Source: Tetracentron sinense
Lineage: Eukaryota > Streptophyta > Magnoliopsida > Trochodendrales > Trochodendraceae
Assembly (NCBI GenBank): GCA_015143295.1
Contig: CM026556.1
Span: 18,600,547 to 18,664,546 of the forward strand
Direction of reading: 5' to 3'
Length of the DNA: 64,000 nucleotides
The stretch's first letter is position 1, and every line of letters starts with the position of its first letter. The translations under genes were made by a program, and so were the position numbers. Shown piece by piece: positions 1 through 64,000 of the stretch. The notes below the pieces were generated by a model, which saw only the letters and a list, made by a program, of their open reading frames with translations, did no database searches and had not been told where the DNA came from.

Positions 1-462
1 TCTGTTGTTGGGAAGGGAGATGTTAAACCTCCTTCCCACCTTTCTTTAGCCTCTATTCTTCATGTTCCTGATTTTGCAACAAACCTTCTATATGTTAGTT
101 CACTTACCAAAAATCTAAATTGTAGGGTCATTTTTTCCCTTCTTACTATGTTTTTCAGGACTTGGTAACAAAAAAGACAATTGGAACGGGCCATGAAGCT
201 AATGGCCTTTATTTGTTGGTGCGACTCCCACTGTTCCTCTAACATTTCAATCTTATAGTAGTAGTAGTGTTAATAAAGAGCGTGTCCTATGTTGGCATGT
301 CCATCTTCGTCATATTTCCTTTCAGTACTTAAGAATTATGTTTCCAGACTTGTTTGCTTCTTTATCCATGTATGATCTTCTATGTGAAGTGTGTGAACTT
401 GCAAAGCATCATCGTGCTTCTTTTTCTCCTAGTACTTACAAAAATTCTATTGTGTTTGATAT
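1..462 (+). mobile_element. Ty1/copia (Ale/Retrofit-like) fragment, GAG-pre-integrase region
   Basis: The reading resembles the copia protease to GAG-pre-integrase stretch: a CWHVHLRH-type motif near 290-310 and CEVCELAKHH near 380-410, typical of Ale/Retrofit elements. The element is broken. The 5' part, including its LTR, is not in this copy but is visible in the second copy from 46,334. It is interrupted at 463 by a solo gypsy LTR and resumes at 2776. The 5-bp duplication gatat (458-462 and 2776-2780) marks that insertion. Confidence 0.85.
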
Positions 463-639
463 TGTAGAGACCCAAAAGTTTCATGTATTGGAACATGTGC
501 AATTGAATGAAAACATTGAAATTTTGTTCAAAACATCTCGATTAAAGTTATTCCATGTTTTAACTAAGTTAATATATGTTGTATGATCATTAACTAAGGT
601 TAAGATGAAGAATTAACAAAATAAACAAGCACAGGGCAA

Positions 640-805
640 ACCGGCCTACCGATCATCAAATCGGTTGACCGACTGGTGGGAAAAATGCATAAAACCAAAT
701 ACAGGGGCTTCACGGACCAAATTGGTCGACCGCCTGACCAAATCGGTCGACCGATCAGCAATCGGTCGACCGCCCAAGCCAACCGGTCAACCGCCTGGCC
801 ATAAA
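640..805. repeat. Cluster of CGGTCGACCG-type palindromes inside the solo LTR
   Basis: Several overlapping versions of a self-complementary decamer (tcggtcgaccga and relatives such as accggtcaaccg) occur in about 165 bp of the U3-like part of the LTR. The same cluster is at about 48,000-48,170. It could form hairpins or act as a repeated regulator binding site. Its role is unknown. Confidence 0.7.
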
Positions 806-1099
806 TTCGCCCAGAAATCCTAATTTGAGTAGAATTCCGAGAATTAGTAACTTTTAATAGACCCTACGCCTATAAATAGACCACTAACTCGTGGGAAATA
901 TGATTTTTAATATTCTAAGAGTTTTAGAAATCCCAGAGAGAGTTTGCAAAAGGTTTTACAAGGAGAAGAAGGAAAAGCTTAGACATCTCATCCAAGACCT
1001 TTCGCAAGCGATTGATCGTAGGGAAGCGATCGAGAGAGGTACTATATATTGTCATCCGTGATGTTAAGTTAATTATAAGGATTGAATATGATTGAATAA

Positions 1100-1282
1100 A
1101 CCACTGAGGGTGTAGCCCAGTGGTCACTTGGACGAACCATAAACCCGGAGGTCTCGAGTTCGATTCACTGGCTCCCCTCAATATCGGCTGCATAGGTTGG
1201 TGGTTTACTTATGTCAGCCCATGGGACTTAGACTGAGCTTTCAAGGCTCAAGATATCCACGGTTGTCAAAAAATATATATAT
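1100..1282 (+). mobile_element. tRNA-derived SINE
   Basis: It has a pol III A box tagcccagtgg (1113-1123), an exact fit to TRGCNNAGYGG, and a B box agttcgattca (1157-1167) close to GGTTCGANNCC, about 34 bp apart. The 3' end is A/TA-rich. Perfect 14-bp target duplications, atatgattgaataa, flank it at 1086-1099 and 1283-1296. It sits inside the solo gypsy LTR, so it is one of the youngest layers of the nest. I do not recognise the family name. It is not a working tRNA gene, because the tRNA fold is not kept beyond the promoter boxes. Confidence 0.85.
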
Positions 1283-1927
1283 ATATGATTGAATAAGGGT
1301 ATGTTAAGATTTAATAATTATGAATTGCATGCTAAGATTTGGAATGATGGAAAAGGGTACGGGATTCAATATTTGGAATGGTTATGGGAAATTAATATGA
1401 TATGACTACTGATTTATGGTTTTAAATTGATAATGATGTTATGAATTGTTATGTGATAATGGGAATGATGATATAGTGTTTCGGATGGATATGTGATTGA
1501 ATGGTAATGATGGAATTTTGATTATGGGTTTATGATCATGGAATTGGGGTTATTGGATTTTGATTATCGGATTGTTATACTATGATGTTGATAACCCTGT
1601 TAATATTATTGTAATGAAACAACCTACATGAATGGTAAGTATTTATGGTATGATGTTGACATGCTAAATTATAATTAATTATGCATTTATGATGGTTGAA
1701 TTTCGGATAGGTAAATACTTAAAGGATGATATTAATAACCCCGAATATTCTAACCATCGTTATATGGGAGGCTTTGGTGGAGTTTCGATGGTGAGATATC
1801 GGAATCTAAAAGATAACCTATATGAAAGTTAACCGTGACACTCAAGCACATTTTTCATAACATGGAAAGTTGTTAAGTACACAAGTCTCACATGATCATG
1901 CATGGATATGGAACTGACATAACTTTG

Positions 1928-2125
1928 GTATGTAACTGGTATGGACATTGAAATCTGGTATGAACCGTGGCATTGGAATCTGGTATGGACCTTGGTATTA
2001 GAATCTGGTATGGACCTTGGTATTGATTTCTGGTATGAACCTTGGTATTGAAATCTGGTATGGACCTTAGAATTGATATGACCTTGGAACCCTGGTACGG
2101 ACATGGGAATCTAGTATGAACTGAC
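1928..2125. repeat. 25-bp minisatellite in the solo LTR
   Basis: About seven degenerate units of the form tctggtatggaccttggtatt plus four variable bases follow each other head to tail. The array creates spurious minus-strand open frames rich in H, T, R, F and Q. The same array is at about 49,303-49,497. Such arrays are common in long Tekay-type LTRs. Confidence 0.85.
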
Positions 2126-2775
2126 ATATTTTTGTTATGATTTTACATGCATATCAACATATGCACATATATCACAAGTCTGCACGAAATGATGTGTTTT
2201 CCATACTCTGATTATGTAAAGTATGATATGTATGATATGACCTGAACTGTCTGATATGATATGATATGAGATATTGTTAATTATACTTTATTTATATACA
2301 CTGGGCATTTTCAATGCTCAGCCGAATTGTTACTGTTGGCAGGTTCAGGAGGATTTGACATTTGCGCTCCGGAACCTTGGATTGAAGAAGAGTATCCCGA
2401 AGAACAGGAAGGCGACTATCAAGAGGCACTAGGCAGAAGTTCATCTGGATCATTATCCGTATTACTGATCAAGTAATTACTTAGTTTTTTTTATTTCAGT
2501 TGAGAGAGATGTAATAAGACCCATTTTAAGTTGATGTTGCTTAGGTTTAATTTTGTAATTGAGATCATATGAGTGATCGGATTGTTTCTGTTAGTTGGTC
2601 AACAGTTAAAATGGTCTATATTATTGATGACTTCTATTGATTATTCATTTATTTGTAGGAGAAATATTTTGAGACTCACTTTTTAGAATGCTTTTTATGT
2701 TGATTAAGTTAATATAGATATGCAGTGTCACGGGTCCAAAGTTTCATTAACCAACATGGGATTTGGGGCGCGACA

Positions 2776-3061
2776 GATATCATTCATACCGATGTTTGGG
2801 ACCCTTCACCTGTTACCTCTATCACCGGTTATCGATATTTTGTGAGTTTTGTTAATGATTATTCTAAGTATACTTAGCTTTATCTCATAAAGTCAAAAAA
2901 TGAGGTATATACTATTTTCAAACAATTTCATATGTTGATTAAGACTCAATTTGGAAAAAGAATTAAGATTCTTCGGTCTGATCAAGGGCAAGAATATATA
3001 TGTGGGGGTTGATGGAATATTTGACTACAAATGGGATAGACCATCAGTACTCTTGTCCTTA
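2776..3061 (+). mobile_element. Ty1/copia (Ale-like) fragment, integrase core part
   Basis: It continues the copia of 1-462 after the solo LTR. The reading shows HTDVWDPSPV, GYRYFVSFVNDYS and RSDQGQEY, hallmarks of the copia integrase core. It is broken, and a further LTR-like element follows from about 3062 within the integrase region. Confidence 0.85.
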
Positions 3062-6000
3062 CTGTTGCCCAAGTATTGGCCCTAGAGGGGAGGTGAATAG
3101 AGTCTTGGTAAATTTAAGGTTCTAGTGTGGAATTTAAATCGTCAAAGAATTAGCAACTAAATCAGAAAATTAAATGCAAATTAAATGCAAGAGTTAGGGA
3201 AGACAAACACAGCGATCTTGTTCAGAGGTTTGGTAATCCCACCTCCATCCCCACCTCAAGCTACCCGCGAAAGGATTCACCACAATTTGATTATCGTACA
3301 AACTTCTTCCAGGTGAAGCCCAAATCTTTTACAATCATTTTCCGGGTAAGGACCAGACCTTTACAATCCCTCTTCCAGGTGTGGATCAAACCTTTCTTAC
3401 AAGGGAACAATCCTCCCTTAACTTTCACAAAGCCTTCAGCTTCAATGCAAGAATCCTCAGATTCTTGACTTAACAAATACAAGTTTTTAATTGGATTTGA
3501 ATCGGAAAATTGCTCCTTGATTGACCTGGATAAGATCCTTTTAAAGCTCTAATAAAATCTCTCAAGAGTTGAAATTGAATAGCTCAATAAACAGAGAATT
3601 GGGGATTTCGGGTTTTTCACTAATAATGTGAGAATTTAGCTTCTAGTGAATGATAATGATAATGGATTGATCAATAGTTATTTTTCATTCATACAAGATC
3701 TCATTTTATAGCTCAATTAAATTTATGGCCGTTAATGGGGTAATTAATGCAAACTACCGGTTTAAAAATAGTCGTTGAGGAACATTTACTGCGTTTTATG
3801 ATTCATCCAATCGACTGGATGGATCATCTAATTGGCTGGATAGGCAAAATTGCCATCCAAATGCAGTTTGGCCTAACCGAGCGTTTTTAGTTTATCCAGT
3901 CGGCTGAATGGCTTCATCAAGTATACTGGATGGTGTAGATTTTGCTCAAACTCAGTTTTTCAAGATCATAAAGATGGGATTTGATTCCAAGGCCTTCTAC
4001 CTCATCTTTAACTGTTAGACATATATGCCCACAAAAGTCATTCCGGAATTGTATGAGTCTACTTAATCAATAAAAGCATATTTTACATTCACACATTGTC
4101 TTCTACATTGGGTAACATATTAAAAGTATCTCATTAGATGAGACTATTTTATCCCTTAGGCAATATTGTAGGAAAACCATCCAATTAGTGATTAACTAAT
4201 TGCTAAGGAGATATGGTTTTCCGGTTCCTTGTAGACCTAGTATTGTTCTAAGTTATTCAGGATACATCTGGACAATGTATTCCTACTAATTTACACATTG
4301 TTAGTTCCATATGATAGAGTGATGAATCTCAATCACTGAGAGAATGGTCTTTTGACTAAGATGTGGATATAAGTAAGAAGTACTTATATTGCAACAGGAT
4401 CGCTCAGTGGATACCCTTAGAAATATATTGTCTATATATTTAGGGTAGTCCATTTGACAGATTGTCCTTAACCTGAGAGGTCGACATCTTCTCTAGTATT
4501 TGCCTATATAGCTTTGATGTAGCCAATCGTCAATGTCCAACACACCGGACTGAATACAGGCTCGTTGGGTTATGTACGCTATATTAGAAAAAGTTATGTG
4601 TACACTCAACAAGGATTCCACTACTCTTCTAGAGTAATTAATATTGAGTTGATACTTGTCAAAACCGGACTAGAAAAACCCAACACTGGTATTTATCGAT
4701 GAAATGGTTTTATCGAGAAGTTTATTTTCTATATAAAAGAAATGTAATTATAATTATTATTATTTCTTTTAAAGGATTTCTGAAATAGTTTTGAAAGTCC
4801 AAGTTTGACTAAAAGTATCAAAGAGAATGGGTTCTCAATATAAGCTAGGGATTAAAGACAGTATAAGATATTGTCCCGTAAGCTTATAACAATATTGGAA
4901 GTGGAGGGACGTATCTGTAAACAAATCTTGTGATAGAAATACTTGCAAGTAATTCTCTATTTTCTGGAGGTTAATCACATTGTGTTAATAGGCATTACTG
5001 TGATTAGTGGAAGCCAGGGATATAGATAAAATTTTATAATCCTAATGGAGTGATAGGAAATGGTTTCCTAGTAAAAATGCTTTAACCAAGAAAGGTTAAG
5101 CACTTGGTCCCACAACCAGAAATAGGAGATCCCCTTAGATCCCACACACTAGGACCTTCTTAAAGCTTTAAATTTAATTGATAATTAAATTAATTAATTT
5201 CTCTAAGTAAATCACTATATGGTATAGTGAAGCTCTAATATGTGGAATCACATTAGATGTGATAAACCAAATGGGTAGGACCTATTGGGAATTTTGATAA
5301 AAGATCAAAAGGTGACCTTAGGGTTTTGGAAACCCTAAGGGGCATGTGGAAGTGGGGCCCACCTAGGGTGGGACGCCCATTTCAAGAAAGAATCCTTGTT
5401 TTAATTAGTTTCTAATTAATTGACTCCTTATTGGATAAGGTTAGTTAGTTAGTTAGTTACTAATTAAAGAATCCTTATTTAAATGGGATTCCATTAGTTT
5501 GTTACTAATCAATAATTAGTTAGTTACTAATTAAAGATTCCTTATTAGATAAGGATAAGATTAGTTAGTTACTAATGGATAAGGTTAGTTTCTTTTAAGA
5601 TTAATCCTAATTAATTAGGAGAATAATCATAAAGGAAACAATTGAGGAAACCTCATTGGATTAGGATAAGGAGTCTTGGATTGCAAGCAATCCAAGAGAA
5701 GGCTATAAATAAAGGTGGATGCCCACCTTGGAGATTAATCTCTCCTCTCCTAAAAGCTCACGCCCCTCTCTGGCCCTCTTGGAAAGTGTACGGTCACCCC
5801 TTTTCTCCTCTTGGTTTGAATTTTTCTCTTAAGCAAAAGCAGAACCAATCTTGTTAAATCAAGAAAGGATCTTGAGATTCAAGAGAAGAAAAAAATCATA
5901 GAGCTGGAATTTGGAAGGGCCATTAGCTTCCAGTAGAAAAAGCTTTAAAGAAAAAGAAGAAGGTTCATGTGGATTGCGAAGGAGACTTGACGCTTGTGAA

Positions 6001-6640
6001 GTTTTGCCGGCTTTGTTCTATCGTGGATTTGACTTAACAATTTCAAAGTCGCAAAGGTGATTGTTATTTTATCCTTCATTGAATAAAATCAATTAGAATC
6101 TTAGTCAGATCTTGGGATTCGATGTATACCCCCCAAGAACTGTTTTTCGAAAATTAAAAAGAGGCATACTTTCATTAACATGATAAATACCATTTTTTTA
6201 GGTCCTTTAAATGATTTTTCAATTTGTTCTTAAGGTACCTATGGTCATTCTAAGCTTTTGAGTTTTTCAACACCAACCATTGAGGACTTTTTACAAAAGT
6301 CCTAAATACTATCAAAGTAAAAATTAATTCTAAAACCATTTTTGAGAGTCTTCTAACTTGATTCTTGGATCTTCAACAAGGCTTCAACTTTGAGATCTTC
6401 CAAGGCTTTTTCTTTTGATGGAGTTTAGCATGAACTCCAATTTGATCTTCTAGGATGATTGAATCTTCTTTTGAATTTAATTGCAATATTACTTGGATGC
6501 TTCTTTTTGCAACTTGGGTAGTAATTTCATGTCTCTTGAGTTGAATGTGTGACTAATACTCTTGTTCATTGAATTTTACATAAACTTCAAGGAAACATTG
6601 GTAGCAAAATAATAAATCAACTACATAGCATCATAGCAAC
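3062..6640 (+). mobile_element. Unclassified LTR-like element, itself interrupted
   Basis: From 3062 the copia reading is replaced by a sequence starting TGTTGCCCAAGTATTGG with the motif cctagaggggaggtgaata, a motif I associate with plant LTR-retroelement ends. Without the nested solo LTR (4013-6174) it is about 1.4 kb. No coding domain is visible. The right boundary, near 6640 where LINE sequence starts, is approximate and no target duplication was found. The first copy carries 38 bp (6238-6275) that the second lacks. Confidence 0.5.
4013..6174 (+). mobile_element. Solo LTR, copia-type long LTR (TGTTAGA family)
   Basis: It starts TGTTAGACATATATG and ends ATACTTTCA, flanked by the perfect 5-bp duplication ttaac (4008-4012, 6175-6179). 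Its length (2162 bp), TGTTAGA start and internal landmarks (ggaaa...ttttccggttccttgta near the 5' third) parallel the 5' LTR of the copia at 17,075-19,260, so the two are related families. No internal coding region is present. The small open frame at 5642-5857 inside it is not taken as a gene. Confidence 0.85.
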
Positions 6641-7674
6641 CGCCAGTTTGGTCGTGCTACATTTCAGGTTTAGAGTTGGGAGAGGGTTAGAGATTAGGTT
6701 CTGGATGGATGTGTGGTGTGGGTTAACTAAACTTAAGGATGATTTTGGTAATATCTTTCTGTTAGCTACCGATAGGGACACATTAGTTGGGGATTATTTC
6801 GAGAGGAGAGGAGAGAGGCTGTTGTGGTGTCCGAAGATGAGACGGGATATGTATGATTGGGAAATTGTTGAGTGGCTCAACTCTTAGAGCGCATTAGCTC
6901 TTCTTCCCTTGTTCCGAGATTAGGGATTGCAGGATTTGGTCTAGAAGCAACCATGTTCGTTTCTCAATAAGATCATGGTTACAATCATTGTGTCCAATAC
7001 CAGTTGGTCCGTTTCCTCATAGGCTTGTGTGGAATCCTGGTATTCCCTCTAAGGTATCTATCTTCCTATAGAATGCAACACTGAATAAAATTTTATCTTG
7101 CAATCAATTACAAAATAGAAGGTGGAGGATAGCTAACCATTGTTTTATGTGCCTCCAAGCAAAAGAGTTTGTGGATCATTTGCTCTTGCACTGCCCTATT
7201 GTGTTTGGTATATGGGGTTTTTTCCTTTCCCGATGGGTATGGACTGGGTCTTTCCTTCTTCCTTTAACAACTTCTTATCTTGCTAGTCACTGGTTGGTGT
7301 GGAAGGTGCTCATGAGGCGATTTGGTTGGTTCTCCCTAGAGCCATAGCATGGATGTTATGGAAAGAGCAAAATCTTACAGTTTTTTAGGACTCTTATTCG
7401 CCCCCTTTTCGCATATGCGATCGTATCCGATTAGTTGTCATGTAATGGGCTGGTTTACATGTCACAAAGGAGGATCTTAGGGAGAGGTTGTTTTAATCTT
7501 TTCGCAGCCACATCGGTATGAGCTGCCCCTCTCATTTGGTGAGGAGGTCCTGTATGAGTTTTGCTTTATTGGCGCTGAATTTATATGCATGTAAACTCTA
7601 GTTTTTATTGCCTCCTGGTCCTGTAGCTCTCACGTTCTTTTCATATATTCTGCTTGATTATCAATCAAAAAAAA
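6641..7674 (+). mobile_element. 5'-truncated L1-type LINE, 3' end of ORF2 with zf-RVT region
   Basis: The plus-strand readings at 6648-6887 (GRGLEIRFWMDVWCGLTKLKD) and 7147-7347 (CLQAKEFVDHLLLHCPI, with VFGIWGFFLSRW) match the region after reverse transcriptase in plant LINE ORF2, ending in the zinc-binding RVT domain with its C...H..HCP pattern. Stops and a frameshift separate the pieces, for example a TAG at 6885-6887. It ends in an 8-A tract at 7667-7674. The element is a dead 5'-truncated insertion of about 1 kb. Target duplications were not resolved. Confidence 0.8.
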
Positions 7675-7777
7675 TGTGGACAAAGTCAACACATATATTG
7701 CAAGTACTTGACAGTGAAAGGCGGAATAAATAAAAGTTATGAAGGAGAAAGCAAGTCTTTAATTCTATGTGTTATAC

Positions 7778-7852
7778 CTTTGAAGTGAGCTCCATCTTTT
7801 CAAGAGCACTCACGATTGAAGGAACTCTAAAGTTAGATTCTGGATGTGAATC
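7778..7852 (-). CDS. HDA14: Histone deacetylase (HDA14-like) exon, duplicate copy
   Basis: On the minus strand a 75-nt phase-0 exon, flanked by a cag acceptor and a GT donor (AAG/gtataac), encodes 25 residues beginning DSHPESNFRVP and ending EKMELTSK. This matches the region of plant HDA14-type deacetylases just after the GHN-E/D-SHPE motif, at the start of the catalytic domain (zinc-dependent removal of acetyl groups from lysine). It is identical to the exon at 55,115-55,189. The next exon of the gene (39,918-40,019) lies upstream of this copy in minus-strand terms, so this copy cannot splice to it in order. It is either a duplicated exon or part of a misplaced haplotype. The sequence match is fairly sure; the exact paralogue is less so. 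Confidence 0.65.
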
Positions 7853-8400
7853 CTGTTAGTAATAAATAACTGAAAAAATGTCATGAAAAGAATATATGCA
7901 AAACAGTGAACTTCTTACATAAGGAAATGACTATAAGAATAAGGAAATGGGTTCCCAAAGTCATAAAATCCAATTGATGTTACCGCAGAAAAAATCAGAT
8001 GAAAGAAAATCATCAACTTCATTCTGTGATGCAGCTCATCTAATTTCCTTATTTCGCTCATACATAGTACAAGAGAGCTTGCATCAGAGTATTACAATGA
8101 TTGAAAACTTCTTAGAGTGGGGCTCATATGAGTCAATAAAAGGGAAGATGGTGTGTATGTAACAAGCAATTGACGAGTAGATGATGCAGCATGTTCAATA
8201 TGGTTTTTCAAGAGTTATCCAACAAGTAGGTATGTTATGTAGTATGAGATGAACAAGAGTTTTGCGATAAGTAGGTGATGCAATGTGGTGTCTGCTACTC
8301 TATTAACAAGTAGGTGACAAGAATAGGTTATACAGTTTTAGATAGTTAGTAGGTGACAATATGTGATAAGTAGACAACCAGTAGGTCATAAGATAAGGGA
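7853..8400. other. Intron-like DNA with degenerate AAGTAGGTGAC repeats
   Basis: No gene is seen. On the minus strand this would lie upstream of the deacetylase exon. Between about 8165 and 8390 a short motif (aagtaggtgac or gataagtaggtgatg and variants) recurs about eight times at irregular spacing. The 71-codon plus-strand open frame at 7947-8162 has no recognisable domain. Confidence 0.5.
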
Positions 8401-8904
8401 ACTTAAACATTTTTAAATATAGGGATGGGGGTCATCCCTGTCAAGACGGTTTATAGAGTATTGAATGAGAACTTTTCTTTAGGGTTTCGCTAGGCATCAA
8501 TGTCAAGAGACGCAATGGATAGGAAAAAACATTACACGACACTTTAGTCCTAATGCTACTAACTGGCAATAAGTTCACATACAAATCAAGTACATGAGGA
8601 ACATTGGAAAGAAACAAGGATAGTACAGAAGAATTGGAACAATTAGCCAACTGAAGTTGGTAACCCAAATTAGGGACTATCAAAGTAGGAATATGATCTT
8701 GGGGATCTCTAGGTTGCTTAACATGAGGAGGTGACAATGTGCTACTTAGGCACATGGTACGGGTGCCAAGTGTCCAAGTATCTAGAGGTGTTTGGCATGG
8801 CAAGCTTTAGAAATCCCAATACTGCGGCATAGACAAATTTTTAAAAATGATTATATATATGAATATATTATAACTCATTTTTTAAAAATAATAATAAGAA
8901 GAAT

Positions 8905-9062
8905 ATAGAGAGCGGGGATCACTTGTTCCCATTTTTTTTTTAAGTGTAACCAAAGTTATAAAAAATACTTATATAGAGAATAGAGAGGAGGGGATCACCT
9001 GTCCCCATTTTTTTTTAAGTGTAACCAAAGTTATAAAAAATACTCATATAAAGAATAGAGAG
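8905..9062. repeat. Two tandem copies of a 76-bp unit
   Basis: The unit runs from gggatcac(c/t)tgt(c/t)ccc through a T tract, aagtgtaaccaaagtt and ataaaaaatact to agaatagag. Both units are present again near 56,252-56,405. Confidence 0.8.
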
Positions 9063-9076
9063 GAGCAAATGAGACA

Positions 9077-9097
9077 GGGAGGGAGGGAGGGAGGGAG
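9077..9097 (+). repeat. GGGA tandem run, possible G-quadruplex
   Basis: At least four consecutive gggagg-type triplet-G runs occur with single-A loops, which fits the G3+N1-7 quadruplex rule on the plus strand. The same run is near 56,421. Confidence 0.7.
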
Positions 9098-9199
9098 AAA
9101 CTTATTGATCAACATTGGTGCCGCTGCTCTCCTAGTAAGTTTTCCTCTATGTTGCCAAAAAAGCTATGAAAATTAACAAAAAGTTCCTAGCAATCCAAC

Positions 9200-9202
<3 letters not shown>

Positions 9203-9238
<36 letters not shown>
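9203..9238. repeat. (TA)n microsatellite
   Basis: A pure TA dinucleotide run of about 18 repeats. The matching run in the second copy (about 56,545-56,568) is clearly shorter, so this locus has changed length since the copies separated. Confidence 0.9.
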
Positions 9239-9241
<3 letters not shown>

Positions 9242-9849
9242 TTTATTTTAAATGGCATGGCATACTTGAAGTACCACGTGCCTAATTATAATGTTGACGT
9301 CACCTTGGTATGACATAGGCGCGTACTAAGGAGTGTCGTGCCGTGCCACGGAGTGTCATGTCGTGTCAAAGTGTCAGCACAACAAAATTTGGGAAAATTG
9401 TTGCAACATACATTAAGGTAGCATTACCTGGCATATGATCTAAAGCTCAGGAGTCTATGACCAAAGTGGATGGAACGGAAGAGGATGAAACATGAAGAGC
9501 ATTACCTACCTACTCAAATGAGACAGCAAATGTAGCAGAAAGAACATCATCCTTGGCACACTTCTAAAGTTTTATTATTATTCCTTAGAAATCAATATTT
9601 TTCCCCCATAGATTTCGACAGGCCAGAAGAAGTAGCTAATATCTGGAGGTCTAGAAGGTATTTGTTGGCAACTAGCATCATCTGAAGTAGCATTGTTAGT
9701 ACAAAGTTAACGGTGAGGATATCTATGCAACATATAGCAATACTCTCTAATACTGTAGTTATCCAGTTTTCCGATTTTTTCAAAATGTCCCAAATAGTAC
9801 CCGACTTTTTTGTCGAATGATCAATTCACGAAGTATTCGCAAGTTTTGT

Positions 9850-10897
9850 AAATCCACGTTACCATCGGCACCCTTCTTCCTTTTGTAAATCCATTTGCAT
9901 CCAATTGGCCTTATACCATCTGATGGATCTACTAAAGTCCAGACACCGTTGTCATACATGGAATTTTTTTCAGCATTCATGGCTTTATTCCATTGAGATG
10001 CATCTACATCCAATGTAGCTTCCTGATAGGTATTAGGATCTGTATCCTCATCATCAGGGGTAACTAGATAAACTTCATTATTGTAATACTGAAGTCTATC
10101 CGGTGGTCTGGAAACTCTTTCTGACCTTCTCAGTGGAACAGAATTAGGAGAAATTAATGTAAAAGGATTAGGTTCAGGTTGGTTACTTGCTGTGTCGTCT
10201 TTCATCTCATGAAATTCAACTTTCTTAAGAAGATCCATTTCTTCTTCCAAGAAAGTGGCATGAAGCCTAACAATTATTATTTGGTCTGCCTTGGAGTAGA
10301 AATAGAAACCCTTAATTTCTTTTGGATATCTTACAAAATTCCATTTCTCTGTCCTAAATTCCAACTTAGTGGGTTCAAGTTTGCGAACATGCGCAGGAAA
10401 ACCCCATACCCTTAGATGTTGTAAACTAGGTTTTCGCCCAGTCCACAATTCATAGGGTGTAAACGGAATAGACTTAGATGGAACCCGGTTCAGAATATAA
10501 ATGGCAATGTGTATAGCATATCCTCAAAAATATGAAGGAACATCGGCATGGCTCATCATAGAGCGAACTATATCCAATAAGGTCCGGTTTCTTCTTTCAG
10601 AAACTCCATTTTGTTGAGGAGGGGCAGGACTTGTCCATTGCGAGATAATCCCATTATCCCTTAAGTAATCCATAAACTCGTTGGTGAGGTATTCACCACC
10701 TCGATCTGATCGAAGTGTCTTTATGGATTTGTCAGTTTGATTCTCAACTTCCAATCTGAATTCTTTGAACTTTTCAAAGGTGTCAGATTTGTGTTGCATC
10801 AAATAGACATATCCATATCTGGAATAGTCATCGGTAAATGTGACAAAATACCGGTATTGACCTCGTGCAACAATGTTAAATGGACCACATACATCAC
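9850..10897 (-). mobile_element. Ty1/copia (Tork-like) integrase to start of reverse transcriptase
   Basis: Minus-strand readings contain integrase motifs (TLRSDRGGEYLTNEF, QQNGVSERRNRTLLD), the post-integrase linker (WTGRKPSLQHLRVWGFPAH) and the beginning of the copia reverse transcriptase domain (GVWTLVDPSDGIRPIGCKWI). It is the second half of the element whose gag and protease lie at 13,827-15,363 and whose 5' LTR is 17,075-19,260. A hAT transposon separates the halves. The element is broken, and its 3' part and 3' LTR are not seen. The boundary at about 9850 is approximate. Confidence 0.85.
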
Positions 10898-11959
10898 CAA
10901 GGTATTAAACCTCGGATTCAATGTAAACTTCAGTCGCCAAGGAAGTTGACTCAATTCGTGGAAGTTTAAGGAAGTCCAAGGAAGTTATGTAAAAATTAAA
11001 GAAGTTTAGGAAACTTTAAGGAAACATTGGAATTTTAAGATAAAACTTTAGATATTCAATATTTAAGCATGAATACACATCTAGAATTCCTTATATTACT
11101 GGATGCAAGTATGTGGAGTATCAAAAGTGAGAATAATGTTAAGTGACATGCGTTGTTTGCTTGTCTGTGCTGTAATTTATTCTTGATATTTCTTTGTATT
11201 GTAAAATTTATTTAACTACATTCTATTCTCTTTATTTTGAATGATTATTCATGTTAATTGTTTTAGAAATCTGAAAAATTTATTAATACACATTAAATTT
11301 GATAAATAATTGAAATTCAATTTAGTTTCTAAACTTATTTTTATCCGCAATTGATGAGCTCAATGTTTTTACAGGACTGCATCAATATGGGAAGAGGAGG
11401 AGATCGTTAAATTATCAAAGACCCTACATTAAGAGAAAAAGAAGAAGACTGTAATTTTATGTGAATGTGAAGTTGATGTAATTATGTAAAAAGAAATAGA
11501 TGTAATCTTATTTACATGTGTAGGACCCCTGTTCAAGTTTTTAATATTTTTTTATTTTTATGTAAACAAGCAAAACCTCTATGCCAAAATACAAATTACA
11601 AATGGTTTTTTTTTTCTATCTATATTTTTTTTAACATGTTAGAAAATATATATATATTTTTTTACAAATTTATAGAGAATTTTTTTTATCTGCATGAGTC
11701 GTGACCATGGCAAGAGAGGGAGATAGAGCGAACCGTGAATAGCATTCTAATGACATCCATTGTCTTGATTATGAAATAAAGATAAATAATACAATACATC
11801 TCATTTGAATATTACAATTTAATTTATGAAATACTATTAGAAAATTATTTAATTTAATAGGCATAATATACTAATAACAAAAATATAGTTTATAATAAGA
11901 TTAATTCTAACCACACTTTAATAATAAAATTATAATTTAGAACAAAAATTGAACATCTT

Positions 11960-12420
11960 TTTTAACTCCCTTTAATTGTGATTAAGATTCACTAACCCTT
12001 AGGGTTAAAGCATCTATTAGATATTTTTTTTTTTTAAGTAATGTGCTCCCTTTTAACTCCCTTTAATTGTGGCTACGATTCAGTAACCTTTAAGGTTATA
12101 TTATCTAACCTTGGTTTTTAGAAATAAAAAATAAAAAATTAAGGTGTCCCCTTTTAACTCCCTTTAATTGTGGCTAAGATTTACTAATCCTTAGGGTTAA
12201 ACCAGCTAATCTTGGTTTTTAGAAAAAAAAAATTAATGTGTACCCTTTAACTATGATTAAGATTCACTAACGCATCTAACCTTCATATTTTGAAATATTT
12301 TTTAAAAAATTAATATGTTCCCTTTTAACTATGGTTAAGATTCAATAATCTTTAAGGTTAAAATATTCATCCTTTGTTTTTAGAAAAAAATAATTAAATA
12401 ATAGGAGTTAAAACTTATTA
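11960..12420. repeat. Degenerate ~90-100 bp tandem repeats inside the hAT element
   Basis: Five units share ctccctttaattgtgg and ctaagattcactaaccctt followed by agggtta and an A/T-rich spacer. Starts are near 11,965, 12,056, 12,158, 12,243 and 12,322, and the later units are more diverged. The unit resembles the arms of the palindrome at 12,721-12,905. Confidence 0.8.
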
Positions 12421-12472
12421 ACCATGGTTTAAGAGCAGTTAAAGGGACTTAGCGAGGTTATGAAATCTGTTA

Positions 12473-13085
12473 GAGCATCTCCAACCGTGCTCTATAACTC
12501 TAAATATAGAGTTTTGGTTCAAAAATCCAACTCCAACCGAGCTCTATATTTAGAGGCCGGCCTCTATATTGCTACAGTGAGCCTTTATATTTAGAGGTTG
12601 GAAGAGAAAATAGAGATGGCCTCTATAACACTATTCATGTTCTTATAATACCATTTGTGTCATCTTTTTGTCTTTCAATCTTTGTTAAAATGCCGATTGT
12701 GTCCTTTTACCTTTTGACACCCCCTTAACCGTGGTTAAGATTCATCCTCCCATCCTTGGTTTGTTTTAAATATTAATTATTTTTTTTAATTAAAAATTGC
12801 TTTTAATATTAAAAAACTCTAAACACAGATTTTTAATTTAAAAAACGAATTAATATTTAAAAAAAACCAAGGATGGGTGGATGAATCTTAACCACGGTTA
12901 AGGGGTTTCAAAAAGGACACATGGCGACCTCAAAGGTATCCACCCCTTGAGTTTTAGAGTAGGAATAGTGATTTAGAGATTCCTCCCATTGGAGCAAATA
13001 ACTTTAAAGTGGGCCCCATCTCCTCTAAATATAGAGGAGATGCCGAAATAGAGGAGAGACATAGAGTTTTGGGTTGGAGATGCTC
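12473..13085. mobile_element. PIF/Harbinger-type MITE (Tourist-like)
   Basis: Terminal inverted repeats are GAGCATCTCCAACC on the left and its complement ending GGTTGGAGATGCTC on the right, with a TTA target duplication (12,470-12,472, 13,086-13,088). The 3-bp TTA duplication and the GAGCATCTCCAAC terminus are typical of Tourist-like MITEs of plants. It is 613 bp and non-coding, sits inside the hAT element, and is itself interrupted by a 185-bp palindrome. Confidence 0.85.
12721..12905. mobile_element. 185-bp near-palindromic insert (fold-back MITE-like)
   Basis: The left arm (ccccttaaccgtggttaag...catccttggttt) is mirrored by the right arm (aaaccaaggatg...cttaaccacggttaagggg). Each arm is about 42 bp, with an A/T-rich centre. 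It would form a long hairpin. It sits inside the MITE at 12,473-13,085. No clear target duplication was found. Confidence 0.75.
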
Positions 13086-13826
13086 TTAAGGGCATAATAG
13101 GGGTTTAAAGCCTTAAGGGAGCCATGTTGACTAATAGGTGCGATTGAACTCTAGGTGCGATTGAACTCTACCCTAGTTCAATCGCGATTGGCTATGATTC
13201 AATCTCATTTAACTGTGGCTTCTCGATGCTTTTTAAGACTTAAGAGTTAAGTCTCCATCAAAAAAAACAAAAAACACGACTGCAACTGAGAACGGCAACT
13301 GAGAAGAGCGACTGAGAAAGAAGAGGGAATGAGGAGCTTTGCTTTTAGGGTTTTTTGTAATCGACGACGGCGACTGAGAACGGCAACGGCGAAGGCAAAG
13401 CTCTTCCCAGGTATGTACCCTAATCCCTATTCTTCCATTTTCTCTTCGCTCTATCTTTTTTTCTTTTTTTTTTCTTCTTCTAAATCAAAGATTGTTTGCA
13501 CTGTAATGGAAGATTGGACCTGATTTCAATCTACAAAAAGTCTGAAATTTGCATTTCTTACATTTCTGTAGCTTTAATCTTTTTTGTTTAGGCTTCTGTC
13601 GACTTCGGTGGACTTCCACCGAAGGTTAGTACTTTTTCTACTAAAAATTTTCATTTCGAAAGAAGTCTACCGAAGTGGACCGAAGTCCACCAAAGTTTAC
13701 CTAAGTGCATCACGAATTCCTGAATTTTTAAATTACATGTTGATTTCGCTTCGGTGACCACCGAAGTCGACTCAATTCGGCCAAAGTTTACCGAATTGAG
13801 TCGAATTTTAACACCTTGTACATCAC

Positions 13827-15363
13827 TATGTATTAGTCTTAACTTTTCTTCAGCTCTTCCTACCTTTTTAGGGTAAGGCTTCTTAGTTATCTTCCCTTCG
13901 AGACAAGACTCGCATATAGGGAGTGGTTCTACATTGAGGAAGTCAAGGGGACCATCTATTACTAACCTCTTGATCCTATCAAGATTAATGTGACCAAGTC
14001 TCTTCTGCCAAAGATAAGTAGACTTAGTGCAATGTCTCTTCATTCCAGACATTCTAGATGATGAGGCATTGTCACTTTGCAGACATTCATTATTTACCAA
14101 AGGGAATATTAAATAAAGACCATTAATGAGATTTCCAGTAATCAAGACCATTCCATCTTTCTTAATTTCAACAATTGAATTAAAATTGATAGAGAATCCA
14201 TAAAATAAGAGTCTAGATACTGAAATCAAATTACGATGTGCTGAAGGCACATAAAAGCAGTCTTCTAAAATTAATGTCTTTCCATTAGGTAAATAAAGAG
14301 TAAACAAGCCAATCGACTTGACTGCAACATTTGCACCTGAGCCAACTTTAAGCTTCTCCTCCTGTTTGGTCGACTTTCTGGTTTCCTTGAACCCCTGCAA
14401 ACAATTGCAAACGTGTACAGTGGATCCAGAATCCATACACCATGAGTTAGGAGGTCCGTCCAGAAAGTTAGACTCAACAGTAATATGTACTTCAAAGTAT
14501 CTCATACCTTGAGTACTTCCACTACCCTTCTTAAGAGTTGCGAGGTAAGTCCTGCAATTCTTCTTCCAGTGGCCTATTTTACCACAGTGGAAACACTTTC
14601 CATTGCCATTGTTTTCCTTACCAGCTTTTCCTGAAGAACCTTTGGCAACTCTTGCCTTACCCTTATTGTCTTTAAACTTTCCTTTGCCTTTATTCCATTT
14701 TCTAAACTTTTTAGATTTCTTGGAGGTATCAAGTTTATCGATGATTAAAGTTTCACCTTTAGTTGACTTTTTGATCAAATCTTCTACAGCCACAAGTGAG
14801 TTCATAAGCTCACTTAGTGACATTTCACTCTTGTTCATGTTATAATTTAACACGAACGAATTGAAGGACAAAGGGAGTGACTGCAGAATAGTGTCAACTT
14901 GAGTGATGGCATCCATCTCTCCACCAAGAATTTCCAGTTCATTCAATAAGCCTATCATCTATATGATGTGCTCCCTGACTGGAGTTCCCTCAGTCATCTT
15001 GGGGTTAACAAGGGATTTCAACTTTACTTGTCGAGCTGATCTATTTTGCTCACCAAACATCTCATGAAGGTTTTGCAAAATGTCAAAAGCCTTATCCATG
15101 TGTTCATGCTAGCTTTGCAAAATGTTAGACATTGAAGCCAGTATGTAACACTTGGTCATCTGATTGGACCTCTCTCATTGCTCTAACTCAGCCTTTTGGG
15201 CAAATGAAGCATCTGGAGGAATTTCGGCCTTAGGTGTCTTAAGACATAGGTCAAGGTTATCCACGGCAAATACAATTCTAATCTTTCTTTTCCAGTCTAC
15301 ATAGTTAGTTCCTACTAACTTTTCATCATGAAGAATTTCAGTTAATGGGTGTAGGCCTGTCAT
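13827..15363 (-). mobile_element. Ty1/copia (Tork-like) gag, protease and GAG-pre-integrase
   Basis: Minus-strand readings show the gag start (MTGLHPLTEILHDEKLVGTN), a CX2CX4HX4C zinc knuckle (CFHCGKIGHWKKNC), the protease motif CMDSGSTVHVCN, and the GAG-pre-integrase ending ICESCLEGKITKKPYPKKVG, then the start of integrase (LIHSDVQG). The remainder follows beyond the hAT insertion at 10,898-13,818. The element is broken, with several breaks overall. Confidence 0.9.
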
Positions 15364-17074
15364 GATCTAATCAAATGACAAAATAGATAGTATTAGGGAT
15401 CTGTTGTATTCATTAATACCAATTAGATTATAGGGCTATTTCAAATAGTATTGCCAATTTGGAAAGAATCAATTGGCATCGAAAACCTAGACACTGGCTT
15501 AATGTGATCCTGCCTTTGGGCATATCATCACATCGCCTTGAATAGGCAGATAGAAACTATCTTCTCCAATTTCACAGATCTCATCTTGTGAATCCTGGAG
15601 CATTCAATCTTCGGTCTGATCTATAAAGGATGTTATACTCACGCTTTGGCGTTATTGTATAATATCTCTTATTCATGTGCCCACCTACCATGAACCTAAT
15701 AAACACCTAGCGAAAGCTCTCGCTTTGGCATTATTGCTCCCACTATTTGCTTATTCAGTTTTCACCATGTTCACTCATAGGTGAGAGGGATTGGGCCCGG
15801 CTTTAGCCTGTCAGCTTACTCACACTCCCTACTATAGGATCACATAGTGTATGATAGAAGATCATAATACTTAGGGACTTGTCCCTAGTGTTATATACAC
15901 ATGATATATCAAGGGCAATTATTTCAACAGAATAATTAAACATATAAACAGATATCATCTCATGATAAAATAAACAGCAGTTATCATCTCATGATAATAA
16001 AACATTAGTTTACGAGATTAATCGTTATGAGTCAATAAATTAAAATGCATGGATGCAAGGGAATGTGATAAGAATAAAGGTAGCTCGCAAACTCCTTCGC
16101 GATCCCTTCCTTTATCATCTTATCGAGATCACATCGCAGCATCCTCCTTTGCAGCATTGCCACCAATACATTAAACAGAATTTAAATGGCATTAGGGAAA
16201 CCAGTATTCCATTTGCCCTTTTCAGGGAAACCGAATGAATCTGCCCTTTACAGATTGCCAAAACCTACTACATATTATCCTCTAATATGAATGCATGAAT
16301 GATAAACAATTTATCATAAATATGACCCATAACTATAATCTTATATAAAATAGATATTACATGGTGATGGAGTACTTTTTCTTATTTTAAAAGGATTTAA
16401 AATTTGATAACAATTATCAATTCGCTCAATAAAATCTATATCTTATATAAATCAAACCCCGGAAAAAATAAAACAATTATATTTTCGATAAAAAAAATTT
16501 CATAAAATTATTTTTAAAATATAAGATAGAATTTTCTTAAAATCTATACAAAATTTTATTTCTTTCCCAAATGCAAGATCCTTTCTCAAATGCAAGATCC
16601 TTTCATATAGATTGGTTCTACTATTATCCGAGATTGGTTCTACTATTATCCAGGATTAAAATAAAAATAAAAGAATCGAAAATCCTAAATATGATCATAT
16701 CATAAATTAGGGTTTTATAATTTTTCGAATAAAATCTATTTATGGGAAAAATCATTTATTAATTATTTTAAACAATTAATGAGTATATATTAAATGATCA
16801 AATCATTTAAAAGGAATTTCAAAATAAAATCTTTATTTCGAATTTAATTAATCATATATATAATACTAGTTTTTAAATTTTATTTAATTATCGAATCTCA
16901 TTCAATAATATAATAAATATTTATTTATTCATCTCATGAACAAATAAAATAATAAAAACTACGAGCAATATTAAATAGATCTAAATTAATTCATCTCATG
17001 AATCAAATCATCCATTTAATTACCTTATCAAAATAAACAAAAAAGTACTCCTAACCATGAGCTCTGATACCACT
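15364..17074 (-). mobile_element. Copia leader between 5' LTR and gag, with primer-binding site
   Basis: On the minus strand the sequence right after the LTR reads agtggtatcagagctcatgg (17,055-17,074). TGGTATCAGAGC is complementary to the 3' end of initiator tRNA-Met, the usual copia primer. The next 1.7 kb up to gag is AT-rich and holds no gene I can support. The leader is unusually long. Confidence 0.8.
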
Positions 17075-19260
17075 TGTAGGGGGATCCAGATAAAAATTTA
17101 TACGGAAACTAGATCCCTAGATCTTAACATCATAGAATGCATCAAAATTATCTAAGAATTTTAGTTATATCACCTCGGTGAATGCTTTTCACCGGTGAAA
17201 CTTAATCCACTCGAACCGTCAGAACTCTTTGTAGAGATTTCTCCGAAAAAAATACTAGAAGCTCGATCCTTATTCTTCGCTACCCCCACGAAACTTTAGA
17301 ATCTCCTTTGGAATTATATAAGCAAGAGGAAGAAGATGGAGTAATGGTATAGACCTTCTATCACCAAGAACACTAAGGTTCAAAACCCTAGATTTGCAAA
17401 ACCCAACTTTAGACCACCTAGTAGCTCACAAAAATCCCTAGGAGTATCCCCTAGGGCTCACGGTTTGGAGAGAGAGAGGAGAGGAGAGAAAAAATTCTGG
17501 AGAAAAGTGCTTAATGGTCTAGGGTGTTGGGGTATATATAGACTAGGATCCTATCCTAATCCTACTCCAACTTGATCTTATCTAGTAGGATTTATTAATT
17601 AACAATAACTCTTATTATTAATTAAATAAACTCATACTTAATCTATAACTACTTTAGTTATAATAATCCTACTAATTAAAGAGTCCCTATTATAAGAGGA
17701 TTCCTTAATTAAAAGGGATAAGTCAACATCCTAACTCAAAGAAGGAAACCTAGTCAAACTAGGAGTCCACAAGGTGAGGCGTGAGCACTAAAGGGGCGTG
17801 AGTTTTGGGGAGCTTTAAACTCCTTTTTGTAATCTAACTTTATGTCATCTTAATCCTTATTGTAATCCAACCATTGGATTCAAATTCCATAATTAAAGGA
17901 ATTATATTTCAACAATTATTCAATTAAACAAATCCTAATCCAATTAGGATTCCTCAAGTGGGCGCCCCACCCTAGGGTTTAAACCCATGGGCTTTGGCCT
18001 ATATTAAAAGGTCCATGTTAATGGGTTGATGGATATGGGTCAAACCCATTTCCCCTTTAATTATGTTAATTAAATAATTGCTAAAATAATCCATATGTTT
18101 AAATTAACAATTAATTTAAACAATAGATTAACTTTTAATCTATTTAATTAAATGATTAACTTTTAACACTTAAAATAATTGATTAACTTTTAATCAATTA
18201 TTGAGCTTGTAATTCTTATGTGAGCCCCTCCACAGATTGCTCTGGGACATTCTTACCCTGGCTTATCCAATGTTATCTCATTGACCCTAAACGAGAATTA
18301 CATCGGAATTGCAAGTGACGTGAGATATCCATGTTGCAATTGAATCCCAGTGTATGAACATTAACCATTACGGATCCCGCCACATGAACTTTTAAATTCG
18401 ATTTATCCTTCCAAATACATTATCCCTAATGAGCCTTCGAGATTGACATACTATCTAACCCATAGCCCATTGCAAATCATCCGGGTTTCCAAGACTTATG
18501 ATTAAACTATGAGAAACAATATTCTCATGAAAAATATTTTGAGAAAATCCTTTTATAAGTATAATACTTTTTAATAAAAGTATATTTCAAAACTTATTTT
18601 GTTTTCAAAATCACCTGCACAGGATTTGAACTTAATCAACTGTCTTACCCGGAACTTGGATAATCTCTCAAATTAATGAGCATGGATTTCTTGTTTGAAA
18701 TTCATCATGATTCGAACAACTTTTTGACCATCCAACTGTCACTGTATTGTATTCCCTAAGTTAGAAAATACGTTGGTGGAATCAAAACAGTCAGATCACC
18801 GCTCAGTCATAAATGAACTCATCAGATCTATGGATCATCGAAATCGTTCAATGTGAATGAGAGACCAACTATCTGATAGTATGTTTATGCAAGAGGTCTC
18901 TGATTGAATGCAATCGGTCAGTGTACATTTAAGCACCCATATGCTGATATGTAGTCTCCACTACAATAGTTCGAGATAAAACTACATCTCAACTATTGAG
19001 AACATCTTAGCATTCTGACAGCCATATAAGTGAAGTGCCCAGCTTCACCCATAGCTGTGACTATATAAGGTATAAGGAACCGGAAAGTTATATCTGTCTG
19101 TGATAATCTAATCACATAACTTTCCTACAATATATCCTATGAACCTTTATCAATATCTCATATCGTATAGATCATCTCATGATCATGGTCAATTACCCAT
19201 AATGAATACACAATTGATTAAGAAAAAGCATTTATTAATCAAATTAATAAGGTTCTAACA
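17075..19260 (-). mobile_element. 5' LTR of the Tork-like copia
   Basis: On the minus strand it starts TGTTAGAACCTTATTAATTTG at 19,260 and ends TGGATCCCCCTACA at 17,075, 2186 bp, directly followed by the primer-binding site. At its outer end it joins gypsy reverse transcriptase sequence (19,261 onward), so this copia inserted into a gypsy element. No partner 3' LTR is in the window, so an insertion age cannot be read. Confidence 0.9.
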
Positions 19261-21986
19261 ATCTAAATGACTTTTCTGGGCATCATGTCTAACAAGGACA
19301 GGTGCTGAAATTAGTTTATGCTTGATATCTTGGAAGCTTTTCTCTGTATCCTCATTCCACATGAACTTTCCAGCCTTCATGCAATCAGTAATTGGTGCCA
19401 TAATTGTACTGAAGTGAGGAATGAACCTTCGGTAGAATGAAGCAAACCCATGAAAACTCCGAACATCATGTATATTCGTAGGATGCGGCCACTGCGTTAC
19501 TGCTTCCACCTTGGACTCGTCAACTGAAATGCCATCCTTAGAAATGACATACCCAAGGAACAACACCTTGTCCATCATGAATGAGCACTTGTTGAGGGCT
19601 GCAAAAAGTCGTTCCCTATGCAAAACAGACAACACATCTTGCAAGTGTTCAACATGCAGTTTTGGGTCAGCACTATAGATCAAAATGTCATCAAAATAAA
19701 CGACAACACAACGCCCAATAAAAGGCCGTAGCACTTGATTCATGATTCTAATGAAAGTGCTAGGTGCATTGGAAAGACCAAAAGGCATCACCAACCATTC
19801 AAACAAACCTTCTCGAGTTTTAAAGGCCGTCTTCCACTCATCTCCCAATCTAAGCCGAATTTGATGGTAGCCACTCTTCAAGTCTAGTTTGCTAAACACT
19901 TTAGCCCCTGTCAACTGGTCCAATAAATCATCAAGTCGAGGAATGGGAAAATAGTATTTGATTGTTATTTATTTATAGCTCGACTGTCTACACACATACA
20001 CCAACTACCATCTTTCTTAGGTATAAGTAGTGCAGGTACGGCACATGGACTCAAACTCTCTCGAATGTAACCTTTGGCCAATAGCTCCGCCACTTGGCGC
20101 TTGAGCTCCTCATGCTCTCTCGGACTCATACGTTAGTGAGGACGATTAGGAAGGTTAGAACCCGGTATCAAGTCTATTTGATGTTCTATATCCCTTAATA
20201 GAGGCAATCCAACCAGTAGATCGCTAGGGAATAAATCATGATACTCTTCAATGAAGTCCTTCACACTGTCAGGGACATCCCCACCAATGCCAACAGCCTT
20301 TCCTATCAATGCATACACAACTCCGGATCTCTCCATCTCCTCTACAAATCTGCCCATAGATAGGAGATTAGAACCCTCTCCGAGGTGTGGCTTGAACCTC
20401 CTTACTTGGCATAAGCACAATCCGAATAGTGTCCAACATGAAGCTATATGTATTTTTTTCGCCCCGTCATGCACAACATTCCTATCAATTGCCTCGGTCT
20501 ACCCAACAAAATGTGACATGCATCCATAGCTACTACATCACACCATACTTTGTCTCTATATTAGATCCAATAGAAAAATTCACAAGACATCGTTTTGAGG
20601 ACTGGTACCTCAAAACCTTTCTTGAGCCAAGATAACTTGTAAGGATTCGGATGCATTCAAGTATCCAATTTCAGCTTTGAACGGCTTCCTCTGCTAAAAC
20701 ATTCTAGCAGCTCCCAGAGCGATGACTAAACGACACACCTTTCCTCCAATAGTACAAGTAGAATGAAAGATGTTATTACGGAGCCACGTGTCCCCATCTA
20801 TTTCTTTTGGAGTGAAACAGGCTCTCCTCACCACCAGTAGTTCGCCTTGGTCTCCCGGCACGTGCTCTTCTTGGGGTTGGTCATCATCATGTCAAACAAT
20901 GGGTCTTGATCAAAATCAGCGTGTTGGTCTTTACTAACATCATCGTTCTCAATGAACAAACCCTTACCAACGCGGTCACCCTTCCTACAATCAACTGCCC
21001 TATGGCCTGGCTCACCGCACTTAAAGCATTTTGAACCAAAATTCATGGTTTGTGTCTTGGCCTGCTGTCCCACCACGGTTTGCCTACCGCCCACACCTTG
21101 TGGGTTAGCATTAATTCGGCTACCCCCCTTACCATCGGGCCATGCATTGCTGCCCCCCCTCCGATTTAATTGTTTTTTAAGTTTCAATGCCCTTTGATAA
21201 ACCTTGGGGACAGTCCACAAGTCAAACATATTGAGAGTGTCTTGAAAATTTTGTCGCATACCTCCGATATAGCGGGATGCAAGTTGTTCCTCTATTTCAG
21301 CTACATCAATGTGAGCTACTAATTGATAGAACTCATTAGTATACTCGTCAATTGACCTAGAACCCTGCCGTAGGTTTTGGAGCCTTTGGTACAACTCCCT
21401 TGTGTAATTATGAGGCAAGAAGGACAGCCGCATGTGCTTCTTAAGTTTTTCCCACGACTCAATTTTATCTTTCCCTCGTCGAACTTGAGTGAGCTTGGTT
21501 TGTTGCCACCACGCAGCGGCTCGTCCTCTGAATCTTGTCACCATGAGTTGGACCCATTTATATTCAGGTACCTCTTTAAACTCCAAGACTTCCTCTACGG
21601 TGTTCATCCAATCAAGGAACTCTTCAGGTTGTAAGCTACCGATAAACTCGAGTATGTCAACCCTCAAACCGGATTCCCATCTTCTTGAATCACAGATCTC
21701 TCTAGGATTGACGGCTGCTGGTCGCTCTCGCCTAGGTACGAAATCAACAAAGGGATTATCAAGTTCCCCTTCAGTGTCATCCTCCACGTGGCGTGGATTT
21801 AGTGGTGGGTTCTAATGTTGAACCCGGGTAGTTAAAACAGCTAGTTGCTGAGATAGTGCTTCAACTTGTCGGGCTAGTCTTGCTACTTCATCTAGCTCAA
21901 TTACTTCCTCTAGCAGAAAGTCGCGAACACCACCATGTCTTCTAGGCGGCACAGTGCTGGAACGGGATGCAAGCTCTGATACCAAC
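19261..21986 (-). mobile_element. Ty3/gypsy (chromovirus-like) gag and pol part, broken
   Basis: Reading on the minus strand from the LTR: gag at about 20,828-21,800 with the capsid motif FLDWMNTVEEVLEF and a zinc knuckle CFKCGEPGHRAVDC; a protease to reverse transcriptase linker (about 20,133-20,474, DIEHQIDLIPGSNLPNRPH); and reverse transcriptase at 19,255-19,923 with [26 protein letters not shown] and YFDDILIYS. It is broken in several places. The rest of pol is not seen, because the copia inserted at 19,260 and is itself incomplete on its far side. Confidence 0.9.
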
Positions 21987-22439
21987 TGATGCAAATCTAT
22001 GCAACTAAGCAAGCACAAAAGAGTACAGGAGAAATCAGCAGATGAATCTGGCTACAGCAGGAGCTCGACCTTCCAAAGGTCTAGATGAATCTCTAAAGAT
22101 CACCAATAGACGAGTTCGGAAAACAAGTATCAAGAGAGAAGAGACAAACTCAATTCTTCTTTTGTTAATAAAATTCTGCAAAAACCAATGCCTGTATTGT
22201 GTCCACCAATACGTTTTTTCTCCCTCCTCACAACAACATTCTGAAAACAACCAAATCAAAACTCCTAAAGAAATATGAAACTACCAAATATTGCAAGGCA
22301 TTCTAAAATCAAAACTCCTAAATAGTAGACTCCTAAAACAAAAAACTTCCTAAACAAACCCAACCTAATCTTCTACTTCCTTTTCGTTGATCATTGTAGC
22401 CAAGTAGGATCAGCTACTTGCTGTACAGCCTGTACTGCA
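21987..22439 (-). mobile_element. 5' LTR of the minus-strand gypsy element
   Basis: On the minus strand it starts TGCAGTACAGGCTGTACAG (22,439) and ends TTTGCATCA (21,987), followed at once by gttggtatcagagc, the initiator tRNA-Met primer-binding site (21,973-21,986). At 453 bp it is a short LTR. Confidence 0.8.
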
Positions 22440-24058
22440 TCATATATATAGCTTATTTCCGAATAGAAATTACTAGGACCAAATCCAAAGAAAAAAAAAA
22501 CTATTTAAACCAATAAGAGGATAAACATCCAGATAAAAATTTAACAAAATAAAATTTTAAAAAATAAAACTATTTCAACCCACCATGATGGCATCTTTAA
22601 AATTTTAATCTGTCCTCGTCAACTTTTGCTTTAACATAGCACTAGATATTACATAGGTAAACCTTCAATGTAAATGCTTTTATCTAGTTGTTTGTATTGA
22701 AGGATATTAAAGTCATTTTAGGTGCTATTGAAAGCCAAAGTTGGTGACGGGATAAAAGGTACAATATATCCTATTGCGTTTGCCAAAAATATATTCTAAG
22801 ATGTTTTGATGGAAGTTCTGCATCAAAAGCTATGTGGAGATCCCTTTTTGTCTGTGTAGGAGGGGACCTGCAGTCAAATCAAGATGACTTCCTTGATTTA
22901 AATTCGGTATTCAATCCTACACAAACATATGAGGGAGCTCCAAATAACTTTGAGTTCAGACACCTTACAAATTCGTAGGAGTTTTTTTTCTATTTCCAAT
23001 TATAGTTAGGTAATGAAAATGTGATAATAATTGGGAGACAGAGATTCCCAATTAATATTGTGTGCATGTATAAACGCAATTTTTTATTGGGAAAAAATAG
23101 TTTCATTGGATCAACAAAATAAGTGATGATTAGTCGAAGTCCAAAAAAGGGTTCTCTCGATATTCATAGCTAAAACAAGTAAATAATCTCCAAAAAATTT
23201 CTCATTTTCTAAAATTTCACAAGTAAGTAACATAGTAAGAGAAATACAAAAAAGATTACAAAAATCTAGAATACCTGGTTATGACCAGGGAGGAGCTACA
23301 CAATACCATTACTCGCGAATCAGAGAGCTGTGCATTAGAAGTTGGAAAGCATGGATCCTTTCCGACACCACTGAACAGAGATGGAGGAAGCTCGAAAGCT
23401 TTCAAAGAATATTTGTTTTGATCTAGACGCTTGCAAAATTATTTATTCCCCCTCCAAAAATTGGGTTTCTGGAGATTGAAATCTGCAATACTTCTTCGAT
23501 TAAAATAATAGAGCCGCCTCAGAAAGAACACACATGACCTGCTATAGGTTAAAAAGATATTGTCTGGCTGAATACTGCTATATAACATCAATGTAACAGG
23601 AATGGTCATCAGAAAGCTTAGAAAGTTTCACAGGTCAAACTGAGACTAAAGGTTACCTTACAAACCAGTGGCATATATCATTATACGGGCAAAACTCTAT
23701 AAAAAAAATTATCCAAGAAAATCTGTTAATCCATAGGAGTCAACATACAGCCTATTGGTAACGAGGCACAGGCAATTTATCATATGACACTGTAAGTCTT
23801 ACACACGTGGATGTGAGTCGTCTGATAAACTGGATAAGGTTGTCTTCATGGGTAAAGAGAAAGGATTCCAAATGATTCGGTACGACATCTTGATCAAAAG
23901 ATCAAGGTCCACCCATTACAAAAAGTAACACTCCTCATCAAGTTGCATCGTCGATGTTACTAGCTGCCTCTAATGAAATGAAAAAACCTGAAATGTATCT
24001 CTTAGGGTAACATCTTAACACCGATCAGTGCTGATTGCCTGATCCACCTCTGTGTTAT
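22440..24058. other. No gene recognised
   Basis: About 1.6 kb of AT-rich sequence between the gypsy LTR and a copia LTR. I saw no long open frame, RNA gene, terminal repeats or recognisable domain on either strand. It may be old decayed transposon or intron DNA. Confidence 0.5.
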
Positions 24059-24482
24059 TGTTTACCAGGACAATGACGGTAGGATTGGACACAGATATGA
24101 GATGTTTGACTCGCCGACTTGAGAAATGCTAGAGATAGTCGAAAAAACCTAGAAGAAAGAGGAAGAAAAGAAGAGAGAAATTAGAAAGAAAACAACTTAG
24201 GGGTTGTTTACGCTCCTTTCTATTATTTATAGTTCTAATAAAGGAGCATTTACAATAATACCTTAATGACAGATGGTGTATATACACCAACAATAAAGCT
24301 CATATCTAAACACTCCCCTCACTAGCTAAGTATAGATTTTTGTCATGCCCAAACTGTTAAGAAGTGCTTATCTACCGTTAGCCTTGGCAACACCTTAGTA
24401 AGAATCAGCTGAAGTGTTTGTCGTTCTCATATATGTTTTAGTACAACGCATGCTTGGGACGAGATTTATGAGACAATGCGAA
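24059..24482 (-). mobile_element. 3' end of a Ty1/copia: RNase H tail and 3' LTR
   Basis: Minus-strand readings just before the LTR contain LLNSLGMTKIYT, the well-known end of copia RNase H. The LTR runs on the minus strand from TGTTTAGATATGAGC (24,312) to a CCTGGTAAACA end (24,059), 254 bp. Its TGTTTA/TAAACA ends are self-complementary. Upstream parts are lost at the assembly gap at 24,483. The element is incomplete here. Confidence 0.75.
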
Positions 24483-24494
24483 NNNNNNNNNNNN
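24483..24494. other. Assembly gap (12 N)
   Basis: Twelve undetermined bases join two unrelated sequences: a minus-strand copia tail on the left and the middle of a plus-strand gypsy LTR on the right. About 1 kb of the 5' LTR that should precede 24,495 is missing, so the true gap is longer than 12 bases or the join is wrong. Confidence 0.95.
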
Positions 24495-26220
24495 TCTGCG
24501 CGACACGAGAAGCAGTTAAAACCCCTCTTTTCCTTCTCTTTTTCCGCTATTGTGCTATAGTATGTTCGGTGATTTATATGCATGTCTTTCCGTGAATGAC
24601 AAAGGGGCGGAGAGCCCGATGTATGTTGTAATTTTATGTGGTCCTCGTGAATCCCACGATCGGGGCCCGGGGTAAAGTGTATATCGCCAACACTCTAGGG
24701 TTAAAGAAAATTGTTTGCATGTTCTTTGTACGGCTATTGAACATCCATTAGCTTGAAAACGCTCCCTAGGGACGGTGTGTTGATTGGGTTAGTTTCACAG
24801 GGCGCAAGCCCAAGATTTCAGTTAATCAACGGCTTGGGTTAACTGGGTTACCTATGGTTCAAAATCTAACCAGGTTAAGTATAGTCCGTGGTTCCCTTTT
24901 GACGTGCCAGGAAGACGGTGTCCATAGGCCCGTGTTCCTCCGTTATTGATAGTCGGGAGATGTCGGTCTGTTGTATAAGTCGTCCTGATGCTATTGACTA
25001 GGTCCTGAGTTGCGGTGTCCTGCATGGCCCATGGTTCCCCCCCCCTCCTGACTGATAGTCCAGAGATGTCGTGTCCTAGTGAGTTTAAAAGTGGCCTGAA
25101 CATCAGATAGTGTATAGTCCGGGGTTTCTCTCTGGGTGGGTCAGAAGATGTCGGCACCGTGTCTATCGGGGTCCCTTCTTGGTGGAACGTTAGGAGATGT
25201 CGGCATTGGTATAGATGTCGGGGTTCCTCCTTAGACTAGCCAGAAGATGACGGTAGGCAGGTTGGTCGGGGTTCCTTCTTGACTGATATCCAGGGAGATG
25301 GCGGCGAATACACAGTAGATGTGGTCAGTCAATTGAATGGAAAAGTATGTCCTTATTGAGCGAATGCCCATGTTGTGTGTGTAAGCTTCGGATACGAAGT
25401 GGTCTGAGTCGGTGTACTCAGGGTTGGTGTATTTGTCTGAGTTGGTGTACTCAGGGTTCGGTATGGAATCGTCGGATTCCAGGTGAGTTGGGTTGGTATA
25501 CCCAAGGTTTGGTCGTGTTCGGGTGGAAGCCGGAACAGCGTGTGTGTCTAAATGACTCAATGTATTATGGTTATGATTTAGAGACTTTAAGCTGAACATT
25601 TGTGGGCTATGGCCAATTAATAGAGTCTGAGGACTCGAAATGAAACATGATTGAGGATTGAAATGATAACTTGGTAATATGAATACATTCATAACTGAAC
25701 CCCATAATTGCAAGGTAATATGAGGTCGGGAACCTCGGTTAGGGTGACGTAACCCTAAGTGACCTTGGGTCACAATTTATTATATACTGTTTTATTTTGC
25801 TATAACATGCAAATTGAACTGCTTATTATATCATTATTGATGCGTGTTATTATGTGAAAAATTGTTTAGAAGGATTGTGGTTTTATTGGGCTTCATAGCT
25901 CACTGACTTTTTATGTCAGCAGATCTCGGGGCTGCTGACCAGTAAGTGAAAGTCCAACTGGACATTTTGGAAGCTTGTATAAGTTGTACCTGGCGTGATA
26001 GATGCGCCTACTTTTGTAAAACAAACTTGATGTAAATAATACAGATATATGGTTTATATGATGGCTATTGTGATGACAAGTATTATTTGCTTTTTGGAAG
26101 CATCTGATAAATGTTTAAATTTCCCGCATTTTTGCGTGTAAAGTCTTCCGCTTGCATGATTTGACGAATGGACGCGCGTCTCGGAACTTGATTCCCTAGG
26201 TGCGGGTTCGGGGCATCACA
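24495..26220 (+). mobile_element. 5' LTR (right-hand 1.7 kb) of a Tekay/Del-like gypsy
   Basis: It matches about 32,520-34,254 of the 3' LTR and ends GGGGCATCACA at 26,220, followed by ttggtatcataggc, a slightly altered initiator tRNA-Met primer-binding site. From about 25,120 to the end it differs from the 3' LTR by roughly 2-3% by eye, which implies a fairly young insertion. The first ~600 bases after the gap differ far more, largely by single-base indels, which points to poor contig-end consensus rather than age. Confidence 0.9.
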
Positions 26221-26372
26221 ATTGGTATCATAGGCTAAGAGCAATAACCATCATAACAAACCATACTTGTTCATGAAATACCATGATTTTTAGTTGTATG
26301 GCTAGATGTATTACTGTACATCACCTATTTCGAAATGAGATAGTGATTTGGAAATTGTGTGTATGTGCAGGG

Positions 26373-26777
26373 ATGCCGTTAATGCACAGAGTCCCCACCA
26401 AGGAAGATTGGCAGCATTATGAGCGGATGGCAGTTACGTTGAGTCGCCGTTATCCAGAGTGGCTTGGGATGACTCAACGAATCATGGCGGCCATTAAGCC
26501 GAAGGCTGTCCGGATAAATCCGGACGGAACTGCCTGGATGCCACCCCCGTCTCCGATGGAGCTTGCAGTACCGGCTCGGGTACATCGTGAGATTTTAAGG
26601 CAGCTCAAGCGAGCAATGGCAGACATTAGGCCTAGTCCTGATGGGACTGGTTGGATACCTCCACCCCTATCATCTAAGAGGCTTACGGCACGAGAGTATC
26701 GTGCGATTTTGAACCGTAAGCAGAGTAAGAAGAAGTCGGTGGAGGCGAGTAGTCCGTATACCTCGACTGAGGTTTAG
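26373..26777 (+). mobile_element. Extra small ORF between 5' LTR and gag of the Tekay-like gypsy
   Basis: An uninterrupted 134-codon frame starts at the ATG in cagggATGCCGTTAATGC, just after a splice-acceptor-like tract (tgtgtatgtgcag). The protein is basic at its C-terminus (NRKQSKKKS). It has two related internal repeats, IKPKAVRINPDGTAWMPPP and IRPSPDGTGWIPPP, each followed by a helix-like AR-(V/E)(H/Y)R-(E/A)IL segment. I do not recognise a family. It may be an accessory ORF of this lineage or a chance frame; the internal repeat argues for a real coding past. An in-frame ATG further up (26,283) would add 30 residues. Confidence 0.55.
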
Positions 26778-27072
26778 ATGCAAGAGTAGGGAGTCAGGAG
26801 GGGAGACTGTAGCGTATCTATATGGTTTTGGAGTATAGTAGATGCCCTAGGCGGTCTTCTTATCACTCGACTCATAGATTTTTGGTGTATATACTTGTAT
26901 TGAGGAGATGATGTTTTGTATACTATGATGTAGTATGTTCATGTATATGGTGTGATATGTATATATTAAAGATGAAATGAATGAAATGTCTCTTTTTGGA
27001 TATCGAATTCTCAGTGCATTTCAGTTTCATTTTATTATTAAAAGTTCGTTACTTTATAATTATAGGTGAAAC

Positions 27073-30000
27073 ATGCCACCTCGACGAGCACCCGAGAATA
27101 CCTTGGCTGGAGCATTCGAGGCTATTACAACCCTAGCCAACTTAATTCAGCAACAACAGGCCCAGAATATGAATGGAAATGGGAATGGTAGTCGTATCCC
27201 CATTGCTACCATGCCAGAGCATGGGAATGTGACCCGATTGGAGAAGTTTAAGAGGCTTGGACCGTTGGCCTTTTCGGGCACTACTGATCCGCTGAAGACG
27301 GAGAACTAGATTAGAAGTCTGGAAAAAGTTTTTAGGGCTATGTCCTTGCCAGAAAATGACAAGCCCGAGTTCGCTATCTTTCTCCTTGAAGGAGAAGCGG
27401 AACATTGGTGGACCACAGTGGAAAGGACAGTTCCACCGCATCAGAGGCCCGTGACTTGGGCAAACTTTACTGAATTGTTTTATGAGCGCTATTTTTCAGC
27501 GTCGATGAAAAAGAGAAAGGAGATGGAGTTTCTTCAGCTGACCCAAGGAAATATGTCGGTTAACGAGTATGAACAAAAGTTTAATCAACTCTCGAGGTTC
27601 GCTGCGAGATTTGTTGAGGATGAGCAGTGGAGAGTTGAGAAATTTGAAGAATGATTAAAGCCGGCTATCAGAGGGAAATTGGCAGCTCAACGATTTACCT
27701 CATTCTCAGAGATATTAGATAGAGCACTCAGAGTAGAGCGAGTGCATGAAGAACTGGCACAGTCTAGTGCTGGCAAAGGCAAAGGGACAGTTGGGAAGCC
27801 CTGGATAAAGGAGAATAACCGGCAGTTTACTGGGAAAAGAAAGTTCGAGGACATGAAAAGCCAAGGGTCTACAGGAAAATTGGGGCTTAAGTGCGAGAAA
27901 TGTGGTTAGGGCCATTTGACCAAGGACTGTAGAGCGAAGGTTTGCTTCCAGTGCGGAAAGCCTGGACACTTCAAGAAGGATTGCCCTAAGGCCCAACCAC
28001 TAGTGTTGGAAGGCGGAAAAGGAAGAGTGTTTGCAATTACCCAGGAAGAGGCACAGCAGACCAAAGGTGTCATCGAAGGTAAACTTTTAGTATTTCAAGT
28101 ACCTGCTTATGCTTTGATTGACACTGGTGCTACACATTCGTTTGTCTCTACTCGTTTTGCTAAACACATAAGTTACAAGCCTGATACACTCAAAAGCATG
28201 ATGTCTATATCTACACCATCAGGGAAAGTTCTGTGCACAAAAACAGTCTATGATAGGTGTCCCATACTTGTCAATAGTGTACGGATGTTAGTAGATCTGA
28301 TCGTGTTAGACATGAAGGATTATGATGTTATCCTAGGGATGGATTGGTTGGCTAATTACCATGCAGTGGTAGATTGTAATGCCAAGAAAGTCATATTTCG
28401 AATTCCAGACATCCCAGAGTTCGAAATGTAGGGGATTATCCGAGGTTAAGCAGCCAAGCTAATATCAGCAATTAAAGCATGTCACATTCTAGATAAGGGG
28501 TGTACTGGGTATTTAGTTGCAGTGGTGGTCGATAAAGATGAAGATGACACTTTAGGGAATACCCCGGTGGTCAGAGAGTTTCGAGATGTGTTTTCGGATG
28601 AATTACCAAGACTCCCTCCTACTAGAGAAATCGATTTTACAATCGATGTTACTCCGGGTGTAGACTCGATATCTAAAACACCGTATTGGATGGCTCTGGC
28701 TGAGTTGCAAGAACTGAAGATTCAGTTGCAAGACCTATTAGATAAGGGCTTGATCCGTCCTAGTGTTTCACCATGGGGAGCACCGGTGTTATTTGTTAGA
28801 AAGAAAGACGGGAGTCTACGTCTGTGTATAGATTATCGTCTGCTGAATCAAGCGATAATCAAGAATAAGTATCCTCTCCCCAGGATTGATGATCTATTTG
28901 ATCAGATGCAAGGCGCCCAAGTGTTTTCAAAGATTGATTTACGGTCCGGCTATCACCAATTGAGGGTCAAAGAAGAAGATATTCAAAAGACAGCATTCCG
29001 AACTCGGTATGGTCACTACGAGTTCTTGGTGATGCCTTTTGGACTGACAAATGCGCCTGCAGCCTTTATGGAGTTGATGAATCGTCTTTTCAGGCCGTAC
29101 TTGGATCAGTTTATTGTGGTATTTATTGATGATATCTTGGTGTACTCACCTAGTCATGAGAAGCACGCTGAGCACTTGAGGATTACGCTACAGACATTAA
29201 GAGATAATCAGCTGTATGCTAAGTTCTCCAAGTGCGAGTTTTGGATGGAAGAGGTAGCCTTTCTTGGGCATATTGTGTCAAGAAATGGAATATCTGTTGA
29301 TCCTTCCAAAATTCAGGCAGTAACCAATTGGGCAAGGCCATCCACTGTTACTGAAGTTCGAAGTTTTCTAGGATTGGCTGGATACTATCGCAGATTTGTA
29401 GAAGGTTTCTCGAAGATAGCAGCTCTATTAACAGAATTGACTAAGAAAGATGTGAAGTTCGAATGGACAGCATCTCGGGAGCGAAGCTTTCAAGAATTAA
29501 AGAAGAGATTAACAACCGCTCCAGTATTGACAACTCCCTCAGGATCTGGAGGATTTGAGGTGTATTGTGATGCTTCCAGTAAGGGACTCGGTTGTGTTTT
29601 AATGCAAAACAAAAAGTTCATTGCTTATGGTTCGAGACAACTCAAGATTCACGAACGGAATTATCCTACGCATGACCTGGAGTTAGCTGCGGTAGTATTC
29701 GCACTAAAAATTTGGAGACATTATCTTTATGGAGAGAAGTTAGTGATCTATAGTGATCACAAGAGTTTAAAGTATCTATTCTCCCAAAAGGAACTCAATA
29801 TGCGACAGCGTAGATAGATAGAATTCTTGAAGGATTATGACTATGTAATGCAGTATCATCCTGGTAAGGGTAACGTGGTTGCTGATGCCCCGAGTAGAAA
29901 GACAGTTGGATCTGTAGCATATATGAGGGCCGAGCGATGGAAGATGATCGAAGAATTCAAGAGTTGGAATCTGAGTCTAGGATTCCAGGGTAATAGTGCC

Positions 30001-31457
30001 AAGTTGGCTAGTATTCAGGCCAAGTGAGTGTTATTACAAAAGATTCAAGAAGCACAGTTGGAAGATCAAGAGATCAAAGTTATAAGAGATAAGATTCTTC
30101 AAGGAAAAATGGGTGATTTTGAAGAATCTGAAGATGGAATACTTCGATTCAAAGGTCGAATCTGTGTGCCTAGAAATCCTGAGTTGAAGAATGAACTGCT
30201 CAATGAGGCACATCGATCTCGTTTTGCGGTGCACCCTGGAAGTACAAAGATGTATCAGGATGTAAAGAATTACTGGTGGAACGGCATGAAGAGAGAAATT
30301 GCAGAGTATGTATCTCGATGCCTTGTTTGTCAGCAAGTCAAGGCAGAACATTAGAAACCACCTGGATTGTTAAATTCATTGCCTATTCCCGAGTAGAAAT
30401 GGGAGCACATTACGATGGATTTTGTGGTGGGGTTACCAAAAACAAGGAGTGGACATGATGCTGTTTGGGTGATAGTTGATCGATTGACGAAGTCGGCTCA
30501 CTTTCTTGCTATAAAGGATACCATAACCCTAGAAAATTTATCAAAGTTGTACATCAAGGAGATTGTGAAGCTGCATGGTGTGCCGATATCTATTGTGTCA
30601 GATCGCGATCCGCGATTTACTTCCCGATTTTGGAGGAGCTTGCAAGAAGCTTTAGGTACGCAGCTAAACATGAGTACAGCTTATCATCCGCAAACCGATG
30701 GACAGTCTGAGCGCACAATACAAACTCTAGAAGATATGATGCGCACTTGCAGTCTGGACTTTCAAGGAAAGTGGGATGATCACTTGCCATTGATCGAGTT
30801 TGCATATAATAACAGTTATCAGGCAAGTATTCAAATGGCTCCTTACGAAGCCTGTACGGAAGGAGTTGTCGGTTACCAGTATGTTGGACTGAAGTAGGGG
30901 AACATAAACTACTGGGACTTGAGTTGGTGCAAGAAACAACAAAGAAGATCGAGTTGATTCGATCAAGGTTATTATCTGCACAAAGTCGACAGAAAAGCTA
31001 TGCAGATGGAAAGCGCTGAGACTTAGAGTTTCAAGTCGGCGACCATGTCTTCTTGAAAATCTCTCCATCAAAAGGTATTGTACGATTCGGAAAGCGGGGA
31101 AAGTTAAGTCCGCGATTCATTGGACCTTTTGAGATTTTGGCTAAAATAGGAGGTGTAGCCTACCGTTTGGCGTTACCACCAGAGCTGGCAAGGGTTCACT
31201 ATGTATTCCACATATCCATGTTGAGAAAATATGTACCTGATCCCTCGCATGTGATACGATATGAACCAATTCAAGTCAGAGAGGGCTTAACTTTTGAAGA
31301 AAAGCTAGTGATAATTTTGTACCGTAAGGAACAGGTGTTACGAAACAAAACGATTAAGCTAGTTAAAGTTTTATGGGAACACCATAGCATAGAGGAAGCC
31401 ACATGGGAACTTGAAGATGTCATTAGGAGCAATCATCCTCAGTTATTTGATGATTAG
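27073..31457 (+). mobile_element. Gag-pol of a Tekay/Del-like Ty3/gypsy chromovirus
   Basis: Domains in order: gag (about 27,073-27,900), zinc knuckle CFQCGKPGHFKKDC (about 27,948), protease with LIDTGATHSFVS (about 28,115), reverse transcriptase with [24 protein letters not shown] and [10 protein letters not shown] (about 28,860-29,150), RNase H (about 29,550-29,800), integrase with an HHCC-type zinc finger and core ([13 protein letters not shown] near 30,690), and a C-terminal chromodomain-like tail (KVLWEHHSIEEATWELED, about 31,360-31,425) typical of Tekay/Del. All domains are present and in order, but the frame is broken, with roughly eight breaks, so it is a fossil. It lies between LTRs 24,495-26,220 and 31,505-34,254. 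Confidence 0.95.
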
Positions 31458-32274
31458 TGTATATGTAAATTTCGAGGACGAAATTTTTTGTAATGACGGG
31501 AGATTGTAACGACCCGGAATTTTAATATAATAAAATTATGTGTTTATGGGTCCTTAATGGAGGTTAATTAGTTAATTATTTGTTAAATTAATAAAAAGTA
31601 GATTTTGCTCGGGATTGAAGTGCACCGAGGAAATCTCAGTATCTTTTGGCGAAAATCGCACACAGTGTGCTGGTCGATTGCCGGGACACACGCCTACCAT
31701 ATCGGTTCCATCAGGTACCATTTCGCGGGACCGCGGGGCCATTATGTGATAAAATTGAGAAAAACGGAAAATTTCCATATTTCCAAAAATTAAGTGGGAC
31801 CCAATATCTGTTGGAGATCCTAATAGAAATCCGTGCGGTTGGCACTAATGCGTGTCGGTCGGCCGTGAGGACTAATGTTTGTCATCTCGGTAGTTAGTTA
31901 TCTCAAACGAAGAAGTGACAGTGTGTTTTGTGTCCGAAATCAGAAAATTAGTGGGTTTTGCAATTTTCTTCCAGACTAAAGTTCAGCTGTCAAAACTCAG
32001 TATTTTTCCCCGAAATTTTTACAGTAAGTGTCGGACTGCCCCAAGTTCGGTCACCTAAAGTTTCGTCAAAATCGGATGTCATTAAGTAGGACTACTGAGG
32101 CCGTATACATAAGAGAAGGCAAACAAATAGTCAAACGGTCAACCGTTGACTTGGTCAACGGGACCATTAATTATGGTCATGTGCTATGCACATGACCTTA
32201 TCTATATATAATGGAGGCCAACCTCCCCCATTTTCTCACGTTCTGTAAACAGGGGAGGTTCTGCCACACAACAC

Positions 32275-32460
32275 TTTAGAGAGAGTGAGGAGAGAGAAAG
32301 GAAGAGAGAGAAAGAGGAGAGAGAAAGGGAAAGGGAGGTCCCCTTAGGGTTTTTCGATGTCCCCGACGCGTTGGCGGCGTCTGATTTCTTCTCCGACACC
32401 TCGATTTGCGTGTAGAGAGAGAAAAAGGTAGAGAGAGAAAGTCAAAGTTAGAGAGAGAGG
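32275..32460. repeat. GA-rich (GAGAGA) tract in the LTR
   Basis: Purine-rich runs such as gagagaaaggaagagagagaaa are repeated on both sides of a short unique stretch. Because of the gap, the equivalent part of the 5' LTR is not in the assembly. Confidence 0.7.
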
Positions 32461-32904
32461 AGCTTTATCTTGGGGTTGATCGTCCTCCCGGACGTGTTGG
32501 CGGTGCCCTTTTTGTGCCAGTCGCCTCGAAACGCGTGAAACAGGTAAAACCCCTCTTTTCTTCTCTTTTTCCGCTTATTTTCCTATATTATTTCATGTGA
32601 TGTATATGCATGTCTTTTGACGTGAATGAAAAAGGGGCGGAGACCCCTATGTGATGTTGTAATTTTATGTGGTCCCTCGGGGAGCCCAGATCGGGTCCCG
32701 GGTAAATTGTATCGCTACTCCAGGGTGACGAAAAATTGTTTTGCATGTCTTGTAAGGCTATGGAGACATCCATTAGCTTGAAAATACTCCCTAATGGGAC
32801 GTTGTATTACTGGAGTTAGTTCACGGGCGCAAGGTCCAAGTATTTCAGTTAATCAAGCGAGGCTTGGGTTAACTGGGGTTAACCTGTCGTTAGAAAATCT
32901 AACC

Positions 32905-33340
32905 AAGGGTAAGTATAGTCCGTGGTTCCTCTTTGACTAGGTCAGGAGAGACGGTGTCCAGTAAGGCCCGGGGTTCCTCCGTGACTGATAGTCGGGAGAT
33001 GTCGGTCTGTTTGTCTAGGTCGTCCGTGATGCCTCTTGGACTAGGTCAGGAGTGGCGGTGTCCTGCATGGCCCGTGGTTCCTCCGTGACTGATAGTCAGG
33101 AGATGTCGGAGTCCTAGGGAGTTTAAAGTCGCTGAACATCAGATAGTGTATAGTCCGGGGTTCCTCTGGGTGGGTCAGAAGATGTCGGCACCGTGTCAAT
33201 CGGGGTCCCTTCTTGGTGGAACGTCAGGAGATGTCGGCATTGGTATAGATTTCGGGGTTCCTCCTTAGACTAGCAAGAAGATGACGGTAGGCAGGTTGGT
33301 CGGGGTTCCTTCTTGACTGATATCCATGGAGATGGCGGCG
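32905..33340. repeat. Degenerate ~75-bp tandem repeats in the LTR
   Basis: About six units share the pattern gttcctc(c/t)(g/t)tgact, then a variable gtc(a/g)g-gag, then atgtcgg or a(c/g)ggtgtcc. The array is also present, more ragged, at about 24,880-25,290 in the 5' LTR. It occupies an LTR position comparable to the 25-bp array of the solo LTR at 463-2775. Confidence 0.7.
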
Positions 33341-34254
33341 AATACACGGTAGATGTGGTCAGTCAATTGAATGGAAAAGTATGTCCTTATTGGGCGAATG
33401 CCCATGTTGTGTGTGTAAGCTTCGGATACGAAGTGGTCTGAGTCGGTGTACTCAGGGTTGGTATATTTGTCTGAGTTGGTGTACTCAGGGTTCGGTATGG
33501 AATCGTTGGATTCTAGGTGAGTTGGGTTGGTATACCCAAGGTTTGGTCGTGTTCGGGTGAAAGCCGGAACAGCGTGTGTGTCTTATTGACTCAATGTATT
33601 ATGGTTATGATTTAGAGACTTTAAGCTGAACATTTGTGGGCTATGGCCAATTAATAGAGTCTTAGGACTCGAAATGAAACATGATTAAGGATTGAAATGA
33701 TAACTTGGTAATATGAATACATTCATAACTGAACCCCATAATTGCAACGTAATGTGAGGTCGGGAACCTCGGTTAGGGTGACGTAACCCTAAGTGACCTT
33801 GGGTCACAATTTATTATATACTGTTCTATTTTGCTGTAACATACAAATTGAACTGCTTATTATATCATTATTGATGCGTGTTATTATGTGAAAAATTGTT
33901 TAGAAGGATTGTGGTTTTATTGGGCTTCATAGCTCACTGACTTTTTATGTCAGCAGATCTCGGGGCTGCTGACCAGTAAGTGAAAGTCCAACTGGACATT
34001 TTGGAAGCTTGTATAAGTTGTACCTGGCGTGATAGATGCGCCTACTTTTGTAAAACAAACTTGATGTAAATAATACAGGTATATGGTTTGTATGATGGTT
34101 ATTGTGATGACAGGTATTATTTGCTTTTTGGAAGCATCTGATAAATGTTTAAATTTCCCGCATTTTTACGGTTAAAGTCTTCCGCTTGCATGATTTGACG
34201 AACGGACGCGCGTCTCGGAACTTGATTCCCTAGGCCCGGGTTCGGGGCGTCACA

Positions 34255-36657
34255 TTGTCTCTTGCATTTAGGTTTCAGGTTCATTAGCCTCTCATGCATC
34301 ACATATAGTACTAGGACACCTAGCTAGTGCATGCCCACTTGTAGTGGGAAGAGTTGTCAACCAAGAATGGACCCCACACCATTCACCAAGGACTGAGAGT
34401 CCCTCAACAATCGCCCGCATAGAGGCTAGTATGGAAACCCATAATACCAATATCCGATTATCTATCCTTAAGACCTCCCTTCATAACGACCAATATTTAG
34501 AGGAGGAAAAAAGGGTCCCGTAATGTTGGTATAGGTAGAGACCGAGGCTTAGGCCATGGAAGAGAGCGAGATTACCATCGCCCTGTCGAGTATCAGGATC
34601 CATATGGTTCGGATGAAAGACATGTGAGATCCATCAAGACTGAGGCTTCGAGCTTTAATGGTCAACTCGACCCAAAGGCCTTTCTTGATTGGTTAGCAGA
34701 CATGGACCACTACTTCAAGTGGTATGAAATGTCTGAATGTAGTAGAGTTAGGTTTGCCAAATGGAAACTGGTGGGCCAAGCAAAACTCTTCTAGATCAAT
34801 GTTGTGAGAATAAATGAACAATCAGGTAAGGACCCAATTGTCCAAACTTTCCAGTGGCCTGAAATGAAAGAGAAGCTCAAAGAGAAATATCTTCCTCTAA
34901 CCTATCGTGAGAAACTCATGGGTCAGTGGCAATCCCTTCGGCAATACTTTATGTCTGCCACTGATTACATTGCAAAATTTGATGAACTTATGATGCGTTG
35001 TAATGTAAGGGAGGACCCTCTAGTCACACTTTCTAGGTTCAGAATGGGCCTCCACCTAGAGATCCAGAGAGAGCTTATCCCTCATTATATCAGCACCTTA
35101 GAGCATGCCTATCAACTAGTGCAAGAGCTAGAGCGGTATCCGAAACCGCAATTTACTAGGCAATTTGATTCTCGCAATCCTACCAGCAGGTCCACTCCCC
35201 CTATGGAGCTACCATTAGCTCTTGGGTCGCTTGTGGAGCTACCACAAGCACCCGAGTCCCTTGTGGAGCTTCCACCAACTCTTGAGTCCCTAGCGGAGCT
35301 TCCACCAGCTCCTGAGTCCCTTGTGGAGCTACCATCAGTCCCTAAGTCCCCTGTGGAGCTACCCTAAGCTCCCGTTTGTGGAGCTTCCAATAGCTCTTGA
35401 GTCTTTTGGGGAGCTTCCACCAGCCCCTAAATCCCTTCTGGAGATACCATCAGGTCTAGAATCCCTTGTGGAGAATGCATCAGTCCTTGAGTCATTTGTA
35501 GAGCTACCACTACCTATGGTGCCAGTAATCCCTGAATTTCAGGAGGTTTTCCCTAAGGATGTTCCAAATGAGTTTTCACCCATTTGTGACATCCAGCACA
35601 CACTAGGTCACATTATCATAAGTCATCAGAGTGAGTCCATAAAGTCCTTTGCACAACAAATTCATGATTTGCAAGATGGGATCGGAGAACGAATTGTAGT
35701 CAATCATAAAACTTACAAAATATTTGTTGATTCACATCATTATTGTAAAGAGCTTCAAGTGAGAGATTATGTGATGACAACGGTATCTCATGCTCGTAGT
35801 GTTGGACCACAAAGATCTTGAAGTGGGTTATTCCTAATGGATATGTGGTGGACTTTCCACTTGACATGGGTACTAGCACAATATTCAATGTGGAGGACCT
35901 TGTTCTTTTCAGAGGTCCAGTAGCATCACCTACTAACCCATATGATAGTCCACATAATGACTTTTATGATGAGCTTAGTCCGGACTCACCCTTCACCTCA
36001 GACCCACCTCCCCCAAACCCGCCTCTCCCAGACCTACCTCCTCTTCGTGATAACCCCCATATTGATCCTATTCCATACCCACCTTCCCTAGACCCACCTC
36101 CCTGACATTGCCTCCTAGTCTAGACTCATTATTTTCCTCAGTTTCACTTCCACTATTATTGCCTCCTTCATTTTCATTGCCTCAATTACTCATGTCTAGA
36201 AGTACAGAAGAGGTAGAGGATGTCTTGGAAGTTCACATGGTTTCCATTAGACATTGGAAACATCACAAGTATCTTGCCAAGTGGAAATACCGACCGGGAT
36301 GAATCACGTCAAAGACAGATTGTATGTGGCATTCACGACGGATCACGCAGGATGAGTTGTAGCGACTTGTTGACTTCTTGGACCAGTATGACAGTTTTAT
36401 TTCGCCTGTGGCAAAATCTTCTCAGCCGAAGAGAGTTGATGCAGACATTAGAGCATCTAGTGTGCGAGTGTATGAGCGAAGGAGGAGGAGAGGCTCTATA
36501 CATGTTTCCTTGTGAATGGATGACATGTACATGGGGTTGATTCGAGCTTTTGATGGATGATTTGGAGCATTGAAGGCCTCATGTGAACATAAGATTCATC
36601 ATGAAGACCCCACATTGGGAAGATGTGCACATGGGAAGAATTCAGCATGTCTCTTTA
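34255..36657 (+). mobile_element. Older Ty3/gypsy chromovirus remnant: gag, and integrase tail with chromodomain
   Basis: Parts visible are gag (about 34,600-35,190; KEKYLPLTYREKLMGQWQSL is characteristic of plant gypsy gag), a repeat-bearing linker (35,203-35,519), a pol-start-like stretch (EFQEVFPKDVPNEFSP, about 35,535), the integrase C-terminus (NHKTYKIFVDSHHYCKELQV, about 35,700; TSTIFNVEDLVLFRGP, about 35,874) and a chromodomain-like segment (VEDVLEVHMVSIRHWKHHKY, about 36,213). The catalytic middle of pol is not seen. It is broken. The Tekay-like element inserted at its left side, so it is the older of the two. Confidence 0.85.
35203..35519 (+). repeat. 30-bp minisatellite coding a 10-residue repeat (VELPPAPESL type)
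   Basis: Ten to eleven units of about 30 bp (gtggagctaccaccagctcc plus gagtccctt, with variants) follow each other within the gag-to-pol linker of the gypsy remnant. They read as a proline- and glutamate-rich decapeptide repeat. Unit-to-unit differences are spread throughout, so the array is not recent. Confidence 0.9.
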
Positions 36658-38035
36658 TGTTTAGCAGTTTAATTTGGGCTTTTATAAGGCCCAAATTAGG
36701 CCCTATATGTAGTACTAGTGAGTTATAATGTTAGTTTAAGTAATTGAGGGTATTTTAGTCTTATTACAAGTTATTAGGTTTTTATTATGTTTTAATCTTT
36801 GTCAACGATTAGTTTAATGGCCTAGATTTCGTAAGAAGTTTTAAGAGCCTTTTATAGATAGTTGCAAAGACTGTTGTATGAGATACAAAATTTTTATGAA
36901 TGAAATATGAGAGTTTTTTGGCTTTTATAATCTCCTATGATGGGAATGGTGTGATGTCAGCCTTGGAGTGATTCCAAGGTAATCTTATCTACTTTCTTCT
37001 TCTCTATCTCTCATTCTTTCTCTCAAATCACTATTCACGTATTACTGTTCATGGTACTATTCACGGATTTCTATTCACAACAATCTATTCTCTGTCTTAT
37101 TATTTTCTTTGAAGAATCCTAATCCAAAAAAACCTAATCCAAGAACCCTAATCCCAAAAACCTAATCCAAAGCCCTTAGCCCTTATCCTTTAGTGTTACA
37201 GCCACCAAATCTTCCCCCATACCTGTCCCCATTGTTGTCCAGCAATTCTAGGCATAGCCCTTCACTGCTACAGCTTTCCTAACCTTACCCTTGCTGTAAC
37301 ACTTATTCCCAGCCAACCCTATTGACTACCACAACCTCCCAGGCCTTCCCCAACCCTGCTGAACCTAACCTAGCCCTATTCCCTACCGCTGCACCTGCCC
37401 TACCCTTATTCCCCTACTGCCACAGCCCCTATAATCTGTCCATGTATTGCTGTTACAACCCCCAAACCTGTTTCCCCAGCAAATCCCAGCCTATTCGCTT
37501 GCTATCATACCAACCCTAACCTGTCACTAATCCAACCCAGCAATCCTACACTTACCCTATTGGAGCCATACCTCTTTTAATTAACTCAAAACCCTAAAAA
37601 AACAAAAAAATAAAAAACCCCAAAACCCTAACCTTAGATTTAGTACTTTACTCTACTTTTGCTGTTGGTTGTGTTAGTGAATTCCAAATGTAATTGAAAC
37701 CATACTTCACATGCATATGTCAATCCATAACCATTGTTGAGCCTAAAGTTGCTTTATTGAAATCCTCAATTGAACAAGGAAAACACATTGATTATTGAAC
37801 TAAAATCCCTAAGCAAGTTGAAGTTCTTACTTCTATTACGATCACCCAATCAGATTTGAATATTCATTATTGCGGGATTGTAACTTGACATAGGGTATTA
37901 CTAATTCCCTTTTGGGCTTTTTTTATTGTAATTGTGGAATCCGAACTAATTTTGTGATTTTCCTTATTACCACAATTCAATTTTGATCTCTCAATATCTC
38001 ATCCTAGGTTTATTGCATTGTCCTGCATCAAAAGG
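36658..38035 (+). mobile_element. Probable 3' LTR and UTR of the older gypsy remnant
   Basis: Non-coding sequence after the chromodomain. A possible start is TGTTTAGCAGTTTAATTTGG (36,658) and a possible end is TTGTCCTGCATCA (about 38,032). It contains C-rich text with repeated cctaatccaaaa and tgttacagc(c) motifs, as in the R/U5 parts of long gypsy LTRs. No target duplication or partner LTR was found, so the limits are tentative. Confidence 0.45.
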
Positions 38036-38284
38036 TTTATCCAAATTCTTCTAAGGGACACATGGCATTTTCCTATTGGCCTATCATCAATTTCCCTTAT
38101 TTAAGAGTATCTAGACATAGGAAAGGTATAGAATTCTACTAAATTAATTATTTTAATAACTATAAAGAAAAATGTATTACTTTTCTTTAAAATATATCAA
38201 GGGTATTTTGGCAATTTTCCAACTAGGTTATTATGGTTATTTTGAAAAAATTTAGAGGCGTTTTTTGGGGAAATCTCTTGTAGG

Positions 38285-39265
38285 CATGGTTTAAAATTCC
38301 AGTATGTACTGGCCGATACAGACCGATACGTATCCTGTTTGGAGCTAACCGGTAAACTGCAACGCTGAAAAAAAAAAACTACCCCGTATCGGACCGATAC
38401 GGGGGATTTTTCAGTTAATTTTTTTTCTCGTTCTATTTATACTAAGATTTACAACACAAACCCGATACACACAACTTATTTACATAAAATATTATTTAAG
38501 CAAATACTAAATAGTTCTAAATTAATTTTACTTTCATTTACTTATAATATTTATTTGTGAATAAGGTTATACCCCCATTTGAATTCAATAAAAATTATTC
38601 TAGATTCAAATTCCTGAAGAATAAAAGTCAACTTTCAACTTCAAGAACAAAATCTTATTTTTTGCACTTTTTACAAATTCAATCAAAATTTCAACTTTTA
38701 AAAAGTAAAATATTTCTCAAATATTAAAATTTCATAAATTTTACTATACCAAATCATTACTAAACCCCAAACGTCCGACAAAAAGAATAATATTTTAGTC
38801 TTTAAACATATTTTCATCTATAGGGTTAAAAAGTCAACTAACAGTGTAACATTTCAGCATAAAAAGACTTCCATTCAAGCTTATAATTTATGGTTATAAT
38901 ATAATATATTCTTATTTAACTCATTGATTGTAAGGTTTTAATATCTAGATTTTGTTTCCTATACTTGGCTAAGTGACTATGGTTTGTATTTTCATATCTA
39001 TTTATCAGCATGCGCCTTTTTTAACTTACAAAATTTTTAACTCTCTTATGTATTATTATAAACATAGTTGGGGGCCTTCATTAGTTTATATTTGCATTAA
39101 AAGAAGTTTTATGCAAGGTATCCAAGTTTTTTCTTACGTATCCAAGCGTTTCTTAGCATATCCTAATTTTTTCTGTTGTATTCATCTGATACGGTCCGAT
39201 AAGCCGATACGTATCCTGTTTGGGACTTAGCAACACGGCACCCGATACCGATATTTTGAACCATG
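38285..39265. mobile_element. TIR DNA element rich in (CC)GATACGTATC motifs, hAT-like
   Basis: The ends are inverted: CATGGTTTAAAATTCCAGTA on the left, and CATGGTTCAAAATATCGGTA as the complement of the right end. The subterminal motif ccgatacgtatcctgttt occurs near both ends (about 38,322 and 39,200). It is 981 bp, AT-rich inside and non-coding. The 8 bases on the two sides do not match, so the hAT assignment rests on the terminus style only. Confidence 0.65.
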
Positions 39266-39917
39266 ATTTTTCTCTCAAGCTTAATGAGTCGTGTAAGCCT
39301 CATGGGAGTTCAAATTTGGGTATTTAAATAATTCTCACCTACTCCTAAAGGTGCATTAGCTGCTATGCTCCCCATACCCTTTGGCGATATTATGAAATAA
39401 CTAGTTACATAATTGGTTGTTTCATAATCGCTCATGACAGGTTGAACCAAACACTAATAGTGATATAACAATCCCTTTGGTCTATCCTCAAGTCCAACCA
39501 ACCCCATCCTATCACTAAGCTACTGATTGCAGAAGAATGATATGCATCTCGTGAGGATGTCATCCATAACTAATAAAGTTGAATGTCTTAGCAATATCAT
39601 ACCATGCCAAAGAAATAAAATGAATGTTGTCAAATGAAATGATTAAAGCAACAGAAGGGAAAAATTGAAAAAAAGCCCCCTACAAATTCCAAGAATATAA
39701 GGTATCTCAGATTATCAAATACAATCACAAGAGAACAAGAAAAAAATATACAGGTAAATCAAACAATTTTTAGGAAAAGAGTATAACCATATAAGAGATC
39801 AAGACTTTACGTTTCCTATTAATAAAATTTCCAACAATACTTTTGGTTTTTTTTTGCATACAAATGGATATCAAACACAAAGTATAAGTAGGAAAGTATA
39901 ATTGGCAAGAAGACTAC
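39266..39917. other. Intronic DNA, no gene seen
   Basis: It lies downstream (minus strand) of the deacetylase exon and is AT-rich. I looked for the next deacetylase exon (the GSGPTYAT region) on the minus strand here and did not find it. Confidence 0.45.
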
Positions 39918-40019
39918 CTTCTCAAGACCAGATACATAAGCTCTTGCATGAACACTAGCAATGTCATCTACAGAAGCAGGACTAAAATTTTGAAGTTCAA
40001 TGACCTCTGAGCCACGGTG
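39918..40019 (-). CDS. HDA14: Histone deacetylase (HDA14-like) exon
   Basis: A 102-nt phase-0 exon on the minus strand is bounded by a tag acceptor and a GT donor (AAG/gtagtctt). It encodes 34 residues beginning HRGSEVIELQNFSP and continuing VDDIASVHARAYVSGLEK. In plant HDA14-type deacetylases this segment directly follows ...ALE-ELT(P/S)K, the end of the exon at 55,115-55,189. So the two exons are consecutive, in phase and in the right minus-strand order, separated by about 15.1 kb of intron. It belongs to the N-terminal part of the arginase/deacetylase fold, before the catalytic HH/HGNG motifs, which are not seen in this window. Whether the gene still works cannot be told from two exons. 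Confidence 0.7.
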
Positions 40020-40504
40020 CTATGAAATATATAAAAATAAAAGCATTATTATACGAAACTTTTTCATCACAGAATATTTCATTCATAAAGTTCTATAGAA
40101 AAACATTAGAAACGAAATTAGGTCAAGGAGAGTTCCATTGAACATTGGGATTCTGATAAAGAAAGAATAAGATCATGACAAAAGACAGGTGAATAATTAA
40201 TAACTTAATATTTAGTCCAGTATGTGGACTCATCTCACATCTTTACTGGTTCAAAACAAAATTTGAAGTAAGGCTTGTCATTTACAGAGTAATATAAAAA
40301 TATTTAAAAAATCTTCAGTTCACTCTTCCCATTATATACCAACATGCTGGCTAATATGCAGTTACTATTGTCAATAAATGCAAATTGTGATATCCAAATG
40401 ATGATGAACAACCCATCACACTATCAGTTACTAATGTCATTCTACTATTTCGATCAACACGTGTGAAGTACATGCAGGGCATGAGTGTCATCCAGCACAT
40501 CAAT
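40020..40504. other. Intronic DNA, no feature seen
   Basis: AT-rich non-coding sequence between the deacetylase exon and the solo LTR. Confidence 0.5.
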
Positions 40505-41010
40505 TATTGAGAATTATCTTGAATCTGGGTATCTCGCTCGAGCGAGATTAATGCTCGCTCGAGCGAAAGGGGTCTGTTTCATCTGTGCTAAACCCATAGC
40601 CAACTCGCTCAAATCGAGTCTGGGTTGGCTCGAGCGAGTTCTGGCGTTTTTCTTCTGTTTTTTGGGAAACTCCTATTTTGAGTAGGACTCCGTTTCCAAT
40701 TGGGTTTCTACCGTCTATGTAAGTGTATATTCGGTTTAGGGTTTGAAAAGAGATAACATAGTGAGAACAAAGAAGATTTGTGTGAGCTTTGGGAAAGCTT
40801 TTTGGGTTGTCTTCTTCGTTGCTCCTCTTTTGGAATCTTCTCCATTATAGTGAAGGTTTTGGAATTGGTTTCAATCATAGACGTCCATTGGTTGGTGAAC
40901 CATGTATATCTCGTTTATTGTAGTGGTCTATCTTTCTTATATTTTTCTCTTCACTTTCTCGTTATTATTTTGCATTGTCGTCGATCCCATTATCGCGTTT
41001 CTGCACAACA
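40505..41010 (+). mobile_element. 506-bp solo LTR with CTCGAGCGAG palindromes
   Basis: It runs from TATTGAGAATTATCTTGAA to TTTCTGCACAACA and is flanked by the perfect 5-bp duplication tcaat (40,500-40,504, 41,011-41,015). The start reads TA where LTRs normally have TG, a plausible C-to-T (opposite-strand) decay of TGTTGAG-type copia ends. Near its 5' end it has tandem palindromes ctcgctcgagcgag. No internal part is present, so it is a solo LTR. Assignment to copia is by length and style. Confidence 0.7.
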
Positions 41011-41015
41011 TCAAT

Positions 41016-44000
41016 GGTACGGGCTGAATCTGTGAAGACCACAAATTCAGCATATCTCGTAGCAGGGTTTCATCCAATGTCACAAGTGTAGCATAAGGAT
41101 AGGAAAGAGGTAAGCCCTATCTTCTGAAGGTTTCTTCTCCTGTTGTTGAACTTTAGAGTTTGCTTGTAAAATAGTGGAGGGACCGTCTTTCAGCACGCCA
41201 ATAAGTGGTTTTTTTGCTCCATGTAGATGGATGTATTGTGCAGGTCCATTAGCAACACAACTAAGAAAACCAATAACGCCAAGATTACCTATATTGCAAA
41301 CATATTGGCTAACTTTTTAGAAGATGTAGACAGCATACATATTTGGCTACTATTTTGCACCAAAAATACAAACAGCCTAGACCGAGCAACACCCTGCACA
41401 CAACATGCAATTTTACCAAACCGGACCACAAAGCAAAAACACTTGGATTTTAATTATTCATATTTCCTTTTACATTTCGATAACCTCAATTTGTATATGT
41501 CATGTATCATGTATTCATCTAAACTTCTGTGGTAAATACAACATAGGGCCATTGTTTAAAGTCTTAGGGGTTATGGTTTCTTCCGTGTGTATCATATGAG
41601 TAAGATGGAACCCAATTTCTCTAAGAGGAAACCGTTATAGCTTTTGCATTTTGATTATTAGGAGCTTATATTCTGTTAGTACTTTAGCTCATAGACTTTT
41701 TATGTTTAAAAGATTACATGGCAGTCCATCAGATTTAAGGCTTGCTTTCTTAGGTTTTAGGAAATTCACCTTCCTTAACCGCAAGGAGGGGGATGCCCAA
41801 AGCAAGGCTAGTGACTGGAGTGAAGTCGTAACCGGCGGTATGTTTCTCTCTCTCTCTCAATGTCGCTCGATTCTTTGTTTGTACTCTCTCTCCTCTTCTC
41901 CATGTTTCTGCAACAAAGAACTCTGCAATCTCCTCAAGAACTTGAAAACCTCTCACTCAACCTCTTTGAATCCGAGAACTACTCTTTCTACCACTATGTT
42001 AGTAAGAGGCTTGGAAATACTAAGAAACCTAGAAATTAGAACCATAAGAGTAAGAGCAGCCTTTCAATTATTTCAGATTGTTCGGAATTAATACAAATCA
42101 AATTAGATGGAGCGAAGAAATAGAATGGGGGTGCTATGTACATTACAGATATGGAATTTTTAAAATTTCTATCCCTTTGGAGCTCAGGTTTATAGAAAAT
42201 AAGCTAACGGAATTTCCAAGTGTAGTCGAAATACTACCTGATGAATTTGATTCAGAAAGATCCAACTCGACAAGGTTTTTCAATTTACAATGTGGCAAGG
42301 AACCAGTCAAAGCACTGTGAATTTATTACAGGAAATCAAAATAGATGAAAGACCAATAACTTGTTTCAGTAGGGTGCCATTACGATTATTTTGAGGAAGG
42401 TTCAATACTGAATTTTCACAGTTTCCAAGATGTGGAGGCATGCCTCCAAGTCAACTGTTTTCTCCTCAATGGAGATGGTTCAACAGGGTTAGGTTATCAT
42501 GTGAACATGGACTTTGCCCTGATTAATCTGTTTCTGTATGAATGCAAATTTTGCAACCTATAAAGCATCCAGGGGTAATAGCAGGATTATTGCACGTGAA
42601 TTAGTTATACACCATACCTCCAAAAAAAATACAGCACATGAAGAGAATGAGAATTCTTATGGGAAAAATACAGAAAATGAACCCTACTCAGAGTGGAAGG
42701 GGGAAGAAAAGAGCCACAATAATAATAAAACTGATAGAGATAGAAAGGATCCTACAACGAGAGCTGGGGTTCTAATAGGAAAAGACGAAGATAGAGAAAA
42801 ACAGAACAAATGGTTATCTTCTCTATCTATCATCACCATCATCATCGTCCAAGATTTATCCCAAATAAGATAACTGAGATTAAAAACTGAAAAAGCATTA
42901 ATAAGAGCAGAATGTCATGCAAAAATCAGGAGCATAGCTAACTACCCTAGTGAAGTAATGAATGTTAAATAAGCATGCAAAAGAAAAATGGATTATTGTC
43001 TTAGAGAAAAAAAAAAAGAAGAAGAAAAAATAGATGTTGGGGAGAGAGAGAGGATTTGGCATTCTCCTGTTCTTTGACAGTACAAAAGTCCCCAAAACCC
43101 TGGACATTTTATTTTTTACATTTTTCTTCAGGATTAAGGGAATAGCTCCAGACATTACATGAAATCAGTTTTATTTATTTGTTTGTTTTGTAATATCTAA
43201 CTTTAGGAAGTCTTGAGCAGCCGCCTTTCTCACTATCATTTTAGGGCCACTGGGCGACTGTACCATAATGGGTGCCTTCCTAGACCCCGATGCAGGTGTT
43301 AGTCCCTGCTAGGTGAAGTGGTCCCCTAGCCATTGCGTACAACGTGTTGACTAAACTGGTGAAAACAAAAGGAATGGAAAATGAACAAGAAAGATACACA
43401 AATGGTAGGGAAGAAAACTGGGATCAAAACGTAAGATAATTTTCTTGGATGTTGATCTAGATCGGAACTTTGGTTCTCTTTTTTTCTTCCCAACATCTAG
43501 ATCTGGAAAAGAATATGTACTAGGGGTAGGAGCTGAGTTTAGAAAAGGATTGAATCGGACAAGCTACATTTTAAGAACTGAATTCCAGGTCTATGTGCCA
43601 AAGAACTCTTTCTACATCAAAATGAATGGAAATCTGGTTCTGCATCGAAGCATTAAAAAAAGGACTACCCGCAGCATGAGAATAGGATGAGTTGGCCAAC
43701 ATGTGAGACACTCTTTTTGCCCACCACCTCAGCTGCCACATTTAAGAAGACTTGCCCATCCAAAACCCTGTGATGGGCAGGCTCTCATGTGCTTGCCTCT
43801 TTAGCCTCTCATGAGGCAAGTTTCAGCCCCAGTAGCCCCTTTGAATGGTCGTGGATGTGGGAAAAGTACATGTGGCAAATCCAGATGGCCAACTATTAGA
43901 TGGACTTTCTGGATCAACCATATCACCCCTCCACGTGGTAAAATAGGAGTCTCCTCCAGTGGAAAGTTCCAAACTGGCCATCCAGAAAACCTTTTTACAC

Positions 44001-45059
44001 ACACATATCGAGAATTCATATATCTATATAATGACAAAAAAAAAATTTTGATGAATATAAATATGATTTCTCTATACCATTATTAGTTTAAAATAGTGCA
44101 GAAATATTTAAATGAAGATAACTTAAGAAAACAAGTAGGTCATCAATCCATGCTTTTTCTATCGGTAAAGTGCAGCCTATAGTAATAATAAAGTAAAGAT
44201 ACATAAGAGAGTTCACTGATCAGTAAACATAGATAAAAAGGAAAGAAATTAAGAAAATACCACGTCCTACCCAGTAGACCATGCTAATAGAACTGCACTG
44301 AACAGAAAGCAATCTAAATCTAGATCATCAAATCATTCCTAATCGAACACCGTGAATGAAATAACTCGGAAATTTGAATTCAAATTTTCACTTGTGTATA
44401 AAAGACATTGTCGAAAACCATTTATTCCCTTCCGCCTAAACACACCAACAAATACACCAGGAAGCATTTTCGACATAACATTTAACAAAGATCTAAATCT
44501 CTCATAGACAAGCTGTAGATAAAGTCCCAGAACCCAAAAGAATAATACCCACTGCATCCCTAGACTGCAGAGGAAATAGTCCTAGATCCTTTATCCGGGG
44601 GCTGCTGCTCTGGGGCATCCAATTCCTCTTCTTTCTTTTGCTGCTGATCTCACATCGAGAGCAGCTCCTTCTTGTTCAGGGTCATCAGATGAGAGATCTT
44701 CCCCCGACTCCGAGAAATCGGTCAAGCGGGGATCCTGACGTACCAGTAGGTACCAGAGGAGAACTTTATAGCACTTTTGGCCCTACCCTATAATGAAGGG
44801 CCCTATCTTGCATTCGAAAGCAGTTTCATGGATTTTTCGATTGACTGAAGTGATTCTTACTGACCGACTCGCTATTCTAATGTCTGGACCAGTAGAAATG
44901 AAAGCAATAGATGATCAAACCTTTCCCCCTCAGCCACAAAAAACATATGTTTGCTATTCTCTACTATATATTCTTCCAGTGGCCTGTTTTGAGGATTTTA
45001 TCATGGAGGTTGTTCAAAGGAAGAAAGAAATCTTGGATGGAACACCTAGTTTTCACACA
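41016..45059. other. About 4 kb without a supported gene
   Basis: Intronic or intergenic DNA upstream (minus strand) of the 39,918 exon. Open frames at 41,227-41,535, 41,651-42,091, 42,078-42,320 and 42,538-42,873 carry no recognisable domain and have transposon-like low complexity. An A-rich/GAA tract is at about 43,005-43,031. A minus-strand stretch near 44,570-44,730 reads as an acidic, glutamine-rich tail but is not continuous, so I do not call it. Confidence 0.45.
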
Positions 45060-45625
45060 ACTTGTTAAGAAAAAGGAAGACAAGATCTCACACTTGAAGA
45101 TTGATAAAAGGATTTCACTGAGAAACAGCCCTTGTTGGTGCATGATTGATGAATTCAGAAAGCTGGATCAGACATAAAGGGACCCACTCCCTACGAGATC
45201 ACAATGCCAATACTTGATGCAAAGATTGTTGTTCGCACAGACATCAAATCCTTAAGAGAAACTAGGCTACGTATTGCATGACCCTCATGTGTGATGGCTG
45301 GACTGAGCCAACAAGGTTGTGCTTGATCAACTTTCTCATCTACTACAATGGTAAGGTTGTCTTCCACAAATTGGTTGATGCATCTACTTACATTAAGGAC
45401 CATGTGTACCTATATCACCAGATGGATGATGTGATTAAGATGAGGAGGAGGAGTATGTGGTGCAGGTTGTCATGGACAATTTGGCTTCCTTCAAAGAAAG
45501 CTAGGGAGCCATTAACGACAAAGAGGAAACAGCTTTACTGAACACCATGTAAGGCCCATTGCATGGATTTTTAGCTAATGGATTTTGAGGATGTTCCCCT
45601 CAAGCAGGTCTCATAAATATCCATG
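45060..45625 (+). pseudogene. hAT-type transposase relic (DUF659 region)
   Basis: Plus-strand readings in changing frames carry the DUF659 signature of plant hAT-derived transposases: CTLMCDGWTEPTRLCLINFL near 45,280, VDASTYIKD near 45,378, a VVQVVMDN-like stretch near 45,455 and an LY-TPCKAHCMDF stretch near 45,535. The reading crosses frameshifts (for example between about 45,430 and 45,450) and stops (TGA at 45,539-45,541 where the family has Trp). No C-terminal dimerisation domain or terminal repeats were found. It is a dead fragment. Confidence 0.7.
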
Positions 45626-45689
45626 CAGATGGGTAATCCACACTTCCTGAGTATACAGTCGGTTGAGATGATGGAATACCAAGCTTGGT

Positions 45690-46333
45690 ACCACAATTAT
45701 ATGTCTAAGGCACAATATTGCAACCATATTTGGCACACATACAATGTACAATTGGGAACATATAATGAGCTTAATGTGCTGGAACTCAAAATGGTTAATA
45801 AAGACATGAGGTAAGTGGGCATACTCGCGAAGGTGGTCTTAAAGAGAGTAACTCTACTCCCATTGGAGAGGTACAGTGTTTTCAAAGCTGCCAACCTTCT
45901 ATCGACCCTTTCCACCACCTGCACCTAGTCCCAGACTGATTTAACATTTAACTGGATTCTAGAGGCATGCCCATATAATGTGGCAAATTTTCCTCTCCAA
46001 TAACCAAAATAACTCACCATCTCCTCTATTAGGAATCCCCCCGCCTACAAACATACCACTCTTGGAAAGATTTATTCTGATCCCAGACACCACTTCAAAA
46101 CATCTTAGGATGCAGCTCAGATACTCAATTTGCTCATTTGAAGCATTGCAGAGCACTAGGGTATCATCGGTGAACCGGAGATGAGAAACCATCAACCCCT
46201 CTCTTCCCACTTCAAATCACTCTATAATACCTTACTTCACTTCATTAACCATCCTACTTAAGGACTCTATGAAAATTATAAATAGGAAGGATGTTAATGG
46301 GTCACCATGCCCCAGGCCCCCCAAGCCCTTATA
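45690..46333 (-). mobile_element. L1-type LINE relic, reverse transcriptase C-terminal part
   Basis: Minus-strand readings contain SHLRFTDDTLVLC (the catalytic FADD box, here FTDD), RCFEVVSGIRINLSKS and, further on, RVDRRLAALKTLYLSNGSRV, the standard order after RT motif C in plant LINE ORF2. The frame shifts between the two parts (about 45,925-45,960). The relic is cut at 46,333 by the Ale-like copia LTR, whose insertion it predates. It is opposite in strand to the LINE fragment at 6641 and 53,978 and is a separate insertion. Confidence 0.8.
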
Positions 46334-46545
46334 TGATATTTCATGTTAATTATATTGTGTATTACGTGTCAAGTCATGTCTATTACACGTAATACACATA
46401 AGGATAAATGTGTAATTCCTCACTTTAGTAATAATATATAAAGGAGAGGAGAGATGGGAATCATAATCACAATCTCTATAATCCTTCTTTCTCTCTTTTC
46501 TCTTCTTCCTCTTTCTATTCTTTTTCTTCTTCTTCCTCTTTCTAC
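46334..46545 (+). mobile_element. 5' LTR of the Ale/Retrofit-like copia
   Basis: A short LTR beginning TGATATTTCATGTTAATT and ending at the primer-binding site ttggtatcagagcagg (46,546 onward, initiator tRNA-Met). A TATAAA-type box (tatataaagg, about 46,435) lies in the middle. About 212 bp is typical of Ale/Retrofit elements. It sits in the LINE relic at 45,690-46,333. Confidence 0.75.
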
Positions 46546-47825
46546 TTGGTATCAGAGCAGGAAATCAAGGCTTGCATTTTTCTTTTTCTTTTTTATTAAT
46601 GGTATTAATAGTGTTGTGCGAATAGTGTCGCGTGAATAGTGTTGCGTGAATAGTGTCACGTGAATAGTGTCACGTGAATCTGATATGGTTTAATATTTTG
46701 GAGTTTAGTTGATTTTATTCTGATTTCTTGGAGTATCTAAGTTGATGTTTCATGCTCTCGAATGATTTTACGGAAAAAAATCAGATTGACATCATTTGAG
46801 TTTTAAAAGGTTCTTGGAGTTGTTGATAGACATTTAGATATATTATGAATCATTAGATGTGGAGTTATAAATGTGTGGATTCATTGTTTTTAACAAAGCA
46901 ATAGTTGTTTGAAGTTTCTTTGGTGAAAGATTTTGATTCCGAGAACCCTAAAGTGATTGTTCATAGACTGTTTTGTGTAAAACCACCCTATTAAACCTCA
47001 GTAAGAGGTGTTGAAGGTGATGATTATTGTTGTTTTTTGCTGAAAAAAGTTGTTATTGACCTAGTTGGTCTTATTTGTGGAAGGGGTGTTTCCTTTTGAA
47101 ATATTGGGATTTTTTGGGTATTTTTTGAGGCTATGTCGACTTCTGAGGAAACCTCACAGAATATTTTTTTTTCCCAAAGGGATATGATTTTTGTCTCTAA
47201 GGACGAAATAGAGCACATTCGACGCTTTATGGCTCAATTCGATGGCCCATCCGCCACCTCAGGTGCTTTTGAGCATATGACTGGCATGTCTTCATTGTTT
47301 TCTACTTATTCTATTTGTTCCGGTAGAGATAAAGTTTAAATTGCAGATGGCACACTCTCCTCTGTTGTTGGGAAGGGAGATGTTAAACCTCCTTCCCACC
47401 TTTCTTTAGCCTCTATTCTTCATGTTCCTGATTTTGCAACAAACCTTCTATATGTTAGTTCACTTACCAAAAATCTAAATTGTAGGGTCACTTTTTCCCT
47501 TCTTACTATGTTTTTCAGGACTTGGTAACAAAAAAGACAATTGGAACGGGCCATGAAGCTAATGGCCTTTATTTGTTGGTGCGACTCCCACTGTTCCTCT
47601 AACATTTCAATCTTATAGTAGTAGTAGTAGTGCTAATAAAGAGCGTGTCCTATGTTGGCATGTCCATCTTCGTCATATTTCCTTTCAGTACTTAAGAATT
47701 ATGTTTCCAGACTTGTTTGCTTCTTTATCCATGTATGATCTTCTATGTGAAGTGTGTGAACTTGCAAAGCATCATCGTGCTTCTTTTTCTCCTAGTACTT
47801 ACAAAAATTCTATTGTGTTTGATAT
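46546..47825 (+). mobile_element. Ale-like copia internal part, gag remnant to GAG-pre-integrase
   Basis: After the primer-binding site comes leader and gag-remnant DNA, then protease-end and GAG-pre-integrase readings (FEHMTGMSSLFSTYS near 47,270; CEVCELAKHHRASFS near 47,755). The region from 47,361 on is the second copy of bases 1-462. It is broken and incomplete, and is interrupted at 47,826 by the solo gypsy LTR (target duplication gatat, 47,821-47,825 and 50,145-50,149). Confidence 0.85.
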
Positions 47826-50144
47826 TGTAGAGACCCAAAAGTTTCATGTATTGGAACATGTGCAATTGAATGAAAACATTGAAATTTTGTTCAAAACATC
47901 TCGATGAAAGTTATTCCATGTTTTAACTAAGTTAATATATGTTGTATGATCATTAACTAAGGTTAAGATGAAGAAAATTAACAAAATAAACAAGCACAGG
48001 GCAAACCGGCCTACCGATCATCAAATCGGTTGACCGACTGGTGGGAAAAATGCATAAAACCATTTACAGGGGCTTCACGGACCAAATTGGTCGACCGCCT
48101 GACCAAACCGGTCGACCGATCAGCAATCGGTCGACCGCCCAAGCCAACCGGTCAACCGCCTAGCCATAAATTCGCCCAGAAATCCTAATTTGAGTAGAAT
48201 TCCGAGAATTAGTAACTTCTAATAGACCCTACGCCTATAAATAGACCACTAACTTGTGGGAAATATGATTTTTAATATTCTAAGAGTTTTAGAAATCCCA
48301 GAGAGAGTTTGCAAAAGGTTTTACAAGGAGAAGAAGGAAAAGCTTAGACATCTCATCCAAGACCTTTCGCAAGCGATTGATCGTAGGGAAGCGATCGAGA
48401 GAGGTACTATATATTGTCATCCGTGATGTTAAGTTAATTATAAGGATTGAATATGATTGAATAAACCACTGAGGGTGTAGCCCAGTGGTCACTTGGACGA
48501 ACCATAAACCCGGAGGTCTCGAGTTCGATTCACTGGCTCCCCTCAATATCGGCTGCATAGGTTGGTGGTTTACTTATGTCAGCCCATGGGACTTAGACTG
48601 AGCTTTCAAGGGTCAAGATATCCACGGTTGTCAAAAAATATATATATATATATATGATTGAATAAGGGTATGTTAAGATTTAATAATTATGAATTGCATG
48701 CTAAGATTTGGAATGATGGAAAAGGGTACGGGATTCAATATTTGGAATGGTTATGGGAAATTAATATGATATGACTACTGATTTATGGTTTTAAATTGAT
48801 AATGATGTTATGAATTGTTATGTGATAATGGGAATGATGATATAGTGTTTCGGATGGATATGTGATTGAATGGTAATGATGGAATTTTGATTATGGGTTT
48901 ATGATCATGGAATTGGGGTTATTGGATTTTGATTATCGGATTGTTATACTATGATGTTGATAACCCTGTTAATATTATTGTAATGAAACAACTTACATGA
49001 ATGGTAAGTATTTATGGTATGATGTTGACATGCTAAATTATAATTAATTATGCATTTATGATGGTTGAATTTCGGATAGGTAAATACTTAAAGGATGATA
49101 TTAATAACCCCGAATATTCTAACCATCGTTATATGGGAGGCTTTGGTGGAGTTTCGATGGTGAGATATCGGAATCTAAAAGATAACCTATATGAAAGTTA
49201 ACTGTGACACTCAAGCACATTTTTCATAACATGGAAAGTTGTTAAGTACACAAGTCTCACATGATCATGCATGGATATGGAACTGACATAACTTTGGTAT
49301 GTAACTGGTATGGACATTGAAATCTGGTATCGACCGTGGCATTGGAATCTGGTATGGACATTGGTATTAGAATCTGGTATGGACCTTGGTATTGATTTCT
49401 GGTATGAACCTTGGTATTGAAATCTGGTATGGACCTTAGAATTGATATGACCTTGGAACCCTGGTACGGACATGGGAATCTGGCATGAACTGACATATTT
49501 TTGTTATGATTTTACATGCATATCAACATATGCACATATATCACAAATCTGCACGAAATGATGTGTTTTCCATACTCTGATTATGTAAAGTATGATATGT
49601 ATGATATGACCTGAACTGTCTGATATGATATGATATGAGATATTGTTAATTATACTTTATTTATATACACTGGGCATTTTCAATGCTCAGCCAAATTGTT
49701 ACTGTCGGCAGGTTCAGGAGGATTTGACATTTGCGCTCCGGAACCTTGGATTAAGGAAGAGTATCCCGAAGAACAAGAAGGCGACTATCAAGAGGCACTA
49801 GGCAGAAGTTCATCTGGATCATTATCCGTATTACTGATCAAGTAATTACTTAGTTGTTTTTATTTCAGTTGAGAGAGATGTAATAAGACCCATTTTAAGT
49901 TGATGTTGCTTAGGTTTAATTTTGTAAATGAGATCATATGGGTGATCGGATTGTTTCTGTTAGTTGGTCAACAGTTAAAATGGTCTATATTATTGATGAC
50001 TTCTATTGATTATTCATTTATTTGTAGGAGAAATATTTTGAGACTCACTTTTTAGAATGCTTTTTATGTTGATTAAGTTAATATAGATATGCAGTGTCAC
50101 GGGTCCAAAGTTTCATTAACCAACATGGGATTTGGGGCGCGACA
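47826..50144. mobile_element. Solo gypsy LTR (second copy)
   Basis: Counterpart of 463-2775, with the same TG...CA ends and gatat duplication. It contains the second SINE copy and the second 25-bp array (about 49,303-49,497). Confidence 0.9.
48465..48651 (+). mobile_element. tRNA-derived SINE (second copy)
   Basis: Counterpart of 1100-1282, with 14-bp target duplications atatgattgaataa at 48,451-48,464 and 48,652-48,665. The terminal TA run is four bases longer than in copy 1, so the tail is the fast-changing part. Confidence 0.85.
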
Positions 50145-50431
50145 GATATCATTCATACCGATGTTTGGGACCCTTCACCTGTTACCTCTATCACTGGTTA
50201 TCGATATTTTGTGAGTTTTGTTAATGATTATTCTAAGTATACTTAGCTTTATCTCATAAAGTCAAAAAATGAGGTATATACTATTTTCAAACAATTTCAT
50301 ATGTTGATTAAGACTCAATTTGGAAAAAGAATTAAGATTCTTCGGTTTGATCAAGGGCAAGAATATATATGTGGGGGTTGATGGAATATTTGACTACAAA
50401 TGGGATAGACCATCAGTACTCTTGTCCTTAC
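50145..50431 (+). mobile_element. Ale-like copia integrase fragment (second copy)
   Basis: Counterpart of 2776-3061, with the same HTDVWDPSPV and NDYSKY readings. It is broken. Confidence 0.85.
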
Positions 50432-53400
50432 TGTTGCCCAAGTATTGGCCCTAGAGGGGAGGTGAATAGAGTCTTGGTAAATTTAAGGTTCTAGTGCGGA
50501 ATTTAAATCGTCAAAGAATTAGCAACTAAAAAGATTAAATAATACAAATCAGAAAATTAAATGCAAGAGTTAGGGAAGACAAACACAGCGATCTTGTTCA
50601 CGAGGTTTGGTAATCCCACCTGCATCCCCACCTCAAGCTACCCGCGAAAGGATTCACCACAATTTGATTATCGTACAAACTTCTTCTAGGTGAAGCCCAA
50701 ATCTTTTACAATCATTTTCCGGGTAAGGACCAGACCTTTACAATCCCTCTTCCAGGTGTGGATCAAACCTTTCTTACAAGGGAACAATCCTCCCTTAACT
50801 TTCACAAAACCTTCAGCTTCAATGCAAGAATCCTCAGATTCTTGACTTAACAAATACAAGTTTTTAATTAGATTTGAATCGGAAAATTGCTCCTTGATTG
50901 ACCTGGATAAGATCCTTTTAAAGCTCTAATAAAATCTCTCAAGAGTTGAAATTGAATAGCTCAATAAACAGAGAATTGGGGATTTCGGGTTTTTCACTAA
51001 TAATGTGAGAATTTAGCTTCTAGTGAATGATAATGATAATGGATTGATCAATAGTTATTTTTCATTCATACAAGATCTCATTTTATAGCTCAATTAAATT
51101 TATGGCCGTTAATGGGGTAATTAATGCAAACTACCGGTTTAAAAATAGTCGTTGAGGAACATTTACTGCGTTTTATGATTCATCCAATCGACTGGATGGA
51201 TCATCTAATTGGCTGGATAGGCAAAATTGCCATCCAAATGCAGTTTGGCCTAACCGAGCGTTTTTAGTTTATCCAGTCGGTTGAATGGCTTCATCAAGTA
51301 TACTGGATGGTGTAGATTTTGCTCAAACTCAGTTTTTCAAGATCATAAAGATGGGATTTGATTCCAAGGCCTTCTACCTCATCTTTAACTGTTAGACACA
51401 TATGCCCACAAAAGTCATTCCGGAATTGTATGAGTCTACTTAATCAATAAAAGCATATTTTACATTCACACATTGTCTTCTACATTGGGTAACATATTAA
51501 AAGTATCTCATTAGATGAGACTATTTTATCCCTTAGGCAATATTGTAGGAAAACCATCCAATTAGTGATTAACTAATTGCTAAGGAGATATGGTTTTCCG
51601 GTTCCTTGTAGACCTAGTATTGTTCTAAGTTATTCAGGATACATCTGGACAATGTATTCCTACTAACTTACACATTATTAGTTCCATATGATAAAGTGAT
51701 GAATCTCAATCACTGAGAGAATGGTCTTTTGACTAAGATGTGGATATAAGTAAGAAGTACTTATATTGCAACAGGATCGCTCAGTGGATACCCTTAGAAA
51801 TATATTGTCTATATATTTAGGGTAGTCTATTTGACAGATTGTCCTTAACCTGAGAGGTCGACATCTTCTCTAGTATTTGCCTATATAGCTTTGATGTAGC
51901 CAATCATCAATGTCCAACACCGGACTGAATACAAGCTCGTTGGGTTATGTACGCTATATTAGAAAAAGTTATGTGTACACTCAACAAGGATTCCACTACT
52001 CTTCTAGAGTAATTAATATTGAGTTGATACTTGTCAAAACCGGACTTGAAAAACCCAACACTGGTATTTATCGATGAAATGGTTTTATCGAGAAGTTTAT
52101 TTTCTATATAAAAGAAATGTAATTATAATTATTATTATTTCTTTTAAAGGATTTCTGAAATAGTTTTGAAAGTCCAAGTTTGACTAAAAGTATCAAAGAA
52201 AATGGGTTCTCAATATAAGCTAGGGATTAAAGACAGTATAAGATATTGTCCCGTAAGCTTATAACAATATTGGAAGTGGAGAGACGTATCTGTAAACAAA
52301 TCTTGTGATAGAAATACTTGCAAGTAATTCTTTATTTTCTGGAGGTTAATCACATTGTGTTAATAGGCATTACTGTGATTAGTGGAAGCCAGGGATATAG
52401 ATAAAATTTTATAATCCTAATGGAGTGAAAGGAAATGGTTTCCTAGTAACAATGCTTTAACCAAGAAAGGTTAAGCACTTGGTCCCACAACCAGAAATAG
52501 GAGATCCCCGTAGATCCCACACACTAGGACCTTCTTAAAGCTTTAAATTTAATTGATAATTAAATTAATTAATTTCTCTAAGTAAATCACTATATGGTAT
52601 AGTGAAGCTCTAATATGTGGAATCACATTAGATGTGATAAACCAAATGGGTAGGACCTATTGGGAATTTTGATAAAAGATCAAAAGGTGACCTTAGGGTT
52701 TTGGAAACCCTAAGGGGCATGTGGAAGTGAGGCCCACCTAGGGTGGGACGCCCATTTCAAGAAAGAATCCTTGTTTTAATTAGTTTCTAATTAATTGACT
52801 CCTTATTGGATAAGGTTAGTTAGTTAGTTAGTTACTAATTAAAGAATCCTTATTTAAATGGGATTCCATTAGTTTGTTACTAATCAATAATTAGTTAGTT
52901 ACTAATTAAAGATTCCTTATTAGATAAGGATAAGAATAGTTAGTTACTAATGGATAAGGTTAGTTTCTTTTAAGATTAATCCTAATTAATTAGGAGAATA
53001 ATCATAAAGGAAACAATTGAGGAAACCTCATTGGATTAGGATAAGGAGTCTTGGATTGCAAGCAATCCAAGAGAAGGCTATAAATAAAGGTGGATGCCCA
53101 CCTTGGAGATTAATCTCTCCGCTCCTAAAAGCTCACGCCCCTCTCTGCCCCTCTTGGAAAGTGTACGGTCACCCCTTTTCTCCTCTTGGTTTGAATTTTT
53201 CTCTTGAGCAAAAGCAGAACCAATCTTGTTAAATCAAGAAAGGATCTTGAGATTCAAGAGAAGAAAAAAATCATAGAGCTGGAATTTGGAAGGGCCATTA
53301 GCTTCCAGTAGAAAAAGTTTTAAAGAAAAAGAAGAAGGTTCATGTGGATTGCGAAGGAGACTTGACGCTTGTGAAGTTTTGCCGGCTTTGTTCTATCGTG

Positions 53401-53977
53401 GATTTGACTTAACAATTTCAAAGTCGCAAAGGTGATTGTTATTTTATCCTTCATTGAATAAAATCAATTAGAATCTTAGTCAGATCTTGGGATTCGATGT
53501 ATACCCCCCAAGAACTGTTTTTCGAAAATTAAAAAGAGGCATACTTTCATTAACATGATAAATACCATTTTTTTAGGTCCTTTAAATGATTTTTCAATTT
53601 GTTCTTAAGGTAACCATTGAGGACTTTTTACAAAAGTCCTAAATACTATCAAAGTAAAAATTAATTCTAAAACCATTTTTGAGAGTCTTCTAACTTGATT
53701 CTTGGATCTTCAACAAGGCTTCAACTTTGAGATCTTCCAAGGCTTTTTCTTTTGATGGAGTTTAGCATGAACTCCAATTTGATCTTCTAGGATGATTGAA
53801 TCTTCTTTTGAATTTAATTGCAATATTACTTGGATGCTTCTTTTTGCAACTTGGGTAGTAATTTCATGTCTCTTGAGTTGAATGTGTGACTAATACTCTT
53901 GTTCATTGAATTTTACATAAACTTCAAGGAAACATTGGTAGCAAAATAATAAATCAACTACATAGCATCATAGCAAC
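50432..53977 (+). mobile_element. Unclassified LTR-like element (second copy)
   Basis: Counterpart of 3062-6640, holding the solo LTR at 51,390-53,549. Near 50,520-50,570 the two copies differ by a short rearranged AT-rich stretch. The 38 bp present at 6238-6275 are absent here. Confidence 0.5.
51390..53549 (+). mobile_element. Solo copia-type LTR, TGTTAGA family (second copy)
   Basis: Counterpart of 4013-6174, flanked by ttaac at 51,385-51,389 and 53,550-53,554. It is 2160 bp. Confidence 0.85.
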
Positions 53978-55011
53978 CGCCAGTTTGGTCGTGCTACATT
54001 TCAGGTTTAGAGTTGGGAGAGGGTTAGAGATTAGGTTCTGGATGGATGTGTGGTGTGGGTTAACTAAACTTAAGGATGATTTTGGTAATATCTTTCTGTT
54101 AGCTACCGATAGTGACACATTAGTTGGGGATTATTTCGAGAGGAGAGGAGAGAGGCTGTTGTGGTGTCCGAAGATGAGACGGGATATGTATGATTGGGAA
54201 ATTGTTGAGTGGCTCAACTCTTAGAGCGCATTAGCTCTTCTTCCCTTGTTCCGAGATTAGGGATTGCAGGATTTGGTCTAGAAGCAACCATGTTCGTTTC
54301 TCAATAAGATCATGGTTACAATCATTGTGTCCAATACCAGTTGGTCCGTTTCCTCATAAGCTTGTGTGGAATCCTGGTATTCCCTCTAAGGTATCTATCT
54401 TCCTATAGAATGCAACACTGAATAAAATTTTATCTTGCAATCAATTACAAAGTAGAAGGTGGAGGATAGCTAACCATTGTTTTATGTGCCTCCAAGCAAA
54501 AGAGTTTGTGGATCATTTGCTCTTGCACTTCCCTATTGTGTTTGGTATATGGGGTTTTTTCCTTTCCCGATGGGTATGGACTGGGTCTTTCCTTCTTCCT
54601 TTAACAACTTCTTATCTTGCTAGTCACTGGTTGGTGTGGAAGGTGCTCATGAGGTGATTTGGTTGGTTCTCCCTGGAGCCATAGCATGGATGTTATGGAA
54701 AGAGCAAAATCTTACAGTTTTTGAGGACTCTTATTCGCCCCCTTTTCGCATATGCGATCGTATCCGATTAGTTGTCATGTAATGGGCGGGTTTACATGTC
54801 ACAAAGGAGGATCTTAGGGAGAGGTTGTTTTAATCTTTTCGCAGCCACATCGGTATGAGCTGCCCCTCTCATTTGGTGAGGAGGTCCTGTATGAGTTTTG
54901 CTTTATTGGCGCTGAATTTATATGCATGTAAACTCTAGTTTTTATTGCCTCCTGGTCCTGTAGCTCTCGCGTTCTTTTCATATATTCTGCTTGATTATCA
55001 ATCAAAAAAAA
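53978..55011 (+). mobile_element. 5'-truncated LINE with zf-RVT region (second copy)
   Basis: Counterpart of 6641-7674, ending in an A tract at about 55,004-55,011. It is dead by truncation, stops and a frameshift. Confidence 0.8.
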
Positions 55012-55114
55012 TGTGGACAAAGTCAACACATATATTGCAAGTACTTGACAGTGAAAGGCGGAATAAATAAAAGTTATGAAGGAGAAAGCAAGTCTTTAAA
55101 TCTATGTGTTATAC

Positions 55115-55189
55115 CTTTGAAGTGAGCTCCATCTTTTCAAGAGCACTCACGATTGAAGGAACTCTAAAGTTAGATTCTGGATGTGAATC
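55115..55189 (-). CDS. HDA14: Histone deacetylase (HDA14-like) exon, copy in gene order
   Basis: A 75-nt phase-0 minus-strand exon encoding 25 residues that begin DSHPESNFRVP and end EKMELTSK. The acceptor is ttactaacag and the donor AAG/gtataac. It is identical to 7778-7852. Unlike that copy, it lies in the correct order and strand to splice to the exon at 39,918-40,019, with both boundaries in phase 0. The preceding exon, expected to carry the VAPALGHN-type motif, should lie above 55,189. I did not find it before the LINE, so it is probably beyond the window. Confidence 0.7.
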
Positions 55190-55736
55190 CTGTTAGTAAT
55201 AAATAACTGAAAAAATGTCATGAAAAGAATATATGCAAAACAGTGAACTTCTTACATAAGGAAATGACTATAAGAATAAGGAAATGGGTTCCCAAAGTCA
55301 TAAAATCCAATTGATGTTACCACAGAAAAAATCAGATGAAAGAAAATCATCAACTTCATTCTGTGATGCAGCTCATCTAATTTCCTTATTTTGCTCATAC
55401 ATAGTACAAGAGAGCTTGCATCAGAGTATTACAATGATTGAAAACTTCTTAGAGTAGGGCTCATATGAGTCAATAAAAGGGAAGATGGTGTGTATGTAAC
55501 AAGCAATTGACGAGTAGATGATGCAGCATGTTCAATATGGTTTTTCAAGAGTTATCCAACAAGTAGGTATGTTATGTAGTATGAGATGAACAAGAGTTTT
55601 GCGATAAGTAGGTGATGCAATGTGGTGTCTGCTACTCTATTAACAAGTAGGTGACAAGAATAGGTTATACAGTTTTAGATAGTTAGTAGGTGACAATATG
55701 TGATAAGTAGACAACCAGTAGGTCATAAGATAAGGG
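55190..55736. other. Intron-like DNA with AAGTAGGTGAC repeats (second copy)
   Basis: Counterpart of 7853-8400. No gene seen. Confidence 0.5.
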
Positions 55737-57180
55737 AACTTAAACATTTTTAAATATAGGGGTGGGGGTCATCCCTGTCAAGACGGTTTATAGAGTATTG
55801 AATGAGAACTTTTCTTTAGGGTTTCGCTAGGCATCAATGTCAAGAGACGCAATGGATAGGAAAAAACATTACACGACACTTTAGTCCTAATGCTACTAAC
55901 TGGCAATAAGTTCACATACAAATCAAGTACATGAGGAACATTGGAAAGAAACAAGGATAGTACAGAAGAATTGGAACAATTAGCCAACTGAAGTTGGTAA
56001 CCCAAATTAGGGACTATCAAAGTAGGAATATGATCTTGGGGATCTCTAGGTTGCTTAACATGAGGAGGTGACAATGTGCTACTTAGGCACATGGTACGGG
56101 TGCAAAGTGTCCAAGTATCTAGAGGTGTTTGGCATGGCAAGCTCTAGAAATCCCAATACTGCGGCACAGACATATAGATTTTTAAAAATGATTATATATA
56201 TGAATATATTATAACTCATTTTTTAAAAATAATAATAAGAAGAATATAGAGAGTGGGGATCACTTGTTCCCATTTTTTTTTTAAGTGTAACCAAAGTTAT
56301 AAAAAATACTTATATAGAGACTAGAGAGGAGGGGATCACCTGTCCCCATTTTTTTTTTAAGTGTAACCAAAGTTATAAAAAATACTCATATAAAGAATAG
56401 AGAGGAGCAAATGAGACAGGGAGGGAGGGAGGGAGGGAGAAACTTATTGATCAACATTGGTGCCGCTACTCTCCTAGTAAGTTTTCCTCTATGTTGCCAA
56501 AAAAGCTATGAAAATTAACAAAAAGTTCCTAGCAATCCAACATTTATATATATATATATATATATATTGTTTTTATTTTAAATGGCATGGCATACTTGAA
56601 GTACCACGTGCCTAATTATAATGTCGACGTCACCTTGGTATGACATAGGCGCGTACTAAGGAGTGTCGTGCCGTGCCACGGAGTGTCATGTCGTGTCAAA
56701 GTGTCAGCACAACAAAATTTGGGAAAATTGTTGCAACATACATTAAGGTAGCATTACCTGTCATATGATCTAAAGCTCAGGAGTCTATGACCAAAGTGGA
56801 TGGAACGGAAGAGGATGAAACATGAAGAGCATTACCTACCTACTCAAATGAGACAGCAAATGTAGCAGAAAGAACATCATCCTTGGCACACTTCTAAAGT
56901 CGTAGTATTATTCCTTAGAAATCAATATTTTTCCCCCATAGATTTCGACAGGCCAGAAGAAGTAGCTAATATCTGGAGGTCTAGAAGGTATTTGTTGGCA
57001 ACTAGCATCATCTGAAGTAGCATTGTTAGTGCAAAGTTAACGGTGAGGATATCTATGCAACATATAGCAATACTCTCTAATACTGTAGTTATCCAGTTTT
57101 CCGATTTTTTCAAAATGTCCCAAATAGTACCCGACTTTTTTGTCGAATGATCAATTCACGAAGTATTCGCAAGTTTTGTA
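55737..57180 (-). mobile_element. Ty1/copia protease and GAG-pre-integrase fragment (second copy)
   Basis: Counterpart of 8400-9850, with the same internal non-autonomous insertion (about 56,082-56,735), 76-bp tandem repeat, GGGA run and a shorter TA run. It is broken. Confidence 0.7.
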
Positions 57181-58224
57181 AATCCACGTTACCATCGGCA
57201 CCCTTCTTCCTTTTGTAAATCCATTTGCATCCAATTGGCCTTATACCATCCGGTGGATCTACTAAAGTCCAGACACCGTTGTCATACATGGAATCTTTTT
57301 CAGCATTCATGGCTTTATTCCATTGAGATGCATCTACATCCAATGTAGCTTCCTGATAAGTATTAGGATCTGTATCCTCATCATCAGGGGTAACTAAATA
57401 AACTTCATTATTGTAATACTGAAGTCTATCCGGTGGTCTGGAAACTCTTTCTGACCTTCTCAGTGGAACAGAATTAGGAGAAATTAATGTAAAAGGATTA
57501 GGTTCAGGTTGGTTACTTGCTGTGTCGTCTTTCATCTCATGAAATTCAACTTTCTTAAGGAGATCCATTTCTTCTTCCAAGAAAGTGGCATGAAGCCTAA
57601 CAACTATTATTTGGTCTGCCTTGGAGTAGAAATAGAAACCCTTAATTTCTTTTGGATATCTTACAAAATTCCATTTCTCTGTCCTAAATTCCAACTTAGT
57701 GGGTTCAAGTTTGCAAACATGCGCAGGAAAACCCCATACCCTTAGATGTTGTAAACTAGGTTTTCGCCCAGTCCACAATTCATAGGGTGTAAACAGAATA
57801 GACTTAGATGGAACCCGGTTCAGAATATAAATGGCAATTTGTATAGCATATCCTCAAAAATATGAAGGAACATCGGCATGGCTCATCATAGAGCGAACCA
57901 TATCCAATAAGGTCCGGTTTCTTCTTTCAGAAACTCCATTTTGTTGAGGGGCAGGACTTGTCCATTGCGAGATAATCCCATTATCCCTTAAGTAATCCAT
58001 AAACTCGTTGGTGAGGTATTCACCACCTCGATCTGATCGAAGTGTCTTTATGGATTTGTCAGTTTGATTCTCAACTTCCAATCTGAATTCTTTGAACTTT
58101 TCAAAGGTGTCAGATTTGTGTTGCATCAAATAGACATATCCATATCTGGAATAGTCATCGGTAAATGTGACAAAATACCGGTATTGACCTCGTGCAACAA
58201 TGTTAAATGGACCACATACATCAC
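57181..58224 (-). mobile_element. Tork-like copia integrase to reverse transcriptase start (second copy)
   Basis: Counterpart of 9850-10,897, with the same integrase and linker motifs on the minus strand. It is broken. Confidence 0.85.
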
Positions 58225-58905
58225 CAAGGTATTAAACCTCGGATTCGGTGTAAACTTCAGTCGCCAAGGAAGTTGACTCAATTCGTGGAAGTTTAAGGAA
58301 GTCCAAGGAAGTTATGTAAAAATTAAAGAAGTTTAGGAAACTTTAAGGAAACATTGGAATTTTAAGATAAAACTTTAGATATTCAATATTTAAGCATGAA
58401 TACACATCTAGAATTCCTTATATTACTGGATGCAAGTATGTGGAGTATCAAAAGTGAGAATAATGTTAAGTGACATGCGTTGTTTGCTTGTCTGTGCTGT
58501 AATTTATTCTTGATATTTCTTTGTATTGTAAAATTTATTTAACTACATTTTATTCTCTTTATTTTGAATGATTATTCATGTTAATTGTTTTAGAAATCTG
58601 AAAAATTTATGAATACACATTAAATTTGATAAATAATTGAAATTCAATTTAGTTTCTAAACTTATTTTTATCCGCAATTGATGAGCTCAATGTTTTTACA
58701 GGACTGCATCAATATGAGAAGAGGAGGAGATCGTTAAATTATCAGAGACCCTACATTAAGAGAAAAAGAAGAAGACTGTAATTTTATGTGAATGTGAAGT
58801 TAATGTAATTATGTAAAAAGAAATAGATGTAATCTTATTTACATGTGTAGGACCCCTGTTCAAGTTTTTAATATTTTTTTATTTTTATGTAAACAAGCAA
58901 AACCT
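58225..58905. mobile_element. Left end of the hAT element (second copy)
   Basis: It starts CAAGGTATTAAACCTCGG after the target duplication half tacatcac (58,217-58,224). It matches 10,898-11,578 and then stops at the LINE junction. Its right end, if still present, lies beyond the LINE and outside the window. Confidence 0.9.
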
Positions 58906-58920
58906 GTTCAAGTTTTTAAT

Positions 58921-61725
58921 CAGTTTCGCGTCGAGGATAAAGTCATCAATATTCAGAGGTTGAGTTCAAGACAGGGAAGCGTCTTCAAGATTTCAGAAAG
59001 GTCTAGACAGGGGTTCGTGCATGTGTTATGTGTTCATGAGGAAGCACTCAGGTGGAGTCTTCAAACAATCTCAGAGTGCCTTCGAGGAAAGGAGGGTTAT
59101 TTATTCAGGAAATTTCGAGGAAAGATGGGAACGTTGATTGGGGAGAAGAGATCCAATGCCAGAGGGGAATACATGTCATTCATGGCGTTTCAGGGTATAC
59201 ATCATGGGAACAGGATTATTATCCCAAGGGGATTCAACAGCACAGGATGGCGAAAATTAGAAGAGGCTCTCAAGGGATGTTCCGGTCTGAATCAGGCTCT
59301 CAAAGGTCAGCTAAGACCATCCCGCACAGAGATCTCAACTGGCTTTCGGAGTCACATTGACTCACAGGATGGAGTGAACAGGGTAGTTGTAGATTTGGAT
59401 GCAGGTCAATTTCTTCATTGGGAAGATGCTGTCGTTTGTTCTATAGGGGGGCCAGATTCGGCGGATGACTGGGAGGAGGTGTCCAGAACTATCAGTAGGC
59501 TCTTACCTGAGGAGCAGAGCATTACCCTTTTTCCATTCGATGTTCACAGAGCCATCTTTCACACTAGTAAAATCCAACAATTAAATACTCTCTGTGGCAA
59601 CCATCGGTATCCGATCAGCGACCGGAACTTTGTGGGTTTTCGTCGTTGGTGGCCGACTGCAAATGGTCTCTCATTCACCAGCTTATTTCAGTCACGATGG
59701 CTAGCTTTGAAGGGTATTCCGTTTTACCTCTGGACCCCCAAAGTTCTTGGGCAGATAGGTGCAATCTGTGGGGGATTACTAGCAATTCACCCATCAACAA
59801 CAAACATGTCGGATCTATCTTTCGCGAAAATCCGAGTCCGTGGTGACCTCATATCAACACCCCGGGTGGTATCGATTGTCTTCCACTCCATTTCATATCC
59901 AGTGGAGATATCCATCTGGGAGGAAGAACTCTGTGAAAATTGTAAGAAATGGCCGGATTCCATGGAAGTTCGGTACCACCGGAGTTGGGTGGAGGTGGTG
60001 GGTGGCTGTCCGGCACCAAAATCGGCAGTGCCACGTGGTCCATCAACAACTGGCGAGTCCAATCAAGCGCACCCCCTGGATTCAAATTCAAATTTGAATT
60101 TTGAGGGTACGAAGACAAGCCAGCTTCAACACGTTACCGAGAATGGGCAGTACGCACCTCCTGCTAAAACCCATCACACAAGTGTTTCTTTCCCTCCCAT
60201 GTCAGAGACAGCAGCCGAAGTTAGCAGAAGAGGAAAAATGAGGAATAAAAACAAGAAAAGAAATTTGCGTCGAAAAAGATGTCGATGGGTAGCTGCCCGA
60301 AGGAGATCCCTAAAATCTCCTGCTAGCGGGTCAAAGGATAGTGAGATTAGGGCTTGCGACAAGGTTGGGGATGAGATGATATCCCCCCCTCGTGCGCACG
60401 TGAGGATCTTAACACCAATGGAGAACACGCCCGGGCTTTTAGTGTTACCCCCTATCATATTGGGCCATAAAGTCCAGGCTCACCTTGCAACTCAAAGAGA
60501 GTCAAGAGACGAGTCGGGCCTGAGCCCAAACCGAAGCCCCAAATCACAACTAAATCCATTAAAAGGGTTTCCACTCGACAATAATGTGAGGGATCCATTT
60601 GGTTTGGACCCTCTCATTGCCAAATTGGGGAAGATCAACAGGAGACTTCGTTCATCGCCCACCTTCACCACCTCCTCCAGGTATGTTTCGAAGAACATCA
60701 CTCCAACGAAATCTCCAAGCCAGGCCAGCGTTGCGGTCACAGAGTCCCCAAGTTTTTTTGCTCAAGCCAGGGCTGCGAATGGAAGGTTAGTTGATAATCT
60801 TGATTCTAGGGCAAACCGGGGTTCGGATTCACAGGTTATTATCAGATCAGGGGCAGAAGCAGATCTCTCAAGCAAGTCAGAGGAGGTTAGAGGAGAGGAT
60901 TGCAATACTGATCAAGGGGCGGGATCTAGGTCGAGCGTGGTGGAAAATCCCACTAAGGTTGCTAGAAGTTTATCATCGACGGAACCACTAGCTCTGTCCA
61001 ATTCTCCAACCAACGATCATTTGGTCAACTCGACTGTGGACGATGAAGGTCCTACTTCTCCTAAAGGGGCGGCAATGTTTATAACTCAGCTACTGGGCCC
61101 ATCGGAATTAGGAGCAAAAGAACCATCAGCCCACCATGGGTTGTTTGCTGGTGCTGGGCTTCATTCCACTCATCAAGAGCCAGTTTGTTTTGAGGAAGCA
61201 GAGCTGGGACGAAATGCAAAGCCCTTGTCCAGTTTAATCTCGGATGGAGATGTCATCCATACCTCTCCATCTCGGCGCAGTCTCGAGCAGGTCGGTTCAT
61301 CCCCCACTTCGGAGAAAGGTACACCTCCATCCTCCTCTCATTCTACTCAGTCTATCCCCTCTCAAGAGCTGGATAGGACGGGTAGGACGAATTTATTGTG
61401 TTCATATAGTGCGAATAATAATTCATTGTTGCAATTTCATGGAACTATGATACCACAATCAGATGAGGGGGGAGTCAGTGTAGCAGGGTTGTCTCCAAGA
61501 TCTATTTCCAGTGTCCTTCCTAAGGATAAATTCAGGTCAGCGTCAATGCCTTTAGACTCAATTCCAATACTCTGTCTTAGGTCTCCAGGAAAGAATCCTC
61601 TACATGGTCAGTATTCGAAATCCCTAAAAGATTCCGATTGGGGTGTCAGCCAGATTGAAAGGCTTGGTCAGTTTTTAGGCCTCTCATACGAGGGCCGTGA
61701 GAGTGAGGCGAGAGCCATCCTTTAG
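58921..61725 (+). CDS. LINE ORF1 protein (DUF4283-like), N-terminus missing
   Basis: A 934-codon open stretch, no stop before 61,723-61,725. Such ORF1 proteins bind RNA and act as chaperones in the retrotransposition particle. The first ~115 codons hold a basic N-terminal domain (RKFRG, RIIIPRGFNSTGW). Around 59,694-59,930 comes the DUF4283-type core RWLALKGIPFYLW followed by IGAICGGLLAI. A strongly basic segment (about 60,225-60,315, RNKNKKRNLRRKRCRW) looks like a nuclear or RNA-binding signal. The last third is serine- and proline-rich and low in structure. No zinc knuckle follows the core. Protein-like sequence starts right at the insertion junction, so no native start codon is present. 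The first internal ATGs are 59,125 and 59,173. By chance the frame is also open upstream into the hAT element (ATG at 58,843), giving a 960-codon frame. Confidence 0.85.
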   Translation, partial: QFRVEDKVINIQRLSSRQGSVFKISERSRQGFVHVLCVHEEALRWSLQTISECLRGKEGYLFRKFRGKMGTLIGEKRSNARGEYMSFMAFQGIHHGNRIIIPRGFNSTGWRKLEEALKGCSGLNQALKGQLRPSRTEISTGFRSHIDSQDGVNRVVVDLDAGQFLHWEDAVVCSIGGPDSADDWEEVSRTISRLLPEEQSITLFPFDVHRAIFHTSKIQQLNTLCGNHRYPISDRNFVGFRRWWPTANGLSFTSLFQSRWLALKGIPFYLWTPKVLGQIGAICGGLLAIHPSTTNMSDLSFAKIRVRGDLISTPRVVSIVFHSISYPVEISIWEEELCENCKKWPDSMEVRYHRSWVEVVGGCPAPKSAVPRGPSTTGESNQAHPLDSNSNLNFEGTKTSQLQHVTENGQYAPPAKTHHTSVSFPPMSETAAEVSRRGKMRNKNKKRNLRRKRCRWVAARRRSLKSPASGSKDSEIRACDKVGDEMISPPRAHVRILTPMENTPGLLVLPPIILGHKVQAHLATQRESRDESGLSPNRSPKSQLNPLKGFPLDNNVRDPFGLDPLIAKLGKINRRLRSSPTFTTSSRYVSKNITPTKSPSQASVAVTESPSFFAQARAANGRLVDNLDSRANRGSDSQVIIRSGAEADLSSKSEEVRGEDCNTDQGAGSRSSVVENPTKVARSLSSTEPLALSNSPTNDHLVNSTVDDEGPTSPKGAAMFITQLLGPSELGAKEPSAHHGLFAGAGLHSTHQEPVCFEEAELGRNAKPLSSLISDGDVIHTSPSRRSLEQVGSSPTSEKGTPPSSSHSTQSIPSQELDRTGRTNLLCSYSANNNSLLQFHGTMIPQSDEGGVSVAGLSPRSISSVLPKDKFRSASMPLDSIPILCLRSPGKNPLHGQYSKSLKDSDWGVSQIERLGQFLGLSYEGRESEARAIL

Positions 61726-61907
61726 GGTCTCGAGAGTGATCAGGCTGTAGCAGTCCCCGCAAAGAACCCCCAAGGTTTTGGCATTGGCCAGGAAGAGAGC
61801 TCTACATCGGAGCAGAGGAGTTTGGAGGGTAAAAACAAGCATGTTAAAAAGACAACCCGTGGTGTTTCATGTAGTCCGAGGGTAGGGCGAGGCCATAGAG
61901 TTCTCCA
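61726..61907 (+). other. LINE ORF1-ORF2 spacer
   Basis: 182 bp between the ORF1 stop and the ORF2 start. How ORF2 is translated (reinitiation or an internal start) cannot be told from sequence. Confidence 0.6.
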
Positions 61908-64000
61908 ATGACGGGGCTATCTATCCTATCCTGGAACATCAGGGGTCTCTGGTCGGAGGAAAAACGGGTTTCCCTAAAGAACTTTGTGGCGACAAAGAAG
62001 CCCATAATACTGTGTGTTCAAGAATCCAAGCTCCAGGTTATTTCAAACCACACCATTAGAAGCATCTGGGGCACCTTTGCCCCGGAATGGCTAGCCATCC
62101 CATCCTTAGGCGCGTCAGGGGGGATAATTCTAATTTGGGACAAGGAGAGGCTAGAGGTTACAGAGTCAGAATTGGGGGCATATTCTATATCCATCCTCTG
62201 CCGATTAAAAGGAGAGGATTTTCAATGGGTTTTTTCTGGTGTGTATGGTCCATCTGGACATGCAGATGATTCCATTTTTTGGACTGAATTGGATGATGTG
62301 AGCGTTCCGTGGGGGTTTCCTTGGTGCTTGGGAGGTGATTTCAATAGCATCAGGAGCTCCATCGAGCGAAAAGGGGGTTGCGCCATATCGGCCAAAATGA
62401 GGCGTTTTAGGGCATTCATTTTTCGCCAAGGACTCATCGACCTTCCTTTGAAAGGAGCCCGGTACACTTGGTCACATTCCTCTTCTAGTGCGCGAGCAAG
62501 CAGGCTAGACAGATTTCTTGTTCACCCTGACTGGGAGAGCAAGTTCCCAAATGTTATCCAGACCACTCTCCCTAGACTGATTTCAGATCACTCTCCTATT
62601 ACCCTAGAGTCCGGATGTTTCCTAGGTGGTCCAATGCCTTTTAGATTTGAAAACATGTGGCTGGAGGATGATAGATTTAAGGCGATCGTGGATGAGGTCT
62701 GGCAGGCCCCGAGTGGGTGGGGTTCCCCTAGCACCCGCTTTGGTCTCAAACTCAAAGCCCTCAAGCTAAGACTCAAAGTGTGGAATAGGGAAGTCTTTGG
62801 TAACATACAAATTCGTTTAGCTTCCCTTCTTCGCGACATCGGGGCATTAGAGCGCACTGCGGAAGTGAGACCTCTTTCTATTTCCGAAAGTCGGGTTAAG
62901 GAATCAAAAGAACTTGAATATGTGCACGCCCTGAAATTAGAAGAGATAAGTTGGAAACAGAAAGCAAGAGTGCGATGGTTGAAAGAGGGCGATCGGAACA
63001 TGAAGTTTTTCCACAGGATGGCTAATTCCCACAAAAAAAGAAATTTCATTTCCAAACTACGAATAGACGGGGTGTGGAAAGAGGGGAGAACCGAGGTGGC
63101 TGCGAGTGTGGTGTCATATTATAGAGAGTTATATTCGGAACAACATCCTTGGCGCCCAAAATTGGACGGCCTACCGTTTTTAAGCCTCTCCCAGACTCAA
63201 AGAGAAGCATTGGAGGCTCCTTTTGAGATGGAGGAGGTCGTGCGCGCATTACAGGGTATGGCTGGGGATAAGGCTCCAGGGCCGGATGGTTTCACCACTG
63301 AGTTCTACAGATCCTGCTAGGATATAGTGGGGGAGGATGTCTTAGCCGTGCTGTCCGAATTATATCAATCCAGATCCTTTGACAGAGTAATTAACAACAC
63401 ATTCGTGGTATTGATCCCAAAAAAGGAAGGTGCAGTGGATATGAAGGAGTTTCGCCCAATTAGTCTGGTTGGTAGTGTCTATAAAATTCTATCCAAAGTT
63501 TTAGCAGGTCATCTCAAGATGGTAATGAGTTCCATCATTTCGACGGAACAAAGTGCATATGTGGGCTGCAGGCAGATCATAGATGGGATTCTGATAGCCA
63601 ACGAATGCATAGATGAACGAATCCGGTCGAAACTCCCTGGCATTTTATGCAAAGTAGATCTAGAAAAGGCATACCATCACGTCAATTGGGCGTTCTTAGA
63701 TTATGTGCTCGGGAGGATGGGCTTTGGCCTTAAATGGCAACATTGGATGAAATCATGCATCTCCACGGTGTCTTTTTCGATACTCATCAACGGCAGCCCG
63801 AAGGGCTACTTTCCAAGTTCTCGTGGATTACGACAAGGAGACCCCCTTTCTCCATTTTTGTTTGTGATTGTCTCTGAGGCTTTGAGTCAAATGCTCACCA
63901 GAGCCGACGGCCCCATATTTGATGGTTTCAAAATCGGTCAAGAGCAAAAGCGCATATCCCATCTTCAATTTGCAGATGACACTCTTCTGCAGCACTTCGT
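61908..64000 (+). CDS. LINE ORF2: endonuclease and reverse transcriptase, one in-frame stop, 3' partial
   Basis: It starts ATGACGGGGCTATCT. The AP-like endonuclease (residues 1 to about 235) has the expected catalytic set: SWNIRG (N10), CVQESK (E39), GGDFN (D144, N146), RLDRFL, and SDHSP (D227, H228). Reverse transcriptase follows: DKAPGPDGFTTEFY (about 457-470), FRPISLVGSVYKILSKVL, EQSAYV, CKVDLEKAYHHVNW (the catalytic first Asp is kept; the usual AYDHV is AYHHV), LRQGDPLSPFLFV and FADD (codons 688-691). Codon 471 is TAG (63,318-63,320) where the family normally has Trp after FYRSC. The frame continues unchanged beyond it, so this looks like a single G-to-A change. The RT thumb, zf-RVT domain and 3' end lie beyond the window. 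Confidence 0.9.

Follow-up and report, generated by a model that had tools for sequence, protein, structure and literature searches.

The near-identical sequence found twice in the window, the 64,000-nucleotide stretch of Tetracentron sinense chromosome C6 analyzed here, is best explained as an unpurged heterozygous contig overlap (probability roughly 0.93), in which one locus was assembled from each haplotype and the two contigs were set in series. The repeated stretch is almost certainly an ordinary assembly error rather than a real duplication. One chromosomal locus would have been assembled twice, once per haplotype, giving neighbouring contig ends that overlap by ~44-54 kb and differ by ~1% substitutions plus several transposable element (TE) insertions. 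These differences would account for the assembler leaving the overlap unmerged. Scaffolding would have placed the contigs in order next to each other, parted by a short gap, making the overlap look like a "tandem" copy at a spacing of 47 kb, and the two versions would be alleles of one individual. A sequence-only reading of the window had preferred alternative haplotypes placed in series, and this is supported by homology that continues up to the two contig ends facing the gap, by the same pattern at the next gap, by single-copy sequence at two places probed outside the overlaps and by noisy contig ends.

Extent of the homology

The assembly comprises 24 chromosomes of 33.1-64.6 Mb (1.16 Gb), in line with its published description (24 chromosomes, 33-65 Mb, N50 45 Mb; 1.17 Gb versus 1.12 Gb by k-mers). 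In all, 264 kb of chromosome C6 were read, with negative coordinates denoting DNA left of window base 1. The features are collected in Table 1.

Table 1 Features of the window that bear on the repeated block.
Feature	Position	Strand	Remarks
Copy A of repeated block	1..11578	+	Interior of contig 1; 98.8% to 47,361-58,905 (self-comparison)
Remainder of contig 1 to its final base	11585..24482	+	Homologous to 65,650-78,531 right of window; 96.8% overall
Error-rich end of contig 1	22000..24482	.	42 indels/kb (101 events over 2,409 aligned bases)
12-N gap, seam of contig 1 and contig 2	24483..24494	.	Sole N run in window
Error-rich start of contig 2	24495..25500	.	57 indels/kb over the first 456 aligned bases (26 events); 8 events over the following 995
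LTR element, putatively gypsy-type	24503..34254	+	Contig 2 starts inside it; RT/RNase H at 28,450-29,817
Part of contig 2 homologous to contig 1 sequence left of window	38277..47260	+	Counterpart -8,802..-173; 98.7-98.8%
309-bp stretch	44592..44900	.	Contig 2 only; copy comparison
Copy B of repeated block	47361..58905	+	Interior of contig 2; self-comparison
LINE (DUF4283, endonuclease, reverse transcriptase)	58906..64000, on to 65,649	+	Contig 2 only; 6.7 kb

The limits that had been given for the block by eye, at about 99% identity, proved exact in the self-comparison, in which bases 1-6,237 aligned to 47,361-53,612 and bases 6,275-11,578 to 53,612-58,905, both at 98.79%. It was likewise borne out that the 12-N gap parts the window into two contigs carrying one copy each. 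The copies match along their length as described. The further claim that every nested insertion is common to both did not hold, since several stretches differ, among them 37 bp at 6,238-6,274 and, left of the window, ~70 bp at -172..-103. When a 2-kb probe (5,000-7,000) was searched against the 1.16-Gb genome, two full-length matches were returned (100% and 98%); of the other matches listed, with the best candidates scored, the highest was partial at 87%. A chance origin of the duplicate block is excluded because these were the only two full-length probe matches genome-wide among those listed.

The block as seen in the window is incomplete, its homology passing the window limits on both sides. 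To the right, homology to 11,579-24,482 resumes beyond base 64,000, as had been proposed as a check, and attains the final base of contig 1 (24,482 = 78,531). Substitutions amount to ~1.1% at 11,585-19,999 and increase toward the gap. To the left, colinear homology runs to -8,802 (= 38,277), followed by a differing stretch, and resumes inside the LTR element to -19,481, which corresponds to 24,503, base nine of contig 2. The differing stretch measures 3.1 kb and 6.2 kb in the two versions, which are mutually non-matching although they lie inside the overlap, and this counts against the heterozygous overlap. Contig 1 and contig 2 thus form a dovetail, with ~44 kb of the former overlapping ~54 kb of the latter and the 12-N gap at the seam. 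Contig 1 had also been suggested to be the haplotig of the downstream DNA; the alternative-haplotype reading is supported, with the refinement that contig 1 is not a fully contained haplotig.

Sequence differences and transposable elements

Outside the noisy ends the copies differ by ~0.8-1.6% substitutions. These differences, which comprise both substitutions and whole TE insertions with empty sites, are real and go beyond sequencing errors. The LINE is present in contig 2 only, and contig 1 holds the empty site with the 6 bp CTATGC. The 5' LTR of the element at the start of contig 2 is cut off by the contig start, and its counterpart in contig 1 lies at -20,512..-11,930. In contig 1 the 5 bp to the left of the element read TTGTC, as do the 5 bp to its right in contig 2 (34,255-34,259), and the two elements, at -20,512 and 24,503, are one shared insertion with matching target-site duplications. 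Separate insertions were considered, given an identity of 96.8% and offsets of 52 versus 44 kb, and were dropped because of the matching TTGTC duplications and an internal divergence of 1.46%.

The indel density was ~1 per kb in the overlap interior (9 events in 8,389 aligned bases at 11,585-19,999, or 1.1/kb) versus 41-57 per kb at the three contig ends compared, namely the final parts of contig 0 (the contig preceding contig 1) and of contig 1 and the opening part of contig 2. Eight third copies of the sequence were fetched with the contig 2 version as probe, so that the comparison favours contig 2; the contig 1 end matched four of the eight (best 77.2%, 11 gaps) versus all eight for the contig 2 interior (best 81.3%, 4 gaps). 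The noisy ends were presumably produced by gap-filling with long reads.

The neighbouring gap and copy number elsewhere

The next gap to the left (-89,129..-89,054, 76 N) has a geometry like that of the 12-N gap, with contig 0 at -139,999..-89,131 being colinear, with insertions, with contig 1 at -85,847..-41,515. The overlap geometry was therefore present at both gaps within the 264 kb read. Contig 1 spans 113.5 kb, of which the first ~47 kb overlap contig 0 and the last ~44 kb overlap contig 2; its middle ~22 kb are without a partner in the DNA read. Genome searches at two places outside the overlaps found single-copy sequence at both: the next best match was partial at 83% for the middle of contig 1 and partial at 86% for contig 2 at 99,000-102,000. 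A near-identical second copy was also sought for three 4.2-kb places on other chromosomes, taken from the six loci that the 5,000-7,000 probe had returned on other records, and was found for none of the three. The artefact is therefore not everywhere, three probes being too few for a rate.

Alternative explanations

A real and recent tandem segmental duplication of at least 44-54 kb, at whose junction the assembly broke as the copies are nearly identical, is considered very unlikely. The copies are adjacent and in direct orientation, as such a duplication would leave them, and the gap, whose run of N need not reflect its true size, could conceal the junction. Furthermore, the divergence of 0.8-1.6% exceeds the published mean k-mer heterozygosity of 0.22%, which speaks against allelic copies and is also compatible with paralogous copies of recent origin. 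An excess of this kind is, however, to be expected if merging fails only where divergence is unusually high, as is reported for heterotype duplications (PMC9516828). A sequenced junction between the end of the first copy and the start of the second was looked for in the window and was not found, the junction being a run of N; a tandem duplication would require it to fall within the 12-N gap, a coincidence that would have to be repeated at the next gap ~113 kb away, where the other half of contig 1 duplicates contig 0. The error-rich ends at the seam offer a simpler cause, together with the published methods, in the available text of which redundancy removal with Redundans is stated for unplaced contigs only and purging of placed contigs is not mentioned. 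The wider version of this explanation has a similarly small chance of being right. In it, each of the two gaps would stand for a genuine tandem duplication of ~45-55 kb, young and adjacent to the other, in a part of C6 dense in TEs, with a new LINE or LTR insertion setting each copy apart from its twin; if true, a relict tree would carry a series of recent segmental duplications.

An old duplication, either of homoeologous segments from whole-genome duplication or by ectopic TE exchange, with the copies side by side by chance, is highly improbable: two whole-genome duplications are published for Trochodendrales, but their ages of ~82 and ~59 million years contrast with 98.8% identity in TE-rich non-coding DNA, the copies share an insertion with its target duplication and lie on one chromosome, and three probes returned no 98-99% homoeologue on another chromosome among the matches listed.

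Relation to known assembly artefacts

The heterozygous overlap resembles the heterotype false duplications described in PMC9516828, in which an assembly gap separates near-identical neighbouring copies of a single scaffold and the haplotypes are locally more divergent than average; unlike those cases, which drew on read depth and haploid k-mer criteria, the present one is judged from the assembled sequence. It also resembles the heterozygous contig overlaps handled by purge_dups (PMC7203741), where two primary contigs partly overlap at their ends and neither is a contained haplotig; the present overlap is judged by sequence rather than depth.

The order of contig 1, short N gap and contig 2, in which the common sequence appears once on either side, further matches the unmerged scaffolder overlaps of the BiSCoT paper (PMC7649008), which reports 515 such regions with a mean of 47 kb in a human assembly and 13-N gaps left by the Bionano tool. 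At 12 and 76 N, the present gaps differ from those 13-N gaps, and the tool was probably a different one. A Bionano origin of the 12-N gap was considered for its length and was not adopted because the published methods describe Hi-C scaffolding (3D-DNA) and LR_Gapcloser, along with Pilon, and because the neighbouring gap is 76 N long.

Implications for the assembly

Direct repeats flanking short N gaps in this assembly should not be counted before purging, the counts at risk being those of tandem duplications, TE copies and gene-family expansions. By the overlaps at its two ends, contig 1 (113.5 kb) would have ~91 kb counted twice. The same overlaps probably allow two haplotypes to be compared directly, the LINE and an 11-kb LTR element being insertion polymorphisms between them.

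Overlap of neighbouring contigs at the 12-N gap

The near-identical pair of stretches spaced 47 kb apart in the sequence-only reading was recovered as 1-6,237 with 47,361-53,612 and 6,275-11,578 with 53,612-58,905, both at 98.8% identity. The pairing is real, but its proposed limits derive partly from the window edge and one insertion, and homology goes further in both directions. Five colinear blocks join contig 1 to contig 2 (table; negative coordinates precede base 1, and those above 64,000 follow the last base of the window). The homology, which reaches the last base of contig 1 and the ninth base of contig 2, occupies ~44.0 kb of the former and ~54.0 kb of the latter. Outside noisy ends, substitutions amounted to ~0.8-1.1%, rising to 1.46% inside a shared LTR element.

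Coordinates of contigs, gaps, colinear blocks and version-specific features
Feature	Contig 0	Contig 1	Contig 2	Remark
76-N run				-89,129 to -89,054
12-N run				24,483-24,494
Contig 1		-89,053 to 24,482		113,536 bases, bounded by two N runs
Contig 2			starts 24,495	right of 12-N run
Colinear, contigs 0/1	-139,999 to -89,131	-85,847 to -41,515		-139,999 is the limit of DNA examined
Colinear, contigs 1/2		-19,481 to -11,930	24,503-32,047	
Colinear, contigs 1/2		-8,802 to -2,516	38,277-44,591	
Colinear, contigs 1/2		-2,515 to -173	44,901-47,260	
Colinear, contigs 1/2		-102 to 11,578	47,258-58,905	
Colinear, contigs 1/2		11,585-24,482	65,650-78,531	
LTR element, 11 kb	about -110,859 to -99,815			contig 0 only
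DUF659 stretch, 3.1 kb		-11,929 to -8,803		contig 1 only
LINE			58,906-65,649	contig 2 only
Partial mutual matches			105,956-110,594; 115,658-119,771	85-93.5%, ~7-12 kb apart
Repeat, ~330 nt			about 78,195-78,530	

Copy number was assessed across the genome examined (1,161,278,568 bases in 1,479 records; window at C6 18,600,547-18,664,546). Bases 5,000-7,000 of the block, used as a 2-kb probe, had two full-length matches genome-wide, at 100% and 98%, the next listed being partial at 87%. Single full-length matches were obtained with the contig 1 middle (-37,000 to -35,000; next best listed 83%, partial), with contig 2 right of the overlap (99,000-102,000; next best listed 86%, partial) and with all three 4.2-kb loci probed on other chromosomes, out of six such loci matched by the 2-kb probe. 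The best 40 candidates were scored per probe, and copy numbers of weaker relatives are thus "at least" values.

Haplotypes placed in series or a real duplication

The 264 kb examined held two N runs, and the 76-N run left of the window showed an apparent second false duplication of the same kind. Here contig 0 is colinear with contig 1, interrupted by 4.6 kb extra in contig 1 and 11 kb extra in contig 0, and colinearity resumes to the contig 0 end (-89,130); substitutions outside noisy ends were 0.9-1.6%. Contig 1 consequently consists of ~47.5 kb common with contig 0 (44.3 kb directly compared), ~22 kb unpartnered and ~44 kb common with contig 2, which, judged from sequence, is the look expected of two haplotypes tiled with unmerged overlaps. 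The preference of the sequence-only reading for haplotypes placed in series by scaffolding is supported by the overlap running to the contig ends at the 12-N gap and by the same geometry at the 76-N gap. The duplicated stretch is very probably a known kind of assembly error, without biological novelty.

A real duplication, by comparison, would require two separate tandem duplications, both with junctions within short gaps. Its main attraction is that the observed substitutions, for both contig pairs, lie well above the heterozygosity of 0.22% published for Tetracentron sinense (PMC7709256). However, assemblers merge similar haplotypes and hold divergent ones apart, the main source of false duplications (PMC9516828), so that surviving overlaps are a biased sample and the excess is not strong evidence for paralogy. 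Mainly because of this excess, we keep a real duplication as a very improbable reading.

The record sizes (C1-C24, 64.6 down to 33.1 Mb; C25, 21.7 kb; C26, 42.3 kb; computed N50 45.5 Mb, C11) stand beside figures published for T. sinense, the probable source: 24 chromosomes of 65 to 33 Mb, scaffold N50 of 45 Mb, contig N50 of 2.8 Mb, 1.07 of 1.17 Gb in chromosomes and an estimated genome size of 1.12 Gb (PMC7709256). The available text of that paper describes a merged SMARTdenovo/WTDBG2 assembly, Hi-C with 3D-DNA, LR_Gapcloser twice and Pilon five times, and names Redundans for unplaced contigs, with no mention there of purging placed contigs (PMC7709256).

Insertions shared by and differing between versions

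The left margin of the contig 1/2 overlap falls within an LTR element, probably gypsy-type from its domains. Its left border in contig 1 is TTGTC followed by TGTAACG, and its right border in contig 2 is GTCACA followed by TTGTC. These identical 5-bp target duplications at opposite borders, a match expected by chance about once in 1,000, point to one insertion event common to both contigs. Within contig 1 the LTRs differ by 3.3% (545 aligned bases), whereas the internal part differs by just 1.46% between contigs, indicating that the insertion is older than the split of the two versions.

Other insertions separate the versions. The LINE in contig 2 encodes DUF4283, endonuclease, reverse transcriptase and zf-RVT domains and has no obvious target duplication. 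A 628-base contig 1 probe across its site was matched over essentially the whole length by 16 other host-repeat copies among the matches listed, and CTATGC at the site was present in contig 1 and two of five other loci inspected (in two of the remainder the displayed match fell elsewhere; for one nothing was displayed). The unbroken copies and the CTATGC elsewhere suggest that contig 1 most likely holds the empty site and that contig 2 gained the LINE, losing 6 bp. The contig 0 LTR element (LTR mismatch ~2.15%, 49 of 2,279) has GATGT at each side, and contig 1 carries one GATGT at the matching position, an empty site. Between the first two contig 1/2 blocks, the contig 1 stretch with its 525-aa DUF659 open frame lies opposite a 6.2-kb stretch of contig 2, part LTR and part other DNA, with no mutual match between them. 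Insertion polymorphisms of such kind are normal between plant haplotypes; they are also expected between young paralogues and have no power to separate the two readings. The partial mutual matches further right in contig 2 are probably nested TE copies.

Error-rich contig ends

Differences between versions were counted in 1-kb bins at the contig 0 end, contig 1 end and contig 2 start. In the interior (11,585-19,999), 8,389 aligned bases contained 9 indels, a rate of ~1 per kb, compared with 101 in 2,409 at the contig 1 end (22,000-24,482), 26 in 456 at the contig 2 start and 35 in 857 at the contig 0 end. Substitutions reached 4.5-9.7% in four of the five end bins (1.0% in 22,000-22,999) and 2.7-3.3% in bins 20,000-21,999. 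Near 78,200-78,460, the contig 2 interior matched all eight third copies of a repeat (best 81.3%, 4 gaps) and the contig 1 end four of them at equal threshold (best 77.2%, 11 gaps), a comparison biased toward contig 2, whose version served as the probe. Errors thus seem to belong to the contig-end versions, a pattern that fits poorly polished long-read sequence. Gaps in the probable source assembly were treated with LR_Gapcloser, then Pilon (PMC7709256), and LR_Gapcloser can place uncorrected reads in a gap from either side (PMC6324547); such filling from both sides may have produced the noisy ends.

The ~330-nt repeat has many genomic relatives at 74-85%, several of them split by ~63-88 bp that are missing here. 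Translation of a short part of it gave no long open frame.
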